DNA of 64,000 bases from Lentinula raphanica (taxonomy: Eukaryota > Basidiomycota > Agaricomycetes > Agaricales > Omphalotaceae): contig JANVFP010000002.1 of assembly GCA_027919835.1 (NCBI GenBank), positions 1,116,001 to 1,180,000 on the forward strand. Direction: 5' to 3'. A model generated the notes under the pieces. The model did not search any database. It saw only the letters and a list, made by a program, of their open reading frames with translations, and was not told the DNA's origin. This document shows positions 1 through 64,000 of the stretch, one piece after another (the stretch's first letter is position 1; the number at the start of each line of letters is the position of its first letter). Made by a program: the position numbers and the translations under genes.

Positions 1-1179
1 ACTCGGTCTTCATGCCGGGTTCGACTTGACTACCAAGGCTGCCAACGATCTTATCATCGAACACGGTATCAAACATGCAATACCGATACACTCTAGTCGA
101 CTGGAGACCACACATGTAAAGATACTGCTCATCACACTCAAGTTCAAACACACTATGGAAGATGCAGCACTAGGATTTTTCCGTAGCAGTATGCACAAGT
201 AAGGGATTATCGGTTGCTCGCGTTCCTCCTACTGGGCTGATCGCGTCTCATCTCATAGAGATGCTGATCTTTTCGCAGCGGTCAAAGACTACTTGGCGAC
301 AGAGAAAGGATGGTTCTCTCCATATCTGTTCGCGAGTAGTCGTCGCCCCATCATTCCTAGATCGATGAAGCCTGACGTTATTTTTTGTCATGGCCCTTTC
401 TTGCAAGGTGAGCGAATCGGCAGTACGGCTTAACTCTCAACGGTGATTCACTGCCTTTCTCACAATCTGATGTAGGTGATTACCGAGTTGGAGAGACATT
501 ACTGCGCGAATCAGCATCTATCATAAGCCTTTGCCAGGCTCCAATTCCCGAGGCTCCCTTGGAGAGAGAGAGCCCAAAGCATCATTACTCGTTGTCCGAC
601 CTCAAGGATTTGAAGATGCCATCTCTTTCCAATGTGTTCTCTCGCTCTCACACACCGTCACCTGAGCCACAATTGACACCTTTACCTGTCCCCCCTACTC
701 CCAGGCGCATGGTAATTACGGTCGTTGGTATCAAACCCCACCGGAAGCTTTGGACAACCTCTGCGCGTCCAGGGGAGAGCGTGATCAACTATATTCTCCT
801 CAATGGCTGTCCTGCAATTGTCGTACCAGTCAAAGTAGGCGCCCCCCTCGTGGCTTGGGATACATTGACATTGGAAAAGCTATGGGAAGTCGAGCTCCCA
901 TCTGCTGATGAGCCGCCTAGCACGCCGGGAAAATATGAGGGGATTGTAGGAGTCCTTTTCGAATTTCTGGACCTCTGTGTAGACTGGACACGGGTCGAGA
1001 TCGAAGAAGGTGCAAAGGACTCGGATGGAGATGCGATGCCAGAGCAGGATAAAAAGGAGAAGGTTAGAGATGCACTCAAGTTACTTGTTGCAGCTGCGAT
1101 AAGAAGTAAGGATAGTAAGGAGGTGAAGAAGGAGGTGGACGCTGAGAGGGCTGGAATAGCCATGTGGCGTATACCTTAG
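1..1179 (+). CDS. Unrecognised protein, 5' end outside window
   Basis: Three exons can be joined in one frame: 1-198, 259-407 and 476-1179. The introns 199-258 (gtaagg...tag) and 408-475 (gtgagc...tag) preserve the frame, and the stop lies at 1177-1179. The visible part is about 350 residues. I do not recognise the family. The first half is mixed helix and strand and runs into the window from upstream, so the true start is not visible. A Ser/Pro-rich linker follows (around nt 640-700), then a compact segment beginning VITVVGIKPHRKLW and a Lys/Glu-rich C-terminal tail ending MWRIP. There is no signal peptide or membrane segment in the visible part. It converges with the neighbouring gene on the other strand. 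An intact frame across two introns supports a real host gene. Confidence 0.7.
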
Positions 1180-1600
1180 AATACTTACTAGTAGGCGCGA
1201 CGCATTCTGCAGTGGCAACAATAACAATGGTGTTTGATATGCTCTAGCAGTTCACTCACTCGACGTGAACCACAGCGCCCTGCAAACTAGCATGAAGACC
1301 AAATAATTCGGAATGGGTAATGTAATTAATCAGTAAGAGAAGCATAAACGGGTATCACAAACACGGCAAGAACGAACACCCAAGGGCCAAGGTTCTATGT
1401 AGTATACCAATGAGAAAGTAGGCTGTGAAGAACGGTGAACGTAGTATACGGCAATGCATATAAAAATGAGATCGGTACCGCGAAATCGGAGAATACCACA
1501 AGACAGAGCGCCCCAATCTCCAAGGCAAACAGTTTCTCTGATAACTTAAGCACCATAGTGAAGATCATAATTTTGTTTCAATTTTCAAGAGAACCGCATA
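1180..1600. other. Convergent intergenic stretch
   Basis: About 420 bp between two stop codons that face each other. It should hold both 3' UTRs. I see no coding potential, repeats or structured RNA here. Confidence 0.5.
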
Positions 1601-4082
1601 TTATGCCCCTCCGGGACCTGCTGCGCCACCCCTGCCACCGCCTCTCGTTAGCCCAGCAGCTGCTAAACCCCTCGAAACAAACCCTCCGCCTCCGCCTCCG
1701 CGCCCACGTCCACGTCCATGAGATGATCCACTTCGCTCTGGATGTGGCTGAGGATTCGTTGGAGATGCTATCGAGTCAGATGGCGTAGATTGGGCGAGCT
1801 GAGATTGAGAAGCTGCTCTCTCTCTTTCTCTTGTTTCCTTATCTGTGGCCTGCTTGATGTCGGGGACACTGCCATTAAGAGTCTGTCGGAAAATACAATA
1901 TCGACCTCTGCCATTAGTGGCATATAATATTAAGAGATTCGGATGATTCACCTGTCCAGTCCTCTCCAACCCTCGTTTCATAGTTGCTTCATCTCCAAAT
2001 TCAACATATGCCAGCTTTTGTGCACGGCCTGCGCCTGTGGTAGTGGGGAAATACACTTTGGTCACCTGGGATGAAAGATGAGTTGCAACCCCAGATTATC
2101 GACAGAAATGCAAAAATATGCACTCACCCCTCCACCATCGGGCACACCTTCAGCATAAAACGCTCTTAGATCAGCTTCGTTAGTAGGTACATTCATCCGC
2201 ATGAAGATCGTCCAAGGGTTTCTTGGCGGTTTGGCCGACTTTGGTGTCCGAGCACCCGCTGATAACGTGCCAGTTGCAGATGCAGGGGATTTGATTTGCT
2301 CAACAGGACTCTTCAGGTCGTCGATGATGGCAGAAGCAGAGGCTGACACAGACCCTTCTGGATGTACCGATCAGCGAAAGCATCCACACGAAAATTTGCA
2401 ATATACTCACCACCTGCTGCAGCTGCAGCTGCTTTACGCTCCTTCTTCTCCTTCCTCTTCTGTTTGTCCCGCTCAGCCTTCTCCAGTCTGGCCTTTTCTT
2501 TATCTTTCGCTCCATCCACATCCTTGTTCCCATCTTTTTCACTTTCAGGAGCCTGCTTCTGCTGATTCAGCTCTTTGGGTTCTGAAGATGGAGTGCCCGT
2601 TCCACTGGCCGGTTTGGATGATGCAGTCGAAGCTTTACCCGCTAGATGAGGGGGTACAGCGCGATCTACCGTCTGGTTTGATGCCGAGCTATTCATGATA
2701 GCAACATTCTTCCCGTTGGTATTAGAGCTACTTGCGGGAACGGGAGCAGGTGTGGCGGGTTTGGAATGAGCAACGGACGGTGGTGCCGGAGATGCCCCTT
2801 TGGGTACTGGGGTATGAGCTTTTGAAGGTAATTTGTTGGCAGGAGACAGTGCATTGTTGTGATTGGCGGAAGTGGGTGTAGCAGGGACAGTCGCAGAGTT
2901 GCGATATGCGTAGTTGAAGCCTATGTTTAGAGCCTTTTATGAGTCGTGAATGGATATAGATAGTATAAAGAACTGACCTTGACTTTTCAATTCGGCGCTA
3001 ACTCGACCCTCTCGCACATCAAGAACCAGTGACCCATACGCAGCATCGCACAAGTTCCAATTCCAGCAATTCTTCCACATGGGCTCATCCTGTAAAGCCA
3101 ATGCTTCTTTTGCATGATTCGTTCCTGTAGGAGCACCGCCTGGGGCCAACGGAGGAGGTATCCTCTCTACAACATTGAGCGCCTTGTCCAGCAACACTCT
3201 CTGGTTCTCATCTACAACCACATCCACCTGAGCCTTGACGCTGTCCCAAACTTTGTCAAATGCTTCCTTGCCCAGCAACAACTTTCTACGGAAACCCTCG
3301 TAGTCTGCTAGCACGCTGAATTCGTTCCAGGAGGTAGAGTAGCGGAAGTGCAGACCGGCGCTGATAGTGAGGTCAGCTTTACAGACCAGAGCGAGCTGAG
3401 CTATGATGCCTTCGCGTCCTGGGCTGGCATGAGTGACGAGTAAACGCGTTTCTGATGGATTATGCACGCGCTGAGCTGTATCGACGAGTTCTCCAAGCTG
3501 TAGAGTGGTGGTCCACATCGTTCCTTGACCTCCTGCGATTGTCGCTTGCCCGTCCCCATTGTCAAACATCTTATGAGGGACAACAGCGCCTCCTAAGCCT
3601 AGTAAACGGAGCTTGACGCTTCCAAGTTCGAGTAGATGTGTTGTGGCCTCGTCCAAAATGTGCAAATTTGGCACCTCGTACGTTTTAGCCCGGAACTTTT
3701 CGAGAATGATCACGTCTTCGCATGCACCCCAGACGGTATACACCGGAACGTTCAGCCTGAGGTTTCCAGAGAGGAGAAGAGGGAATTCGCTGAGGATGGA
3801 AATGTCGACACTGTTTCGTAGAGGTGAATTTTGTTGGAGCAGATGGGTCCTTTGGGCACTAGATACGAGAGGCGAGTACATCGTAAGATGCCTCAGAGTC
3901 CTGTCGTTGATTCTTTCGAGTGAGTTTGCTTCGAAAAAGCCAAAGTCACCAGTGTGAATGACGGCTACTGCGTTGACCTCTCTGGCCAGGTCATTTATGG
4001 CTGAAAGTCGACCACGGATATCAGCGATACAGAGGATGCGACCATGAGCACTGTCGAATGTTTTGACGGTGGTGTTGACCAT
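1601..4082 (-). CDS. DUF2433-type calcineurin-like phosphoesterase with C-terminal RNA-binding-like region
   Basis: Five exons: 4082-2978, 2920-2411, 2354-2128, 2065-1952 and 1882-1601, giving about 745 residues. Residues 1-370 resemble the fungal DUF2433 family of metallophosphoesterases: CIADIRGRLSAINDL, then HTGDFGFF, then LLVTHASPGREG as the metal-site motifs. The middle (about 370-550) is Ala/Pro/Ser-rich and ends in a Lys/Arg/Glu-rich helix. Next comes a short fold with RRM character (WTIFMRMNVPTNEADLRAFY ... KLAYVEFGDEA), then an acidic/Gln part and a Gly/Arg-rich RGG tail. The first metal motif reads D-I-R rather than the usual D-x-H, so catalysis is uncertain. The third exon has a tandem CAG-AAG acceptor (2357 or 2354) that would add or drop one residue. 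The gene is divergent from ATP-citrate lyase. Family from recognised motifs; an RNA-related role is inference. Confidence 0.85.
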
Positions 4083-4998
4083 GATGGGTCCAAGTCGGAA
4101 GGAGGGAGAAAAGAAAGAAAGAGGGCAAAAAGAATTTCGATGGACTTCTTTCTTCTTTCTGCAGGAAGTATCACGTAATCAAAATTTGACGCTCGACAGA
4201 CGCGCTTTGACTGTCGCGACGCGTAAAAAAACAAAGCGGAGGAAATACAAGGACGCGTAGTCGTATCGTATCAGAGCTCATCGTCGTCGCCGGCGTACAG
4301 CGAAAATTGTTCAGCCGGTATATATATATACTCCGATATTGGAGGAGTAATGGAAAAGACCTGAGGCCGCAACAGCCTACTCTGACGCCGGGAGGTGTAA
4401 TAAATGTAGAACGAACAAATCTAAGTATATGCATAGGAGTTCCACAGATTTCATTACGATAATAACGGTTTCGGACAACATAAAAACATACTGTTACAGC
4501 TTACGACAATCGATGGCAGTTGACTCTTGAGATAACGCAGGCGCCTCAAGGCACACCACCTGGGCAGTCTGGGGTAAAGACTCCATTTCAAGGTCGACGT
4601 GAGGACAGCACATGTCGGATAATATATTGCAGACTGCAACACCAAAGTCTACGATGATAGACGCGTCTGTGACGAATTATACCACATCAAATTCATCGTA
4701 TACACAGCAGGCGTAACGTTGAGGTGTGAAGCGGCCGCATAAAGAACCAAAAGGAATTGGCCCGAGTAAAACTAGAGAAGATAAGGTGGGATGAATATTA
4801 AAAGAGGTAGATTGGGGAGGTAAAACCGAGTTTACTCTGGAGACGTTTTCCTTCTTGTTCTGCGCTGAGTACTTACAGCAATTCGTGGAAAAGTTTCGAA
4901 ACTTTGGGGGGAGGGTATCATCGTCACGTGGTATCTAATATTAAAGTCGACCCAGAAAACGTTTTATTCGACCATTTCCCCCTCCTTTTGTTCTCAAA
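4083..4998. other. Divergent promoter region of the phosphoesterase and ATP-citrate lyase genes
   Basis: About 0.9 kb between two divergent start codons. It contains an alternating TA run at about 4319-4331. The lyase side is pyrimidine-rich just before its ATG (4975-4998). I see no gene here and did not identify a specific factor site. Confidence 0.5.
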
Positions 4999-7900
4999 AT
5001 GTCGTCCAAAGGTGTGCATCTTCCTCATAGTACTCGATGCGTATTGATTAGCTTTAGCTATCCGGGAATACGACGCAAAGCTCTTGTTAACCTATTGGTT
5101 GACGCGCTCGCCGCTGATCGATCCGGCTTTGGAAGGACAACTAGGCCCAAGCGCGACCGCAAGCGTGCCTAGAGTTGCTCAGATGTTGCTCGATGAAGAC
5201 ACAGGCTCTTTGACTAGCGAAGACGCTTTACCCGCATGGACCAAGGAATCCGGTGTCAAATTTGTTGCCAAACCTGATCAACTGATTAAACGACGAGGCA
5301 AGGCCGGCCTCCTCGCACTCAACAAATCCCGTCAGGAGGCTATTGTATGGATCGTAGAACGTGCAGGCAAAGTCCAGAAGGTCGAGTCAGTCGAGGGACC
5401 TCTGACTTCGTTTATCCTTGAACCTTTCCTCCCTCATCCAGCAAACAGCGAATACTATGTCTGTATCAACTCCGATCGTTCAGGCGATACCATCCTCTTC
5501 ACCCACGAAGGTGGTGTGGATGTTGGCGATGTCGATGCCAAAGCCCTCAAGCTACTGATCCCCGTACCTACTGCTGCTAAACCCCAAACCTTCCCTGGCA
5601 AGAAGGCAGTCATCGACACTCTTCTTACTCACGTCCCAACCCAGGCACGCAAAGATGCCCTCGCAGACTTCATCATTCGTCTATACAGCGTCTACGTCGA
5701 TCTGCACTATGCATATCTCGAGATAAACCCCCTGATCTGCATGGAAAATTCGGCAGGTAAAGTCGAGATTCACTATCTCGACATGGCCTCGAAGCTTGAT
5801 CAGACAGCCGAGTCTATTGTTGGTCAGAAGTGGGCTATCGCTCGAGATCTTGCTATCTATGAGGGTATTGCAACTTCTGGATCTGGCAAGGTCACAACAG
5901 ACCGCGGACCACCGATGGTGTTCCCTGCTCCGTTTGGTCGTTCCTTGACCAAAGAGGAAGCCTATATTCAGAAACTTGACGCGTCTACTGGTGCCTCTCT
6001 CAAACTCACCGTTCTTAACCCAGAAGGACGCGTCTGGACTATGGTCGCCGGAGGAGGTGCATCTGTTGTCTACTCCGATGCCATTGCTGCTGCCGGTTTC
6101 GCGAACGAGCTCGCCAACTATGGTGAATATTCTGGTGCCCCGACTGAAGGCCAAACTTATGAGTACGCCAAGACCGTCATCGATTTGATGACTCGTGGAG
6201 CAGTGAACGAACAGGGTAAAATACTCATCATTGGTGGAGGTATCGCCAACTTTACCAACGTTGCCGCGACGTTCAAGGGTATCATCCGAGCTCTGAAAGA
6301 GTACAAAGCCCCTCTAATCCGCGCCAAGGTCTCCATCTACGTCCGTCGCGGTGGACCGAACTATCAAGAGGGTCTCAAGGTTAGTCCTGTGTATTACTCC
6401 CCGATCACTGATATCCTGACGTCGTTTTTCAGGCAATGCGTCTCCTTGGCGAATCCCTCGGTGTACCTATCCATGTCTTCGGTCCCGAAACTCATATCAC
6501 TGCCATCGTTCCTCTCGCTTTGGGCCTCGTCAAGCCGGGAGATACCGCTGCTCCCAAATCTGTCTCCCAAACCGCTCCCGCTACACCGCCTGCAAAAGCC
6601 ACCGAGATCGCTACCGAAAACCCACCAGTTGGGTCTATTGGTCCTGACGGAGAACGTACCCAGATCAACGATCAGATAGTACACTTCGAATCCACGGCAA
6701 CATCATCAACGGGTCGTCCATGGTATCGTCCGTTTGACTCTAGCACACGTTCCTTCGTGTATGGTCTTCAGCCTCGTGCAATCCAAGGCATGCTAGATTT
6801 CGACTTTTCTTGTGGTCGTGCGACCCCCTCCGTTGCCGCGATGATTTATCCTTTCGGTGGCCACCACATCCAGAAATTCTACTGGGGTACTAAAGAAACT
6901 CTGCTCCCTGTGTACACCTCCGTGGACGAGGCATTCAAGGATAACAAGCACACCGACGTTGACTGCGTGGTCAACTTTGCCTCCTCTCGTTCGGTATACT
7001 CATCCACCATGGACATCCTCCGTCACCCTACTCACTCTCAACGCATCAAATCCATCGCTATCATTGCCGAAGGTGTACCAGAGCGACACGCTCGTGAGAT
7101 TCTATACGAAGCTCAACACAAGGGTGTACTTATCATCGGTCCTGCTACCGTCGGTGGCATTAAACCTGGCTGCTTCCGTATCGGTAACTCTGGTGGTATG
7201 ATGGACAACATCATCGCGTCCAAGTTGTACCGTGCCGGATCGGTTGGGTATGTCTCGAAATCGGGTGGTATGTCGAACGAGTTGAACAATATCCTGTCGT
7301 TCACCACCAATGGTGTTTATGAGGGTATCGCTATCGGTGGAGACAGATACCCTGGATCAACGTTTGTGGACCATCTCTTGAGATATGAGAAGGACCCAGA
7401 GTGCAAGTTGATGGTGCTTCTAGGAGAAGTGGGTGGTGTCGAGGAGTACCGTGTCATTGAAGCCGTGAAGCAAGGCAAGATCACGAAGCCGATAGTTGCA
7501 TGGGCGATTGGTACTTGTGCTGGAATGTTCAAGACTGAGGTTCAATTCGGTCATGCTGGTTCGCTTGCTGGATCAGATGTTGAGACTGCTGAAGCTAAGG
7601 TGAGGATGAAGCACGTTTCTAGTCACTACATTCGAAGTTCGAAGTTCAATTTTTTTTTCTGTTATAGAACCGGGCTATGGCTGCTGCAGGCTTCATCGTC
7701 CCACCCACATTCGAAGATCTTCCTGAGACCATCACCCAACTTTACCAAAAACTTGTTCAGAAGGGGACGATCGTGCCTTCAGCCGAGAGGGATCCTCCAG
7801 TGATCCCGATGGACTACAAATGGGCTACTGAACTGGGTATGTTCATTGATGTGTGGTATTTCATTGATAACCTTGCTCATTGGGTAACTCACTAGGCTTG

Positions 7901-8956
7901 ATTCGTAAACCCGCCGCCTTCATCTCTACCATTTCCGACGAACGAGGGCAAGAGCTGCTGTATGCCGGCATGCGTATCTCTGACGTCTTCAAAGAAGACA
8001 TCGGTCTTGGCGGTGTCGTCAGTTTGCTGTGGTTCAAGTGCGTTACTCTATTTCTTCTTCTCGTCTGATACTCATGAACATTTCTCGTCCAGACGTCGTC
8101 TGCCTCTATATGCCACGAAATTCATTGAGATGGTGCTCATGCTCACAGCCGACCACGGTCCTGCTGTCAGTGGAGCTATGAACACCATTGTCGCTACTCG
8201 TGCAGGAAAGGATCTGATCTCGAGTTTGGCTAGTGGTTTGCTGACTATTGGTAGTCGGTGAGTCTTGCTACCAGTGACGCTTACCCGTCGATCGAGCTGA
8301 TTTACACGCGTAGGTTCGGTGGAGCTTTAGATGAAGCAGCTTCCATGTTCACTAGTGCGCGCGACCGGGGCTTGACTCCCAGAGAATTTGTTGACCAAAG
8401 CAGAAAGGCAAACAAACTGAGTAAGATTTCTCATCTTTGTTCTTCATTCTGTCGCTAACGATCGTCCTTTCAGTTTCTGGAATTGGACACAAGATCAAGT
8501 CAGTCAACAACCCAGACTTGCGTGTAGAACTCGTCAAGGAATATGTTCACAAGAACTTCCCATCACACTCTCTGCTTGACTATGCGCTTGCAGTGGAGAA
8601 AGTGACGACGAGCAAGAAGGATACTGTGAGTATTCCTCCCTCTGCTAGCCCGGTCATTGTTTGATATGTTTTGACCTTGATCAAAGCTCATTCTCAACGT
8701 TGACGGTTGCATCGCCGTTTGCTTCGTCGATCTGCTCCGAGACTCTGGAGCATTCACGCCAGAGGAGGCAGAAGAGTACATCAAGATTGGAACCCTCAAC
8801 GGTCTCTTCGTCCTCGGTCGTTCAATCGGTTTCATTGGACACCATCTTGACCAAAAACGTCTCCGTGCACCACTTTACCGTCATCCTGCAGACGACATCT
8901 TCATCAACATGGCAGATGTAAGCCAACCAAGAGTACTAGGAAGAATGCAACAATAG
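4999..8956 (+). CDS. ACL1: ATP-citrate lyase, fused single-chain form
   Basis: Makes cytosolic acetyl-CoA and oxaloacetate from citrate, CoA and ATP, feeding fatty-acid and sterol synthesis and histone acetylation. Nine exons: 4999-5011, 5058-6379, 6433-7599, 7668-7836, 7896-8037, 8093-8257, 8314-8420, 8474-8625, 8687-8956, giving 1168 residues, close to the animal enzyme plus a longer linker. The order is the fused one: ATP-grasp/citrate-binding half ([16 protein letters not shown] segment, [26 protein letters not shown]), linker rich in Pro/Thr/Ala, succinyl-CoA-synthetase-like half, and citrate-synthase-like C-terminus ([24 protein letters not shown]). The phosphorylated His is in VQFGHAG (about His819). 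The start [12 protein letters not shown] is reached through a 13-nt first exon and matches the usual N-terminus. All motifs look intact. Ascomycetes usually split this enzyme into two genes, so the fusion supports a basidiomycete. Confidence 0.97.
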
Positions 8957-10423
8957 AGAACACGGCTGTTATCTCGTGATCGTCCTTTCGTTCTTAGGTA
9001 TACTTTTGATTTTTCTGTTCATGTCGATACCTTGCATGCCCCCACCTTCCCCATCTGCCTCTCGCGTAAGAAAAATGGAGGTCATAATCCAACGAACATA
9101 CAATTTCTTGCTTCCAACTAGAACACTTCAATGCAATCGATTTTTGTGAATCGAGAAACATGAGGTTGCATGTAAGCTCACCTGGAGAACTCCACAGGTC
9201 GAAATTATAGCGCCGGTGTTCAGAATCATGAACGTTTCTGCGTCCCTCCACATATTGACCTGTTCAGACTCAGAAATTCAGTGCTGCATCATGATATATC
9301 TCCATTCACCATTCCTACAAATCTGACATGAACAGTCTAGTCAACGTTCGACTGTCCCCTTCACCAGCCTTCACTTCTTCTGAACATTCTATTTTAGGGA
9401 GGTTCCAATGGTCAAAACAAGCCTGTTCTTTTAGTGTCGAGCCTCGACAAATTGAGGAGAAGGGTCAAGACCCTGCATGTGGCACAAATGCGGTGAGCTG
9501 AGGCATACTCAGTCCCAAAACATCTCCCCATCGCGAGTTCACGATTGTTCTACAGTTTTGCAACTATACTTCAATTCTCGACCAGTGTAATGTAATCAAG
9601 GTGAGATTGTTGCTTATCATACAGTATGCATGAATACAACTCGAACTCTCTCGAACTCCGATGTGTTTCAGGACTGAGGACACCTTAAGACCTAGGACCC
9701 TGTAGTTTCCTGTAGTATCATCTCCCCCCGTTGGAAGCCGTTGGACCAGGTTGGGCCGGCGCCGTCGTCAAAGTAAGCGCACCAAATGCGCTTATTCTGC
9801 TATCTGAAGCACCGTCAATCCAGTAGCGGGTGCAACATATGTGCAGTTCGCGGTGATCTCCGTAGTTCAACTCACTGGCAATTGTTTTCCGTGGGTGAGA
9901 CTTGAGTGCAGTACGAGGAACACTGGAACCTCTTGGAACGAAATTTGGGCTCGAAGTTGCTCAAAGAATGGCATCGGGCATATGACGTGTGCATAGGTCA
10001 TTGGAGGCCACAGCCATCGCTGCACAGTGCAGAAGAGTGCAGAAGAGTGCAGACCACATAGTTCCAGGCTTCAGCCTGCTTCAGCGCCTTGAGGCTTTGA
10101 GCCAATGGTATGTACTATGCGAGATCAGGTTTCAGGGACGATTATAGGTTCGTACAATAATTCGCTTATTTTTCTCTGTTTGTGGCAACTTTGCGGATAA
10201 ATACCCGTTGTCTTGCTTCTTTCTCTTCACCCAACGACTACCATCTTCCCTTGCTGGTCAAGGAAAGGAAATCTCCGACGTTTGTCCATCCTCCGAAGTC
10301 ACGTATACATCGTCCATCTCCAATCAACTGTTCGGTATGAGGGTTTGACGATTGGCTTGTATCGAGGTCTGACACATAGTTCTTTGAAACAGAATCCAGC
10401 ATATCTGCGTTCCCTGTCCCAAT
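8957..10423. other. Intergenic: lyase 3' side and upstream module of paralogue A
   Basis: No gene seen. From about 9770 it matches the sequence upstream of paralogues B, C and D, including CGCTTATTCTGCTATCTGA (also near 12759, 35910 and 46300) and a block with TTATTTTTCTCTGTTTGTGG about 250 bp before the coding start. A probable 5'-UTR intron (gtatgagggtttg...gaaacag, about 10337-10393) precedes the ATG and recurs in the paralogues. Confidence 0.6.
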
Positions 10424-11303
10424 ATGCATTTCAACAGCTCCGTTTTTTATGCTCTCATGTGCTTGAGCATCATCCTCCGCACAGCCTCGGGTAGTCCGGT
10501 GCCTCCAAGTAGGCCAGCTCAGGGCAGTCCTGCCCCTCCCAATCCAAGCGCGTCTCACGTTGAGCCGGCCGGACCAGTGTTGAGCATTGGACTTCCAAAA
10601 CATGATCCTCGTCCCCGTCCTCGAAATCCTCCATTGCAGGCACCATTCACATCCCGTGAATTGACTGCTTTGATCGCCAAGTTTATTGAAGCAGGTTTGA
10701 AGTTCTATGCACCAAGAGAACTTGGATCCTTCATCCCCGAACTCCATACTCATCCTCATCGCCATATTCATTTCGACTATCCAGGAGCCGAAAACCTCGA
10801 GACTTACGTTCCTGTTCCCGCATATATCATCGACGACTCCAATGCGCTACTAGGAACAATTCAACATGTCGGATACAATTTCACTTTCAAACCTGGGCTG
10901 CTATCTGACACTACTACTATCGAAAACGATTTCTGGGGCTTCGGGGTTCTCCGACTCATTTCCTTCTCAAAACGCGATTTCAAATTAACGGATGCTGCAA
11001 TGTATCTGAGAGTTTTTGAGAAAGTCGACGGAAGTCGTAAGGCGAGTCCTGAGAATCCTCTCCGAGTGAGCCATAAGATATTCATTGGACCGGTGCGTAG
11101 GTTGAAGCGGTTGATCATTGTTTTACTTGATGCTTACACTTAGCGATCATCTTTTGCTTCTCCTGTTGTACATGCTCCAGCTTAAACAATTTCGGTTCAG
11201 CAATACCATACCCGGTGATCGCTCGGGGAGAGGACTGGAGGTGAAGGATACTTATAGGAACATATACAGTAGGATAAAAGGATGGTTTTGGCCTGGAGCG
11301 TAG
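10424..11303 (+). CDS. Small secreted protein, paralogue A of a local family
   Basis: Two exons, 10424-11092 and 11181-11303, 263 residues. The N-terminus (about 24 residues, MHFNSSVFYALMCLSIIL) is a typical signal peptide. A short Pro/Ser linker follows, then a conserved domain of roughly 170 residues starting TSRELTALIAKFIEAGLKFY and ending with PGDRSGRGLEVKDT and an aromatic-basic tail (IKGWFWPGA). The second exon is identified because the gtgcgtag donor, the ctccag acceptor and the downstream frame recur in the paralogues. I see no catalytic motif and few cysteines, so no enzyme function is proposed. The gene lies in a tandem array with B, C and D, with flanking DNA duplicated too. An effector-like or cell-surface role is possible but is inference only. 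Confidence 0.75.
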
Positions 11304-13401
11304 AGGGAGGTACGGAGAGAAAGAATTAGGTAGAGGGTCCAGGAATGCCATTGTTGTCGGAGGGCTGAGAGAAGCGATCCAGAACGATATTTACTATGGA
11401 CGCCCGTCTTCCACTAGAACTTGTAGTTTGACGTTGTCGGTGTCCGAACGTTCAATCTTGTAATCCCATCCTAATTTCTTATGACAAGTTCAGTGGGTAA
11501 TTCGGCCACTTCGACAGAAGAGATGAAAGATATTCTAGTCTCAACTTATCTCAAGCTTCAAGACTCAAGCTCGATTTCCTGGGCCAAGCCTGGCTCAGCG
11601 CTCAGGATTAGTATGTAGTAATGACCTGCAATGACTCGGCTGACTCACGGTTGAGTTAGGAGTGCGTTAGGATCATAGCTTCCAGTGTTGAAGGGACATT
11701 TGCATCAAACAGTAGTTTGTTTCCAATGCCGAGAAAGTTGAAGCCTCTGGAAGCCGGGTGTACTGGGATATTGTACTACCAGGGTGTGTATGTACTCAAG
11801 GTTGCAACGTTGAATGTTCTGAACTGTAGTAGACAACTAACAAGGTTAAAATATTAGCGCCGGTGTTCACAAACCTTTCCGCATTCCTCCACGTCTCATA
11901 TTGGCAAGGATTTACGATATTCGAAACATCATCACGCCTACAAATTATTGATTATTAGTTTCGCCTGAACTGTCAAACGTTATCACTTCCACCTCCCTTT
12001 CTGTGATTCTGAATCCCGATGGTCAAATTGAAGTGCATCCTAATTTTTACCCGCTCTCAAGGATCAGGCATCCAAGTATTATCAGGTTTTTCATTCCGGC
12101 GACTGGTCTAGCTCAAGGCTCATCCGCATTACATAGGCTCAAATAGGCTCAAATAAGCCATATGAATATCTGTAATTCTTGACGTCTCTTGCTACCTACT
12201 ACCCGTCGCCCACTGTCGTCCTATCACTCTGCTGCTGCTGCTTATTTGCTCATTGTTGCCAGCACCGCTTGTGTAGTCCTCCCGGCCGTATTTATGGAAT
12301 AGGTCAAAAAAATCAATCCCGACACAGAAAATCACCATCGCAGATTCGCCAAGCTCCTCATGCACATGTTCTGCAGTGTGCACGGTAATCTCCATTGTTC
12401 AACTCCCTGGCAATCGTTTTGTGCTCAAGTGAGTCCAGTACTGTAACCAGTTCAAACAACACTGGAACCTCCTGGACGTCAGCGCTGAGGTGCTTCCTGG
12501 TGCTTCCTGTGGCTGACGTGAGCTGACGTGAGCTCCTTGTGTAGTCCGCCTGGCCGTATTCATAGAGCTAGGCCAGACAACACGAAAAATCACCATTGCG
12601 GAATCCGGATTCGCAAAGCTCCCTAAAGCTCCTCATGCACATGTTCTGCAACTATGATTTCAATCTCGACCTATCTCAAACTCGGGTGTATTAGGACCTA
12701 TCAGGATGGGATATCACCTCATATTTCACCCCATTAGATTATCGTCACTGTGAGCGCATCTGATGCGCTTATTCTGCTATCTGAAGTATGAAATCACATC
12801 CTTCAGTACCGCGCCCAACATATGTGCAGCTCACGATATTTCCCGTAGCTCAACTCCCTGGCAATCGTTGAAGCTGCGTCCAGTACAAAGATCACTGGAA
12901 CTTCCTGGAATGGAATTCGGGAAATTTCGAGGGTGCTCGTTGCTCGAAGGATGGCTTTGCGAGAACAACTTTGTGTACACTGTAGGCCATCGGCGGAGGC
13001 CATTATCCATATGGCTACCATCGCTGCTCATGCAATGCAATGGTTCTAGCCTTTGATATGCGAGATTCCGAACAATTAGAAAGGGTTACGAACGAGCTTA
13101 TGATTCGGATCGTACCGTACAATCGATGCGCTTATTTTTCTCTGTTTGTGGCAACCTCATCGCAGATAAAGTCCCGTTCCCTTGCGACGCCTCTCTCTTC
13201 ACCCAACGACTACCATCTTCCCTTGCTGGTCAAGGAAAGGAAATCTTCGACGTTTGTCCATCCTCCGAAGTCACGTATACATCGTCCATCTTCAATCAAC
13301 TGTTCGGTATGAGGGTTTGACGATTGGCTTGTATCATTATCGAGATCTGACACATAGTTCTTTAAAACAGAATTCAGCATATTTGCGTTCCCTGTCCCAA
13401 T
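11304..13401. other. Intergenic between paralogues A and B, built of duplicated segments
   Basis: No gene seen. The first part (to about 12170) is the 3' side of unit A and matches the 3' side of unit C (around 37500-38290). Two copies of a block with TGTAGTCC(T/G)CC(C/T)GGCCGTATT occur near 12271 and 12540, each followed by a similar stretch ending in CTCCTCATGCACATGTTCTGCA. From about 12750 it is the conserved upstream module of the family. Confidence 0.55.
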
Positions 13402-14368
13402 ATGCATTTCAACAGCTCTGTTTTCTATGCTCTCATGTGCCTGAGCGCCATCGTCCATACAGCCTGTGGCAGCCCGGTGCCAGCGAGTTCAGATCGAGCT
13501 GACAGTCCTACGCCTCCTGGTGGCAGTCTTGAGCATGCGAGTTCAGAACGAGCTGGCAGCCCTTCGCCTCCTTCGGTGCCTTTAAGTAGGAACAGGCCAG
13601 TCCAAGGCAGTTCTGCCCCTCACAATCCTAGCGCGTCGGAGGTTGAGCCAGCCGGACCAGCACTTAGCATTGGACTTCCAACACTTGGACGTCCTCCTCG
13701 ACAGGGATCTCAACCTTTCCAACACCAACATCCTCCTTTGTGGACACGGCTTTCAACCCGTGAATTGTCTTCTTTGATCGTTAAGTACATTGAAGCAGGT
13801 CTGAAGTTCTATGGACCAAGAGAACTTGGATCCTTCATTCTCGAACTCCGTACTCATCCTCATCGCGGCATTCATTTCTACTATCCCGGACCTGACAACA
13901 ACCCAGAAACTTATGTTCCTATTCCCTCATATATTCAATACTCAAGTGTTGCACCAATTCAATATGTTGGATACGATTTCGCTTTCAGCCCTCGTCTACT
14001 ATGTGACACTACTACTATCGAGAACAATTTCTGGGGCTCCGGGACTCTCTCGTTTGGTTTCTCAAGAGCACACGATCTCGACTTGATCGCACATGCTACG
14101 ATGCTTCTTAGAGTTTTCGAAAAAGTCGACAAAAGTCGTAAGGCGAGTCCTGACAATACTCTCCTGAGGAACCATACGATGTTCATTGCATCGGTGCGTG
14201 AGCGATTGATTATCGATTTACTTGATGCTAACACTGAGCAATCATCTTGCTGTCATGCTCCAGTACGGCCGATTTCAATTCGTAAATACCATACCCGGTG
14301 ATCGCTCGGGGAGGGGACTGGAGGTGAAGGATACTTATGGAGGTCCGTATTGGACAAAAATAAAATAA
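13402..14368 (+). pseudogene. Small secreted protein, paralogue B, split by the 20.9-kb transposon
   Basis: Exon 1 is 13402-14193 (264 residues) and exon 2 starts at 14264. It has the same plan as paralogue A: signal peptide MHFNSSVFYALMCLSAI, a longer Pro/Ser linker, then the conserved domain (TRLSTRELSSLIVKYIEAGL onwards). The reading frame of exon 2 runs through PGDRSGRGLEVKDT and then enters the left inverted repeat of the transposon at 14336. It picks up about ten foreign residues and stops at 14366-14368. The missing native end lies at 35241-35300 on the far side of the element. A truncated product with a transposon-derived tail could still be made, because the break is near the C-terminus. 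Confidence 0.75.
14330..14335. repeat. Left target-site duplication GATACT
   Basis: The six bases immediately before the left inverted repeat are GATACT. The same six follow the right inverted repeat at 35241-35246. Removing the element and one copy restores a sequence matching the undisturbed paralogue C (GAGGTGAAGGATACTGG). Confidence 0.85.
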
Positions 14369-14371
14369 AAT
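14336..14371 (+). repeat. Left terminal inverted repeat
   Basis: Starts TATGGAGGTC and contains TATTGGACA followed by AAATAAAATAAAAT. It matches the reverse complement of 35205-35240 at 33 of 36 positions. Confidence 0.9.
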
Positions 14372-14400
14372 ATTTTAGTAGTGGCAAGCAAAAATTTATA

Positions 14401-14510
14401 CCGTGATCACGATGAATCTGAAACAAATTTGTCGTGATCACGATCTTCATCAGAAAAATTGTCGTGATCACAATACCTTCCAGAAATTTTGTCGTGATCA
14501 CGATTGACAA
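14401..14510. repeat. Left subterminal array of CGTGATCACG
   Basis: Four copies of the palindrome CGTGATCACG (the third imperfect) begin at about 14403, 14433, 14463 and 14493, exactly 30 bp apart, separated by AT-rich spacers. Diverged versions continue to about 14630. Arrays like this near both ends of a DNA transposon usually bind the transposase; that role is inferred here. Confidence 0.8.
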
Positions 14511-14789
14511 AATAATTTTTTGGTCATGTGACAAAATTTTTTTAAATCTCGATCATGATTGGCTTTTTTTTTTTTGATCTCCAAATTATTTTTCAGAAAC
14601 ACGGTCACGATCCGAATCACGATCACGGTGCTGGCACAGGACCAACAAGTTTTTCAAATCATTATCTTAAATTTCAGGTTTCAATGTTTTGCAAATATGA
14701 TAAGTCTGTCATGATCATGATGACCAAACGAAGGAACAAACATGTTTTAAAAAATTTTACGTTGGCTCTTCTTCCTATCTCTGTCGAAA

Positions 14790-17700
14790 ATGGCTATCTG
14801 TACTCAATGTCGGGCAGACGATGACGAGTGGCCGTGTGCCGACTTTCTACAAGAGCCTGGTGGTCCTGTGAGTCTCCTGTCCTACACAGACTGGTGTTTC
14901 GAATGCCAATGATGTCCTAGCCTGGGAAGTGTGTCTGCGGGCACAGCGAAAGTCAACACGTACCTCCTTTGCCTCCAAAGGGAGCGTGTCCCGCCCGAGC
15001 CTGCAGGGGCTTTGTAGGCCCAGTGCGTGCATTTTAATCATGGACGTGCCACTTTTAATGTACTTTCACAGGTCAATGAGAATTTGACACCTCGCACCCG
15101 CTGTGCAGCGATCGTTGGCCATGGGAGTGAGCGTTGTGGTGCTCCCTACACCAGTCATCTCAATTTGTTACCGTCAGTCTCTCTTCTTTGTTCATTTCTC
15201 AATCAACTGAGCTATCGTTAGGCCTGCCACATCTACTAGAGGTCTCCCGGCACCTGCTAACGTCCCTGCACAGCGTGGTAGTGGAGCAGTGACCCCTTGG
15301 CATCCTCCAGCCATATCAAACTCTACGCGGTCGGCTTTGAGCACTAATGAACGCCGAGTAGCATCGTATCAGCAAGCTGGGCCGCCAGGGATTAGCAAGC
15401 TCGGTAAACTGGGGCGGAATGCGAATCGGGGAGTGTCCCGCAACACCTTCCCACAGTCAGCTCCACTCCCTGCCACGGTGCCCTCATCCAAGGGCAAAGG
15501 AAAGGGAAAAGCTGTTGTGGAAATGACTTTTGACATCGTGATCCTACCGGAGTGTTGTGATGTGAGTAGCTACCCTCCTTATATGTCAACTCTATTCTCA
15601 TACCACTGGAGCAGGGAGGCAATGATGAGACAGCTAACGAAACTGGTAGTAATGCCTACCCTGCAGCAGATGCCATCATCGTCAAGCAGACCGACGTCAG
15701 GGACCTTGTGGACCGCTTGGCTAGATATCAATTCGTCTTCTCAGTCACTCTGCCTGACGATAGAACCGCATCCGAGGAGGTGCACGCCTTCCTCCATGAT
15801 GAGATTTGTAGTCACCTCTCATTTCTTGGCATTGTACTCACCTACCCCAGGGCGACAATCGGTAAATATGGGTGGTATGTTGTTGATACCATCACCAAAC
15901 CTCGCAAGGAGGCCCATACCAGAAAGCCCTTTGAATTCCACAACAAACATGCGCTTGCCCTCAATACCTCGAGCTTCTTCGAGCGTACTAACCTCAAGAA
16001 TTATCTCAACACGACCACGAAGGTCCACCCTTACCTTGAGAGCGGCTATCTATTCATCTGTGTGTAAAAGGCACTGTATTTTCTGAGAACGGTTCTGTTG
16101 ATTCTTTGATTCCTTACAGGTCCTTCAGGGTCTCCCATGTACTTGCAGGGCCATCCCTGCGTTGGGTTGAAATTGCTCCACGAGTGGACCGTTGATTACA
16201 GACTTTACCATGAAGACCGGGAGGATCCCCAGGTTCAGTGCTTGCCACTCTGTCCATCTGAACGGACGCACATCCTTCATCACCCCTTTCCTAAAAAACC
16301 TCGTTCTGTCGATGACCTTCCTGATCCTAATGTTCCATTGCTACGAGGGCCCCTTGAACAGCTAGGTGTTGACGATGAGGATGACCGGGACATTCAAGCA
16401 GGCCTCTCGGAGCGAATCACTTCCCCTCAGTCCCTAGATGCTGATGATGATGAGGCTGCCGACATTGCACGAGCGATCGCTCTCTCCATACAGGACCAGG
16501 TTGACCCTCTGTCTGTCTGTTATCGATCAGAATCTACTCACGCCGTATTTCTAGGCTAGGCAAGTGTCGACTGGATACGATGAATTCTCTAGTGCTGGGG
16601 CTGGACCTTCAAGAGCGGTGGGATCGATTTCTGCTCCTGCATCCTTACCCCCTGTTGCTGCTCGTCGTACACGCCCTCTCAGCCCCGATGATGAGGTTGT
16701 ATTTCTACCCAGCGACACGGTAGGCTTCTTCTGTTGCGTCGGACCATATTTCATATATTGACCCACGCATTGAAGAATCACGCTCGTCGACGCCGCCTAA
16801 ATGATGATGAACCTGAGCATTCCGTCCAATGGTTCATCACTCAGCTTGGACAACATATGGGACCACGTGGGGGGGGTTCCATTCTAGTCACAGCTCAATC
16901 CACCTCCGAAGCTGCTACAGCATTCATCGAAGCATACCTTGGGTTATATGGCCATAGTTCAACCACAGTTCCTCGAGCTGTCATCTTATCAGGGGATAGG
17001 CGTACTTCAAAGATCGACATCCGAGTGTACGTGTATATCATCATTCTCTTCTGACTGCGTTGACCTCACCCCTATGATGCAGGGCCATGGCTGTTGGGGA
17101 TGGAGTTGTGAGAGCCGTGCTCAACGAGGCACTCAGCCTTGTTATGGAAGATCCTGTCTGGATTGAGATGACTGAAGGCTTGAAAACTCTTGGGTTAGGT
17201 GCACCAGTAACCCAGGACCGATTGGCTTCGATCAAGATGTCAGGGTCCATACTGGCCCTTGGGCTCATTTATCTCGGATGCCTTCCGTCTAACCTCAGCC
17301 CTGCCTTCATGGAGGCCATCATCCATGGACCCGAGTCAGTGGAGGATGTTGGCTTCCTCAGCGTGTTCAATGAGTCATGGGCTGAACACATCCGTCAGTG
17401 GCCATTTGACCCAACTAAGGAGAAACCTCCTGCGTATTCTGACGAGCTTGTGATCCATTATACCAACAATACGGTAAGCACGCCACGCCTCGTTAGATTA
17501 ATGTTCGAACCAGTGTTCATGCTTTTGCAGATTGCTCGGTTCCATGAGGAGTATGCGCCGGTCGCTTCCCGGAAGGGGCTCCGGGCCCAAGTGCTCTATA
17601 AAGCTATATTGGACCTTCCCGTCGGTCCAACGACCTTTGAGAAACATCCTTACGTCCGAGCATTCAAAATCGGGTTCAATCTGAAGTTGCCCGATGGTAC

Positions 17701-18367
17701 CGACCTGATCAATGCTTTCCCCCTTGATTCGAAAACCTTCCTTCCCTATCTCATGAAATCTGTCCCCACTAGTGGGGATTGCATTGAAAGGGAAGGGTGC
17801 ATCGAGTGGAAAGATACCTTCAATGATCCTGATCAACAACGCTACGTCAACAAGTGGAAGAGCTGGTTCTACGAGTATCTTCGCGGTGTTGGACATGTTC
17901 AGCACTCCGCGTTTCAAAACCTTCTCAGTGACCGTGAGGTGCAGAAACATGCCACGGATGCTGGTTTACGTGCTCGTTCATTTTTGCTGCATGCTACTGG
18001 CTCTGTATCGATGCCCCGCAATCACAAAATCAAGGTACGATTGTTTATATTGATGGCCTACAGACCTGTCGCTCATGCTTACACCTTTCCCTGAATCAGA
18101 TGAGTTTCACCTTCAAAGACAGTGAGGATGGTTCTGTATGTGGCTTCTCTTGTCGCATGGAAGAGTTTCTTTGACTCAGTTTTTTTGTGCATCCAGGCTT
18201 TGGCGCCGTTTGAAGTGCATGCTTGTTTCGCCGATGTAACGGTGAACATATGTAAGCACGTCAAAGCCCTTCTGGATGAGAAGGAGGTCGATTCCCAGGC
18301 CCTTTTTAACATATTCATTCATGGGCCTTTGGCAGGTGCAGGCCGCAATGATTTTTCAATGATTTAG
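14790..18367 (+). CDS. HECT-like E3 ubiquitin ligase with UIM, transposon cargo
   Basis: Eleven exons: 14790-14867, 15072-15172, 15222-15561, 15615-16061, 16149-16499, 16555-16719, 16776-17026, 17083-17473, 17531-18034, 18100-18135, 18197-18367, giving 944 residues in one frame. The N-terminus has paired cysteines (CTQC, CADF, RCAAI, RCGAPY) that may bind zinc. Around 423-439 is a ubiquitin-interacting-motif-like helix (DEAADIARAIALSIQDQ). From about 500 the protein resembles a diverged HECT domain: an N-lobe segment IKMSGSILALGLIYLG...LSPAFMEAII, and a C-lobe with MSFTFKDSE followed by PFEVHACFADVTVNI, where Cys898 sits where HECT enzymes have the catalytic HTCF cysteine. A mobile-element-borne ligase could act on transposase, histones or silencing factors. 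Family by motif; target unknown. Confidence 0.75.
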
Positions 18368-18500
18368 TTCCCTATCTTCAGCCCGTAGAATCGTAGCAAC
18401 CAAAAATCTATGCCTTTATTTATTGATATCTCATTCCGTTGTCTTCACAGAGTGTGAATATAGGTGTCAAAGTAGGGTACAGAATTCTTGTTGAGCACCA

Positions 18501-18620
18501 GCGCTAACCTACGGGGCCCAGTGGTTTAGCGCTCACTTACCATATGAAGACGATTACACAATTCTCTCACGGTCATGTGACTACGAGCGCTAAACTACTG
18601 AGCTCAGCAGTTTAGCGCTC
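18501..18620. repeat. Two intergenic palindromes with the TAAACT core
   Basis: 18501-18532 pairs GCGCTAACC with GGTTTAGCGC. 18585-18620 is an almost perfect 36-bp palindrome, GAGCGCTAAACTACTGAG and its complement with one mismatch. They follow the HECT-like gene and precede the next gene. The core recurs at 22796, 28669 and 34888 within the same transposon. Confidence 0.75.
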
Positions 18621-18650
18621 GTTTGCCATGTGACAAATGGTTTCACGATC

Positions 18651-19076
18651 ATGTGCCTGGTTCAAAAAGCTTTTGTTGAACGATCTGCACCTCACTTTCA
18701 GCCACCACAACGCAAGAAGAAAGCAATCCACCCATTCCCTTTTGTCACCGACTCAAAGGGAAAGCAATTAACAGAGCTCGAAGTATTGGTCAGTTAGACC
18801 CTTTCTCTGTTTTTACTCTACTCCTTCTTTACAGGCAGAACCAGGGCTGCCTCGGCTGCTGCAAACCCTTCCACAGGTTACAGAGGCTTGGAGAACGGCC
18901 CTGGCTGTCTCGGTTCTTTTGTTGGGTTAAACCTCTTTCCTCTTTGTTCAACAGCTTTACACTACTACGAGCATCGTTCAGGTAAAAAGGTGTGTCACCT
19001 TGCTGGTATTTCTCACAGAGACGTTTGGAACGCTTCTAGGTTAAGGAAAGACGGTATGCACGCTACAGTTGTATAG
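18651..19076 (+). CDS. Small unrecognised transposon gene
   Basis: Exon 18651-18788 begins MCLVQKAFVERSAPHFQP, is Lys/Arg-rich in the middle and ends LTELEVL. A gtcagt donor and an acceptor at about 18834 join it in frame to AEPGLPRLLQTLPQVTEAW and a hydrophobic helix. The 3' end is uncertain: a possible further intron (gttaaacc...aacag) would add LHYYEHRS and end by 19076. That tail would overlap the converging gene on the other strand by a few bases. No domain recognised. A 26-bp stretch near 18854 (TGCAAACCC then TCCACAGGTTACAG) recurs in the first intron of the TET-like gene at about 28812. Confidence 0.4.
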
Positions 19077-20668
19077 GAATTGTTTGTACGGTATGGTATA
19101 ACCTTTCCACTTCAGTATAAAATTGTTGGAGCTTCCAATGCACTGATGGCTGCTGCTGACCTGTCTCCGATTCCAAGAGCTTATCACACGCGAGTGTGTA
19201 GGGGTACCAGGTCTGGCTCAAATCAAGCAACTGATCGTTTGCCACCTGGTTGGCGATGACATGCGAAAGTCGGCCCAATGCAAAATGGGCTTGTGCTAGC
19301 CTGCTTTTCTTGTTGGCAAACGTGTTCTCCTGAACGGTGAGGAAATTGTAGACGTCCGCTAAACATATGTCGACTCCATCAACTGAACAAACAACGTTTT
19401 GCAGTCGTCGGGTATCCAGAGAAAAACCGTAGAGGCTGCCAATGACATGGAGTGAACGATATTGTCGGTAGGCTTTGTAGGCTGTGAAACCAGGTACCCG
19501 TAGCTGCCTGAGAGCCAACACTTCCTGGTAAATATCGGGAAACTGGCTTTGCAGAATTTGCTCGGGACCAGATTCTGACTGTTGAAGGTCAGACATAGCA
19601 AGCATCGTAAAAGTAAGACGGGTTTCACCTGCCCTTGACCAAGCCCCTCGTCCTGGCAGGTTGTATTGTGCTCGGGACCAGATTCTGACTGTTGAAGGTC
19701 AGACATAGCAAGCATCGTAAAAGCAAGACGGGTGTCACCTGCCCTTGACCAAGCCCCTCGTCCTGGCAGGTTGTATTTTGCTCCTGGACTGCGCAAGTGG
19801 TCAAGCTTGCGACGAGGGTCTGCACACTGACTTCGAGCCACGGTGGGAGTTGAACCTCAGCTGATCACGGTGTAGTAAAAGTAAGTAAATGTACACGGAG
19901 GTTTCCCCATACACTTACAAGTGCTGGACCTTGCCACAGATGGTAAATCTGTATCATCCGATACTGATGGTGAGCGAGGTTGCACTGAAGAAGGGCAGAC
20001 AGTATTAATAATATAAACAATGGAAGCCTGTGGTGAGTCATACACAGGACTGAGTCAATTTCGCTATTTTGATCCTCTACCTGCACCTCAGGAACTTGCC
20101 GATCGCCTGCAGTGGAAGGTGATTCTCCCGCGAGACCCATTTCAGGTTGGGGAACAGACCCTAGGGGCGGAGGGCTCATGGGATTGCCATGGTGGGTGAT
20201 CGGGAATCCCAGAGCAGTGCCTGCTTCGCGGTGTAATTGGTCCTCCTGGACGAATGGAGCTTGACCCTGTACTTCATTCGAAAGCAAGTGGTCTGGACGA
20301 GAGCCTGTGAAATATTTTACAGTAATGAGACCTTGAATTTCTACCACACTCTAAGCGAAAAATCTAAGAACCGGGGGCATCATTTGAAGCAGCATTTCCT
20401 GTCAACGTTTCATCTTGGGACCTGTGGGGTAAACCAGGTGTTTCCGCTGGAGGGAACATGATATATTGCTCCATGAGCACTGGAACAGGTGTGAGGAACA
20501 GATAAAAACATAACGGCAAACAACGATACCTTCAGCCGTTACTTCGCCAGGAGCACTCGACCGCTCACCCTCCGGCATCTGGGGATGGGGTAATCCTTGA
20601 CTTCTGTTCCTTCTTGATCGCGGCACAATTGGAACTGCATTGAGCTGGCGGTGGGAGCGCAGATTCAT
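19063..20668 (-). CDS. Unrecognised transposon protein with a tandemly duplicated exon
   Basis: Seven exons keep one frame: 20668-20530, 20479-20372, 20304-20081, 20027-19919, 19860-19739, 19688-19629 and 19578-19063, about 425 residues. The N-terminus is basic (MNLRSHRQLNAVPIVPRSRR), the middle is Pro/Ser/Gln-rich and probably disordered, and the C-terminal 170 residues are helical (FPDIYQEVLALRQLRVPG onwards). Exon 6 encodes a 20-residue unit, and its flanking DNA is a 110-bp tandem copy. No known domain recognised. It lies downstream of the transposase gene on the same strand and may be an accessory transposition or DNA-binding factor; that is inference. Confidence 0.6.
19561..19780. repeat. 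110-bp tandem duplication containing an exon and its splice sites
   Basis: 19561-19670 and 19671-19780 are near-identical (a few substitutions, for example AAAGTAAG against AAAGCAAG). Each unit spans an acceptor, a coding block and a donor, so the duplication added one spliced 60-nt exon to the minus-strand gene without breaking the frame. Confidence 0.85.
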
Positions 20669-20866
20669 GGCTGTTACGGATTAAAAATTCAGATTCAGGG
20701 GGCTTTTCCTCAAAAAGCTGATGTAATCATCTAGGCCCAGCCCTATGACATCATCTTTGTGAATGGCCGATGGAGGGCTGCATTACAGTGTATTTGGAAT
20801 GGCTTTTTACAGTTCGTCGCGTCGGTGAACGAGAAATTTACAGATCGAAAGCAATCGACTATGTAT

Positions 20867-22772
20867 TCAATTTGACACAGAAACAATACTATATAACAAT
20901 TCGAGTGCTCTAGCCCAAAGCCTTTTGTAACCCTCGACGTCTCTGCAACCGTATTCTGGTGCAACCATCAAAGTTTCTACAAACGAATCTAGGTCTTCCT
21001 GGTTCTCAAACGGACACGCGAAATCTGGCACCTCAACCAGGGAGAGCTGGGGAGGTTGTCGAGAGTTTGCAGGGACAAGAGGTTCAGCATCTTCTCCGTT
21101 GGTTTCCTGGTGGTGGCGAAGGATTTCAGGATTGCTTAGATCCTCCCAGTCAATCCCATAGTCCTCCAGGGGTCCAACCTCTTCCTCCTCAGGTTCCGGG
21201 CCAGGTTCTGAAATACCTGGAGGTCCTCGAAGACCACGCTGTAGTACGCCAAAGAAGAACATATCATGCGGTGATCTGGCCCTCTCTGAGCCATGAAATT
21301 GCATGGTGTGCCTGTTCCAGGACTCAGCCCAAATAAGAGCATCTTGATTGATGGGAAGAAGAAAGAGATGATGGAGTAGCCAGATATGGCAGTCGTCGTC
21401 GGGACACAATCCGCCATTCAACTCCAACTCATAGAACAAATTGTACCACTTCATACCAAAACCTTGAGTGACATCGCGCCAAAGCCGCTCAATGCGTACG
21501 TTGTGGACACTCCTGTGACCAATATACACGCATGAGTAACCGATATCCTTTCAATGAACCATGAACTGAAGTACTTGCCTGCCCCAGATGTATGAACCGC
21601 GTTCAGCACCAAAGTTTTCTTCCATATAGCGGGCGACCCCAAGATTTTCAACCCCATGGTCACCTCGGACTCGACTGGGGGTGCTATGGGATGCTATAGC
21701 TTGCAAGAACAGAGCAAGCACTGTATCTGCCCGGTTGTTCCCATTGGCCTGTATGGCAGTGACCATACGGGAAAAACCATCGATGAAGGCATGTATCACC
21801 ACTCTCCAACGTATGAGTGCTGCTTGCAGGTAAGCATAGGTATCCATTGAGGGGCAGGGGGAGGAAACTTACTGTGTTGACCGTCATGATGCCACAAAGA
21901 GTTAGGGCCGCCGACATGATACCTCCTTCTCTGGATTTGGCGGGAGGTGAGGTGGGCTGGTGCTCCTGTTACTCGCTCATATGAATTCCGAACCCTTTCT
22001 TGCGGCACCTGATGACCTAGAAACCTGAGATGGCCTGTGATCATCCGACGACCAAAGGCAGGAAAGACTTCAAGAATGCTACGGATAACAGCATCCAGGT
22101 CGTCATCCGATAGAGTCGACACCGGTGCTGTGGACGACGACTGATAGATACGTAGGTTTTCGTTCGTCTCGGGGTCTTCATATGTCACGTACACCGGAGG
22201 ACAGCTATCAACGATCCCGTATTCCAGGGCACGACGACGGACAGTACGAGCAGAGCAATCAAAGATAGGTGCCAGATGGGTAGGGCCACGCAATTGAAGG
22301 CTCGCCTCCAGGATATCCTGGTTGAGTACTTTTTTAGGACGCCCTCGTCGCCCCGTCCTCTGAATTTGGGTAAGTTCGATAGGTGTATGGTCCGTTATAT
22401 CCTCAGATCGGTGGGATGTTTGCTCCAGGGCTGATAGCATAGATTGAACACTGGTCACCATTGTGTCGTAATCGTCGGGGTCAAATAGATGCTGATGCTG
22501 TATGGCAAAAGTCCGTGAAGCTTGGTCCATGTTTCAGATGCGCAATAATTACTCACCTGCATTACTGATTCAAGGAAATCTCGTGTAGATGCCTCCTGAA
22601 GTTGTAACTGGGCCACATCGCCGAGTTGGAGTTGGAGTACTTGGGTGACCCGATGGCCCAGTTCTGTGTATGCAGCGAGTATCGTCCGGACTTGCAGTTC
22701 CGCCTCTGGACCTGGTTGAGCGGATATCAATACACCTAGCAGTGCCAGGATCACAGGAGAAAAAAGCAACAT
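20867..22772 (-). CDS. Integrase-like (rve-fold) DDE transposase
   Basis: Exons 22772-22557, 22497-21873, 21819-21579 and 21512-20867 give 575 residues. Residues about 115-170 contain GRRGRPKKVL followed by a helix-turn-helix-like segment (LAPIFDCSARTVRRRALE). The catalytic core holds WHHDGQH (Asp277), HAFIDGFSR, RVRGDHGVEN (Asp334) and HNVRIERLW (Glu369), with 34 residues between the last Asp and Glu, as in retroviral integrases and IS3. The third intron must use a GC donor (gcaagt, at 21578) to restore WGR-SVHNVRIE. An acidic C-terminal tail follows. The first residues are hydrophobic, so the true start could be slightly different. It is the only recognisable recombinase in the element and presumably cuts its TATGG ends. 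All three catalytic acids are present. Confidence 0.85.
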
Positions 22773-22795
22773 TGTGCTTGGCGGGCGCTAACGTT

Positions 22796-22995
22796 GGGCG
22801 TTAAACTACTGGGCTCAGCGGATTACAAAGCAAATTACGTGATTTGGGCGTTAAACTACTGACCTCAGCGGATTACAAAGGAATTCATGTGATTTGGGCG
22901 TTAAACTGCTGGCCTCAACGGATTTATAAGCAGAATGTGTCATTTGGGCGTTAAACTGCGGGGTTCAGAGGATTGCTAAGCAGAATCTGTCAACT
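22796..22995. repeat. Four 50-bp tandem repeats upstream of the transposase gene
   Basis: GGGCGTTAAACT recurs at 22796, 22846, 22896 and 22946, exactly 50 bp apart, each followed by (A/G)C(T/G)G..CTCA.CGGATT or a variant. The units decay from first to last. They lie just upstream of the transposase start on the minus strand and beyond the 3' end of the JmjC gene, so they could be transposase promoter elements. The core is the same as in the palindromes at 18585 and 28669. Confidence 0.85.
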
Positions 22996-23130
22996 TGACT
23001 TTAAACCCACTCAGGAGAATTGCAGTTAATCGTTCAGAAACTGGAACTGGAAAATTATATACTAGAACATGAATAAAATACAGATACACAAGCTACCAAA
23101 CATATCATTGGCTCCGAGATGTCCTTAGCG

Positions 23131-26100
23131 CTACGTACTCGATTGTTCGATCCTCGACACCACATACTTCCTCCCCTGCACCGCTGTTTCCCAATCGTAC
23201 GACTGAGGTTCGTCGTTACTCCATCGCTTGACCCATTCCTCCACTGTTTCGCCATCTTCATCCCACGGCCATCTCCTTTGTAGTCCCTGGCTGTACTGGA
23301 GCACTTCTTCTTGTATGGCCTGCTTGACTGCCCTCGGGGTTATTGCCCTGTCCTCGGGATGCATCCCCGTCTTCGCCCCCTTGACCATTTCGTACACGAG
23401 AGTTAGAGCCTGGTGGCAAAGATACATCCGACTGAGATTCTTCAACCGACCATGCGTTGCAAATGTGTCTGGAGGCCCGGAATATTGAACGATTTGGAAA
23501 TTGTCTGCTACCCAAGATAGCAGCTCGTTTGCCTGGAGACAGGCATTTTGTGAGCGAACCGCGAAATCAGGTGGCACCATGAAGTTGGCAGATGCAGTGT
23601 AGTCCCCACTTTTCTCTCTGTACCGGCGGACATCCAGGACAGGGATCATCTTCACCAAATTTACTAAGGTGAGGAACTGTATGATGTCTTCGAAATCATA
23701 GAAATTTGGGAGATGGACTATGAGGTCACGCCCTGATAGATAATTAGTTGAATGTCTATGGAGAGGAGGAATAGGTTTACCGTCCTCGCTCTTCGTCCCC
23801 GGTGGATCGATGTTCCGTTTGTGGAGGCTTTCGAAATATGTCACGCTGTTGTCGACGATAGAATGATGCCAGAAGGTCATGATGCTTATGAGCCCATCAA
23901 ATGCGTTGTAATCGGCTGTGTTGGTGATGACGCTTGCGGCAACGAAGTTGTGGTACCAGCTATATGCTGTTCTGGTCATCGTTAAGTAGCTATAATAATG
24001 GCCACCGTGGCATATAGCTGGCGACGGGGTGAGGACGAAATGAGGCGTGCACGGTGGCATGACTCTGCACAATTGGTTGAGTTGGTTTGGCAAGCATTGG
24101 AACGGGTGTTGAGTACTCACAGCATATCTCCAGGTTCCAAGATGAATCCATACAAGCCCCACCGCTGGCTGTTATGGCCATCTACCCCAAACCGCGAACC
24201 AAACATCTCGGTGCTGGCAAAGTCGGACTCCTGTCTAGGTATCGCCGTTATCCAATATTTTGAGCCTGTGTGAGGCATTACCCAGGTCCCGTAGCCTTCA
24301 CAGTCGACATGGAATTGGTGGAGAGCGTGCGACGTGGCAAAAAGCCCCCAAGACAGGCCCTTCTTGTAGACTCGCTCTAACCCAGCCGCGTCGGCATGTT
24401 CCTTGGTGCAAATGCCTTCGGGGGGACGCACACACGAAGCTGGAAGGGGAATTTCGAGGCAATTGACCACCTTGTTGCCCGTAAGCGCGGCTTCTTGAAC
24501 GTCCTTCAGCGTGCCAAGCGTGTGACAATCGGAAGCCTTCTCACATGTACGAGAGCCATCTATCAAGCCAGGACGACAATCAAGGATAAACCTGATGAAA
24601 TTGACTTGCAGGCACTTACCATGCAATGTACGTGACTTCTCCAAGTCACCCAACAGTCGTTCGATGTGGTCGTCTTCGTTCACACTGTATCGCTCACGGT
24701 CTGCCGCCCTGCCACGTATAAGGAAACCCCCGCGCGCCTGCCGGTATAGTGCAAGGCGTCGACGGGTGGGCATCACCTCCCAATCATCGACAGAGACTTC
24801 CCGAATGGGATAGTCCCCAGGCCGCACCCATTGTGGATTTGGCTCGCCGTTGTTGAGTATCCGGCCATCTGATTTAGCCTGCGAGTGAATCACACTCATG
24901 ACATACCGCAATTGGGCAGCGGGAAGTAAAAGCTGAAAGGGATTTCAATGCATAAATATCGAGAACACAGAGTGAAGGGAAAGACATACATGCGAGAAAT
25001 AATCATACTCCATTGATCGGGTACCATCATGATGGAGTAGCTGATAGGTCTCCCGGGACTGCAACTGCAGTAACATGTGAATCAATATCAAACCAACCCG
25101 AGAAGTTAGGACGACTTACTGGATTGTGAGGAATGGATTCATATAAGGGGATCACAACCTGAATACGATCAGATTCAGTCAAACCTTTATTGGTACAGTT
25201 GACAGTTGCAGTGCTTACATCGTCCTCCATGTCTTCTTCCTCCTCCTCACTCCCTTTGTCCTCTGGAGACAACGAACGTCCAGGTTTCGGTGCTACGCGT
25301 GCTAGAGCGGCTGCTGTGGCAGCTGCGCCAAGTGCTATTATACGGCCGGAACGGCGCAGACCAGTTTCCGTGACCTCACTATTGCTTGGTTGGGGTTTCC
25401 CGGAATATTCTGTATGGGAAAGAGAGACGGTGAGGACATAGAATCAAGGTAGAATGCTTGGGTAAATAGTGAAAGGACTCACCCTCTTCCTCGCTCTCGA
25501 CCTCGTCCTTGTCCTTCTTTGACTTTTTACGTGGCCTGGGCTTTTTCGGTTTTGGATCAGGCTCTGGGGCTGGGTCGGGCTTCCCCTTCCCCTTCCCCTT
25601 TCCCTTTCCCTTCGGCTTCGGGGTTGGATCGGGCGCCGGCTCATCATCTTTATCCCCATCATTTCCCGGAGGATCGTCGTCGTCTGAGGGAGGAGGTGAG
25701 CTAAGGTCAGACGAAGGGGAAGGGGATCTGCTCGGCTTGCGCTTGGTACCGGCTAGAGGCTGAGGATCGCCTCCATTACCCCCCAAGGGTTCTTCATCAT
25801 TCCCCGGAGGAGAGTCGTCGTCTGAGGGAGGAGGTGGGTGAAGGTCGGACGAAGGCGAAGGGGATCTGCTCGGCTTGTCAGCCTCTGGATCCACGTTCAT
25901 CTCTTCCTCTTCCTCAACATCCTTTGGCCTAGGGTCGGACGAAGGCGAAGGGGATCTGCTCGGCTTGTCAGCCTCTGGATCCACGTTCATCTCTTCCTCT
26001 TCCTCAAGATCCTTTGGCCTAGGGTCGGACGAAGGCGAAGGGGATCTGCTCGGCTTGTCAGCCTCTGGATCCACGTTCATCTCTTCCTCTTCCTCAACAT

Positions 26101-28520
26101 CCTTCATCTCTTCCTCAATATCCTTCATCTCGTTCATCTCTGCTTCTGTGCTTTGGGGGGGAGGAGCGGGCAGTTGGGGGCGTTCACCCTGGATCTCGTT
26201 CTGCTGCGGGTCTGGTGGGGGGTGTTGATCTTCTTGCTCGGAGGTGATCTTCCCATCGTTGGGCGGCGGCGGCGGTAGTACTTGGTGCGCACCCTCGTTG
26301 CCCGTCAGCTGCTTCTCCGGAGGGGGAGGAGCGGGCAGTTGGGGGCGTTCACCCTGGATGTCGTTCTGTTGCTGGTCAGGTGGGGGGTGTTGATCTTGTG
26401 GCTCGGAGGTGATCTTCCCATCGTCGTCCGGTGGCGGCGGTGGCGGCGGCAGTTCTTGGTGGGCCCCCTCGCTGGCCGCCAGCTGCTTCTCTGGAGCCGT
26501 TTGATTTTCCTTCTCGGCAGCATTCATCTCCACATCGGGGTCTTTGCCTTGCGGCGGCGGCGGGGGCAGTTCGTGCTTGTCTCCCTCGATCCCCTCCATA
26601 TGCTGGTCGTTGCCCGTCATCCGCTTCTCCGGAGGGGATTGATCTTCGTTGTTGGCAGCCTTCATCTCCACATCGGGGTCTTGGCCTTGCGGCGGCGGCG
26701 GCGGCGGCAGTTCGTGCTTGTCTACATTGAGGTCAACCGTTGGTTTTCGACCTAGCAGGGGAGAACCATTATCCTCTGGTTCGGAAATCTCCATGTCGGA
26801 ACCCTGCTCCTTGTCTCTGTCTGTAACGGTGGGCTTACCTATCTGTGGAGGGGGGGGCCGTGCTCGAGAAGGCGACTCCTCGTCCTCAACTTCTATCACA
26901 AAGGGACGTAAAGGACGCCGGGACGAAGAACCCTCTTCATTATTGGGCGGGACGGAAGGACCAGGTGTTTGGACAGGATGGCTCGGGGAAGACGGAGATG
27001 GGGTTGAAGATGGAGGATGCGGTGGTGGAAGTCGAGTGGGTGTTTGCGGGTCTAGGGGACGTAGGGGAAGCGAGGAGGGACCGGGCCTGGGGGGATGAGG
27101 GCGTTGAAACAGCGGACGTGTAGGAGCCGGAGTTGTTCCCCGAATCACATTCTCGATGTACTGTGTGTCCCCCACAGGTGATGGGGTCGCTGCTCGAATC
27201 ATTTCCTCAATGAAACCACCTCCGTCAATCTCAGCACGTTTCTCGTCATAATCTGCAGATCACACAGAGCGGTGGGGTAAGCAAAGGTCATGGTGAGGCA
27301 GGAAGCGTAGCAAGAATAACATACCATGGCAGAAAAAGTGGTTGTCCTCTTTGGATACCGTGTCGATAAGGTCCTGAGGAAACTTGTTGACCAACATGTC
27401 CATGAACTCATTTGCAGTGATCTGATTTCTCGAAACCCGTCGCAGATGGGTCCACATAAACTCCTCCATCTCCTTGAGTACAGTTGGCCGGTCTTCATGG
27501 GGTCCGAGAGCATAAGCAAGCTAAACACCTGTCAGTTCCGTGTGGCATCCACAAAAGTATGGTGTATACAAACATGTAACAGGGTCTCACGATGAGAACT
27601 GCTTTGCGTGAGTGCGAGGGGTCGGAGCAGCAACAGCGGTGAGACAGCAAGACTGAGGAAGAGGGGATTTTGGAGGTTGTTAGGTTTGTACGTTGAGCCT
27701 TGTAAGATCGATGGTAAAGTCCAAGACCTTGCAACGAGGTTGAGGTGGCCATGTGGGAGGAGAGGTAATTGATGACTTACTGTGAGCCTAAGCGCTGCAA
27801 GTGATTTGAAAATTGTTGAGATGTCTCAGGATAGTCAATTCGGGCACCGTGGGCAGTGTCCTGCTCTAACCATGCCAAATGCAGTGCGGCAAAATAAATA
27901 TTCTGAATGATTTTCGTATACTCCTCCTTTCCTGCGTAGTGATCGATTTGGTCCAGCATTTGTTGCATGGGATGTAGGTCGGTGTTTGGTGCTGGAGAAG
28001 GTTTCTTCTGGTTCCATTTGTTAACGGCCTTACGGGCCTGATTGACAACAGCAACCCAACCTCCGTCTTTCAGCAACGGCCCCAGCTAAGGTCAATTGGT
28101 CACTTGTTCTGAGAACGGTGTAGGGTTCACTTTAATGGCACTCACCGGTCCTGTCAAGGTGGCTTTCATAACGGGAAGGGGTCCTCTTTCCGGGCCAAAA
28201 GGTATCAAAGGCAGCTCGGGATGGGTGAGCACATGAAGAGCCCGTAGGCCAAGGCAGTACGAGCCAACTGGGGCCCAGTCGGCGTAAGTGAGAGAGCGTT
28301 GGGGATTCTGACCGCGTGTGATTACTCCAAATGCCAGATTGGACGATATCTCATCGCGTTGGTTTCTTAGTAAACGTGCTAAAGGCTGAAAACGCGAGTT
28401 GAGGATACATAACAACTCAGTCAGAGGGAATAGAGTATTTCATCAACTTACATGGTCCAGGCTGGCAATCTCACTGTTGTGGAGCATAAGATTCAGACCT
28501 TCATTGGTAGTCTCACTCAT
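23131..28520 (-). CDS. Very long JmjC-domain protein, transposon cargo
   Basis: Thirteen exons join in one frame: 28520-28452, 28385-28146, 28085-27781, 27652-27574, 27520-27325, 27252-25483, 25409-25219, 25158-25120, 25064-24990, 24932-24620, 24559-24121, 24064-23781, 23732-23131, giving 1533 residues. Residues 1-300 form an unrecognised folded part. About 300-880 is a Pro/Glu/Asp/Ser-rich disordered region with repeats, ending in a basic KGKGKGKGK-type stretch. The JmjC core lies at about 1090-1300: FHVDCEG gives the His1176/Asp1178 iron ligands, LEPGDML precedes a proline-rich loop, and ICHGGHYYS supplies the distal His (1258 or 1261). JmjC enzymes oxidise methyl-lysine using Fe(II) and 2-oxoglutarate, so histone demethylation is the likely activity; the substrate is unknown. 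It is divergent from the TET-like gene, with a palindrome between them. Confidence 0.8.
25840..26110. repeat. 90-bp in-frame coding repeats
   Basis: CTCGGCTTGTCAGCCTCTGG recurs at 25869, 25959 and 26049, a 90-bp period. On the minus strand each unit encodes 30 residues with PSRSPSPSSD and EEEEEMNVDPEADK inside the JmjC protein. Near-identity between units points to recent slippage or unequal exchange. A second family (ELPPPPPQGKDPDVEM-like) repeats between about 26270 and 26730. Confidence 0.85.
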
Positions 28521-28668
28521 TTCTTATGGATTGAGTTGGAATTGTGAGTTGAACGGTGGTGGGGGTTGAAAACGAACTTGAAATTTTCTGAGTCTTAAAA
28601 AGAAGCTGACAAAGCAGCCACGAGGCCGCGGCATCTCATGCCGCTTACATCATTATGACTCGTGCGCT

Positions 28669-28704
28669 GGGCGCTAAACTACTGAGACCAGTAGTTTAAC
28701 GCCC
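28669..28704. repeat. Palindrome between the divergent JmjC and TET-like genes
   Basis: GGGCGCTAAACTACTG and CAGTAGTTTAACGCCC face each other around GAGAC. The 36-bp palindrome is centred between two divergent start codons (28520 minus, 28745 plus). This is where a shared regulator would bind. Confidence 0.8.
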
Positions 28705-28744
28705 ACCACCCTGTCATTTTTTATCACTACCAGTACGTCACAGC

Positions 28745-30488
28745 ATGGGGTCTGAATCCCAAGGTGAGTGTGTATGGTTATATGCATGGTATAGTTGTAG
28801 CTGTGTACATCGCTGCAAACCCCTCCACAGGTTACAGCTTTGCCTCGCAGCCGCACCGGTTTCCTACCACTGATCCTCTCTCCTCCGACAGGCAATTATC
28901 CTAAGGGTCAATTGCGATCGGGAACTTTACGTCAGTTTCAGCCCCTTCCTTACCGTTGCCGCAGATTCAGCCTGCGCCAAACTCTCCAGGCCGAGAACCG
29001 TGCACGGATGAAAAGAGAGGAGTTGGGAGATTTTTTAGATGAAGAGGTCGAACTCGAAGAAGAGGTAGAGGTCGTGGCACAGGAGAAAGAGTTGAGCACG
29101 GAGGCCTCGGGGATGTTCAGCTCCCTTGGAAAGCCCGCCCCGGTTGGAACTTCCTTCGGCCACAACAAAACCTCCAATCCACGCGTAAAAAACGCACACC
29201 AAAAAGCCAGACGCCGTGCAGAAGCTCAAGCCCGCGATGCTCAGGGAGGGATCAAACCGGTCGGGGTCCTGCGTGCACAGGAAGCCGCTGTGCTTCCGGT
29301 CACGGATTTCCAGATGGCATCGCTCCCTGTCTCTACCACTGCTTGGACAGGCAAGAGGGCTTCCCCTAGTCTCGGTTCAGCCTGGCAGAGCCTAGAAACG
29401 CTTCGTGACAAGGAGGGGTTTGAAGTGTTTGACTGGGATGGGAGGTAAGCGGCGGTTTTGCAACATTGTAATCACAGTTGATACATCCCCTCGCTAGGGC
29501 CTGTCATACTCTTGTGGACAACGAGGACATTGTTTGTGGAGTGCTTGCCGGAGGCCCGAGGGGGTGCGAGTGGGATGAGGTAGCAGAGGATGCAGCCGCC
29601 GCTGTGGGAAGTGCATATGATAGCATGACTTTTACCAAGAAACAGCTGGAGTCGCGGCGGGGCAAGTTCGCCTCTTGTACCGCTGGTTATTCCTACGGGG
29701 GCGGCAGGGAAATCGTCGGAAATGTCCGAATCAATGGGAAGAAAAACAAGAGGGCTATTGAGACCCTCTTGAGTCAGAAGAGCATTCGACGAATTGTCGG
29801 CTTTACTCATGGTTCGTGACGTCAGGTATAATTGACCAACCAAGAAAATGCTTACCGCTCTGCAGATATGTTCAAGACGTTTGCCCATAAACCTTACATG
29901 CAATACAAGGAAACAGCTGAGGCGCTCCAAGCTCGCCACCCGTACCTCCGTCCGACCTCACACAAGACTCCTTTCGCGGCTACGACTTTCAACATGGGAC
30001 CCCATTCATTCTCCCCTCCTCACGTCGATGAGGGCAATAACGCTTGTGGGTGGTGCGTGGTCACTGCCCTAGGACCGTTCGACCCAGACAAAGGTGGACA
30101 TCTTGTGCTCTGGAACATGAAGTTGATCATTCGATTCCCTCCTGGTGCTTCCATTCTCTTTCCTTCTGCGCTTGTTACACATTCAAACATCCCCATCTTG
30201 CCACATGAAAAGAGGTACTCGATGGTTCAGTACTCCGCTGGAGGTTTATTTCGTTGGCGATACAACGGTTTTCAATCCGACAAGGCTTTTTTGGCTTCAG
30301 CTACCTCTTCTCAGTTGAAAAAGCGGGAGCGGGATCGTCAGCTGCGCTGGAAGTCGGGCCTCGATAATTTTTCCCGCTGGGAGGATATTCAGAATGGAAA
30401 TTGGAAGGGTGACCAGGAAGATGGAGGGCCTTCTAATGCTGATGTTGATGCACGCCCCACCAAACGGTTTAAATATCTTTCTCAGTAG
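28745..30488 (+). CDS. TET/JBP-family 2-oxoglutarate dioxygenase, transposon cargo
   Basis: Exons 28745-28763, 28838-29444, 29498-29811 and 29866-30488 give about 520 residues. The start MGSESQ joins ALPRSRTG across the first intron; the N-terminal junction is less certain than the rest. An acidic coiled segment (EEVELEEEVEVV) comes before the catalytic part. The catalytic core shows FSPPHVDEGN (His366, Asp368), GGHLVLW, ASILFPSALVTHSNIPI (His419) and KRYSMVQYSAGG (Arg430), the Fe(II) and 2-oxoglutarate signature of the fungal TET/JBP family. These enzymes oxidise 5-methylcytosine in DNA; fungal copies are known to be expanded and linked to KDZ transposons (Iyer and colleagues, 2014). Here the linked transposase is of a different fold. 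All key residues are present, so activity is plausible. Confidence 0.85.
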
Positions 30489-30780
30489 CATGACATGACT
30501 TTTGGGTTGAAAGAGCTTGCTTGAACGGAAACGATGATTGCGTGCAGACAAATGACAAATGGATCACTTGGTAGGAGTGAATTATTCCTATGGTCTTCAT
30601 AGCGTATGATGGGAATTCGAAATGGGTCGAAATTCGAATCAGTCGTCACTGCGAAAGCTCTGTGTGCGCAAGAGAAAAAAAGAAACACAAACCAGACAAG
30701 TGAGTCCCTCATGCAGAACCGCCACCCCACCAACTCCAACTCAACAACACTATCACCGCTACTAGCCCTTCCCCAGAATT
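30489..30780. other. Spacer between the TET-like gene and captured host fragments
   Basis: About 290 bp with no gene of its own. It holds the TET-like 3' flank and runs into the left edge of the F-box fragment; that edge cannot be fixed by eye. Confidence 0.4.
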
Positions 30781-31695
30781 GAGCCTTGAGAAGACAATAT
30801 CTATCGGCTATCATCCACGCCTGTATTCCAAACGAGCTGCTTTTCATCTCAACGACCATTGCTCCGCTCTTGAAGAGAGACTTCCTTCGTGCCCTCCCAC
30901 CAGAACTCGCGTTACATGTACTTAGATTTGTCGACACTCCAAAGACTCTTGCCCGTGCTGCACAGGTCAGTCAATGGTGGCAAACGCTGGTGAACGACGA
31001 GTCGTTGTGGAAACGCATGCGTGCACAGTATGAATTTATTCCGCCTCCTCGCGATCGTTGTGGCGGTAGTCATAGTCGGAGGAAGGGTAAAGACCGGCTG
31101 CTGTATACGAAAGATCATGATGAACCGGGAAGGGCAGAATATATCTCGACAATCCCTCGAAATCCGTCGAGTTCGCGTCATACGTCGGGTCTTACTATCG
31201 ACTTTTCTGATAAGAAACATTTCAAGTATTCCTATTCACTCAGTACGTTTGTTCTTTCATCTTTGCTCCCACTAAACACTGATTTTTGACCCATCCACTT
31301 TCTAGTGCAGAACTGGCATAACGGCGGACACCTTCTCCAGGCTCACAAAATGCCACTCAGTTCATCAAATCCAGAAGCCGGCGTCGTCACTTCGCTCGCA
31401 TTAGACGATGACTGGGTCGTCGTTGGTTTCGCAAACTGTCGGATGCACGTTTTCAGTGCGCACAGTGGTATCCTCGCACGGACCCTTTTAGGGCATGGTC
31501 TCGGCGTATGGGCAGTGTGTCTGGTACAAAGGGTGGATATATGGGTGGGCCGAATCTTCAGGATCGAAACAGACAACAGACAGGCGGGAGTCGGAGTGGA
31601 ATGAAGAATCAGAAAAGGAAGAGGAAGAAACGTGGCCTTCGTTCGCCTACTCACTTTCACATGGCTTTTACAGCTTATTGGCATCCGCAATGACG
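30781..31695 (+). pseudogene. Captured fragment of an F-box/WD40 gene (Cdc4-like)
   Basis: 30786-31243 encodes RRQYLSAIIHACIPNELLFI, then a textbook F-box (RDFLRALPPELALHVLRFVD ... AAQVSQWWQTLVNDESLWKR). An intron near 31243-31306 leads to the first WD40 blades (VVTSLALDDDWVVVGFANCR, HVFSAHSGILARTLLGHGLG, VWAVCLV). The frame breaks at about 31525: the continuation TKGGYMGGPN lies in another frame. The fragment ends near 31695. The N-terminal region and most of the propeller are absent. F-box/WD40 proteins are substrate receptors of SCF ubiquitin ligases. As it stands this is a dead fragment inside the transposon. Confidence 0.8.
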
Positions 31696-31709
31696 ACGGT
31701 AGTAAGCAC

Positions 31710-33549
31710 AAATATCATTCCTTCAGCCTGGCCTTATCAATTCTCAATATATTCTTGCCATCAAGCCCGTGGAAGCAAAATCCTCGCCTGCATTACCTCC
31801 GCTTGTAACCTTGTTCACGTTACCATTCACGGCCTTAGAAACAACTTCAGTTGAATATGCATCAGCCATTCAGGAGTTCTTCGTTCACATCTTGACTATC
31901 CATCTGCTTCCCAATCGTCTGCCTCTACCTACCCTCACTCAACTGTCTTCACATCTCCCCCTGACGAAGATGAATCTTTCATACGCCAAATCCACGGGTG
32001 AATGGTCGTCGTCTAGCTTGGCTCAGTTCCTCTCTGGTTCGGCAACAGTTATCACAATAGATGTCAAGATACATCTGATCTCTAATCTCCTGACCTTCAC
32101 ACCTCCTCGATACGGCAAGCTTCCTGGGCCTGCTTTCGCTGCTTATTTGCGGTTGTTATAGGCGATGTCCTATTTCATATCCCTTCGGGTGCTCTCGAGG
32201 GACCATCAGCAGTCTCTTCCAAGAATCGCTCAAATGCCATGAATGATTATGGATCGGATTCCGACGACGACCACTCGAACATTCGTGTCACTATAGTTTC
32301 AAGCTTTAATACTCCATCGCATCCTCCATTACCTGTTCTTGATCCTCGCACTCTCAAGAGACTCCTTGTACTTCCATCTCCAGCTCACATCCTCTCAATA
32401 CTTGAAGCTTCTAAATCTCTCAGCTCCTCACGCTACCCCCTGATCACCTTCATTCATTCCCTGAGTGGAGTGTGGCCTTCGAAGCAAGATGAACTTCGGA
32501 CTCATCTCTCGTCTTGGAATGGAGGAGGACTTGTTAGGGAAATATGGAGAGGCTGGGTCAGAGGTGGAGGTTTGGGAAGCAACATAGTCTCACCAGAACC
32601 GAAAGCGGCCAATGCTACGGATGTCGATTCTCGTTCCAGTCATTTGGAACATCTACGTCCTGTCGTCACCGCAGCGAACAAACTCCGAGGCGTTGCACCC
32701 AACTCAGATGAGGAACCTTGGGCGCCGTTACTCCTTCTTGCAGACCTATATTCTCATGGCTTGGTGACGATGGACGATGACGAATTCTTTTCTTCTTCTA
32801 CCTTGACCGGAATCGGGTCAAGCACCGCCCACCGGAATCCTCTTACCCTGGATGAAATTTCCACATTTACACGACAGCTTCCGAACATCGCCTGGGTGCT
32901 TTGGATGCATGGAGGCGATCTAGGGAACGAGTCGTCATCCAGTTTTGCATCATCTGTACCCCAACCTCTGGTTCGATTTTCATGGATCGAAATCGGCGAA
33001 AAAGTTACCAGGTGTCTTTTGGCTATAAATGCGCGCGATGCTCGTGAGCCATTCATGCCACCTGGTGGCTGGCTGGTTATGAGCGACGAATCCACGATGT
33101 CAGAAAGCAATGGCAACGCACGTGCAGAAGATATGCGTCTTACACCGGAGATGGCAGGGTTCGTCGAGGCAGCCATCTTCGAAGCTCAAGAGCTCATGAA
33201 CGCCTCTAATTCGTCATCTGAAGCTGTCTCCATTGATGCTATCGGCTCCCCGCGTCGTGGATTCCGAACATACTCAAAACGAAAGTTGAACTACCTCACT
33301 CCTCGATTAGGGGTGCTGAACAACATTCCGTTTGCCATCCCCTTCCATGTTTGGGTTGTTATTTTCAGAAACTTTGTTCACATGGACATGGTTGCTTATA
33401 GGCAAAGAAGTCGTTGTCGTCGGAGAAAGGAACGTGTGATGCTATCGGCGTTTGAGGTTCGTCAAATGAGCCTGGTGTGTCGTGAAGGAGTCTGCGAGGA
33501 AGGGTATAGGAGTCATATGAGCCACTCAAAGAATTACACCCCTATGTAG
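31710..33549 (+). pseudogene. Captured N-terminal part of a Hul5/UBE3-like HECT ligase gene, without the HECT domain
   Basis: 31760-32160 encodes LPPLVTLFTLPFTALE ... LLPNRLPLPTLTQLSSHLPL ... FTPPRYGKLPGPAFAAYLRL, then a stop. After it 32240-33549 is open: DYGSDSDDDHSNIRVTIVSS, LDPRTLKRLLVLPSPAHILS, VWPSKQDELRTHLSSWNGGG and LGVLNNIPFAIPFHVWVVIF. This is the region that precedes the catalytic domain in Hul5/UBE3B/C-type ligases. The sequence leaves the gene just after VMLSAFEVRQ, before any HECT domain, and stops at 33547-33549. Truncation at both ends and the internal stop make it a relic. It is distinct from the HECT-like cargo gene at 14790. Confidence 0.75.
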
Positions 33550-33930
33550 CTCGTGCGCAAATAAAATCGAGCCAGCATTACTTTGAGCGAGCGAGAATAT
33601 TATCAACGATGGGAATGGGACTCACCACCGGTATTACCAGTACAGCCAACGTGGAATCGCACAAACCACGTCCAGAGTACGACCGCAGTGAAACATGTCG
33701 AGCTGGCTGAGTGAAACAAGGCTCAGAAAAACGTCGTACTAACAAAATGAGCACACGTAGCTTATTCGAGATCGATATGTATGTAGACTTGACGAGGTTG
33801 AAAGGCCTGCCATATGCTCGAATCCTTCAAAAATTCACTTAATATACAAAGCAAGCATCTAATATTACAATCATCCTGGATGAGGTTTGAGCACTAGTAT
33901 ATTTCAGAAAATTAAAAGTAAAAACTTACC
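33550..33930. other. Non-coding stretch inside the transposon
   Basis: About 380 bp between the captured ligase fragment and the converging GIY-YIG-like remnant. I see no gene, repeat or palindrome. Confidence 0.4.
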
Positions 33931-34556
33931 TCACTCATTTGCCGCCCTTACAAGGATGGGGTACAGTAATTCGTTCCACACAACGGAACTGTCTCTGGAG
34001 GTGTCTGCCACGCGGAAAGTAAAGACCTCTTGATGTTTTCTTTGGCCTTGTAAGATCGTTTGAATGGACAAGCTCAAACAGATGATATGACAACACATAC
34101 ATTTCACGCAATATCGTCGTGGTCTGTCTGTGCAGATACGCTCGATCAAGAGGTGGGCGAGCGACTCTAATAAGGAATGAAGACGGTTCTGTCTGCATAG
34201 AAAAATCATAATATACCAGCTCGTCGACGGTATGCAACGGGAATTGGATCCTTCCAAATTCGGGTAAGGCAAGGGCATTGCCGGTCCCATTGCGCCCTCC
34301 GACGTGGAAAATCAATGCTCATACCAATCTTCCAGTCAATCCCGTTATCCAAATATGCGTAGAGTACGCCGCAACCATCGGCGTCGGATATTTGCCGCAA
34401 TTTTCGTCGCTGGTATAGTATTTCTAATTCGGCGGCTGACCGTTTGTGAAGAATGATGGCGCCGTCGTCTATCGACGGCTCAGTAACCGCGGGGCGTCCC
34501 TGGATTGAAACAAGGGGGGAGGGGGAGCCTAATCGAGTTTCAGTCATATTTCCCAT
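33931..34556 (-). pseudogene. GIY-YIG nuclease-like (T5orf172-type) gene, probably frameshifted
   Basis: From 34556 the frame reads through GCGVLYAYLDNGIDWKIGMS, a GIY-YIG core (the LYAY and WKIG strands), then FPRRRAQWDRQCPC with the conserved Arg, and DPIPVAYRRRA. The family's continuation is in another frame: NRLHSLLESLAHLLIERICT, DRPRRYCVKC, an intron (about 34109-34051), then QRKHQEVFTFRVAD and a tail ending LLYPILVRAANE, stop near 33932. The two parts lie only some 25-30 bp apart, and no valid intron joins them in frame, so a small indel near 34218 is likely. Intact relatives could nick or cut DNA. Gene identity is fairly clear; function is probably lost. Confidence 0.6.
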
Positions 34557-34982
34557 AAATGGGGCAGCAAAAAGTCTGGGCCAAGCTAGAAGTGTGGGAG
34601 TGTGGCAAGGGGAGAGGGGGGGGGCTTAGTTCCTGAAGTTGATGAGGGAGAGGAGGGGGGAAAGGGAGGAAAGAATGAGAAGTGGTCAGAATCAATGCTG
34701 TTATATAGAAGAATTTACAGAGCTTATCTGGATAGATGGGATCGACTAGATAGATGGGATCGATTGGAAGCTGGCTGAGTCTGAAGTCAACATGCATGCT
34801 AGCATATATCGTACATAATGCCTACAGGTACTCTACCCCCTCATACAGGTATATCACGTGACCCTGGTGGTTATGTAAACTCACTGAGCTAGGTACTTTA
34901 ACGCCCAGTCACGATTGCCGGCCGGCCGATGTTTTTTTGTGCCGGGAATTTTTTTTTTTTTTGGGGACAAAAAATTTTTTTC
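34557..34982. other. Right arm of the transposon, homopolymer-rich, with half-palindrome
   Basis: No gene seen. A G/A-rich run occupies about 34580-34680. At about 34881-34905, ACTGAGCT and ACTTTAACGCCC form a degenerate copy of the palindrome found at 28669. Poly-T runs precede the right subterminal array. Confidence 0.5.
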
Positions 34983-35180
34983 CGATCACGCCGCAAATCA
35001 CGATCACGATCGTGACCACTGTTTATCAAACGCGTCGTGATATTGATGCGAATCGAAAAAGTTTCGGCCGGTCACCGTGACCGGCGTTTATTTTTTTTTT
35101 TGCGTAGCGTGATCACGCGATAATTTTCCTGTGAAGCCGTGATCACGACGAAAATGTTTCGACAAGCCGTGATCACGGTA
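34983..35180. repeat. Right subterminal array of CGTGATCACG
   Basis: Copies at about 35108, 35138 and 35168 are exactly 30 bp apart, with diverged ones from 34984 onwards (GATCACG, CACGATCACGATCGTG). Motif and spacing mirror the left array. Confidence 0.8.
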
Positions 35181-35204
35181 AAAATTTTGATTTCAACGGC
35201 AACC

Positions 35205-35240
35205 ATTTTATTTTATTTATGTCCAATATAGACCTCCATA
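35205..35240 (-). repeat. Right terminal inverted repeat
   Basis: Reverse complement of the left end with three mismatches in 36; it ends GACCTCCATA at 35240 and is followed at once by the GATACT duplication (35241-35246). Confidence 0.9.
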
Positions 35241-35300
35241 GATACTGGTAACGGTTTATTCAACAGGATAAGAGGATGGTTCTTCCCCCAACTAGCGTAG
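35241..35300 (+). pseudogene. Orphaned 3' end of paralogue B
   Basis: This 60-nt piece reads DTGNGLFNRIRGWFFPQLA and a stop, in the same frame as the end of paralogue C (DTGSLFSKIRGWFWP). It is the native C-terminus that the transposon separated from 13402-14335. The B-unit 3' flank (gagggtccaggaatgttgtt) follows. Confidence 0.85.
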
Positions 35301-36550
35301 AGGCAGGGACGGAGACGAACTAGAATGAGAGGGTCCAGGAATGTTGTTCATCGGAGGGATGAGAGAAGAAGCGCGATCCAGAACATTATCTACATACTAT
35401 GGACGCCCATCTACTTGTGGTTAGACGCTGAACGTTGAACGTTGACTCCTTGTCGGTCGGTTGTCGGTGTCCAAACATTCGATTGTGTAATCCCATCCCA
35501 ATTTCTGACGACAAGTTCCGAAGTGGGTGATTTGGCAACTTCGACAGAAGATCGGATAAAAGATATTCTTGTCTCAAATCTCATCGTTGGCCCGCTGTTG
35601 GTGGTGCTTATGGCCAGCACTGTCTTGTGTAGTATGTACTCTGCCATACAACTCAAAACCAACACAATAAATTACCATCGCAGTCTGCAGATTTCTCGCA
35701 GCTGGATTCATCAAGCTCCTCATGCACACTATGTTCTGCAACCATCATTTCAATCTCCACCACTGCCGCAGCAGTGTAATCAAGGTCCCATCAGGTCCCA
35801 TCTCGAGCTCGGGCGTTTCAAGACGGCCCTATCAAGGGTATCGTATCACTTTCACAGCTTTCACCCCCATGGGTCCGTCGCTGACCGTCGTTGCAGTGAG
35901 TGCATCTGATGCGCTTATTCTGCTATCTGACTAGTATGCTGGATAGTACCATCATCCAGTAGCACGCCCAACATATGTGCAGTTACCAGTTCGCGATAAT
36001 CTCCATAGTTCAACTCCCTGGCAATCTTTTTCTGCAGGATGGTGTGCGTAACGGAGAACAGCGGAGAACCTTGAAACCTTCTGGAACGAAATTTGGGCGC
36101 TGTCCAAGAGGAAGCTCATTGCTCAAAGATTGGCGTCGGGAACTTGTACAACGTGTGCATAGGCCACCAGAGGCCACAGCCATTGCTGCACATTGCAAAC
36201 CACATGGCTCCAGGCTTTCTATGCGAGACCAGCCTGCAGTGCTTTAGGAACGATAAGGATCGTACACTATTTATTTGCTTATTTTTCTCTGTTTGTGGCA
36301 ACTTTACAGATAAAGCCCCGTTTTCCGCGCCACTTCTCTCTTCATCCAACGACTACCATCTTCCCTTGCTGGTCAAGGAAAGGAACTCTTCGACGTTTGT
36401 TGATCCTCAAAATTCACGAATACATTGTCCATCTTCATTCGATTGTCCGGTATGAGGGTTTGATGACTGGCTATGACCACAAACGAGGTCTGACACTCAG
36501 TTTATTTTTGAAACAGAATCCAGTCACATATCTGCGTTCTCTGTCCCAAT
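35301..36550. other. Intergenic: B 3' side and upstream module of paralogue C
   Basis: No gene seen. The family upstream module reappears from about 35890 (GCATCTGATGCGCTTATTCT), followed by the TTATTTTTCTCTGTTTGTGG block near 36277 and the candidate 5'-UTR intron before the ATG. Confidence 0.55.
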
Positions 36551-37490
36551 ATGCATGTCAACTCCATTTTTTATGCTCTCATGTGCTTGAGCGCCATCGT
36601 CCATACAGCCGGTGGCAGTCCGGTGCCTCCGAGTAGTAACAGGCCAGCCCAAGGCAATCCTGCCCCTCCCAATCCTAGCGCGTCTCACGTTTCGGAGCCG
36701 GCCGGGCCAGTACTTACCATTGGACTTCCAATTCATGAACCTCCTCGAAATGGATCTCGAACTGTCCAACATCCTCCATTGCGGGCACCGCTTTCATCCC
36801 GTGAATTGGCTACATATATTGTTCATTACATCGAAGCAGGTTTGAAGTTCTATGCACCTAGAGAACTCGGATCCTTCATTCCCGAATTCCATACTCATCC
36901 TCATTGCCACATTCAGTTTGACTATCCACTCGGAAACCCAGAGATTCATGATCCTGTTCCCACATCGATCGACGATACCTTCCTTGGAACTATGCAAGAA
37001 GTCATATACAAGTTCACTTTCAAACCTGGACTGCTATCTGGCACTACAACTATCGATTTCTGGGGCTCTGGGGTTCTCAACTTTGGTTTCGCACGCGGAC
37101 ATCCTTTCGAACCTGAAAATACTATTATGACACTTAAAATTTTTGAAAAAGTGGACGGAAGGCATAAAGTGAGTCTTGAGAATCGTGTTCTAGAGAGTGT
37201 CAGTCATGAGACGGTTATTGGACCGGGTCCGGTGCGTTAACGGTTGATCATCGATTTACTTGATACTAATACTGAGCGATCATCTTCTGCTCTTGGTTCC
37301 TTTTCTCCTGCTGTACATGCTCCTTGAGTGATTTTTCCAGTTCAGACGATTTCGGTTCATCAATACTATGCCCGGAGATCGCTTGGGCAGGGGACTGGAG
37401 GTGAAGGATACTGGCAGTTTATTCAGCAAGATAAGAGGATGGTTTTGGCCTGAAGAGCAGAGGGGGGAACAGAGAGAAAGAAGAAGGTAG
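36551..37490 (+). CDS. Small secreted protein, paralogue C
   Basis: Exons 36551-37231 and 37341-37490, 276 residues. Signal peptide MHVNSIFYALMCLSAIVHTA, short Pro/Ser linker, then the conserved domain (LSSRELATYIVHYIEAGLKF ... FWGSGVLNFGFARGH) and an intact C-terminus with GRGLEVKDTG, IRGWFWP and a basic tail. It is the best local reference for the original exon-2 end, because no element interrupts it. It has one or two residue-level gaps relative to A and B. No enzymatic motif recognised. Confidence 0.75.
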
Positions 37491-38334
37491 AGGGTCCAGG
37501 AATGTTGTTCATCGGAGGGTTGAGAGAACTTCGCGCGATCCAGAACGTCATCTACATACTATCATGAACGCCCATCTTCCACTAAAACTTGTGGTTGGAT
37601 GCTGTCAGTTGGTTGTCCGAACGTTCAATCGTGTAACTTATCCTATCCCAATTTCTCTTACGACAAGTTCAATGGGTGATTGGCAACATAAGAGATGTGT
37701 TAGGAGTGGCATTGTAATCATAGCTTCTGTAACCTGTTTCGGATGCTCAATCGTTCTCTGTGTATGCCAAGACCCGCACCTTCGAGAAGCGCCCAGGGAA
37801 ATTCGCATCAAGCCGTGGTTTGTTTCAATAATGTCGAAGAACTTGAAGCCTCTGGAACCTGGGTGTACTCAAGGTGTACCGTACCGTAGACTACAAGATC
37901 AAAATATTAGCGCCGGTGTTCACAAACCTTTTCGCGTTCCTCCACATCTCGTATCCAGTATGTATTTACTACTCATATTCGAAACATCACGCCTACAAAT
38001 TATCGATCGTTAGTTTCGCCTGAACAGTCTTGTCCACCTCAAACGTTTGACTATCACTTCCACCTCCCTTTCTGCAATTCTGAATCCCGATGGTCAAATT
38101 GAAGTGCATCCTAATTTTTTACCCGCTCTCAAGGATCAGGCGTCCAAGTATTGATCAGGTATTTGAGTACCCTAGTATCATTCTGGCGACTGGTCCAGCT
38201 CAATGCTCAAGGCTTATCCTCATCACATAGGCTCAATGATAGGCAATATGAATATCTGTAATTCTCGACATCTCTCACTACCTACTACCCGTCATCCACT
38301 GTGTCGTCCTATCATTCCACTGCTGCCCCTGCTG
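37491..38334. other. 3' flank of paralogue C
   Basis: No gene seen. It matches the 3' flank of paralogue A (for example TCTGAATCCCGATGGTCAAA near 38080 and 12010) and ends at the left edge of the KDZ element. Confidence 0.55.
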
Positions 38335-38359
38335 TAACCTGGCGAGTTCACTTTAAACA

Positions 38360-38900
38360 ACCGATGGCTTGTTCAACTAGTAATTAAACATGTTTAAACA
38401 TCTCATTCACAACACATACTAGGGTATTGATTTACATGGTACACTACTATTTAAATACTGCACATCAGAACACCGATGCATGTTTAAACAACCCACATCA
38501 AGGCCTGATAGGAAAGGTCAAACATTGCTGAATCTCATTTAAACATATAGCTTACCGGACTTGAATCATTCAAACTTGTTTAAACAATGGTGTGTTGAGG
38601 ACCTGGTTATGCACGATTAAACATTGTCGGACCTGTTTAAACAGGATGACTCACCGCACTCAAATCAGCTTTGTTTAAGCAAGAGTTAGAGCACAGTCAA
38701 TGGTACTGTTTAAATGGAATAGCTCACCATATTCCAGACTTGTTTAAACATTGTGGCTTTGTTTAAACATCGAGACTTGTTTAAACATCGAGACTTGTTT
38801 AAACATCGAGACTTGTTTAAACACTGAGAGCGATTAAACATCAAGATCCGACATCGAGACCTGTTTAAACATTGAATCTTGTTTAAGCATAACTAACAAC
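38360..38900. repeat. Left array of GTTTAAAC/GTTTAAACA motifs
   Basis: More than fifteen TTTAAAC motifs in about 540 bp, with a tight tandem stretch of ATCGAGACTTGTTTAAAC units near 38754-38830. They probably bind the KDZ transposase. Confidence 0.8.
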
Positions 38901-38906
38901 TCACGT

Positions 38907-41900
38907 TTAAATCTCGTCAAATTTGCGTTTAGTGGCTGATGATTCTGCAGATAGGTAATCATCGACGGCTTCACGGATATCACCACCATATTTGAGAGTC
39001 GTTGGGTCATGAAAATCAGGCCTTGATGCCCATCTAAAACGGCGGTTCAGAGATTGCGCCAATCGAAGAGACAATTAAATCATCCATACCGATTGAATTT
39101 GAACAGCTTTTCTTCCTCCGCCCGCCACAGCTGAACTCGATCATGAAGTGTGTTGCCAGATATAGAACATCGTAAGAAAGGTAGCGCACAGCTACGGAAC
39201 TTCTCCTCAGCGTCGATACGCAGACTGTCAAACATATCTCTATGTTCCAGTGCATATGCGCGATGACCAGGCGTAGGTGAAAAATGTGCCGAGACGTAAT
39301 CCCAGGCATCACGGTACTTGGTGAAGCTTGCGATGAGTCGTAGGAACTCGGCGTGCTTGATTTCAAGCTGTTCCTGCCATCGCTCCAGATCTGCTTCAGC
39401 CCGAAACCAATGAATACTGTCACCTGTGGGAGGTAATCAAAACATGTAAGAAAAATCCGTTTCCACGAGATGAGCATTACTTTGATCTTCCCATCTTTGT
39501 AGTTCCTCTGGGGTCATGTTCTTCAAAGAGCCATGTTGCCAGATCCAGCCATCTCTCTTGGACGCGGAGACATCTGTATCGAGATCGTTGCCACCGTCGA
39601 GTACAGATTTCTCCTTGAAAGGCATTGAACCATTGGCATGACCGGGAGCACTGTGAGCTGGAGGGTATGTAATTGAGTACAGTCACAGATAGTATTCATG
39701 ACCTACTCACCTTGTCGTCGTGAAGACATCTTTGTGCCTGGGGATGTACAGTGAAAACCCTCGTTATTCGAAAGCAAATGCGGTAACTGACCTCCATAGG
39801 TGATATTCCTTGTGTCAAAAATCGGCTCCTCTGCGTTCTCATGAGAAGCTGGCAAATCATTGTCGGAATCTCCAAATATCAAACCACCGGCGATTTGCAA
39901 GTGTGCACCGCTATGACCATTTGTCGTCATTCTCCAAAGGCTACCATCCATTACCCGAGAATCACCAGGGGAGCGTCGTTTTTCTGTCGGTTTACGGAAG
40001 GTATCGTGTATAGTCATCGAAGGCCATTTTGCATCGTCGAGGCTATCCAGGGTGTCAAGCTTTTGTCGAAATAGGTTGTAATCCGCAATGAGCATGTTAC
40101 GCTTGTTTTCAATGGTTCGTATACCTTCATTTGCTCGTGTATTCGCATCCTGACCGCGCGCGTACTTGTATTTGCGTTCGTAGGCTGCCGATAATGTTTT
40201 GACTGTTGTTTGAAGCAGATGTACTATATCTCCGAGCGCGAATTCCAGCATTTGAGCTTGCTTTGATCCCAGATCCACTAGATGGTGTTTTCGACGCTCA
40301 GAAGGCGAAAAGTCCGAAGGGAGTTGGAGAGGCGTATTCTCTGGAATCTCTGTATTTGGCGCCATTCGGTCCAGTCCAATGGATTGCATATACTGTTGTT
40401 GAAGTTTGCGCCACTTTTCGATTCGTGTTGTGAGCTTTGTACGCCGGCCTTGGAGCTCCTTACTTGGCTTATCGCCACACGTTCGGGCTAGAGACTGTAT
40501 CCTTGACCTGTGAGTCTTCAGTCCTGAACCCATAACCCAGAATACCAGCAAAATAGCTTACTGTAGCTGGAGAATCGTCAACCCTTCCTTCAGCCAAGTC
40601 GCGACTGAACCCACGTTTGCGGTGCCAGTCGAAATGACCACAGTGTCGTCTGACCTCATCAAAGTGTCGACTAAAGATTTCATTGTAGGAGCTGTTGAAA
40701 TGCATGAACAACGAGATAGGAATGGAAGTGAAATAAAAACACCTTTCTCATTGTTATGTGAATATACACTGTTGACATTCTTCTTCTGTCTCGGGTCGAT
40801 TTTGGGAGAACGGTCCATGGTATTCCAGGTAATAACTTTGGACTCGAATAAGTCACAAAGTCCAGCAAAATGATCGCGCTTTGACACGTATTGGATTTTT
40901 GCTTCTTCCAAGTCCTTGTATAGATGTTGAGCTAGAGATTCAGAATGAGAATACCAACCGATGCCTGAGGTGAAGCCACTTACACATTGATACAGCCTTG
41001 CGCCAATTCCAATCACCATAGTGGGTGATGAGAGTGTCGATCCGATGTCCTGGACTCATTTGCAACACCGAGGGACCCAGCTCGTTGAATACAGCCCAAG
41101 TAGCCTCTACCGTTTCACCATGAAAGTGTCCAGTGTTTGGCTTGTACATGTAGCAGTAAAGGTAATCGCACCCCTCAACGTGGTTGCGCACATGGCAGGC
41201 AGGAATGGTGAAGCGTGCGTTGTCAATGATGTGAGATTTCTCGGGGAAATACTTATGCCACCGCGAATGTATGTTTGCAACCGCGCCACATGTGTTGTCA
41301 TAGCTGATGACCAGGTCTGGCAACGTGCCGCTGCGAAATGGCCGTGCTTCGATAGCAAGGTTCAACGCGTAGTCGTAGATGGAAAGTCTAATGTCACATC
41401 AGTATATTTCAGTAGTGTTGTCGTTGAAGATGGCATACCGTTCGCCTAGGGCCATGTCTACACTTGACAATACTACCCCATGATCACACTGCACATGAAG
41501 GTTCCCGCTGATCCTTTGGTTCTTGTATTTCGCACTGTTCGCACCGTTAGCAACTTTGAGGTGGTTACATGTTGCTTTCTGAAAAGCGGGGTGTTCAGGT
41601 TAAGAGCTCAAAATTTCAAGTTATCTTACTTCTTTTTGTAATTGCAGGACTGACTGTTGATAGCGTTCGAAGCGTTGCTCGGATGGCATGTATGCCCTTC
41701 CTGAGAATAGGGATGTGTCATTCAGGTCATTGTTCTTCGCGTAATTTCCTGTCTTGTTATTACCATCCACGCACCACCGACGAGAATGCAAATGCCTGTT
41801 GCTGTAGCCTTAGATGTACTGTATTACTCATTGAGAAGAAGACTCACCGAAGATGCGCAGGTGTATGTTCCCAACCAGCTTCCATATTCACACCATCCTC

Positions 41901-42312
41901 GGGACAAACAACGCAGCTGTTCCTCAGGTCGTCAACGGGTCGAAAGGGAAAACACTGTTTCATTCCGTTGCCGTGGAAGTACCCGCTACGCTTTTCTGCT
42001 ACAAAAAGTGGCCAGATACGAGCGACAAAACGAAATTGATTCGAGATGTCCTATAGATATATGTGAGATATGAGAATTGAGCATTTTAGTATTGATGCAA
42101 CATACAGGAATGTTTCCAGTGAACACGTTGTCGGTCTGACGTCGAAGCGCTGCTACGAAGTGATGGGCAGTGATTTTGGATTGTAGATTCAGTATCATCC
42201 ATTGACGTAGAAGTTCGAATGTGAACGCCGTTTGAGGTTGGTCAATGGTGGCAGAAAAGAAGTTAGCATCGAAAAGTTGGCGCCACTTGCTACATTCGCG
42301 TCCGCAATGATG
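38907..42312 (-). CDS. KDZ transposase, N-terminus not found
   Basis: Exons from the 5' side: 42312-42106, 42050-41848, 41801-41630, 41578-41439, 41387-40984, 40931-40743, 40691-40562, 40507-39711, 39657-39481, 39423-39090, 39033-38907. The protein carries the KDZ landmarks in order: PQTAFTFELLRQW, RRQTDNVFTG, SCVVCPEDGVNMEAGWEHTP, WCVDGNNKTGNYAKNNDLND, CNHLKVANGANSAKY, LPDLVISYDNTCG (first catalytic Asp), NTGHFHGETVEATWAVFNEL (with the Glu), MSPGHRIDTLITHYGDWNWR, then a coiled C-terminus. No ATG precedes the first exon: an in-frame stop lies directly upstream and the divergent gene starts 186 bp away. The usual CxC-type zinc region is therefore missing, or its exon was not recognised. The rest is uninterrupted. 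Confidence 0.8.
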
Positions 42313-42497
42313 TTAAACTACGAACCGACGGATTGCAGAAATGTAAGAAAAAAAAACGAAAAAATGCGACATTTTCGGAGGGTAAGCATTAGTGTGTTAT
42401 GTGAGCTCATCTCGTTAACAGTACGGCAGCCTCTGCTTCCCCAGCCAGACGATCCTCCGTCTTTCTTTCAACTCCTCTTACTCTCTTCACCACCTCA

Positions 42498-45402
42498 ATG
42501 TCCGCTCTGACTCCTCAAGGAACCTCCCAGACAGCTGCTCCTCCTGAGCCTCCCAAGCCAGCCGCACCCGCGGAGCTCCCCAAGACAGCTGCTCCTGCTG
42601 AGCCTCCCAAGACAGCCACACCCGCGGAGCTTCCCCAGGTGGCTGCTACCACCGAGACTCCTTTGTCCGCTCATACTGCTCGTTGTGATAGCGAGATGTC
42701 TAGTCCCGACGAGGACGCAATGAAGGAGAAAAAGGCTGGTCGGAAATCCCCTCTCACTCAACAACAGCAAGACTTTGTGCGTTCAAAATTCCCAAAATGG
42801 GAAGAGATCCTTCGTGAAAACGAATTACATCTCGGAAAGAAGGAGGCTCACGCGCGCGATCCAGAAGAAGTCACTCGGTGGATTGCGACAACTATCGACG
42901 AGATTAGGATGTCCCCAGCATTTGAAACCTTCAGCGATACCTCAGCAGAACTCACCAAGGTATGCTCTTCGCTTGTTCAGTTCACTTATGGGTTATGAAT
43001 GTTGGCCATAGATTCTGAAGAGAATGTTTCGCAATTATCGTAACAATACCTTCATCAAGAAGAACAAACACGATATCCTCAAGGTATCAAAGTTCTTCAT
43101 CGCAACTGCTTACTTTAGTACTAATCTCGATGATTACAGAAAGCTATCGTCAACAAACAAGTATCGCTGGACAGTACCGACGCTGATATGCCGAAGGGTG
43201 ACGACCTGAAGGCTGATGCACTGAAGGCTGCTGAGGCGTTGGCTTCTTTCAAGAACCCTGCTCCCGCAAAGGAGATATTTCGTGAAGAGAACAACGAACA
43301 GATCAAGCAGGAGGCTGAACGGTTGCGTGCAGAGGCTGCTGAGCAACGCGCTGCTGAAGGCAGAAACCCGGAAGATTTCAATAGCCGCAGGGACGACAAT
43401 CGTGGAGGCTTTTATCAACGTGCCTTGACAGCGCTTTGGAAACAAGCTGATCAGGCTCTGTACGAGGAGAAGGCGAATAGTTACGACCTTTACAGGTATG
43501 CCATGACTCATGATTCATTCAGCAAAGAAACAATTTCTAACCGAAATCAGCAATCAAGAAGAATTCCCAAGAATAATGCGGACGGCGTTGGAAGCACTAT
43601 GCCAACATGGAGCAATGGGCCCCACCGAAATTTTCATGATGGCTGGTTTTCGAAACGCAAAGAACGAGCCAGTGATTTGTCGGTATGTTATTCATTTCGA
43701 GTTACGCGACGGCATTAACGATGTCCAAAGTATGACCTGTCATCACAAAGACGGGCAGAATCAGCCTGGTTTCCTTAGATCGAAAGGCGAAGAAAGAGAA
43801 TCCGCGACGCTTACTAGACGCTGGTATGACTATTGTAGTGCCCATCTACCTAGTCGGTAACTTTTCCAATGATTCTCTCCATGCCTCTCTAACAGATTGC
43901 ACACAGAAAATGACGTCGAGGAGACCTCATGTGCCAACACATACATCACTACCAACGATGATGCCATCCCAGTACTCGTTGACTTCAATTTGCGAGATTT
44001 GAAGCCATCGCAGTTGTGCGAAGTGCTGAAGACGTTTCTCAGTACTCTATGGTGTATGTCTGCATCCATCTCTCTGTTTTATATGCGAAACTGACACATT
44101 ATTACAGTTCATTTTTGGCCACAGGATAAAGAGCAGCCTTCGATTCCGCTGCTGAAGATCATTGAACACCCGGAAGACTTCTATGACACGGAGAAGTACA
44201 AGTTTCCTGTCGCCTTCGCCGAGATCGAAACACTACACCCTGGAGACCTCTATAACCTCGCCGAATACCTCCTGTCCAAATCGAGGGTATCCTGTCGTGA
44301 TCCCTTTGTTTTCTGGAACAAGCAGGACATCTGTGAGCGTTTGGCTTCTCGTCGTCGACTCAAAGCACTCGAGCTATCGACTGGAGAGGAGATTGTGTCA
44401 TGCGACACAATTCAGCCTCAACTGACTCCATCAGATCATTTGGTCGGTTTGCCAACATTCAAACCACTTCACCTTACTGTCGAGGAGCTACCGTCAGCCA
44501 ACCGTGAATATCAAACAAACACGGTTTCTTCATCCAACCCAGAAGAGCCTGGAACACTGTTATCTGCTGCAGTATCGACACCTTCTACAGAGATGATGCC
44601 CTCTGGAGAACCGACGTCCTCCACGGAACCGACGTCCTCCACGGAACCGACGTCCTTCATGGAACCAATGTCCTCCACGGAACCGACGTCCTCTCCGACA
44701 GCTTTAGATATCATGCCGGAAACGGATTCAATGGATACTACAGTGGAAGATACCCCTTCAGCTTCTACTGATTTTGTGGCTCCGGTTTTGTCAGATGTGG
44801 CATCTGCCGGGCAACAATCTTCACCATCTTCAGATGTCGCCCCGGCTACTCAACAGAATGCTCCACCGCCGGATCCATCCGTAGACCCACAATCCCCCAA
44901 CTTGTCTAACTCTCCATCTTCGGGTGTCAGTACTTTGCCAGATGCTGCGATTCCAAACTCATCAAACCCTGTACCTTCGGTCATTCCAAACTCATCCTCG
45001 TCTCCGGTTGCTGTACCAGTCGCAGTGAACAGCTCATCGGAATCACAGCCTACACGTCAAAGTCGCAGGGGTGGTCGAAAGAAGACTGCGGCTTCAGGAG
45101 GAGCCAATGCAGGATCGTCGAATCCTGTAACTGTCACTGCGGTAGCAACAGACTTACGCAGAAGCTCTCGTGCGAAGGTAGGGAAACGCGAGAACCCCGT
45201 TCCTGACCCGTGTCAGCGCCCTGCAAAGAAAAGCAAAAGGGCGTTATGGGTGAATATTGTTCCCCAGCCCAACGGGAAACTTGCCCTTGTACACCCCGAT
45301 GGGACGATCAGCGGTTATGTTATTGAGGATTCCAATGGGAAGGAAATTGTGGTTGATGAGAATGGTCAGTTTGTTGAAATGCTCCATCAACATGCGAAGT
45401 AA
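42498..45402 (+). CDS. Large unrecognised partner gene of the KDZ element
   Basis: Exons 42498-42959, 43012-43083 and 43140-43495 are clear. Later exons include about 43525-43688, 43730-43858, 43895-44054 and 44107-45402. The N-terminus holds Pro/Ala repeats (EPPKPAAPAELPKTA), then a conserved-looking helical part (QQDFVRSKFPKWEEILREN). The middle reads FPRIMRTALEALCQHGAMGP and YKFPVAFAEIETLHPGDLYN. The C-terminal third is Ser/Thr/Pro-rich with SSTEPTSSTEP repeats and ends in basic clusters (RRGGRKKTA, RPAKKSKR) and LVHPDGTISGYVIED. Between 43495 and 43528 the frame changes with no room for a normal intron, so an indel or an unusual splice is possible. No known domain; a DNA-binding accessory role is inference. 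Confidence 0.6.
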
Positions 45403-45479
45403 ATTTATCTATTCTCCTTGCTTTCTTGAATATGTGCTGCTCATCCACCCATGCTCTTTTTTCTATTCCATTAGTTGCC

Positions 45480-46035
45480 GTTGTTTAAACACCTTTCTGG
45501 TTTAAACACATACCCATACCATCTCTTCTCCATTGGACATTGCCATTGCTCATTTAAACACATTGCTTGTTTAAACACATACCCTTACATCACTTTCCTT
45601 TCGTCTTTCTTCGTTGGACATTGCTATCACCCATTTAAACACATCGCTCATTTAAACACCTCGCTCGTTTAAACACCTCGCTCGTTTAAACACCTCGCTC
45701 GTTTAAACACCTCGCTCGTTTAAACACATCGCTTGTTTAAACACATACCCTTACATCTTCTTCATTGGACATTGCTATCACTCGTTTAAACACATCATTT
45801 AAATACATCACTCGTTTAAACACATTTTAATCACATCGAATGTTTAATCTTGAATACTTTGTGTTTAAACATTGCGCTCGAAAGTCATGTTTAAGTGGTG
45901 ATTAATCACCACTCTCAGTCTGGATGTTTAAACACCAATATATGAAGTCTTCCTATAGAGCATCCAATATTTAATCATTCGCTTGTTTAAAGATGTTTAA
46001 ATACATGGGGGACCAGTCATCAGATGTTTAAAGGT
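45480..46035. repeat. Right array of GTTTAAAC motifs
   Basis: About twenty-five motifs of the type CGTTTAAACAC, with a tight tandem of ACCTCGCTCGTTTAA units near 45658-45725. The motif core is identical to the left array. Confidence 0.8.
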
Positions 46036-46062
46036 AATAGGCTCGATTTCTTGCCCCTGCTG

Positions 46063-46917
46063 AATATCTGCTCATTGTGGCCAGTACCGCTTTCAATCCC
46101 GACACAGAAAATCTCCGTCGCAGATTCGCCAAGCTCCTCATGCACATGTTCTGCATCCATGATCACCACTGCAGTGCAATCAAGGACCCATCTCGAACTA
46201 GGGTGTATCAGGATGGGATATCACCTCATATCACTTTCACCAACTTTCACCCCTTTAGATTATCGAAAATTATCGTCACTGTGAGCGCATCTGATGCGTT
46301 TATTCTGCTATCTGAAGCATGAAATCACATCCTCCAGTAGCGTGCCGAACATATGTGCAAATGGCGCGGTAATCTCCATTGTTCAACTCCCGGCAATCGT
46401 TGAGGCTGCGTCCAGTACATAGAACACTGGAACCTCCTGGAATGGAATTCGGGCAATCTCGAGGGTGCTCGTTGCTTGAAGGATGGCGTTGGAAGGTCAC
46501 TGTGTACACTGTAGGTCATCGGAGGCCATTATCCATACACAATGCAGACCACATGGTTCCAGCGTTCGATATGCGAGATTTCTAACAGTCAGAGAAGATT
46601 GATCCTTTGATTCGGATCGTACCGTACAAGACCGTACATCGATGTGCTTATTTTTCTCCGTTTGTGGCAATCTCATCGCAGATAAAGTTTCGTTCCCTTG
46701 CGACGCCTCTCTCTTCACCCAACGACTACCATCTTTCCTTGCTGGTCAAGGAAGACAATTCTTCGACATCTGTCCATCCTCAACAGTCACGTATACTTTG
46801 TCCATCTCCAATCAATTTTTCGGTATGTGGGTTTGACGACTGGCTGGTATCACTATTGAGGTCTGACACGCAGTTCTTTGCGACAGAATTCAGCATATCC
46901 GCGTTCCCTGTCCCGAT
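46063..46917. other. Upstream module of paralogue D
   Basis: No gene seen. It carries the family's upstream signature: GTGAGCGCATCTGATGCG near 46280 and TTATTTTTCTCCGTTTGTGG near 46648. The candidate 5'-UTR intron follows, with its gtatgtgg donor at about 46822. Confidence 0.55.
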
Positions 46918-48244
46918 ATGCGTTTGATTAGATCTGTTTTCTATGCTCTCATGTGTTTGAGCGCCATCCACGCAGCTTGTGGCAGCCCGGTGCCAGTGAC
47001 TTCGGATCGAGCTGGTAGTCCTGCACCTCCTGGTAGTCCTGTGCCTCCTGGTGGCAGTCTCAAGCTTGCGAGTTCAGAACAACGAGCTGTCAGTCCAGGG
47101 CCTGCGAGTCCAGAACGAGTTGGCAGTCCTGCGCCTCCCGATGGCAGTCCAAGGCTTGCGAGTTCAGAACGAGTTGGCAGTCCAGGGTCTGCGAGTTCAG
47201 AACGATCTGAAAGTCCATTGCCTGCGAGTCCGGATCGAGCTGGCAGTCACAAGCTTGCGAGTTCAGAACGCGCTGTCAGTCCCGGGCCCGCGAGTCCAGA
47301 ACGAGTTGGCAGTCCAGAGCCTGCGAGTTCAGAACGAGCTGGGAGTCCATTGCCTACGATTCCGGATCGAGCTGGCAGTCCTCCGCCTCCTGGTGGCAGT
47401 CTCAAGCTTGCGAGTTCAGAACGAGCTGGCAGTCCTTCACCTCCCGGCCCCATTTCTGTGCCTTCTGTGCCTCAGAATAACAGTCCTGCACCTCCTGGTG
47501 GCAGCACAGTGAAATCTCAGACCGGACCAGCATTCATCCTTGAACTTCTCGATGGGCCGGGTGACAAGGACATTCGGGTGCCACAAATTACATCCCACGA
47601 CTTGACATCTTTGATTGTGAACTGTATCAAAGCAGTCGTGAAGTTCTATGCAACAAGAGAACTTGACTTTTCCATCCACGAACTCGATGCTTATTCTAAT
47701 CCCGACGACATTCATTCCGAGTTTGTTCCAGACATCGACCCGAAAACTCATCATCCTGTTCCCGTAGGTTTCGTAGGAGATGAGGGGAGGCCTCGAATGT
47801 CTGCGACATATGCCTTCAAATTCAAGCCTGATAACAAGCCTTCCACTGGGTCTACTGTCAAAGAAGGTTTCGACGGCCACGGGTATCTCGCCCTATGCTT
47901 TTCAGGAGGGCATTTGCATCTGGAAGCTTCTTCGGCGTTTCTTTTCGTTGTGGAGAGTAGTTCTAAGACTCTGAAAAGTCCTGGGGTTGAGAGTCGTAAG
48001 ATGAAAATTGGGGGGTTACCGGTGCGTAGAAGATTGATTATTTCTTGCTATTCACTATGACTGACGCTTATACATGACGCTTATACATCATCTCTGCGTC
48101 GTTCTTCTTCTGCTCTATATGCTCCTTGCGTGATTATTCCAGACGGGCTCATATCACTTTGTCGACACCAACCCCGGTGATCGCTCGGGGAAGGGAATAA
48201 AGATAGAAGAAACAACTGAGGATGATGAAGCTCATCATACTTAG
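46918..48244 (+). CDS. Small secreted protein, paralogue D, with expanded repeat linker
   Basis: Exons 46918-48021 and 48143-48244, 401 residues. A signal peptide (MRLIRSVFYALMCLSAIHAA) is followed by a linker of about 180 residues made of 11-residue units resembling SSERAGSPxPA. The conserved domain then begins at ITSHDLTSLIVNCIKAVVKF. It is the most diverged paralogue in the domain (IHELDAYSNPDDIHSEFV) and its C-terminus is acidic (TTEDDEAHHT), unlike the aromatic-basic ends of A-C. No active-site motif. The linker would probably be extended and O-glycosylated on Ser/Thr in a secreted fungal protein, which is inference. Confidence 0.75.
47050..47460. repeat. 33-bp coding repeats in paralogue D
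   Basis: About a dozen units containing GCGAGTTCAGAACGAGCTGG or close variants, period 33 bp with a few 21-bp inserts of CCTCCTGGTGGCAGTCT. The same unit appears two or three times in paralogue B (13490-13560) and is absent from A and C. Confidence 0.85.
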
Positions 48245-49396
48245 CACGATACTAGAGAATGGTTCTGGGGAGAGGAAGAGGAAGAGGGAGGTATGGAGGG
48301 AAAGAAGAAGGTACAGGGTCCAGGAATGTTGTCATCGGAGGGTTGAGAGAAACGATCCGGAGAACGTTATCTACTACGGACACCCATCTTCCGCTAGAAC
48401 TTGTTGGACGGTGTTGGTGTTCGGTCATTCGATCGTGTAATCTCATCCCAAATTCTTACGACAAGATACAGATTATCTGTGTGATTCAGCAACAAGAGTA
48501 ATGAAAATAGCATCTCCGAACAATGATACACTTCCTTCGTCAAGCTTCAAGGTTGAATCAAGCTCGAGCTTAGGACCGATCTCTTAATAAGCGCTTATCA
48601 AGCGCCCAACTCATCTTTGTCGCGCACCACGAGTGACCGTACTCAAATCTGATCTCTCACTCAAGTCTCTGAATGGCATCGTGCAGCGTCTGCATAGCAA
48701 TCACTCAAACACGGCACACTGTGGCATACTACTCTCCAACCATCTCGCCTGACTTCGAGGTTCAAATCATGCATGTAGATTGACCACTGCATCTTGGAGA
48801 CATCGCCTTTCATCGCCTTTCATCGCCTACCGCTAAAGATTTGTTTCGGTCGAGAATTCTATGCCATCCAATAACAAATTTCACAACCAGCCCGACTGCC
48901 CCTCCGAAACTTGTTCCTATTCCCGACTTCTCTCATCCAATCTCATCCCATCCTGGAATCAAGAGAATCACAAATCTATTCAACAACGGATAGATCCGCT
49001 ACACCACACCCGCAGGCACCAGCTCGTCTCTTGTGCTTCGTCGTCCTCCGTCGCCGCCTCCAATAGGTTGTCGATTGTCCTGCGTTGATGGCACACGCTG
49101 CTTTCCGATCGCGAGTCCGATACACTGCCATACAGTCGGGTCAATTCCTCCTTTAGGTTCACAGACGTCCGACTCACCAGCTCACACAAGTTTGAGGGGG
49201 TTGAGAAAGGCTTAGAGGAGTCTGCATCGGAGGTCTCAAGTTGCGGGTCATAGCAACATCGAGGTGATGCGACGGTTTTCAAATTCACCAAACACGTTAG
49301 GATTCCGAGTCGTACGTGTGGCTATACCCATGGGACTGGTAGGAGAGGCCGTTTGGTTGGTTAGCCTTTGCGTGCAATGTGAGGCCGTCGATCTAG
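48245..49396. other. Intergenic between paralogue D and gene E
   Basis: The first 0.3 kb is the D-unit 3' flank. On the minus strand 49291-48980 a frame of 103 codons (starting MVNLKTVASPRCCYDPQLET, with helices ending EAATEDDEAQETSW) could be a small gene or relic. It has no recognised domain and I do not call it. The rest shows nothing. Confidence 0.4.
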
Positions 49397-49404
49397 TATA
49401 AAAA
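49397..49404 (+). promoter_or_regulatory. TATA box of gene E
   Basis: CTAGTATAAAAA is followed about 30 bp later by GATCTCTCAGTCGCTGCTGG. The same arrangement precedes gene F at 62697, which supports a shared core promoter. The long leader (about 385 nt to the ATG) may contain 5'-UTR introns. Confidence 0.6.
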
Positions 49405-49782
49405 GCCTAGGCAGAAAGGACCCGATCTCTCAGTCGCTGCTGGTCAGTTACCCCCGGTACGTTCTTCCTACCGCGACTTGCTCTCTCGGTGAGGCTGTTG
49501 GTGTTGATCGTACTTGGCATTCTCCTAGATTGCTCGTTTCGTTATCTGCAACACTGTAAACTTTCTATTCACATCCCGCTTCTACACAAAGCGGTAAGTG
49601 GAAGTCTTGTGTCCATCTAGAGCATAATGAAGACTCGGACTTATGGATTATATAGCTCGCTGCTCCTTTCGAATCCTTGATAATTGCTTCGTCCACACCT
49701 GTCATTGAAGGCAAGTCACATCTAGCGTTGATGTTAAGAGTGTTCGCTCATAAGAAGGTCTAGGCCTCGCGTTATATTCAGA

Positions 49783-50439
49783 ATGCATCTCTCTCATATG
49801 TTCTTCGTTTCTGTCATCGTAACTGCTGTATGTGCGCTTCCGTTAGAGAACGTGAGTATCAGTATAGATATCTCTTTCGCCGATTTGGATTAATAGATCC
49901 CGGTTCTCTAGGTTTACTCTGATGCCAGTGTCCTTCAAAGTACACAAAGCAAACACCTCTCGGACTCAGTTCTGTATCCCAGGGGACGACCGCACGATCT
50001 ATCTCAATCAGCTGGGTCTTCTCACACCCCTACAATAACAGAGGTGAAAATCGGCTTCTCCCCTGAAGGTGCCAACGCTGAAGAATCTGAAAAATATCAA
50101 CATCCCGGACAAGGCGATTCATTCGCTAAACGTTTTGTTCAAGAGATCATGACCAAAGCCTATGAAACTCCGGACCTAGCTCTTAGGAACATCAAAGTCA
50201 AAACGATTCCACGCGATCACTATCCTTTCCCCGAGGTTGCATTGTTGAATTCGGATTTTGAATTCGTCTTCTATGGTGCACCGGTGTATGAACATTGTCG
50301 AGTCGAAGTGGGATTTCAGACGGGAGGTGAATATCGTGCAGAGTTTCACAGGCTTGATGGTGACAAGAAGGTCGTCTTTCGGGCCATGCTTGAGTTTTCT
50401 CCTGAATTGAAGAAAGTGGTTGATGAGTACTCCGAGTAG
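49783..50439 (+). CDS. Small secreted protein, gene E
   Basis: Exons 49783-49851 and 49912-50439, 198 residues. The first exon encodes the signal peptide (MHLSHMFFVSVIVTAVCALP) and the gtgagt...ctag intron lies just after it. The second exon encodes a basic/Ser spacer and a domain with TITEVKIGFSPEGA, SFAKRFVQEIMTKAYETPDL and EFVFYGAPVYEHCRVEVGFQ. Paralogue of gene F by signal peptide, intron position and promoter. It may be a distant relative of A-D in overall plan, but I cannot align it convincingly. Function unknown. Confidence 0.75.
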
Positions 50440-53400
50440 GCCCAGGAGCTGTCCAGTACTTAGTAGGATTTAGTACACAAGCCAGTCTCACCAGAGCTAT
50501 ATCAGTAGATTTGTATCTCTTCACTGTAATTTTTATCCAGCCACATTTCCCTCGCTTCAGCCTGTGTTGATTGCGAGACTCGGAGCTTCAAATTTCCGCG
50601 AACAGTGCGCCAAAAATGATCGATAGGCTTAGAAAGCGCCTCTCCTGTATGAGGGTAGCGATCACCGTTTAGAGGATGACTGAAGTATATTCCAGTACGA
50701 ATGATTCGCAACTAAACGGTGTTGAAATTAACAATTCAATTGGGATGGTTTTTTTGAGGGCAGATGTGCATTTGATCATACCCGGGAGGATGCTGTATGA
50801 GTACTATAGATAGTCTGAGAGTGACATGACTACGGGGCGACGAGAAATAAAAATCCTCCCGGCGTTTTTGAACGACTGGCACTGAGTTGGGACGATAGCA
50901 ACGACAGAGAGCAAGAGATGTCGACATTGACAGGGGCTTGAGCCTGTTGATAGATGTAGAGAGGGTGTCAATGAGGAGGATAGGGTAATCGTTTCAGCAA
51001 CAGGAGCCTCGAGCGCACGGAGATGAAAGAGAGAGTCGACAATTGAGGCTAAATGCTCGAAGTTTGTGAATTCCGCAAATATTAACGATGGATATGTTCA
51101 CTATCAGTGTAATGTGAGTTAGTAGAGGCAGGCAGCGAAAGGACCAGCGTGGCGAGGAGGACAAGACGTACGCCGCTGTGTGTTGGTCAGTGCCTTGTGC
51201 ACACAGAAACGGGAAAATACGGAAATGGACAGACGATGGCGTACTTACAGATAGACTGACTGACCATCATCTTAAATTTCTCCAAACGAGCTGCCCGGCC
51301 ACGATCAACCCAGTTTCACAGGTATGGACCGTCGTAACCGTAGACGCGAGCTTTGAACTCTGTTGCCATGCCTGTTTCTAATGAAGGTTCATCTCCAGAG
51401 TGCCAGGCAGTGAAGATTACACATCTGTACCGATTTTCACCAAGTCCAAGTGAAACGCGTACCATCACGTACTATCCTCTCCGTTAGGTCGCGTTCAGTC
51501 TCGAAGAGATGATAATTTTAGCCGCTTGTTGAAATTGGGTGTATGAGAGACATTCATTATCCCTATCTGCTAGTTTGGAGATACGCACCGTGAGTCCTTT
51601 AAAACGACGCCTTCCTGCTTGTTGTCATCCATCGATACCAGTCGATGCCTTGCACGTCTAAAAGTAAGTCGTACACGTGTGCCGAATGCAAAATCAAATT
51701 TCTTCTGGTGAAAACTGGAAGCGAGAGATAGCTTTTGTGTTTTGGAACTGTTTATAGGCCATTCTGAGGCTGGGATCTCCTCCCTAAGCTTCTTTTCACG
51801 CGAAAACGCATTTCTATGACCTTTGCTTCGGAGATGGATATAAGCAAAGACGTTGGGGAAATTGTGTCATTCTCACCCTTCGTCAAATTCCGTGAATGGA
51901 CCTCATTGAATGATCTATCGGTTCTTCTACAGCTTATCAATTATCCTTCATTGAAAGACTCTCTTACGAGTGATAACTTTTTGATTCTCTGACGTATGGC
52001 ATATGTGATCCTTTTGTTTGTCGAGAAATTGTGGGTCTGAGAGTAGCCGCGTCGCCGTAGTGAGGAGGAGCGCGTTTTATATTGGAAAATCGGTCGTGGA
52101 TGAAGAATGTCGAAGGCATACGCACATCGCAGGATGTATGGCAATGACAGGGCGATGATGGCAATTTGAATCAGGTAGAGCAGTCTTAGCGCCCATTGGC
52201 GCTTATGCATAACTTCTCGTCGACTCCCTCTTGACTCTTCTCTCAAAAATTCCAGTCTTTTCAAAATGGTCAACAGAGTTCGACGGTTAACCTCACTTCA
52301 TACAATCCACAAAGCGTCTGTATTTTCAAACTATTTTTTTTTGGTTCGGTTGTCATTGACACTCTGATTTTCGCTGAGCGCTCGGGAGTGAGTAGTCATA
52401 CGACCGTCGACTGCCAACCGTCGATCATCTTATATCCTATCCAGTATATGTCTCTGAATCGCCTGCTACTCCAAAATCAGTAGCATCCAAATGGCGACTT
52501 TTCATGATATACTGGATCGGCATTTTTCTGGATCTCTTGCCTGCCATTGGGTTCTTCTGAACGAAGTCTTTCTCCCATTTGTGATTCAAGGTCAACTTGG
52601 CGTAACACTCTCAATCTACCAAACAACTTATGGAACATTACCCTCGTTCCCATGCACACACACCACACATTCTTTGGTCCCCCTCTCCTCCTCCTGCTGC
52701 AGTAACACTTCAACATTCAACCTCTTCGTCAGTGACGTTGCACAGACATCTGACAGACGTAGTCATGCACCTGCCCGCCTCTTGCTCTCCGTCTTCCCAA
52801 ATGTGTCACCGCCCTCGAAAATTTGTCTGTTTTAACCCTCCTCATTTGTATTTTCTGTCGAGTTCCATATGATACATACTGGTCTCCGAACGGCTCAACT
52901 TGACTCAGATTGAGATGGTGGCTCGGTGCTCAATGGCCGGCGCCTGCACGTAAATCTTTTCCTGTGAGTGAGAGGGATCTCGGATGCCCATTGCACAAGT
53001 CCCAAAAACCGCTTCAGTGACCTCAGACACTTCCGAAAGCCCTCAATATAGATGGGCATAGTATCAAATTTCAGAAATCTCAATGGTGAGGCTGTTTGGA
53101 ATCATTTGCGCCGTATTCTAATATTCATGTAGTAGTCTGGCCATTCTTGAGAGCCGGATTGGATAAGTCTGCCATTGGAATCATTCTTGTGTTATCAGCA
53201 TCTGCAGTCCTAGATCTGGGGGACGAAACACATTTCAAGCTAAGTCTCTGCTCAGCCTTTGACAACCCTCTTCGACCCTGTCATTGCTAGAGCCTCTTGG
53301 AGCTTAGCCGGTAGCCATCCAACTCAGTGGTCCGGAAACATACTGAAGCAGATATGAAATGCTTGGAAACCAGACTAACTAACATTCCGCCGGGCCCGGG

Positions 53401-55263
53401 GCTTCAATGAAAAGATGGATTAGATCTCCTACTGGCAAGTATCGAGTGTCTTTTGCTATTCTACACTTACAGACAAGTCACTCTATGGCTCTCTATGGGT
53501 GACAGTGATCACTGATTTCAATGGCAAGAACTTGGGGTGGTCAGGGTTGGACCCTGTTGGACCATTATCATCACCGGTCAGTAGGTTTGTGCTATCTTAA
53601 GGGGAAAGTGCGCAATAACAGGCAATAACACTGCATCACAATATATCATCATTCTAACCGGAACTGTAATCTGATGTGATTCTCCTTTGGTAACGCAGAC
53701 TGCTAATAATGCTCCTCGGTCTTGTTCTAATGGTTTACACAGACTGAACCTCCGCCGAGACTTTGTTATCATGATCCATACGAGCATTGAGTGTCTTTTG
53801 CCGTTCTACTTTTCATCGCAAGAGGAGGGGCTGTTCTATGCCGTCCGGGTTGTCGCGACCCAGAAATGACATCAATACATCTCTGCTACTCAAGAGAGGA
53901 ACAAGTGCGATACAAACTTACCTCACAATACCTCAGGATTGTTCATGATTCACAAATTTGATCACAAGAGGTTCAAGGAGGTTCGAGGGGGCTATCAGTG
54001 GCTATCCTTTTGTCCAGTGGTATCAGGTGGTATCCAAAACTCAAATGGATGTGCATCATTCTGATGTGATGCATATACTCTGTAATGCTCCCTACCAGTC
54101 CCTAGTACCCTGTTTCCAATAGTATATATGAATTAATCTTCCGCCGGACTCGCTTCGTTATCATAATTCAGATATTGAGTATCTTTTTTGGTGGCCCCAT
54201 GTTGGACCTTGAGACTGATCACAGCCTGTCTACAGACTAGTCAACTATAGGTGATAGCAATTTTTGTCACAAGAGAGGCGGGGCTGTACGGGTCGTTAAA
54301 GGACTGTTATCATCGGTTCATTCAATTGGGCGCACAAAGACAATTATTTCTAAAAAAAAAAAATTTTCACCAGAAGGGGCTGCTTTGCATCTGGGGTTTG
54401 AAGTTCGTATTCTTCTCTCCCTGGCATATGCATGGATGAGGTTGTTACAGAAGTATCATCGCCGGTAGATTCATGTGCCATAAAAAAACCTTTAGAATTC
54501 ACAATTCCGATCTGTATTGCAGGAGGGTGCGGGCTTGGCAGCTGTCCTTTTTCACTAGTGATCATACTTCAATGTACTACTAGTGCTCCCCAATATTTGC
54601 ATAGTTGGGCTAGTTATAGAAATACCTTGATGGACACACTGTGCCTCACTGCGCTCTAAGTACTTACTTATACTGACACCACCGTAGTTACAGAGGTCCA
54701 GACTTCCAAAGGAAGAGAAGGAAGGAAGGAAATTACACGGCTCCATCCGAGGATGGGGTCCCACTGGGGAACAGCCGGGCCCAACTGGCTTAGATCTATC
54801 TGAGAAAATATCTCAGATCGCAGGTAGCAAAATCGCGTAATACATTGATTTGATAATTGATGTGATGATCGTTAGCCTTCGTTAGCCTTCGTTGGCACAT
54901 CATTGATCAATTCCATCAAATGCGTCAGATTTTAGAATACAAAGTTAGGAGCTGTTAGGAATTGGCGGGGAGACGACTATGTACAATGGTGAGCACTAGG
55001 CGCACACAAGAACTGCATCACAATTTTACATGGAAAGAGGAAGCGAGGAGGAAACTGGAGGGAGCCGCTATTATTTATGTATATTGATTTATCTGACGTT
55101 GGAATAGGTTTATATACTGTTAATATTATGGTTGACAATTTGTAGAACCTTTTGTTGTAGATATGGATTACTCGATTACAGGAATGCTATCGTCCTGTCG
55201 TTCACCTGAGATCGTGAACTTTGTGACGGGGCTATTCATCCGAAATCGGATGTGATCTGTAGT
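50440..55263. other. Gene-poor region with degenerate repeats
   Basis: No supported gene. Candidate frames such as 52273-51941 minus (one hydrophobic segment, LLYLIQIAIIALSLPYI) lack convincing exons. From about 53430 to 54480 several decayed copies of one sequence can be seen, sharing TTTCGTTATCAT-like and TTGAGTGTCTTTTGCCGTTC-like pieces. ATGGATGAGGTTGTTACAG at 54432 recurs at 62553 and partly at 62033, so the retrotransposon landed in this repeat block. Confidence 0.5.
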
Positions 55264-55268
55264 GCCCC
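55264..55268. repeat. Left target-site duplication GCCCC
   Basis: Five bases GCCCC precede the LTR at 55269, and GCCCC follows the other LTR at 61997-62001. A 5-bp duplication is usual for Ty3/gypsy integration. Confidence 0.85.
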
Positions 55269-55928
55269 TGTCCCGAAGGAGCTGGCACAGAAGGGTGACA
55301 CGAGCACAAGCACAAGCACGACCCTATACAGGGTAAGGGTGAGGTTGATCTCAGCAACAGTGAGGGCACGAAGGGCCAATCACTAGGGCTTCAAAAGGAA
55401 AAGACAAGCTAGTTCCCAATGACCAAGTTAGTATTATTGAGTGTGAGTAGGATACAAATACGAACCTAGTTCCCAATGACCAAGAGGTCGAGATAGGGAA
55501 CCAGGAGTCTAACTACAGTGGTATTTATACTGGGGGAAACAATAAGTACCCAAAGTAGTAGAGACGAACAGCGTGAGTGAAGAAGATTGGAAAAGACAAT
55601 AATGCGAGAATGTAAAAGGTGTAGTGCGAGAATGTAACAGGTGAAGAGCGAATGAGAATGGTTGGAAAGATAAGGAATAGTGACAGCGCGAGAGACAGAT
55701 ATGAAGAACAATAACACAAGTACCATAGTGCGAGAATGGAAGAAAGAATGATGACAGAACGCGAGAGGAGAATGATAAAGCATGAGAAGAGGATTGATAA
55801 TGAAGCAGGAGGTATCGTTGCTAATTGTAGTGAGTCATGAAGAACGATCAGGTGGTAGCAAGGACATATGATGCAAAAAGGAGTGCATGTGATAAGGAAA
55901 AATAACACACATGTCAGATGTCACGACA
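55269..55928 (-). repeat. 3' LTR (660 bp)
   Basis: On the plus strand it starts TGTCCCGAAGGAGC and ends GATGTCACGACA. No difference from the LTR at 61337-61996 was seen. It contains two internal copies of CTAGTTCCCAATGACCAAG (about 55411 and 55467). Confidence 0.95.
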
Positions 55929-55943
55929 TTACCCCCCTCCTAC
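55929..55943 (-). other. Polypurine tract
   Basis: On the minus strand GTAGGAGGGGGGTAA lies immediately before the 3' LTR, the expected primer site for plus-strand DNA synthesis. Confidence 0.75.
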
Positions 55944-55960
55944 AGTCGATGTCCCAGCGA

Positions 55961-58900
55961 CTACCTCTGTAAAGTTTTCGTAGAATTGCCATGGAAGTGA
56001 GTTGAAAATGGAGGCCGCAATTTTCCGTGGTGCATTCGGGTGGATCTTGTAAAATCTTCAATTTCTTCATCTGCTGAGCCCCGTATGTTTTCCTCGTTTA
56101 TCCATTCATCATGACCTTCATCATATCCTTTCCATCGGACCAGGAATTGAAGCTTCTTCCATCGACCATAGAAGCGACTGTCAAGAACCTTCTCTACCTC
56201 ATAAAACTCTTCTCCTTCTATAATTTCTGGTTCCGGCGGTGGTGGTAGTGTCCCATTCACATCATTGCCCTTCCAGGGTGACAGCCGGTTCACATGTATG
56301 TTATCATGGATTTTCATCCACGATGGAAGATTGAGTCGGTATGTTAGTGGACCTGTCTTTTCTACCACCTCGAATGGTCCAAGTCGTCTGCTTCCAAGCT
56401 TCTGGTTCTTTTGCCGTATCTTTAATTTGTTGAGGGAAAGCCAGACTGGTTGTCCTACATCAAATGTCGGTGGTTCTCCTTGGACTTCTTCCCTGATCCG
56501 CTCTTTACTCATACGTAGAGCTGCTTCGGCATCCTCTCTTGCATATTTCAGCAATTCCAATCGTTTGTCAATTGATGGGAATTTATTCCAGATCCCGATT
56601 GGAATGTTGAATTCGGGTATGTAGCCGTAGAGTGTTTCGAAAGGGGAATGTGAATGTGCGGAGTGTATTCGGGAATTCATGACAAACTCAGCAGTAGGGA
56701 GAAGATGGTCCCAATTGTCTTGTCGTCGACTTACGTACAATCGGATGTATCGCTCTATCTCCTGATTTGCACGTTCCGTTTGTCCATTGGTTTCCGGGTG
56801 ATAGGCTGTGGTGAGGGCGGATTCAATTCCCAGACGTTTAAGTAATTGTCGCATCACATCTGCCGCAAACTGCGGTCCACGATCTGATACGAACCGTCTG
56901 GGAATTCCATGAAGGCGAAAGATCTCTCGGTAAAAGAAATCTGCCACGCCTTCTGCAGTTATCTCCGTAGTTGTGGGGAAGCAATGGATCATTTTGGTAT
57001 AATGGTCAACGAATGTGATTATGGCATTGTGGCCTGCTTGAGTCATAGGCAACTCGCCAATAAGGTCAACGCCAATGTCCTCCCAAGGACCAGCTGGAAC
57101 AGGTAGAGGTTGGAGTGGTGCTGTATGGGATGGGTTTAGTCGTTTCCGCTGACAAATGTCACATCCCTCGACATATTTGTCAACAAATGTACGGATACCT
57201 GGCCACCAGTACTGTCTGTTGACTAGTTCCAATGTTCCATGCATTCCTGGGTGTCCTGCTGTTCGTGAATCATGACATTGCTCTAGTACTGCCTTACGCA
57301 GTTCTTGGTTAGGTGGAACATATATCTTTCCTCGGTAGAATACTAGACCTTCCTCTTCTCGCCAATCAGTCAATCCATGAGTAAGGCTCTGTGGTCCTTT
57401 GAGCTTGTTGAGTGCCTCAATTACCTCTGATTCTCGAGTGCTGTTCTGCCGTATACGCTCTAGCAATGGATTGTCAAGCAATACTGCAGTTGATGCCTTG
57501 ATAAAATGCTCAGGTCTAAGTACAACTTGTTCTTTGTTGTCCTCGAAATCATGAACCTGGTGTTGTGCCATGCGGGATAAGGCATCAGCTTGTGTGTGAA
57601 TCCTTCCCGCACGATGTGTTAGATGGAAATTAAATCGTGATAACCAGAGAGCCCATCGTGCCTGTCTTCTGCTCAAATCTTGTGCCGTCCGCCAGAATTC
57701 TAGATTCTGATGGTCTGTAATGATTTCAAATGGTTCGGGTAGTCCTTCCAGAAAGTGCCTCCAATCTTTGAGCGCTTCTATGATAGCAAGCATTTCGCGA
57801 TCGTAGATTTCGTAATTACGCTCTGCTGGCCCCATAGATGCTGACCGAAATGCCACTGGATGCCAAAGGCCATCTTCCTGGAATTGTGATAGGGTTCCAC
57901 CAGTGGCAAAACCGGACGCATCGACTTCAATCCGTGTGGGTCTGGTGTGGTTCCATAGCACTAAAATGGGTGCAGTTGTGAATGCTGCCTTCAGGCTGTC
58001 AAATGCTTCCTGCTGTGAAGTGCCCCAGTCCCATCGGATATCTTTTCGTGTTAAGTCATTAAGAGGTCTCGCCTTTTTTGCAAATCCTTCAATAAACCGC
58101 CGATAGAAGTTAGCAAAGCCCAGAAATCCTCGAAGATCACGTAGTGTTTTTGGTGTAGGCCATTCTTTTACAGCTTTGACCTTAACTGGATCCATCTGAA
58201 CCTGTCCTTCGCTAATGACCAGCCCCAGGTATTCAATTGATGACTTTTCAAACTCGCATTTCTCGGGACGCAAGTAGAGGTCATGCTTGGCAAGTCGATC
58301 AAGGACCTCATGAACCAGCTTTCTGTGCTCCTCCAATGTTTCAGTAAAGATAAGGATGTCATCCAGATATACGGCAACCTTTCCAGATGCAATGAGGTCT
58401 GCAAAGATGGAATTCATGAGGGCCTGAAATGTAGCAGGAGAATTGGTGAGACCGAAGAACATAACCAGGGGTTCGAAGAGACCGCGGTTAGTTGCAAATG
58501 CTCCTTTCCATTCATGACCTTGTTTGATCCGCACATTGTTATATCCCCATCGAACATCAAACTTGGTGAAGATTTTGGAATTTTGAAGTCGACTGATCAT
58601 ATCTGCAACAAGGGGGAGGGGATAACGATTCTTGATGGTGTAGTCATTCAGTCGTCGATAATCCTGTACGAACCGGAGCTTGCCATCCTTCTTTTTCACA
58701 AAGAAGACTGGTGATGCAATTGGGGATTTAGAAGGCTGTATGTAACCTTTACGAAGATTTTCTTTCAAGAATCTGTCAAGCTCTTCTTGTTCATTAAGTG
58801 ACATGGGGTAAATCTTGGTTCGCATGGTTTCAGGGGCATCAGGTTTGAGATCAATAGCATGATCCCAGGGTTTGTGATCGGGAAGACGTTCTGATTCCTT

Positions 58901-59701
58901 CTCAGAGAAAACCTTTGAATGTTGGTGATATTCCAGAGGAACAATTTCTTCAAATGATTGCTTTGGTTTTTCTCGATAAGCTGCTTCTGCCAATTGTTGG
59001 GAATAGGTGTATCCAGCTGCGCACCAAAGTTCTTCTGTAGCATGATCTAGAACTCCAGATCGACGCAAGGCTCTTCTTTGTTTCCGGTTTCTGAGTAAGC
59101 GGTAGAGGGGTGGGGCATCATCTCGCAAGTCCTCCATTTCATCAGCAGTTGGTGTCGGCAATGGAACATGTTCTGGATTGATTTCTAGTAGATCTAAAGT
59201 GGTCCCCCCTACATTAGCCACTCGGGGTTCTGGTACTTCCTCGATAACCATGGGGTGGGCTGATTTTGATTGTACCGAGATACGGCCCTCCTTCCAGTTG
59301 ATATTTGGATTTACTTTCCGAAGCCAGGGTAACCCAAGGATTATGTCATCTGATCCTAGGTTGGTGACTAAGTATTCAAGAAGCTGTGGCATGTTCTGAT
59401 CTATTGTAGAAAGAAGTCGTGCCGAATGAGTAATTTTCCCTGCTGTGTTTGGTGTGCCATCAATATTGTAAAGAGTGATTGGTTTTGGAAGAGGTCGAGT
59501 AATGATTCGATGTTGATCTATAAAGCGCTGGTGTATAAACAGACCAGTTGCTCCAGAGTCAATCATTGCTGCACTGTTTGTACTCTTGAATCTGCCTTGT
59601 AACTTAATCGGAACACGGAAGTGAGAAGAATCACTTGATTGCATAGAACCGATGGTACACGAGGAAACAGATTGATAGATAGAAGATGATTTAGAGTACA
59701 A
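55961..59701 (-). CDS. pol: Pol polyprotein with chromodomain
   Basis: 1246 codons counted from 59701 (a TTG; the frame is open further upstream). In order: aspartic protease with [10 protein letters not shown] (Asp near 48); reverse transcriptase with the [17 protein letters not shown] region and YLDDILIF catalytic box; RNase H ([42 protein letters not shown]); integrase with an HHCC-type zinc region ([27 protein letters not shown]) and DDE core ([31 protein letters not shown]); a GPF motif ([13 protein letters not shown]); and a C-terminal chromodomain ([30 protein letters not shown]). All catalytic residues that I can check are present. The frame differs from gag by one base and overlaps its stop, so a -1 frameshift or reinitiation is needed to make Pol. 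Confidence 0.93.
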
Positions 59702-59739
59702 TTCAGGGAACCAGGCGGCAGCCGTGACAGGTTCCCACT

Positions 59740-61281
59740 TTAAAAATTCTGGCGCAATTCAGAAATCTGATCAGCTAATGTTTTCTGATTAGCTGTCAGC
59801 TGCTGGAGAATCTGGGAGAAGTCTGGCAGGGTTGGCGCAGTGGTGGCAGCTATACTAGAAGTGGAGGATCCAGCAGTGGCAGCAGTTCTTTGGCTTGGTC
59901 GAGGGTAGCCCAAGAACTTTCGTCGGCAAACATTGGCTAGATGCCCTGTGTATCCACAGTAGTCACATATATCTCGTTCGTGATGCCCATCTGCCCTGCG
60001 ATGATTCTGTGATCCACATCCATAGCATCTTCCAGCCATGAATTTTCGATAATCATCAGGGGACCGTCCAGTGGAAGTGGCATCTACATCCATAGCATTT
60101 GGATCACGGGCAGGAGCAAATGGAATGGCGTGGAAAGCACTGGTGGAGTTAGGGACTCGAGAAGGGGTGGTGATACTCTGTCCCCTTTCTTTAGCACGCT
60201 CAATTTGACGATTGTCAATGCGCATGGCTTCCTGGATAAGACCATCCAAGGTACTAATGTTATCTTCATCAGTGTACACCAATCCATCCTTGACTCGGTT
60301 GGATAGATGCTGATAAAAACGATCTCGGAGGTCTGGGTCAGAATATCCAGTACGGCTTGCATGCTGTTTGAATGCTGCTGCATAGGCTGCAACTGTATTC
60401 TTTCCTTGCCATAACCCTTTAAGTGCTTCCTTAGCATCTACTACAGGGTTGACCGTTTCAAAGCGAGCTTTGAAAGCTTCCTTGAATAGATTCCAAGTGG
60501 GGTAAATGAAGGAAGCACCTGCTACATTGTTGTTGACGTTACTGATGTTTTCGGAGATTGGAGTGGCCCAGATAGCAGCATCTCCTTCGAGAAAGGAGAT
60601 AGCAGATTTGATCCGTTCCTCGTTTCTGCCTCTGAGTGATGAGATCCCCTGGGACCAGAGTTCAAATGCTGCCATGAAGCGTCGAGCATCATCACTCCGT
60701 TTCCCATCATAGGGCTGTGGTTTGCTAATACTTTTACTGGTGCCCATATTACTTGCAATGTCTGTAACTGTTGTCTGAAGTGCCTGCTGCTGTTGTGCAA
60801 GCTGGTGAATGATGTCAGCGATCTGTTGAATGCTTGCCATTGTAGAAGAATCAGCTGGTTCGGGTTCTGTAGTGTCAGGTTGTTGAGTTTCAGGTATATT
60901 GTCGCTGTCTGAGTCCAATTCTGATTCTGATTCTGATTCTAATGGAGTGATGGAAGTAGGCACAAGCGCAGGGGATGCTCTGGAACTAGGGTTGGATGAT
61001 CGTCCAACTCTAAGGGGTATGGGGGATGGTGCAACAGGTGGTTCTGGAGGAATGTGTAAATAACGCTCTGAATCGTAATCAAGTTCGAGTGGAAATGTGT
61101 ATCGATTGGGACAAGGATTTTCGTCACAGTGTTCCCAGCTGTCAGAGTCAGTTGACCAATGTACGTCACAGTGGTCAGTGGAGTCAAATGCGTGGGTGTA
61201 GTTGGAACAATCTGTGAAGGCTCCAAAGGTAGGCGTGATGACAGAGTAGGGTGGAGGATCGGATATGTCCGATTTCCACAC
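59740..61281 (-). CDS. gag: Gag-like protein with CCHC zinc knuckle
   Basis: 513 codons if counted from a GTG at 61281; the first in-frame ATG is at 60840 ([17 protein letters not shown]), which would give about 366 residues. Middle: a Gag-type helical region ([30 protein letters not shown]). C-terminal: a Cys/His stretch [16 protein letters not shown] followed by a CCHC knuckle [14 protein letters not shown], then a Thr/Ala/Gln tail. It would package the element RNA. The start is uncertain because the upstream part is acidic and has no ATG in frame. Confidence 0.85.
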
Positions 61282-61336
61282 GCCTCGTAGGATCAGTTAC
61301 AAGAGCTGATGGTACGAGTAAGCGATCTCGACCTAA

Positions 61337-61996
61337 TGTCCCGAAGGAGCTGGCACAGAAGGGTGACACGAGCACAAGCACAAGCACGACCCTATACAGG
61401 GTAAGGGTGAGGTTGATCTCAGCAACAGTGAGGGCACGAAGGGCCAATCACTAGGGCTTCAAAAGGAAAAGACAAGCTAGTTCCCAATGACCAAGTTAGT
61501 ATTATTGAGTGTGAGTAGGATACAAATACGAACCTAGTTCCCAATGACCAAGAGGTCGAGATAGGGAACCAGGAGTCTAACTACAGTGGTATTTATACTG
61601 GGGGAAACAATAAGTACCCAAAGTAGTAGAGACGAACAGCGTGAGTGAAGAAGATTGGAAAAGACAATAATGCGAGAATGTAAAAGGTGTAGTGCGAGAA
61701 TGTAACAGGTGAAGAGCGAATGAGAATGGTTGGAAAGATAAGGAATAGTGACAGCGCGAGAGACAGATATGAAGAACAATAACACAAGTACCATAGTGCG
61801 AGAATGGAAGAAAGAATGATGACAGAACGCGAGAGGAGAATGATAAAGCATGAGAAGAGGATTGATAATGAAGCAGGAGGTATCGTTGCTAATTGTAGTG
61901 AGTCATGAAGAACGATCAGGTGGTAGCAAGGACATATGATGCAAAAAGGAGTGCATGTGATAAGGAAAAATAACACACATGTCAGATGTCACGACA
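61337..61996 (-). repeat. 5' LTR (660 bp)
   Basis: Identical to 55269-55928 as far as read. Inside it, on the element strand, the body continues with TTAGGTCGAGATCGC after 61337; this is not a common TGG-type tRNA primer site, so the priming mode is unclear. Confidence 0.95.
61589..61598 (-). promoter_or_regulatory. TATA box of the LTR promoter
   Basis: On the minus strand GTATAAATAC lies about 400 bp into the 5' LTR, correctly oriented for gag-pol transcription. The same site is at 55521-55530 in the 3' LTR. Confidence 0.6.
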
Positions 61997-62001
61997 GCCC
62001 C
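61997..62001. repeat. Right target-site duplication GCCCC
   Basis: Matches 55264-55268; see the left copy. Confidence 0.85.
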
Positions 62002-62696
62002 CTTGGTGCCCCCCGATGTACACATGAACTTTGAGGTTGTTACAGGATTGGAAGAGTCCTGCGGCTCAGGCGGGAGCATTTACCCTAGCAAATTGCATTG
62101 CAATAGATTATCCATTCACAGTTTGTATTGGAAGAAGGCGGGGGCTGTTGGTGTTCGAATGGGGTTGTATTTTGATCCATACTTTGCATTATGCACTCCC
62201 TGGATGAGGCTGTTTGAGGACAATCTTACGACATCGGACAGCGAACCATAAAAAAACTGAATCACAGTTTGTGCTACATTCTGTATCAGAAAAAGGAGGA
62301 AAAAAGCTGCATCGATTTCCATTTGAGGGCGTTGTTTTGACCTGATGTTTGAATAGTTTTTGTTTGATGATGAGATGAGTCCGCACCGTATACCCTTTTA
62401 TACCACAGGACTGTGATCGTCGTTGCGAGGGACTTACGAGGGACGACAAAAAATTTTTTTAGGGAGATGGGGGTTAGCATTTTTCGTATGGTGTTTGAAT
62501 AGCTTGGTATTAGATCCATCTTTGTCACCTTCCCTGGCGCGACGGATGCTCATATGGATGAGGTTGTTACAGGACTGTTATCATTCCTGTTACGAGTTCC
62601 AGAAGGGCACACCACCATGTTGGCGGTCATCAAATTATCAAGCAGAAATTGGGATACTATTTGTTTGGCAGTGGGAAAAAAGAGTTATGAATCTAG
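62002..62696. other. Degenerate repeat block upstream of gene F
   Basis: No gene seen. GAGGTTGTTACAGG at about 62033 and ATGGATGAGGTTGTTACAGG at 62553 repeat the unit at 54432. An imperfect copy (TGGATGAGGCTGTTTGAGG) is near 62201. Confidence 0.5.
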
Positions 62697-62702
62697 TATA
62701 AA
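62697..62702 (+). promoter_or_regulatory. TATA box of gene F
   Basis: ATCTAGTATAAAGACTAGG, then GATCTCTCAGTCACTGCTGG; same layout as the promoter of gene E. Confidence 0.6.
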
Positions 62703-63071
62703 GACTAGGGAGAAACAACACGATCTCTCAGTCACTGCTGGTCGGTTACACCTTGGTGCGTTTTTCATACTACTACTTTTCTCGATGACATTACTAACTC
62801 TCCACAATATCCCAGTTTGCTCACAACATTTGTTGTCTGGTTCGCTCAAGAAAAACTCCTTCATCTCGCTTTTACCAAAAAAATCTGTAAGTCGAGTTCT
62901 TTCATTCACTAGATTTTAGCGCCTGATTATAATATCTGTATTCAAGTATAGCTCCTTTCGAGTCCTCAGGCCTCATCGTTCATCACTTATCATTTTTTTC
63001 ACATTCATCGTTCAAGGCAAGTCAAATCCGGCCTGAGCTTGGAAAGTGCTCAATCTAACACTCTATTCAGA

Positions 63072-63808
63072 ATGCATTTCCGAACCATCAGCATGATCTT
63101 CGTCGCTGTCATTTCATCTGCTGCATGTGCACTTCCGTTAGAGGATGTGAGTATCCGTATATATTGCTCGTTGACCCCTTCAAGGATTGATGAGTCGTCT
63201 GCTTGTCCTTATAGGTTCACTCAGGCCCCGGTGTCGTTCAAAGTACACAGGGTGAACATCTCGCTGTCCTATATCCCAGAACTGGACACATACGCGCACA
63301 CAGACCATCCAGACGGCCCATTGTGGGGTTACTGTACGTTCTAGAAGATTATGATGAAGTGGAACCGGGATCAGTCATCGACGAAGCAAATAGTCAGTTC
63401 ACAAACGATCTGGTCAGCGGGTCCGTCAATGTAGTCCTCAACTATGTTCTTACTCACCATGGGGGCTATGAAATCCAACTGGATCCACACAACCAATATC
63501 CACACCCTGTCGCTGGGCTCATAGCTAACGGTGTGACGGCCTGGTTGTTCAATGTACCTAGGATCCAGGGTGTAAATTGTTTAATCCGAATTTGGTTTAA
63601 CCTGGACGTTCGAGGTCAATATACGATCGGATTCTACCGAAACGAACATTCCCTTGACCAGAACACTCCTCTCTTCCAGCCGATGCGATTGCATTCTTCC
63701 GATCTCGCATTACTCGATCACATTTATGATCATCTGACAGGCCAACTTGATGTTCAGAGCGAGTTTGGGAGTCGACCGGGCTCCCCAAACCATCCCTCGC
63801 AACAGTGA
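63072..63808 (+). CDS. Small secreted protein, gene F (paralogue of E)
   Basis: Exons 63072-63146 and 63215-63808, 222 residues. Signal peptide MHFRTISMIFVAVISSAACA, then the same LPLE motif and gtgagtatc donor as gene E, so intron position and phase are shared. The second exon reads VHSGPGVVQSTQGEHLAVLY and continues with VNVVLNYVLTHHGGYEIQLD and GQYTIGFYRNEHSLDQNTPL. The domain has diverged strongly from E while signal peptide, intron and promoter are conserved, a pattern often seen in fast-evolving secreted proteins. No active-site motif. Confidence 0.75.
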
Positions 63809-64000
63809 GAAAGAATTTGACCTCTTTCTCCGTAGCGAGGGCTGGTTTGAGGAGCCTGGCTCGGAGTAGGTTGTTGGGATTTATTGATTGTCTTCTGTAC
63901 ATATGTGATCAGTTCATAAATCCATATTGTATGTTTCAGTAGTCTCCCCTAGGCAGACTCTCACAAGACAAGCTTGTTTCTGAGCCTGCATAATCAGGTG
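63809..64000. other. 3' flank of gene F
   Basis: 192 bp to the window edge; nothing beyond probable 3' UTR. Confidence 0.4.

Follow-up and report, generated by a model that had tools for sequence, protein, structure and literature searches.

A complete DNA transposon of 20,905 bp occupies positions 14336 to 35240 of the 64-kb stretch of DNA that was analyzed here (the window; C2:1116001-1180000), which comes from a Lentinula mushroom, probably L. raphanica. From its sequence, we consider this element likely to be a cut-and-paste transposon of the IS3EU kind that carries its own predicted chromatin-modifying genes, which would serve the element's expression and mobility. Two full-length copies were recovered from the genome, and in both of them—the contents of one variable slot excepted—the genes follow the same order: HECT-like, gene B, transposase, JmjC-like, TET/JBP-like, and T5orf172 (Table 1).

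Table 1. Features of the element and of its target, in window coordinates
Feature	Position	Strand	Remarks
Last exon of host gene, split by element	14285..35303	+	Left part to 14335, right part from 35247; outer limits approximate
Left target-site duplication	14330..14335		GATACT
Left terminal inverted repeat	14336..14476	+	Begins TATGGAGGTC; end-to-end alignment
Left subterminal array	14402..14502		CGTGATCACG at 14402, 14433, 14493; one-mismatch copy at 14463
HECT-like gene	15211..18367	+	Exons modelled from 16695 on; N-terminal part after P0123
Gene B, function unassigned	19063..19698	-	Genome matches only in window element and C34
Integrase-type DDE transposase	20867..22527	-	Exons 22527-21873, 21819-21579, 21512-20867
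JmjC-like gene	23131..27259	-	Catalytic exons 24944-24121, 24064-23131
TET/JBP-like dioxygenase gene	28801..30488	+	Divergent from JmjC-like gene
Variable slot	30496..33665		F-box-like piece, then host gene fragment; absent from C34
T5orf172 (GIY-YIG-type) gene	33931..34556	-	PF10544, E 7.4e-5, 23.6 bits, cut-off 20
Right terminal inverted repeat	35104..35240	-	End-to-end alignment
Right subterminal array	35108..35177		CGTGATCACG at 35108, 35138, 35168
Right target-site duplication	35241..35246		GATACT

The termini are inverted repeats of ~140 bp (TATGG..CCATA) with a local alignment score of 67, compared to 17 for the best of 200 base shuffles, and over the first 36 bp the left and right ends agree at 33 positions. 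A search of the assembly (49 Mb, 75 contigs) with the left end recovered 17 similar places, 12 of which make up six end pairs and five of which are unpaired. Each of the six pairs is bordered by a perfect 6-bp duplication, different in every case (GATACT, GGTGCT, CTTGAG, CGTGAT, GGCACT, and GTCATT), bearing out the inverted ends and duplication described in an initial annotation of this DNA. Genome-wide, the left end led to one more full-length copy, C34:278318-302134 (23,817 bp), which has the same ends as the window element. Four short copies (1.0 to 1.5 kb) match the long copies at both ends and lack the middle, as internal deletion derivatives do. The initial annotation had made its proposal dependent on another copy carrying the TET/JBP-like, JmjC-like, and HECT-like genes between the same ends; because the 23.8-kb copy on C34 keeps these genes between the same ends and in the same order, the proposal stands on that count.

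The target of the insertion is the final exon of a host gene that belongs to a tandem family. When the flanks are joined, one frame is open across the target site as far as a TAG stop near 35303. The insertion point, close to residue 175 of a 192-aa query, is crossed without a break by two tandem paralogues that lie in the window (matches 147 to 189 and 151 to 190). The listed upstream open reading frame (ORF) ends early, at 14301, 34 bp short of the element, and is in a different frame from that of the joined flanks; the possibility that the host gene is not interrupted was rejected on the strength of the joined-flank frame and the uninterrupted paralogues. The interrupted host gene reported earlier is thus upheld.

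The transposase is encoded by three exons that give an open frame of 514 aa with Pfam matches to rva_4 (E 2.8e-62) and rve (E 2.6e-8), in agreement with the DDE transposase first annotated. IS3EU transposons are characterized by TA..TA ends and usually by 6-bp duplications (PMC10045372), and the fungal IS3EU elements that carry TET genes have been described with TAYGG..CCRTA ends and 6-bp duplications (PMC12730594). The TATGG..CCATA termini and the 6-bp length of all six duplications correspond to these descriptions. Taken with a transposase that is intact and of the integrase type, they are consistent with membership in IS3EU, a placement made from these characters. A TET gene between transposase and alpha-kinase, which is a mark of the published TET-carrying IS3EU families and not of the superfamily, was not found here, and none of the 20 ORFs scanned (of 39 listed for the window) matched an alpha-kinase. 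It is highly improbable that the element is instead a Polinton/Maverick, a Ginger, or a member of some other group with an integrase. A length of ~20 kb, an integrase-type transposase, and 6-bp duplications are traits common to Polintons (PMC10045372), but the ends agree with those of published IS3EU elements and recur on short deletion derivatives. A Polinton or viral identity was rejected because DNA polymerase, packaging ATPase, and capsid domains were absent from the same 20 ORFs. Membership in the Kyakuja/Zisupton (KDZ) transposons was likewise rejected: the window transposase had no KDZ match, and the only KDZ match in the window, among the matches listed, lies outside the element (41006-41782).

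A search with the TET-like protein returned 117 proteins at E ≤0.001, and those with organism names are from Agaricomycetes. The nearest relative, P0001 from Lentinula raphanica, is 99% identical across 95% of the query and has a single Pfam match (PF20515, E 0.0044), which is below the cut-off. The window protein also falls below the Pfam cut-offs, and a PDB search gave no match for its sequence or its profile; both results count against our main reading. Tet_JBP was matched by seven of the 34 relatives that were aligned (best E 9e-8), and the HxD...H iron ligands and the downstream Arg (H153, D155, H206, and R217 of P0001) are invariant or at least 90% conserved among the 34, which supports the TET/JBP-like gene as initially annotated. 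Assignment to the AG type (the CcTET-like group, in which H+5 is Gly or Ser and H+11 is Asp) was rejected, as P0001 has Asn and Cys at these positions (counted without gaps), and assignment to the PE type (HxE for HxD) was rejected in view of HVD. Since the protein has neither AG- nor PE-type residues, its product is not transferable from CcTET. When the 30 best of the 98 TET matches were placed in a tree, the base of which was weakly resolved, the TET genes of the window and C34 grouped with neither the KDZ-linked nor the other transposase-linked sequences. Within the same tree, transposase-linked C19:905838 was sister to KDZ-linked C51:155338 (support, 100/100).

Matches to the JmjC-like protein point weakly but consistently to a JmjC identity. 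Pfam JmjC_2 was matched at E 0.011, below the cut-off. The profile of the JmjC-like protein retrieved 12 PDB sequences at E ≤1, nine of them JmjC proteins (PHF8, PHF2, and KDM7) and three cytochrome c553, with a sub-threshold best E of 0.035; all five PDB matches of the single sequence were KDM2A/JHDM1A (best E, 0.09). P0120 and P0121 are listed as JmjC proteins in a database. When aligned to KDM2A, the protein has the HxD...H ligands in FHVD and TPHFV and a Lys in front of YW, which we take to be the one that binds 2-oxoglutarate. Of the JmjC gene with catalytic residues claimed at the outset, the ligands and the Lys therefore hold in alignment with KDM2A, whereas the domain matches remain sub-threshold. 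A proline-rich part upstream (25379-27259) is probably the N-terminus of the gene, and the same joined arrangement occurs in P0118. A further JmjC copy, on C61, includes this upstream part; it corresponds to 23037-28721 of the window with 92 to 93% identity in long pieces and has no TET gene. The transposase nearest to it (C61:41979) is 38% identical, and no IS3EU ends were found around it in the parts of C61 examined.

The HECT-like protein has one relative, P0123 from L. raphanica (99% identity over 28%). In both full copies, FEVHACF is present near its C-terminus, and we liken this to the HTCF-like motif that contains the catalytic Cys of HECT ligases; a match to a ubiquitin-interaction motif was weak and below the cut-off. 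Pfam gave no match at E ≤1 or ≤10, and the PDB searches returned no HECT protein; the Pfam HECT model did detect 14 pieces elsewhere in the same genome. The HECT assignment is thus a candidate one made from motifs alone: the catalytic-type motif expected from the initial annotation recurs in both copies, and no Pfam or PDB match accompanies it. TET/JBP-like, JmjC-like, and HECT-like genes lie together in a single mobile element, as initially annotated, with catalytic-type residues in place, and another copy of it is present on C34. The variable slot of the window element contains a fragment whose protein is 92% identical to its sole other match (C19:1014233-1015534), and that of C34 contains a phosphatidylserine decarboxylase fragment (E 7.2e-25). 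As these differing slot contents show, the element captures host genes, which counts against the main reading and in favor of the passenger reading considered below.

Compared in steps of 500 bp, the window and C34 copies are 63 to 86% identical up to 22329, 90% identical at 22330-22829, and 96 to 100% identical at 22830-30329; past 30329 there is no real similarity, and identity is then 78 to 83% from 33830. The JmjC-like and TET-like genes form a head-to-head block, and dS was 0.002 to 0.08 within this block and 0.29 to 0.76 outside it. These contrasts in identity and dS indicate a recent exchange or conversion between diverged copies, and the block was probably swapped as a module. Between the two copies, dN/dS was 0.03 for TET (218-aa ORF; 11 synonymous changes and 1 nonsynonymous), 0.08 to 0.18 for the transposase, 0.26 for gene B, and 0.32 for the HECT-like gene. 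The ratios were 0.61 and 0.97 for JmjC (3 and 18 changes) and 2.15 for the proline-rich part (8 changes). Relative to the C61 copy, the JmjC catalytic exon had a dN/dS of 0.22, with the iron ligands kept, and the second exon had a dN/dS of 0.70, indicating weak constraint. We count the JmjC ratios between full copies and that of the second exon against the main reading, along with two features of C34: its N-terminal ORF of TET contains an insertion of 0.6 kb, and the first exon of its transposase, as aligned, has a stop.

Linkage of the element's genes across the genome was compared with 1,000 rotations, in which the length of every contig except seven is a minimum value. The places used were 93 of 98 matches for TET and 14 of 19 for JmjC (second pieces of the same gene omitted), 92 of 92 for T5orf172, 54 pooled places for the transposase (merged to 53), and, among the matches listed, 114 for KDZ (merged to 113) of 158; because apparently duplicated contigs (C61/C8 and C65/C8) were retained, some of these places are not independent. 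When the two full copies were excluded, a window-type transposase lay within 15 kb of 12 of 91 TET genes (rotation mean, 2.7; maximum, 10) and of 18 of 90 T5orf172 genes (mean, 2.7; maximum, 12). Nine of these 12 TET genes are on the strand opposite to the transposase, and seven of the nine are divergent from it. The control pair of transposase and KDZ was unlinked (1/51, full copies excluded; rotation mean, 3.4). JmjC linkage outside the full copies was weak and counts against the main reading, with the transposase within 15 kb of 2 of 12 genes (reached in 50/1,000 rotations) and TET within the same distance of 3 of the 12 (34/1,000). TET genes were also found within 25 kb of KDZ at 34 of 91 places, full copies excluded (rotation mean, 9.4), consistent with the literature on mushrooms (PMC12730594). 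When the full copies were included, the counts within 25 kb, with rotation means and the number of 1,000 rotations that reached them, were 14/93 for TET-transposase (4.5; 1), 6/14 for JmjC-transposase (0.7; 2), 5/14 for JmjC-TET (1.4; 10), 20/92 for T5orf172-transposase (4.5; 0), 19/92 for T5orf172-TET (9.0; 2), 35/93 for TET-KDZ (9.9; 0), 4/14 for JmjC-KDZ (1.6; 82), 4/53 for transposase-KDZ (5.6; 803), and 9/92 for T5orf172-KDZ (9.7; 632).

The sequence CGTGATCACG is a CpG-bearing palindrome with six exact copies in the window, every one within 170 bp of the element ends and spaced 30 to 31 bp apart save for one degenerate step. Exact copies are expected at 0.08 per window, and six were reached in none of 100 shuffles. 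Two of the exact copies remain in C34, and the inner GTGATCAC is present in the short elements in one to four copies. Phased repeats in a subterminal position commonly serve as transposase sites. In CACTA elements, methylation of the subterminal repeats is thought to hamper transposase binding (PMC4219821 and PMC2613891). The observed/expected CpG ratio was 1.32 in the left 465 bp versus 0.81 for the whole element; CpG depletion of the whole element is no different from that of the flanks (0.90 and 0.82), which we count against the main reading.

In the mechanism that we favor, the transposase would bind the phased CGTGATCACG palindromes within the ends and insert the element with a 6-bp stagger. 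The TET/JBP-like enzyme would most likely oxidize methylcytosine on the element, the CpGs of these palindromes included, and may in this way keep the end sites open, and the JmjC-like enzyme would most likely take off a histone methyl mark. With both predicted erasers, the element would remain expressed and mobile. The HECT-like protein may be a family-specific accessory and, more speculatively, a ubiquitin ligase directed against silencing factors. The predicted demethylating enzymes may thus help the element escape from host silencing, and anti-silencing by transposon TETs has already been proposed (PMC12730594). A more far-reaching version is tentative and, in our estimate, has less than an even chance: the head-to-head JmjC and TET block would be a mobile anti-silencing module that passes between transposons and acts against silencing at the DNA and histone levels simultaneously; the CpG palindromes at the ends would need to stay unmethylated for transposase binding, and the HECT-like protein would remove silencing factors.

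It is also conceivable, but rather unlikely, that the JmjC and TET genes are passengers that were acquired in the same way as the F-box fragment of the slot, have been kept similar by recent gene conversion, and give the element no help. Captured host fragments that differ between copies would suit such an origin, as would the high dN/dS of JmjC (0.61 to 0.97) and of its proline-rich part (2.15) between the full copies, although on few changes, the weak linkage of JmjC elsewhere, and the C61 copy without TET. Passengers are harder to reconcile with the dN/dS of TET (0.03), with the constraint on the JmjC catalytic exon relative to C61 (0.22) and its retained iron ligands, and with the 12 of 91 other places at which TET is near a window-type transposase. 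Less probable still is that the enzymes serve the element without being erasers, the TET-like protein making a stable oxidized base as a mark and the JmjC-like protein hydroxylating a nonhistone protein. Oxidized cytosine as a signal, and hypermodification, are discussed as open alternatives in PMC12730594, and the TET-like protein would allow for them, having no AG- or PE-type residues (P0001 retains HxD and has Asn at H+5 and Cys at H+11). Against this reading, though not decisively, the closest solved relatives of the JmjC part are histone demethylases.

An IS3EU-type element with two predicted erasers remains our preferred reading, and its precedents are recent. TET-carrying fungal transposons, IS3EU among them, were published in 2025 (PMC12730594). 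The main text of that paper does not contain the words "JmjC," "ubiquitin," or "Lentinula," lists no TET-carrying IS3EU for Agaricomycetes, and gives an alpha-kinase gene for all TET-carrying IS3EU families. In the open-licence literature, supplementary files aside, no report was found of TET with JmjC and HECT-like genes in one transposon, and among the matches listed no paper had a bearing on JmjC or HECT with transposons. Within the literature searched, the initial suggestion that this combination had not been described holds for the three genes together; TET-carrying IS3EU elements as such are already published. As far as the searches could show, what is new in the open-licence literature is a TET-carrying IS3EU in a mushroom, the pairing with JmjC in an exchanged block, and the HECT-like companion. 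Compact and apparently intact, with two predicted erasers and defined CpG end sites, the element bears on the question of whether an eraser carried by a transposon protects it from silencing. Its deleted derivatives could be used as reporters, and the target exon has paralogues that are uninterrupted. If the favored mechanism is true, the element would counter DNA and histone silencing jointly, and such genes would be shown to move as a module.

Several known systems resemble the Lentinula element in part. The TET-carrying IS3EU elements of rust fungi and Tuber indicum share with it the TAYGG..CCRTA ends, terminal inverted repeats of >30 bp, 6-bp duplications, a DDE transposase, and a TET/JBP-type gene, but they have an alpha-kinase gene and a PU- or PE-type TET (PMC12730594), whereas the Lentinula element has JmjC-like, HECT-like, and T5orf172 genes and a mushroom host. 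TET-carrying KDZ transposons of Agaricomycetes are alike in their mushroom hosts and in TET expansion but differ in their transposase and in having 7- or 8-bp duplications (PMC12730594). En/Spm-type CACTA elements, in which methylated subterminal repeats are believed to keep the transposase from binding, offer a working parallel only; their transposase is unrelated and their duplications are 3 bp, and TET or JmjC is not mentioned in the accounts of them in PMC4219821 and PMC2613891. Plant VANDAL elements, with an anti-silencing protein, and oomycete HarbingerS/MuDR elements, with SET genes, likewise carry a gene that acts on host epigenetic marks (PMC12730594). As described there, each of these elements has one such activity, whereas the Lentinula element carries predicted TET-like and JmjC-like enzymes together.

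Genes for T5orf172, a transposase, and TET occur together at loci on contigs C1, C18, and C40, where the spacing from transposase to TET is nearly constant (14592 to 14634 bp; n = 3). These loci probably represent a second TET-carrying family in the same superfamily as the element. On C4, C51, and C44, a JmjC-like gene accompanies a TET gene, with neither the element's transposase family nor KDZ (Kyakuja/Zisupton, another superfamily) recovered within 30 kb; these pairs may mark another carrier.

Coordinates of features in the window and on other contigs (C plus number) of the same assembly
Feature	Location	Remark
T5orf172, transposase, and TET together	C1:736-778 kb; C18:210-245 kb; C40:72-108 kb	
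JmjC-like gene near TET gene	C4:12030; C51:182734; C44:335221	~6.6 kb apart, same strand
Host-gene tandem family members	window ~10649-11294, 13402-14335, 36791-37454	includes gene interrupted by element
More distant members of that family	C22:648952-657498	
Locus holding likely host source of slot fragment, then HECT-domain pieces	C19:1014175-1017252	
HECT-domain pieces	C19:1016063-1017252	directly after slot-fragment source, in either the same gene or a separate one
Near-identical stretches	C61:24655-42848; C8:1115748-1133631	
Extra ~0.6 kb in C34 copy	C34:293107-293693	at 8-bp overlap, window 29335-29342
KDZ transposase remnant	window 41006-41782 (C2:1157006-1157782)	strand -
Similar KDZ remnant	C24:355993	

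Compared with the window element, the second full-length copy (C34) carries additional CCCTAACCC-rich, hairpin-like sequence within its N-terminal TET ORF. The match between C61, which holds a JmjC gene copy lacking TET, and C8 reflects either a haplotype duplicate or a segmental duplication. The KDZ remnant in the window contains in-frame stops and lies 5.8 kb past the element's end, and its counterpart on C24 scores about equally.
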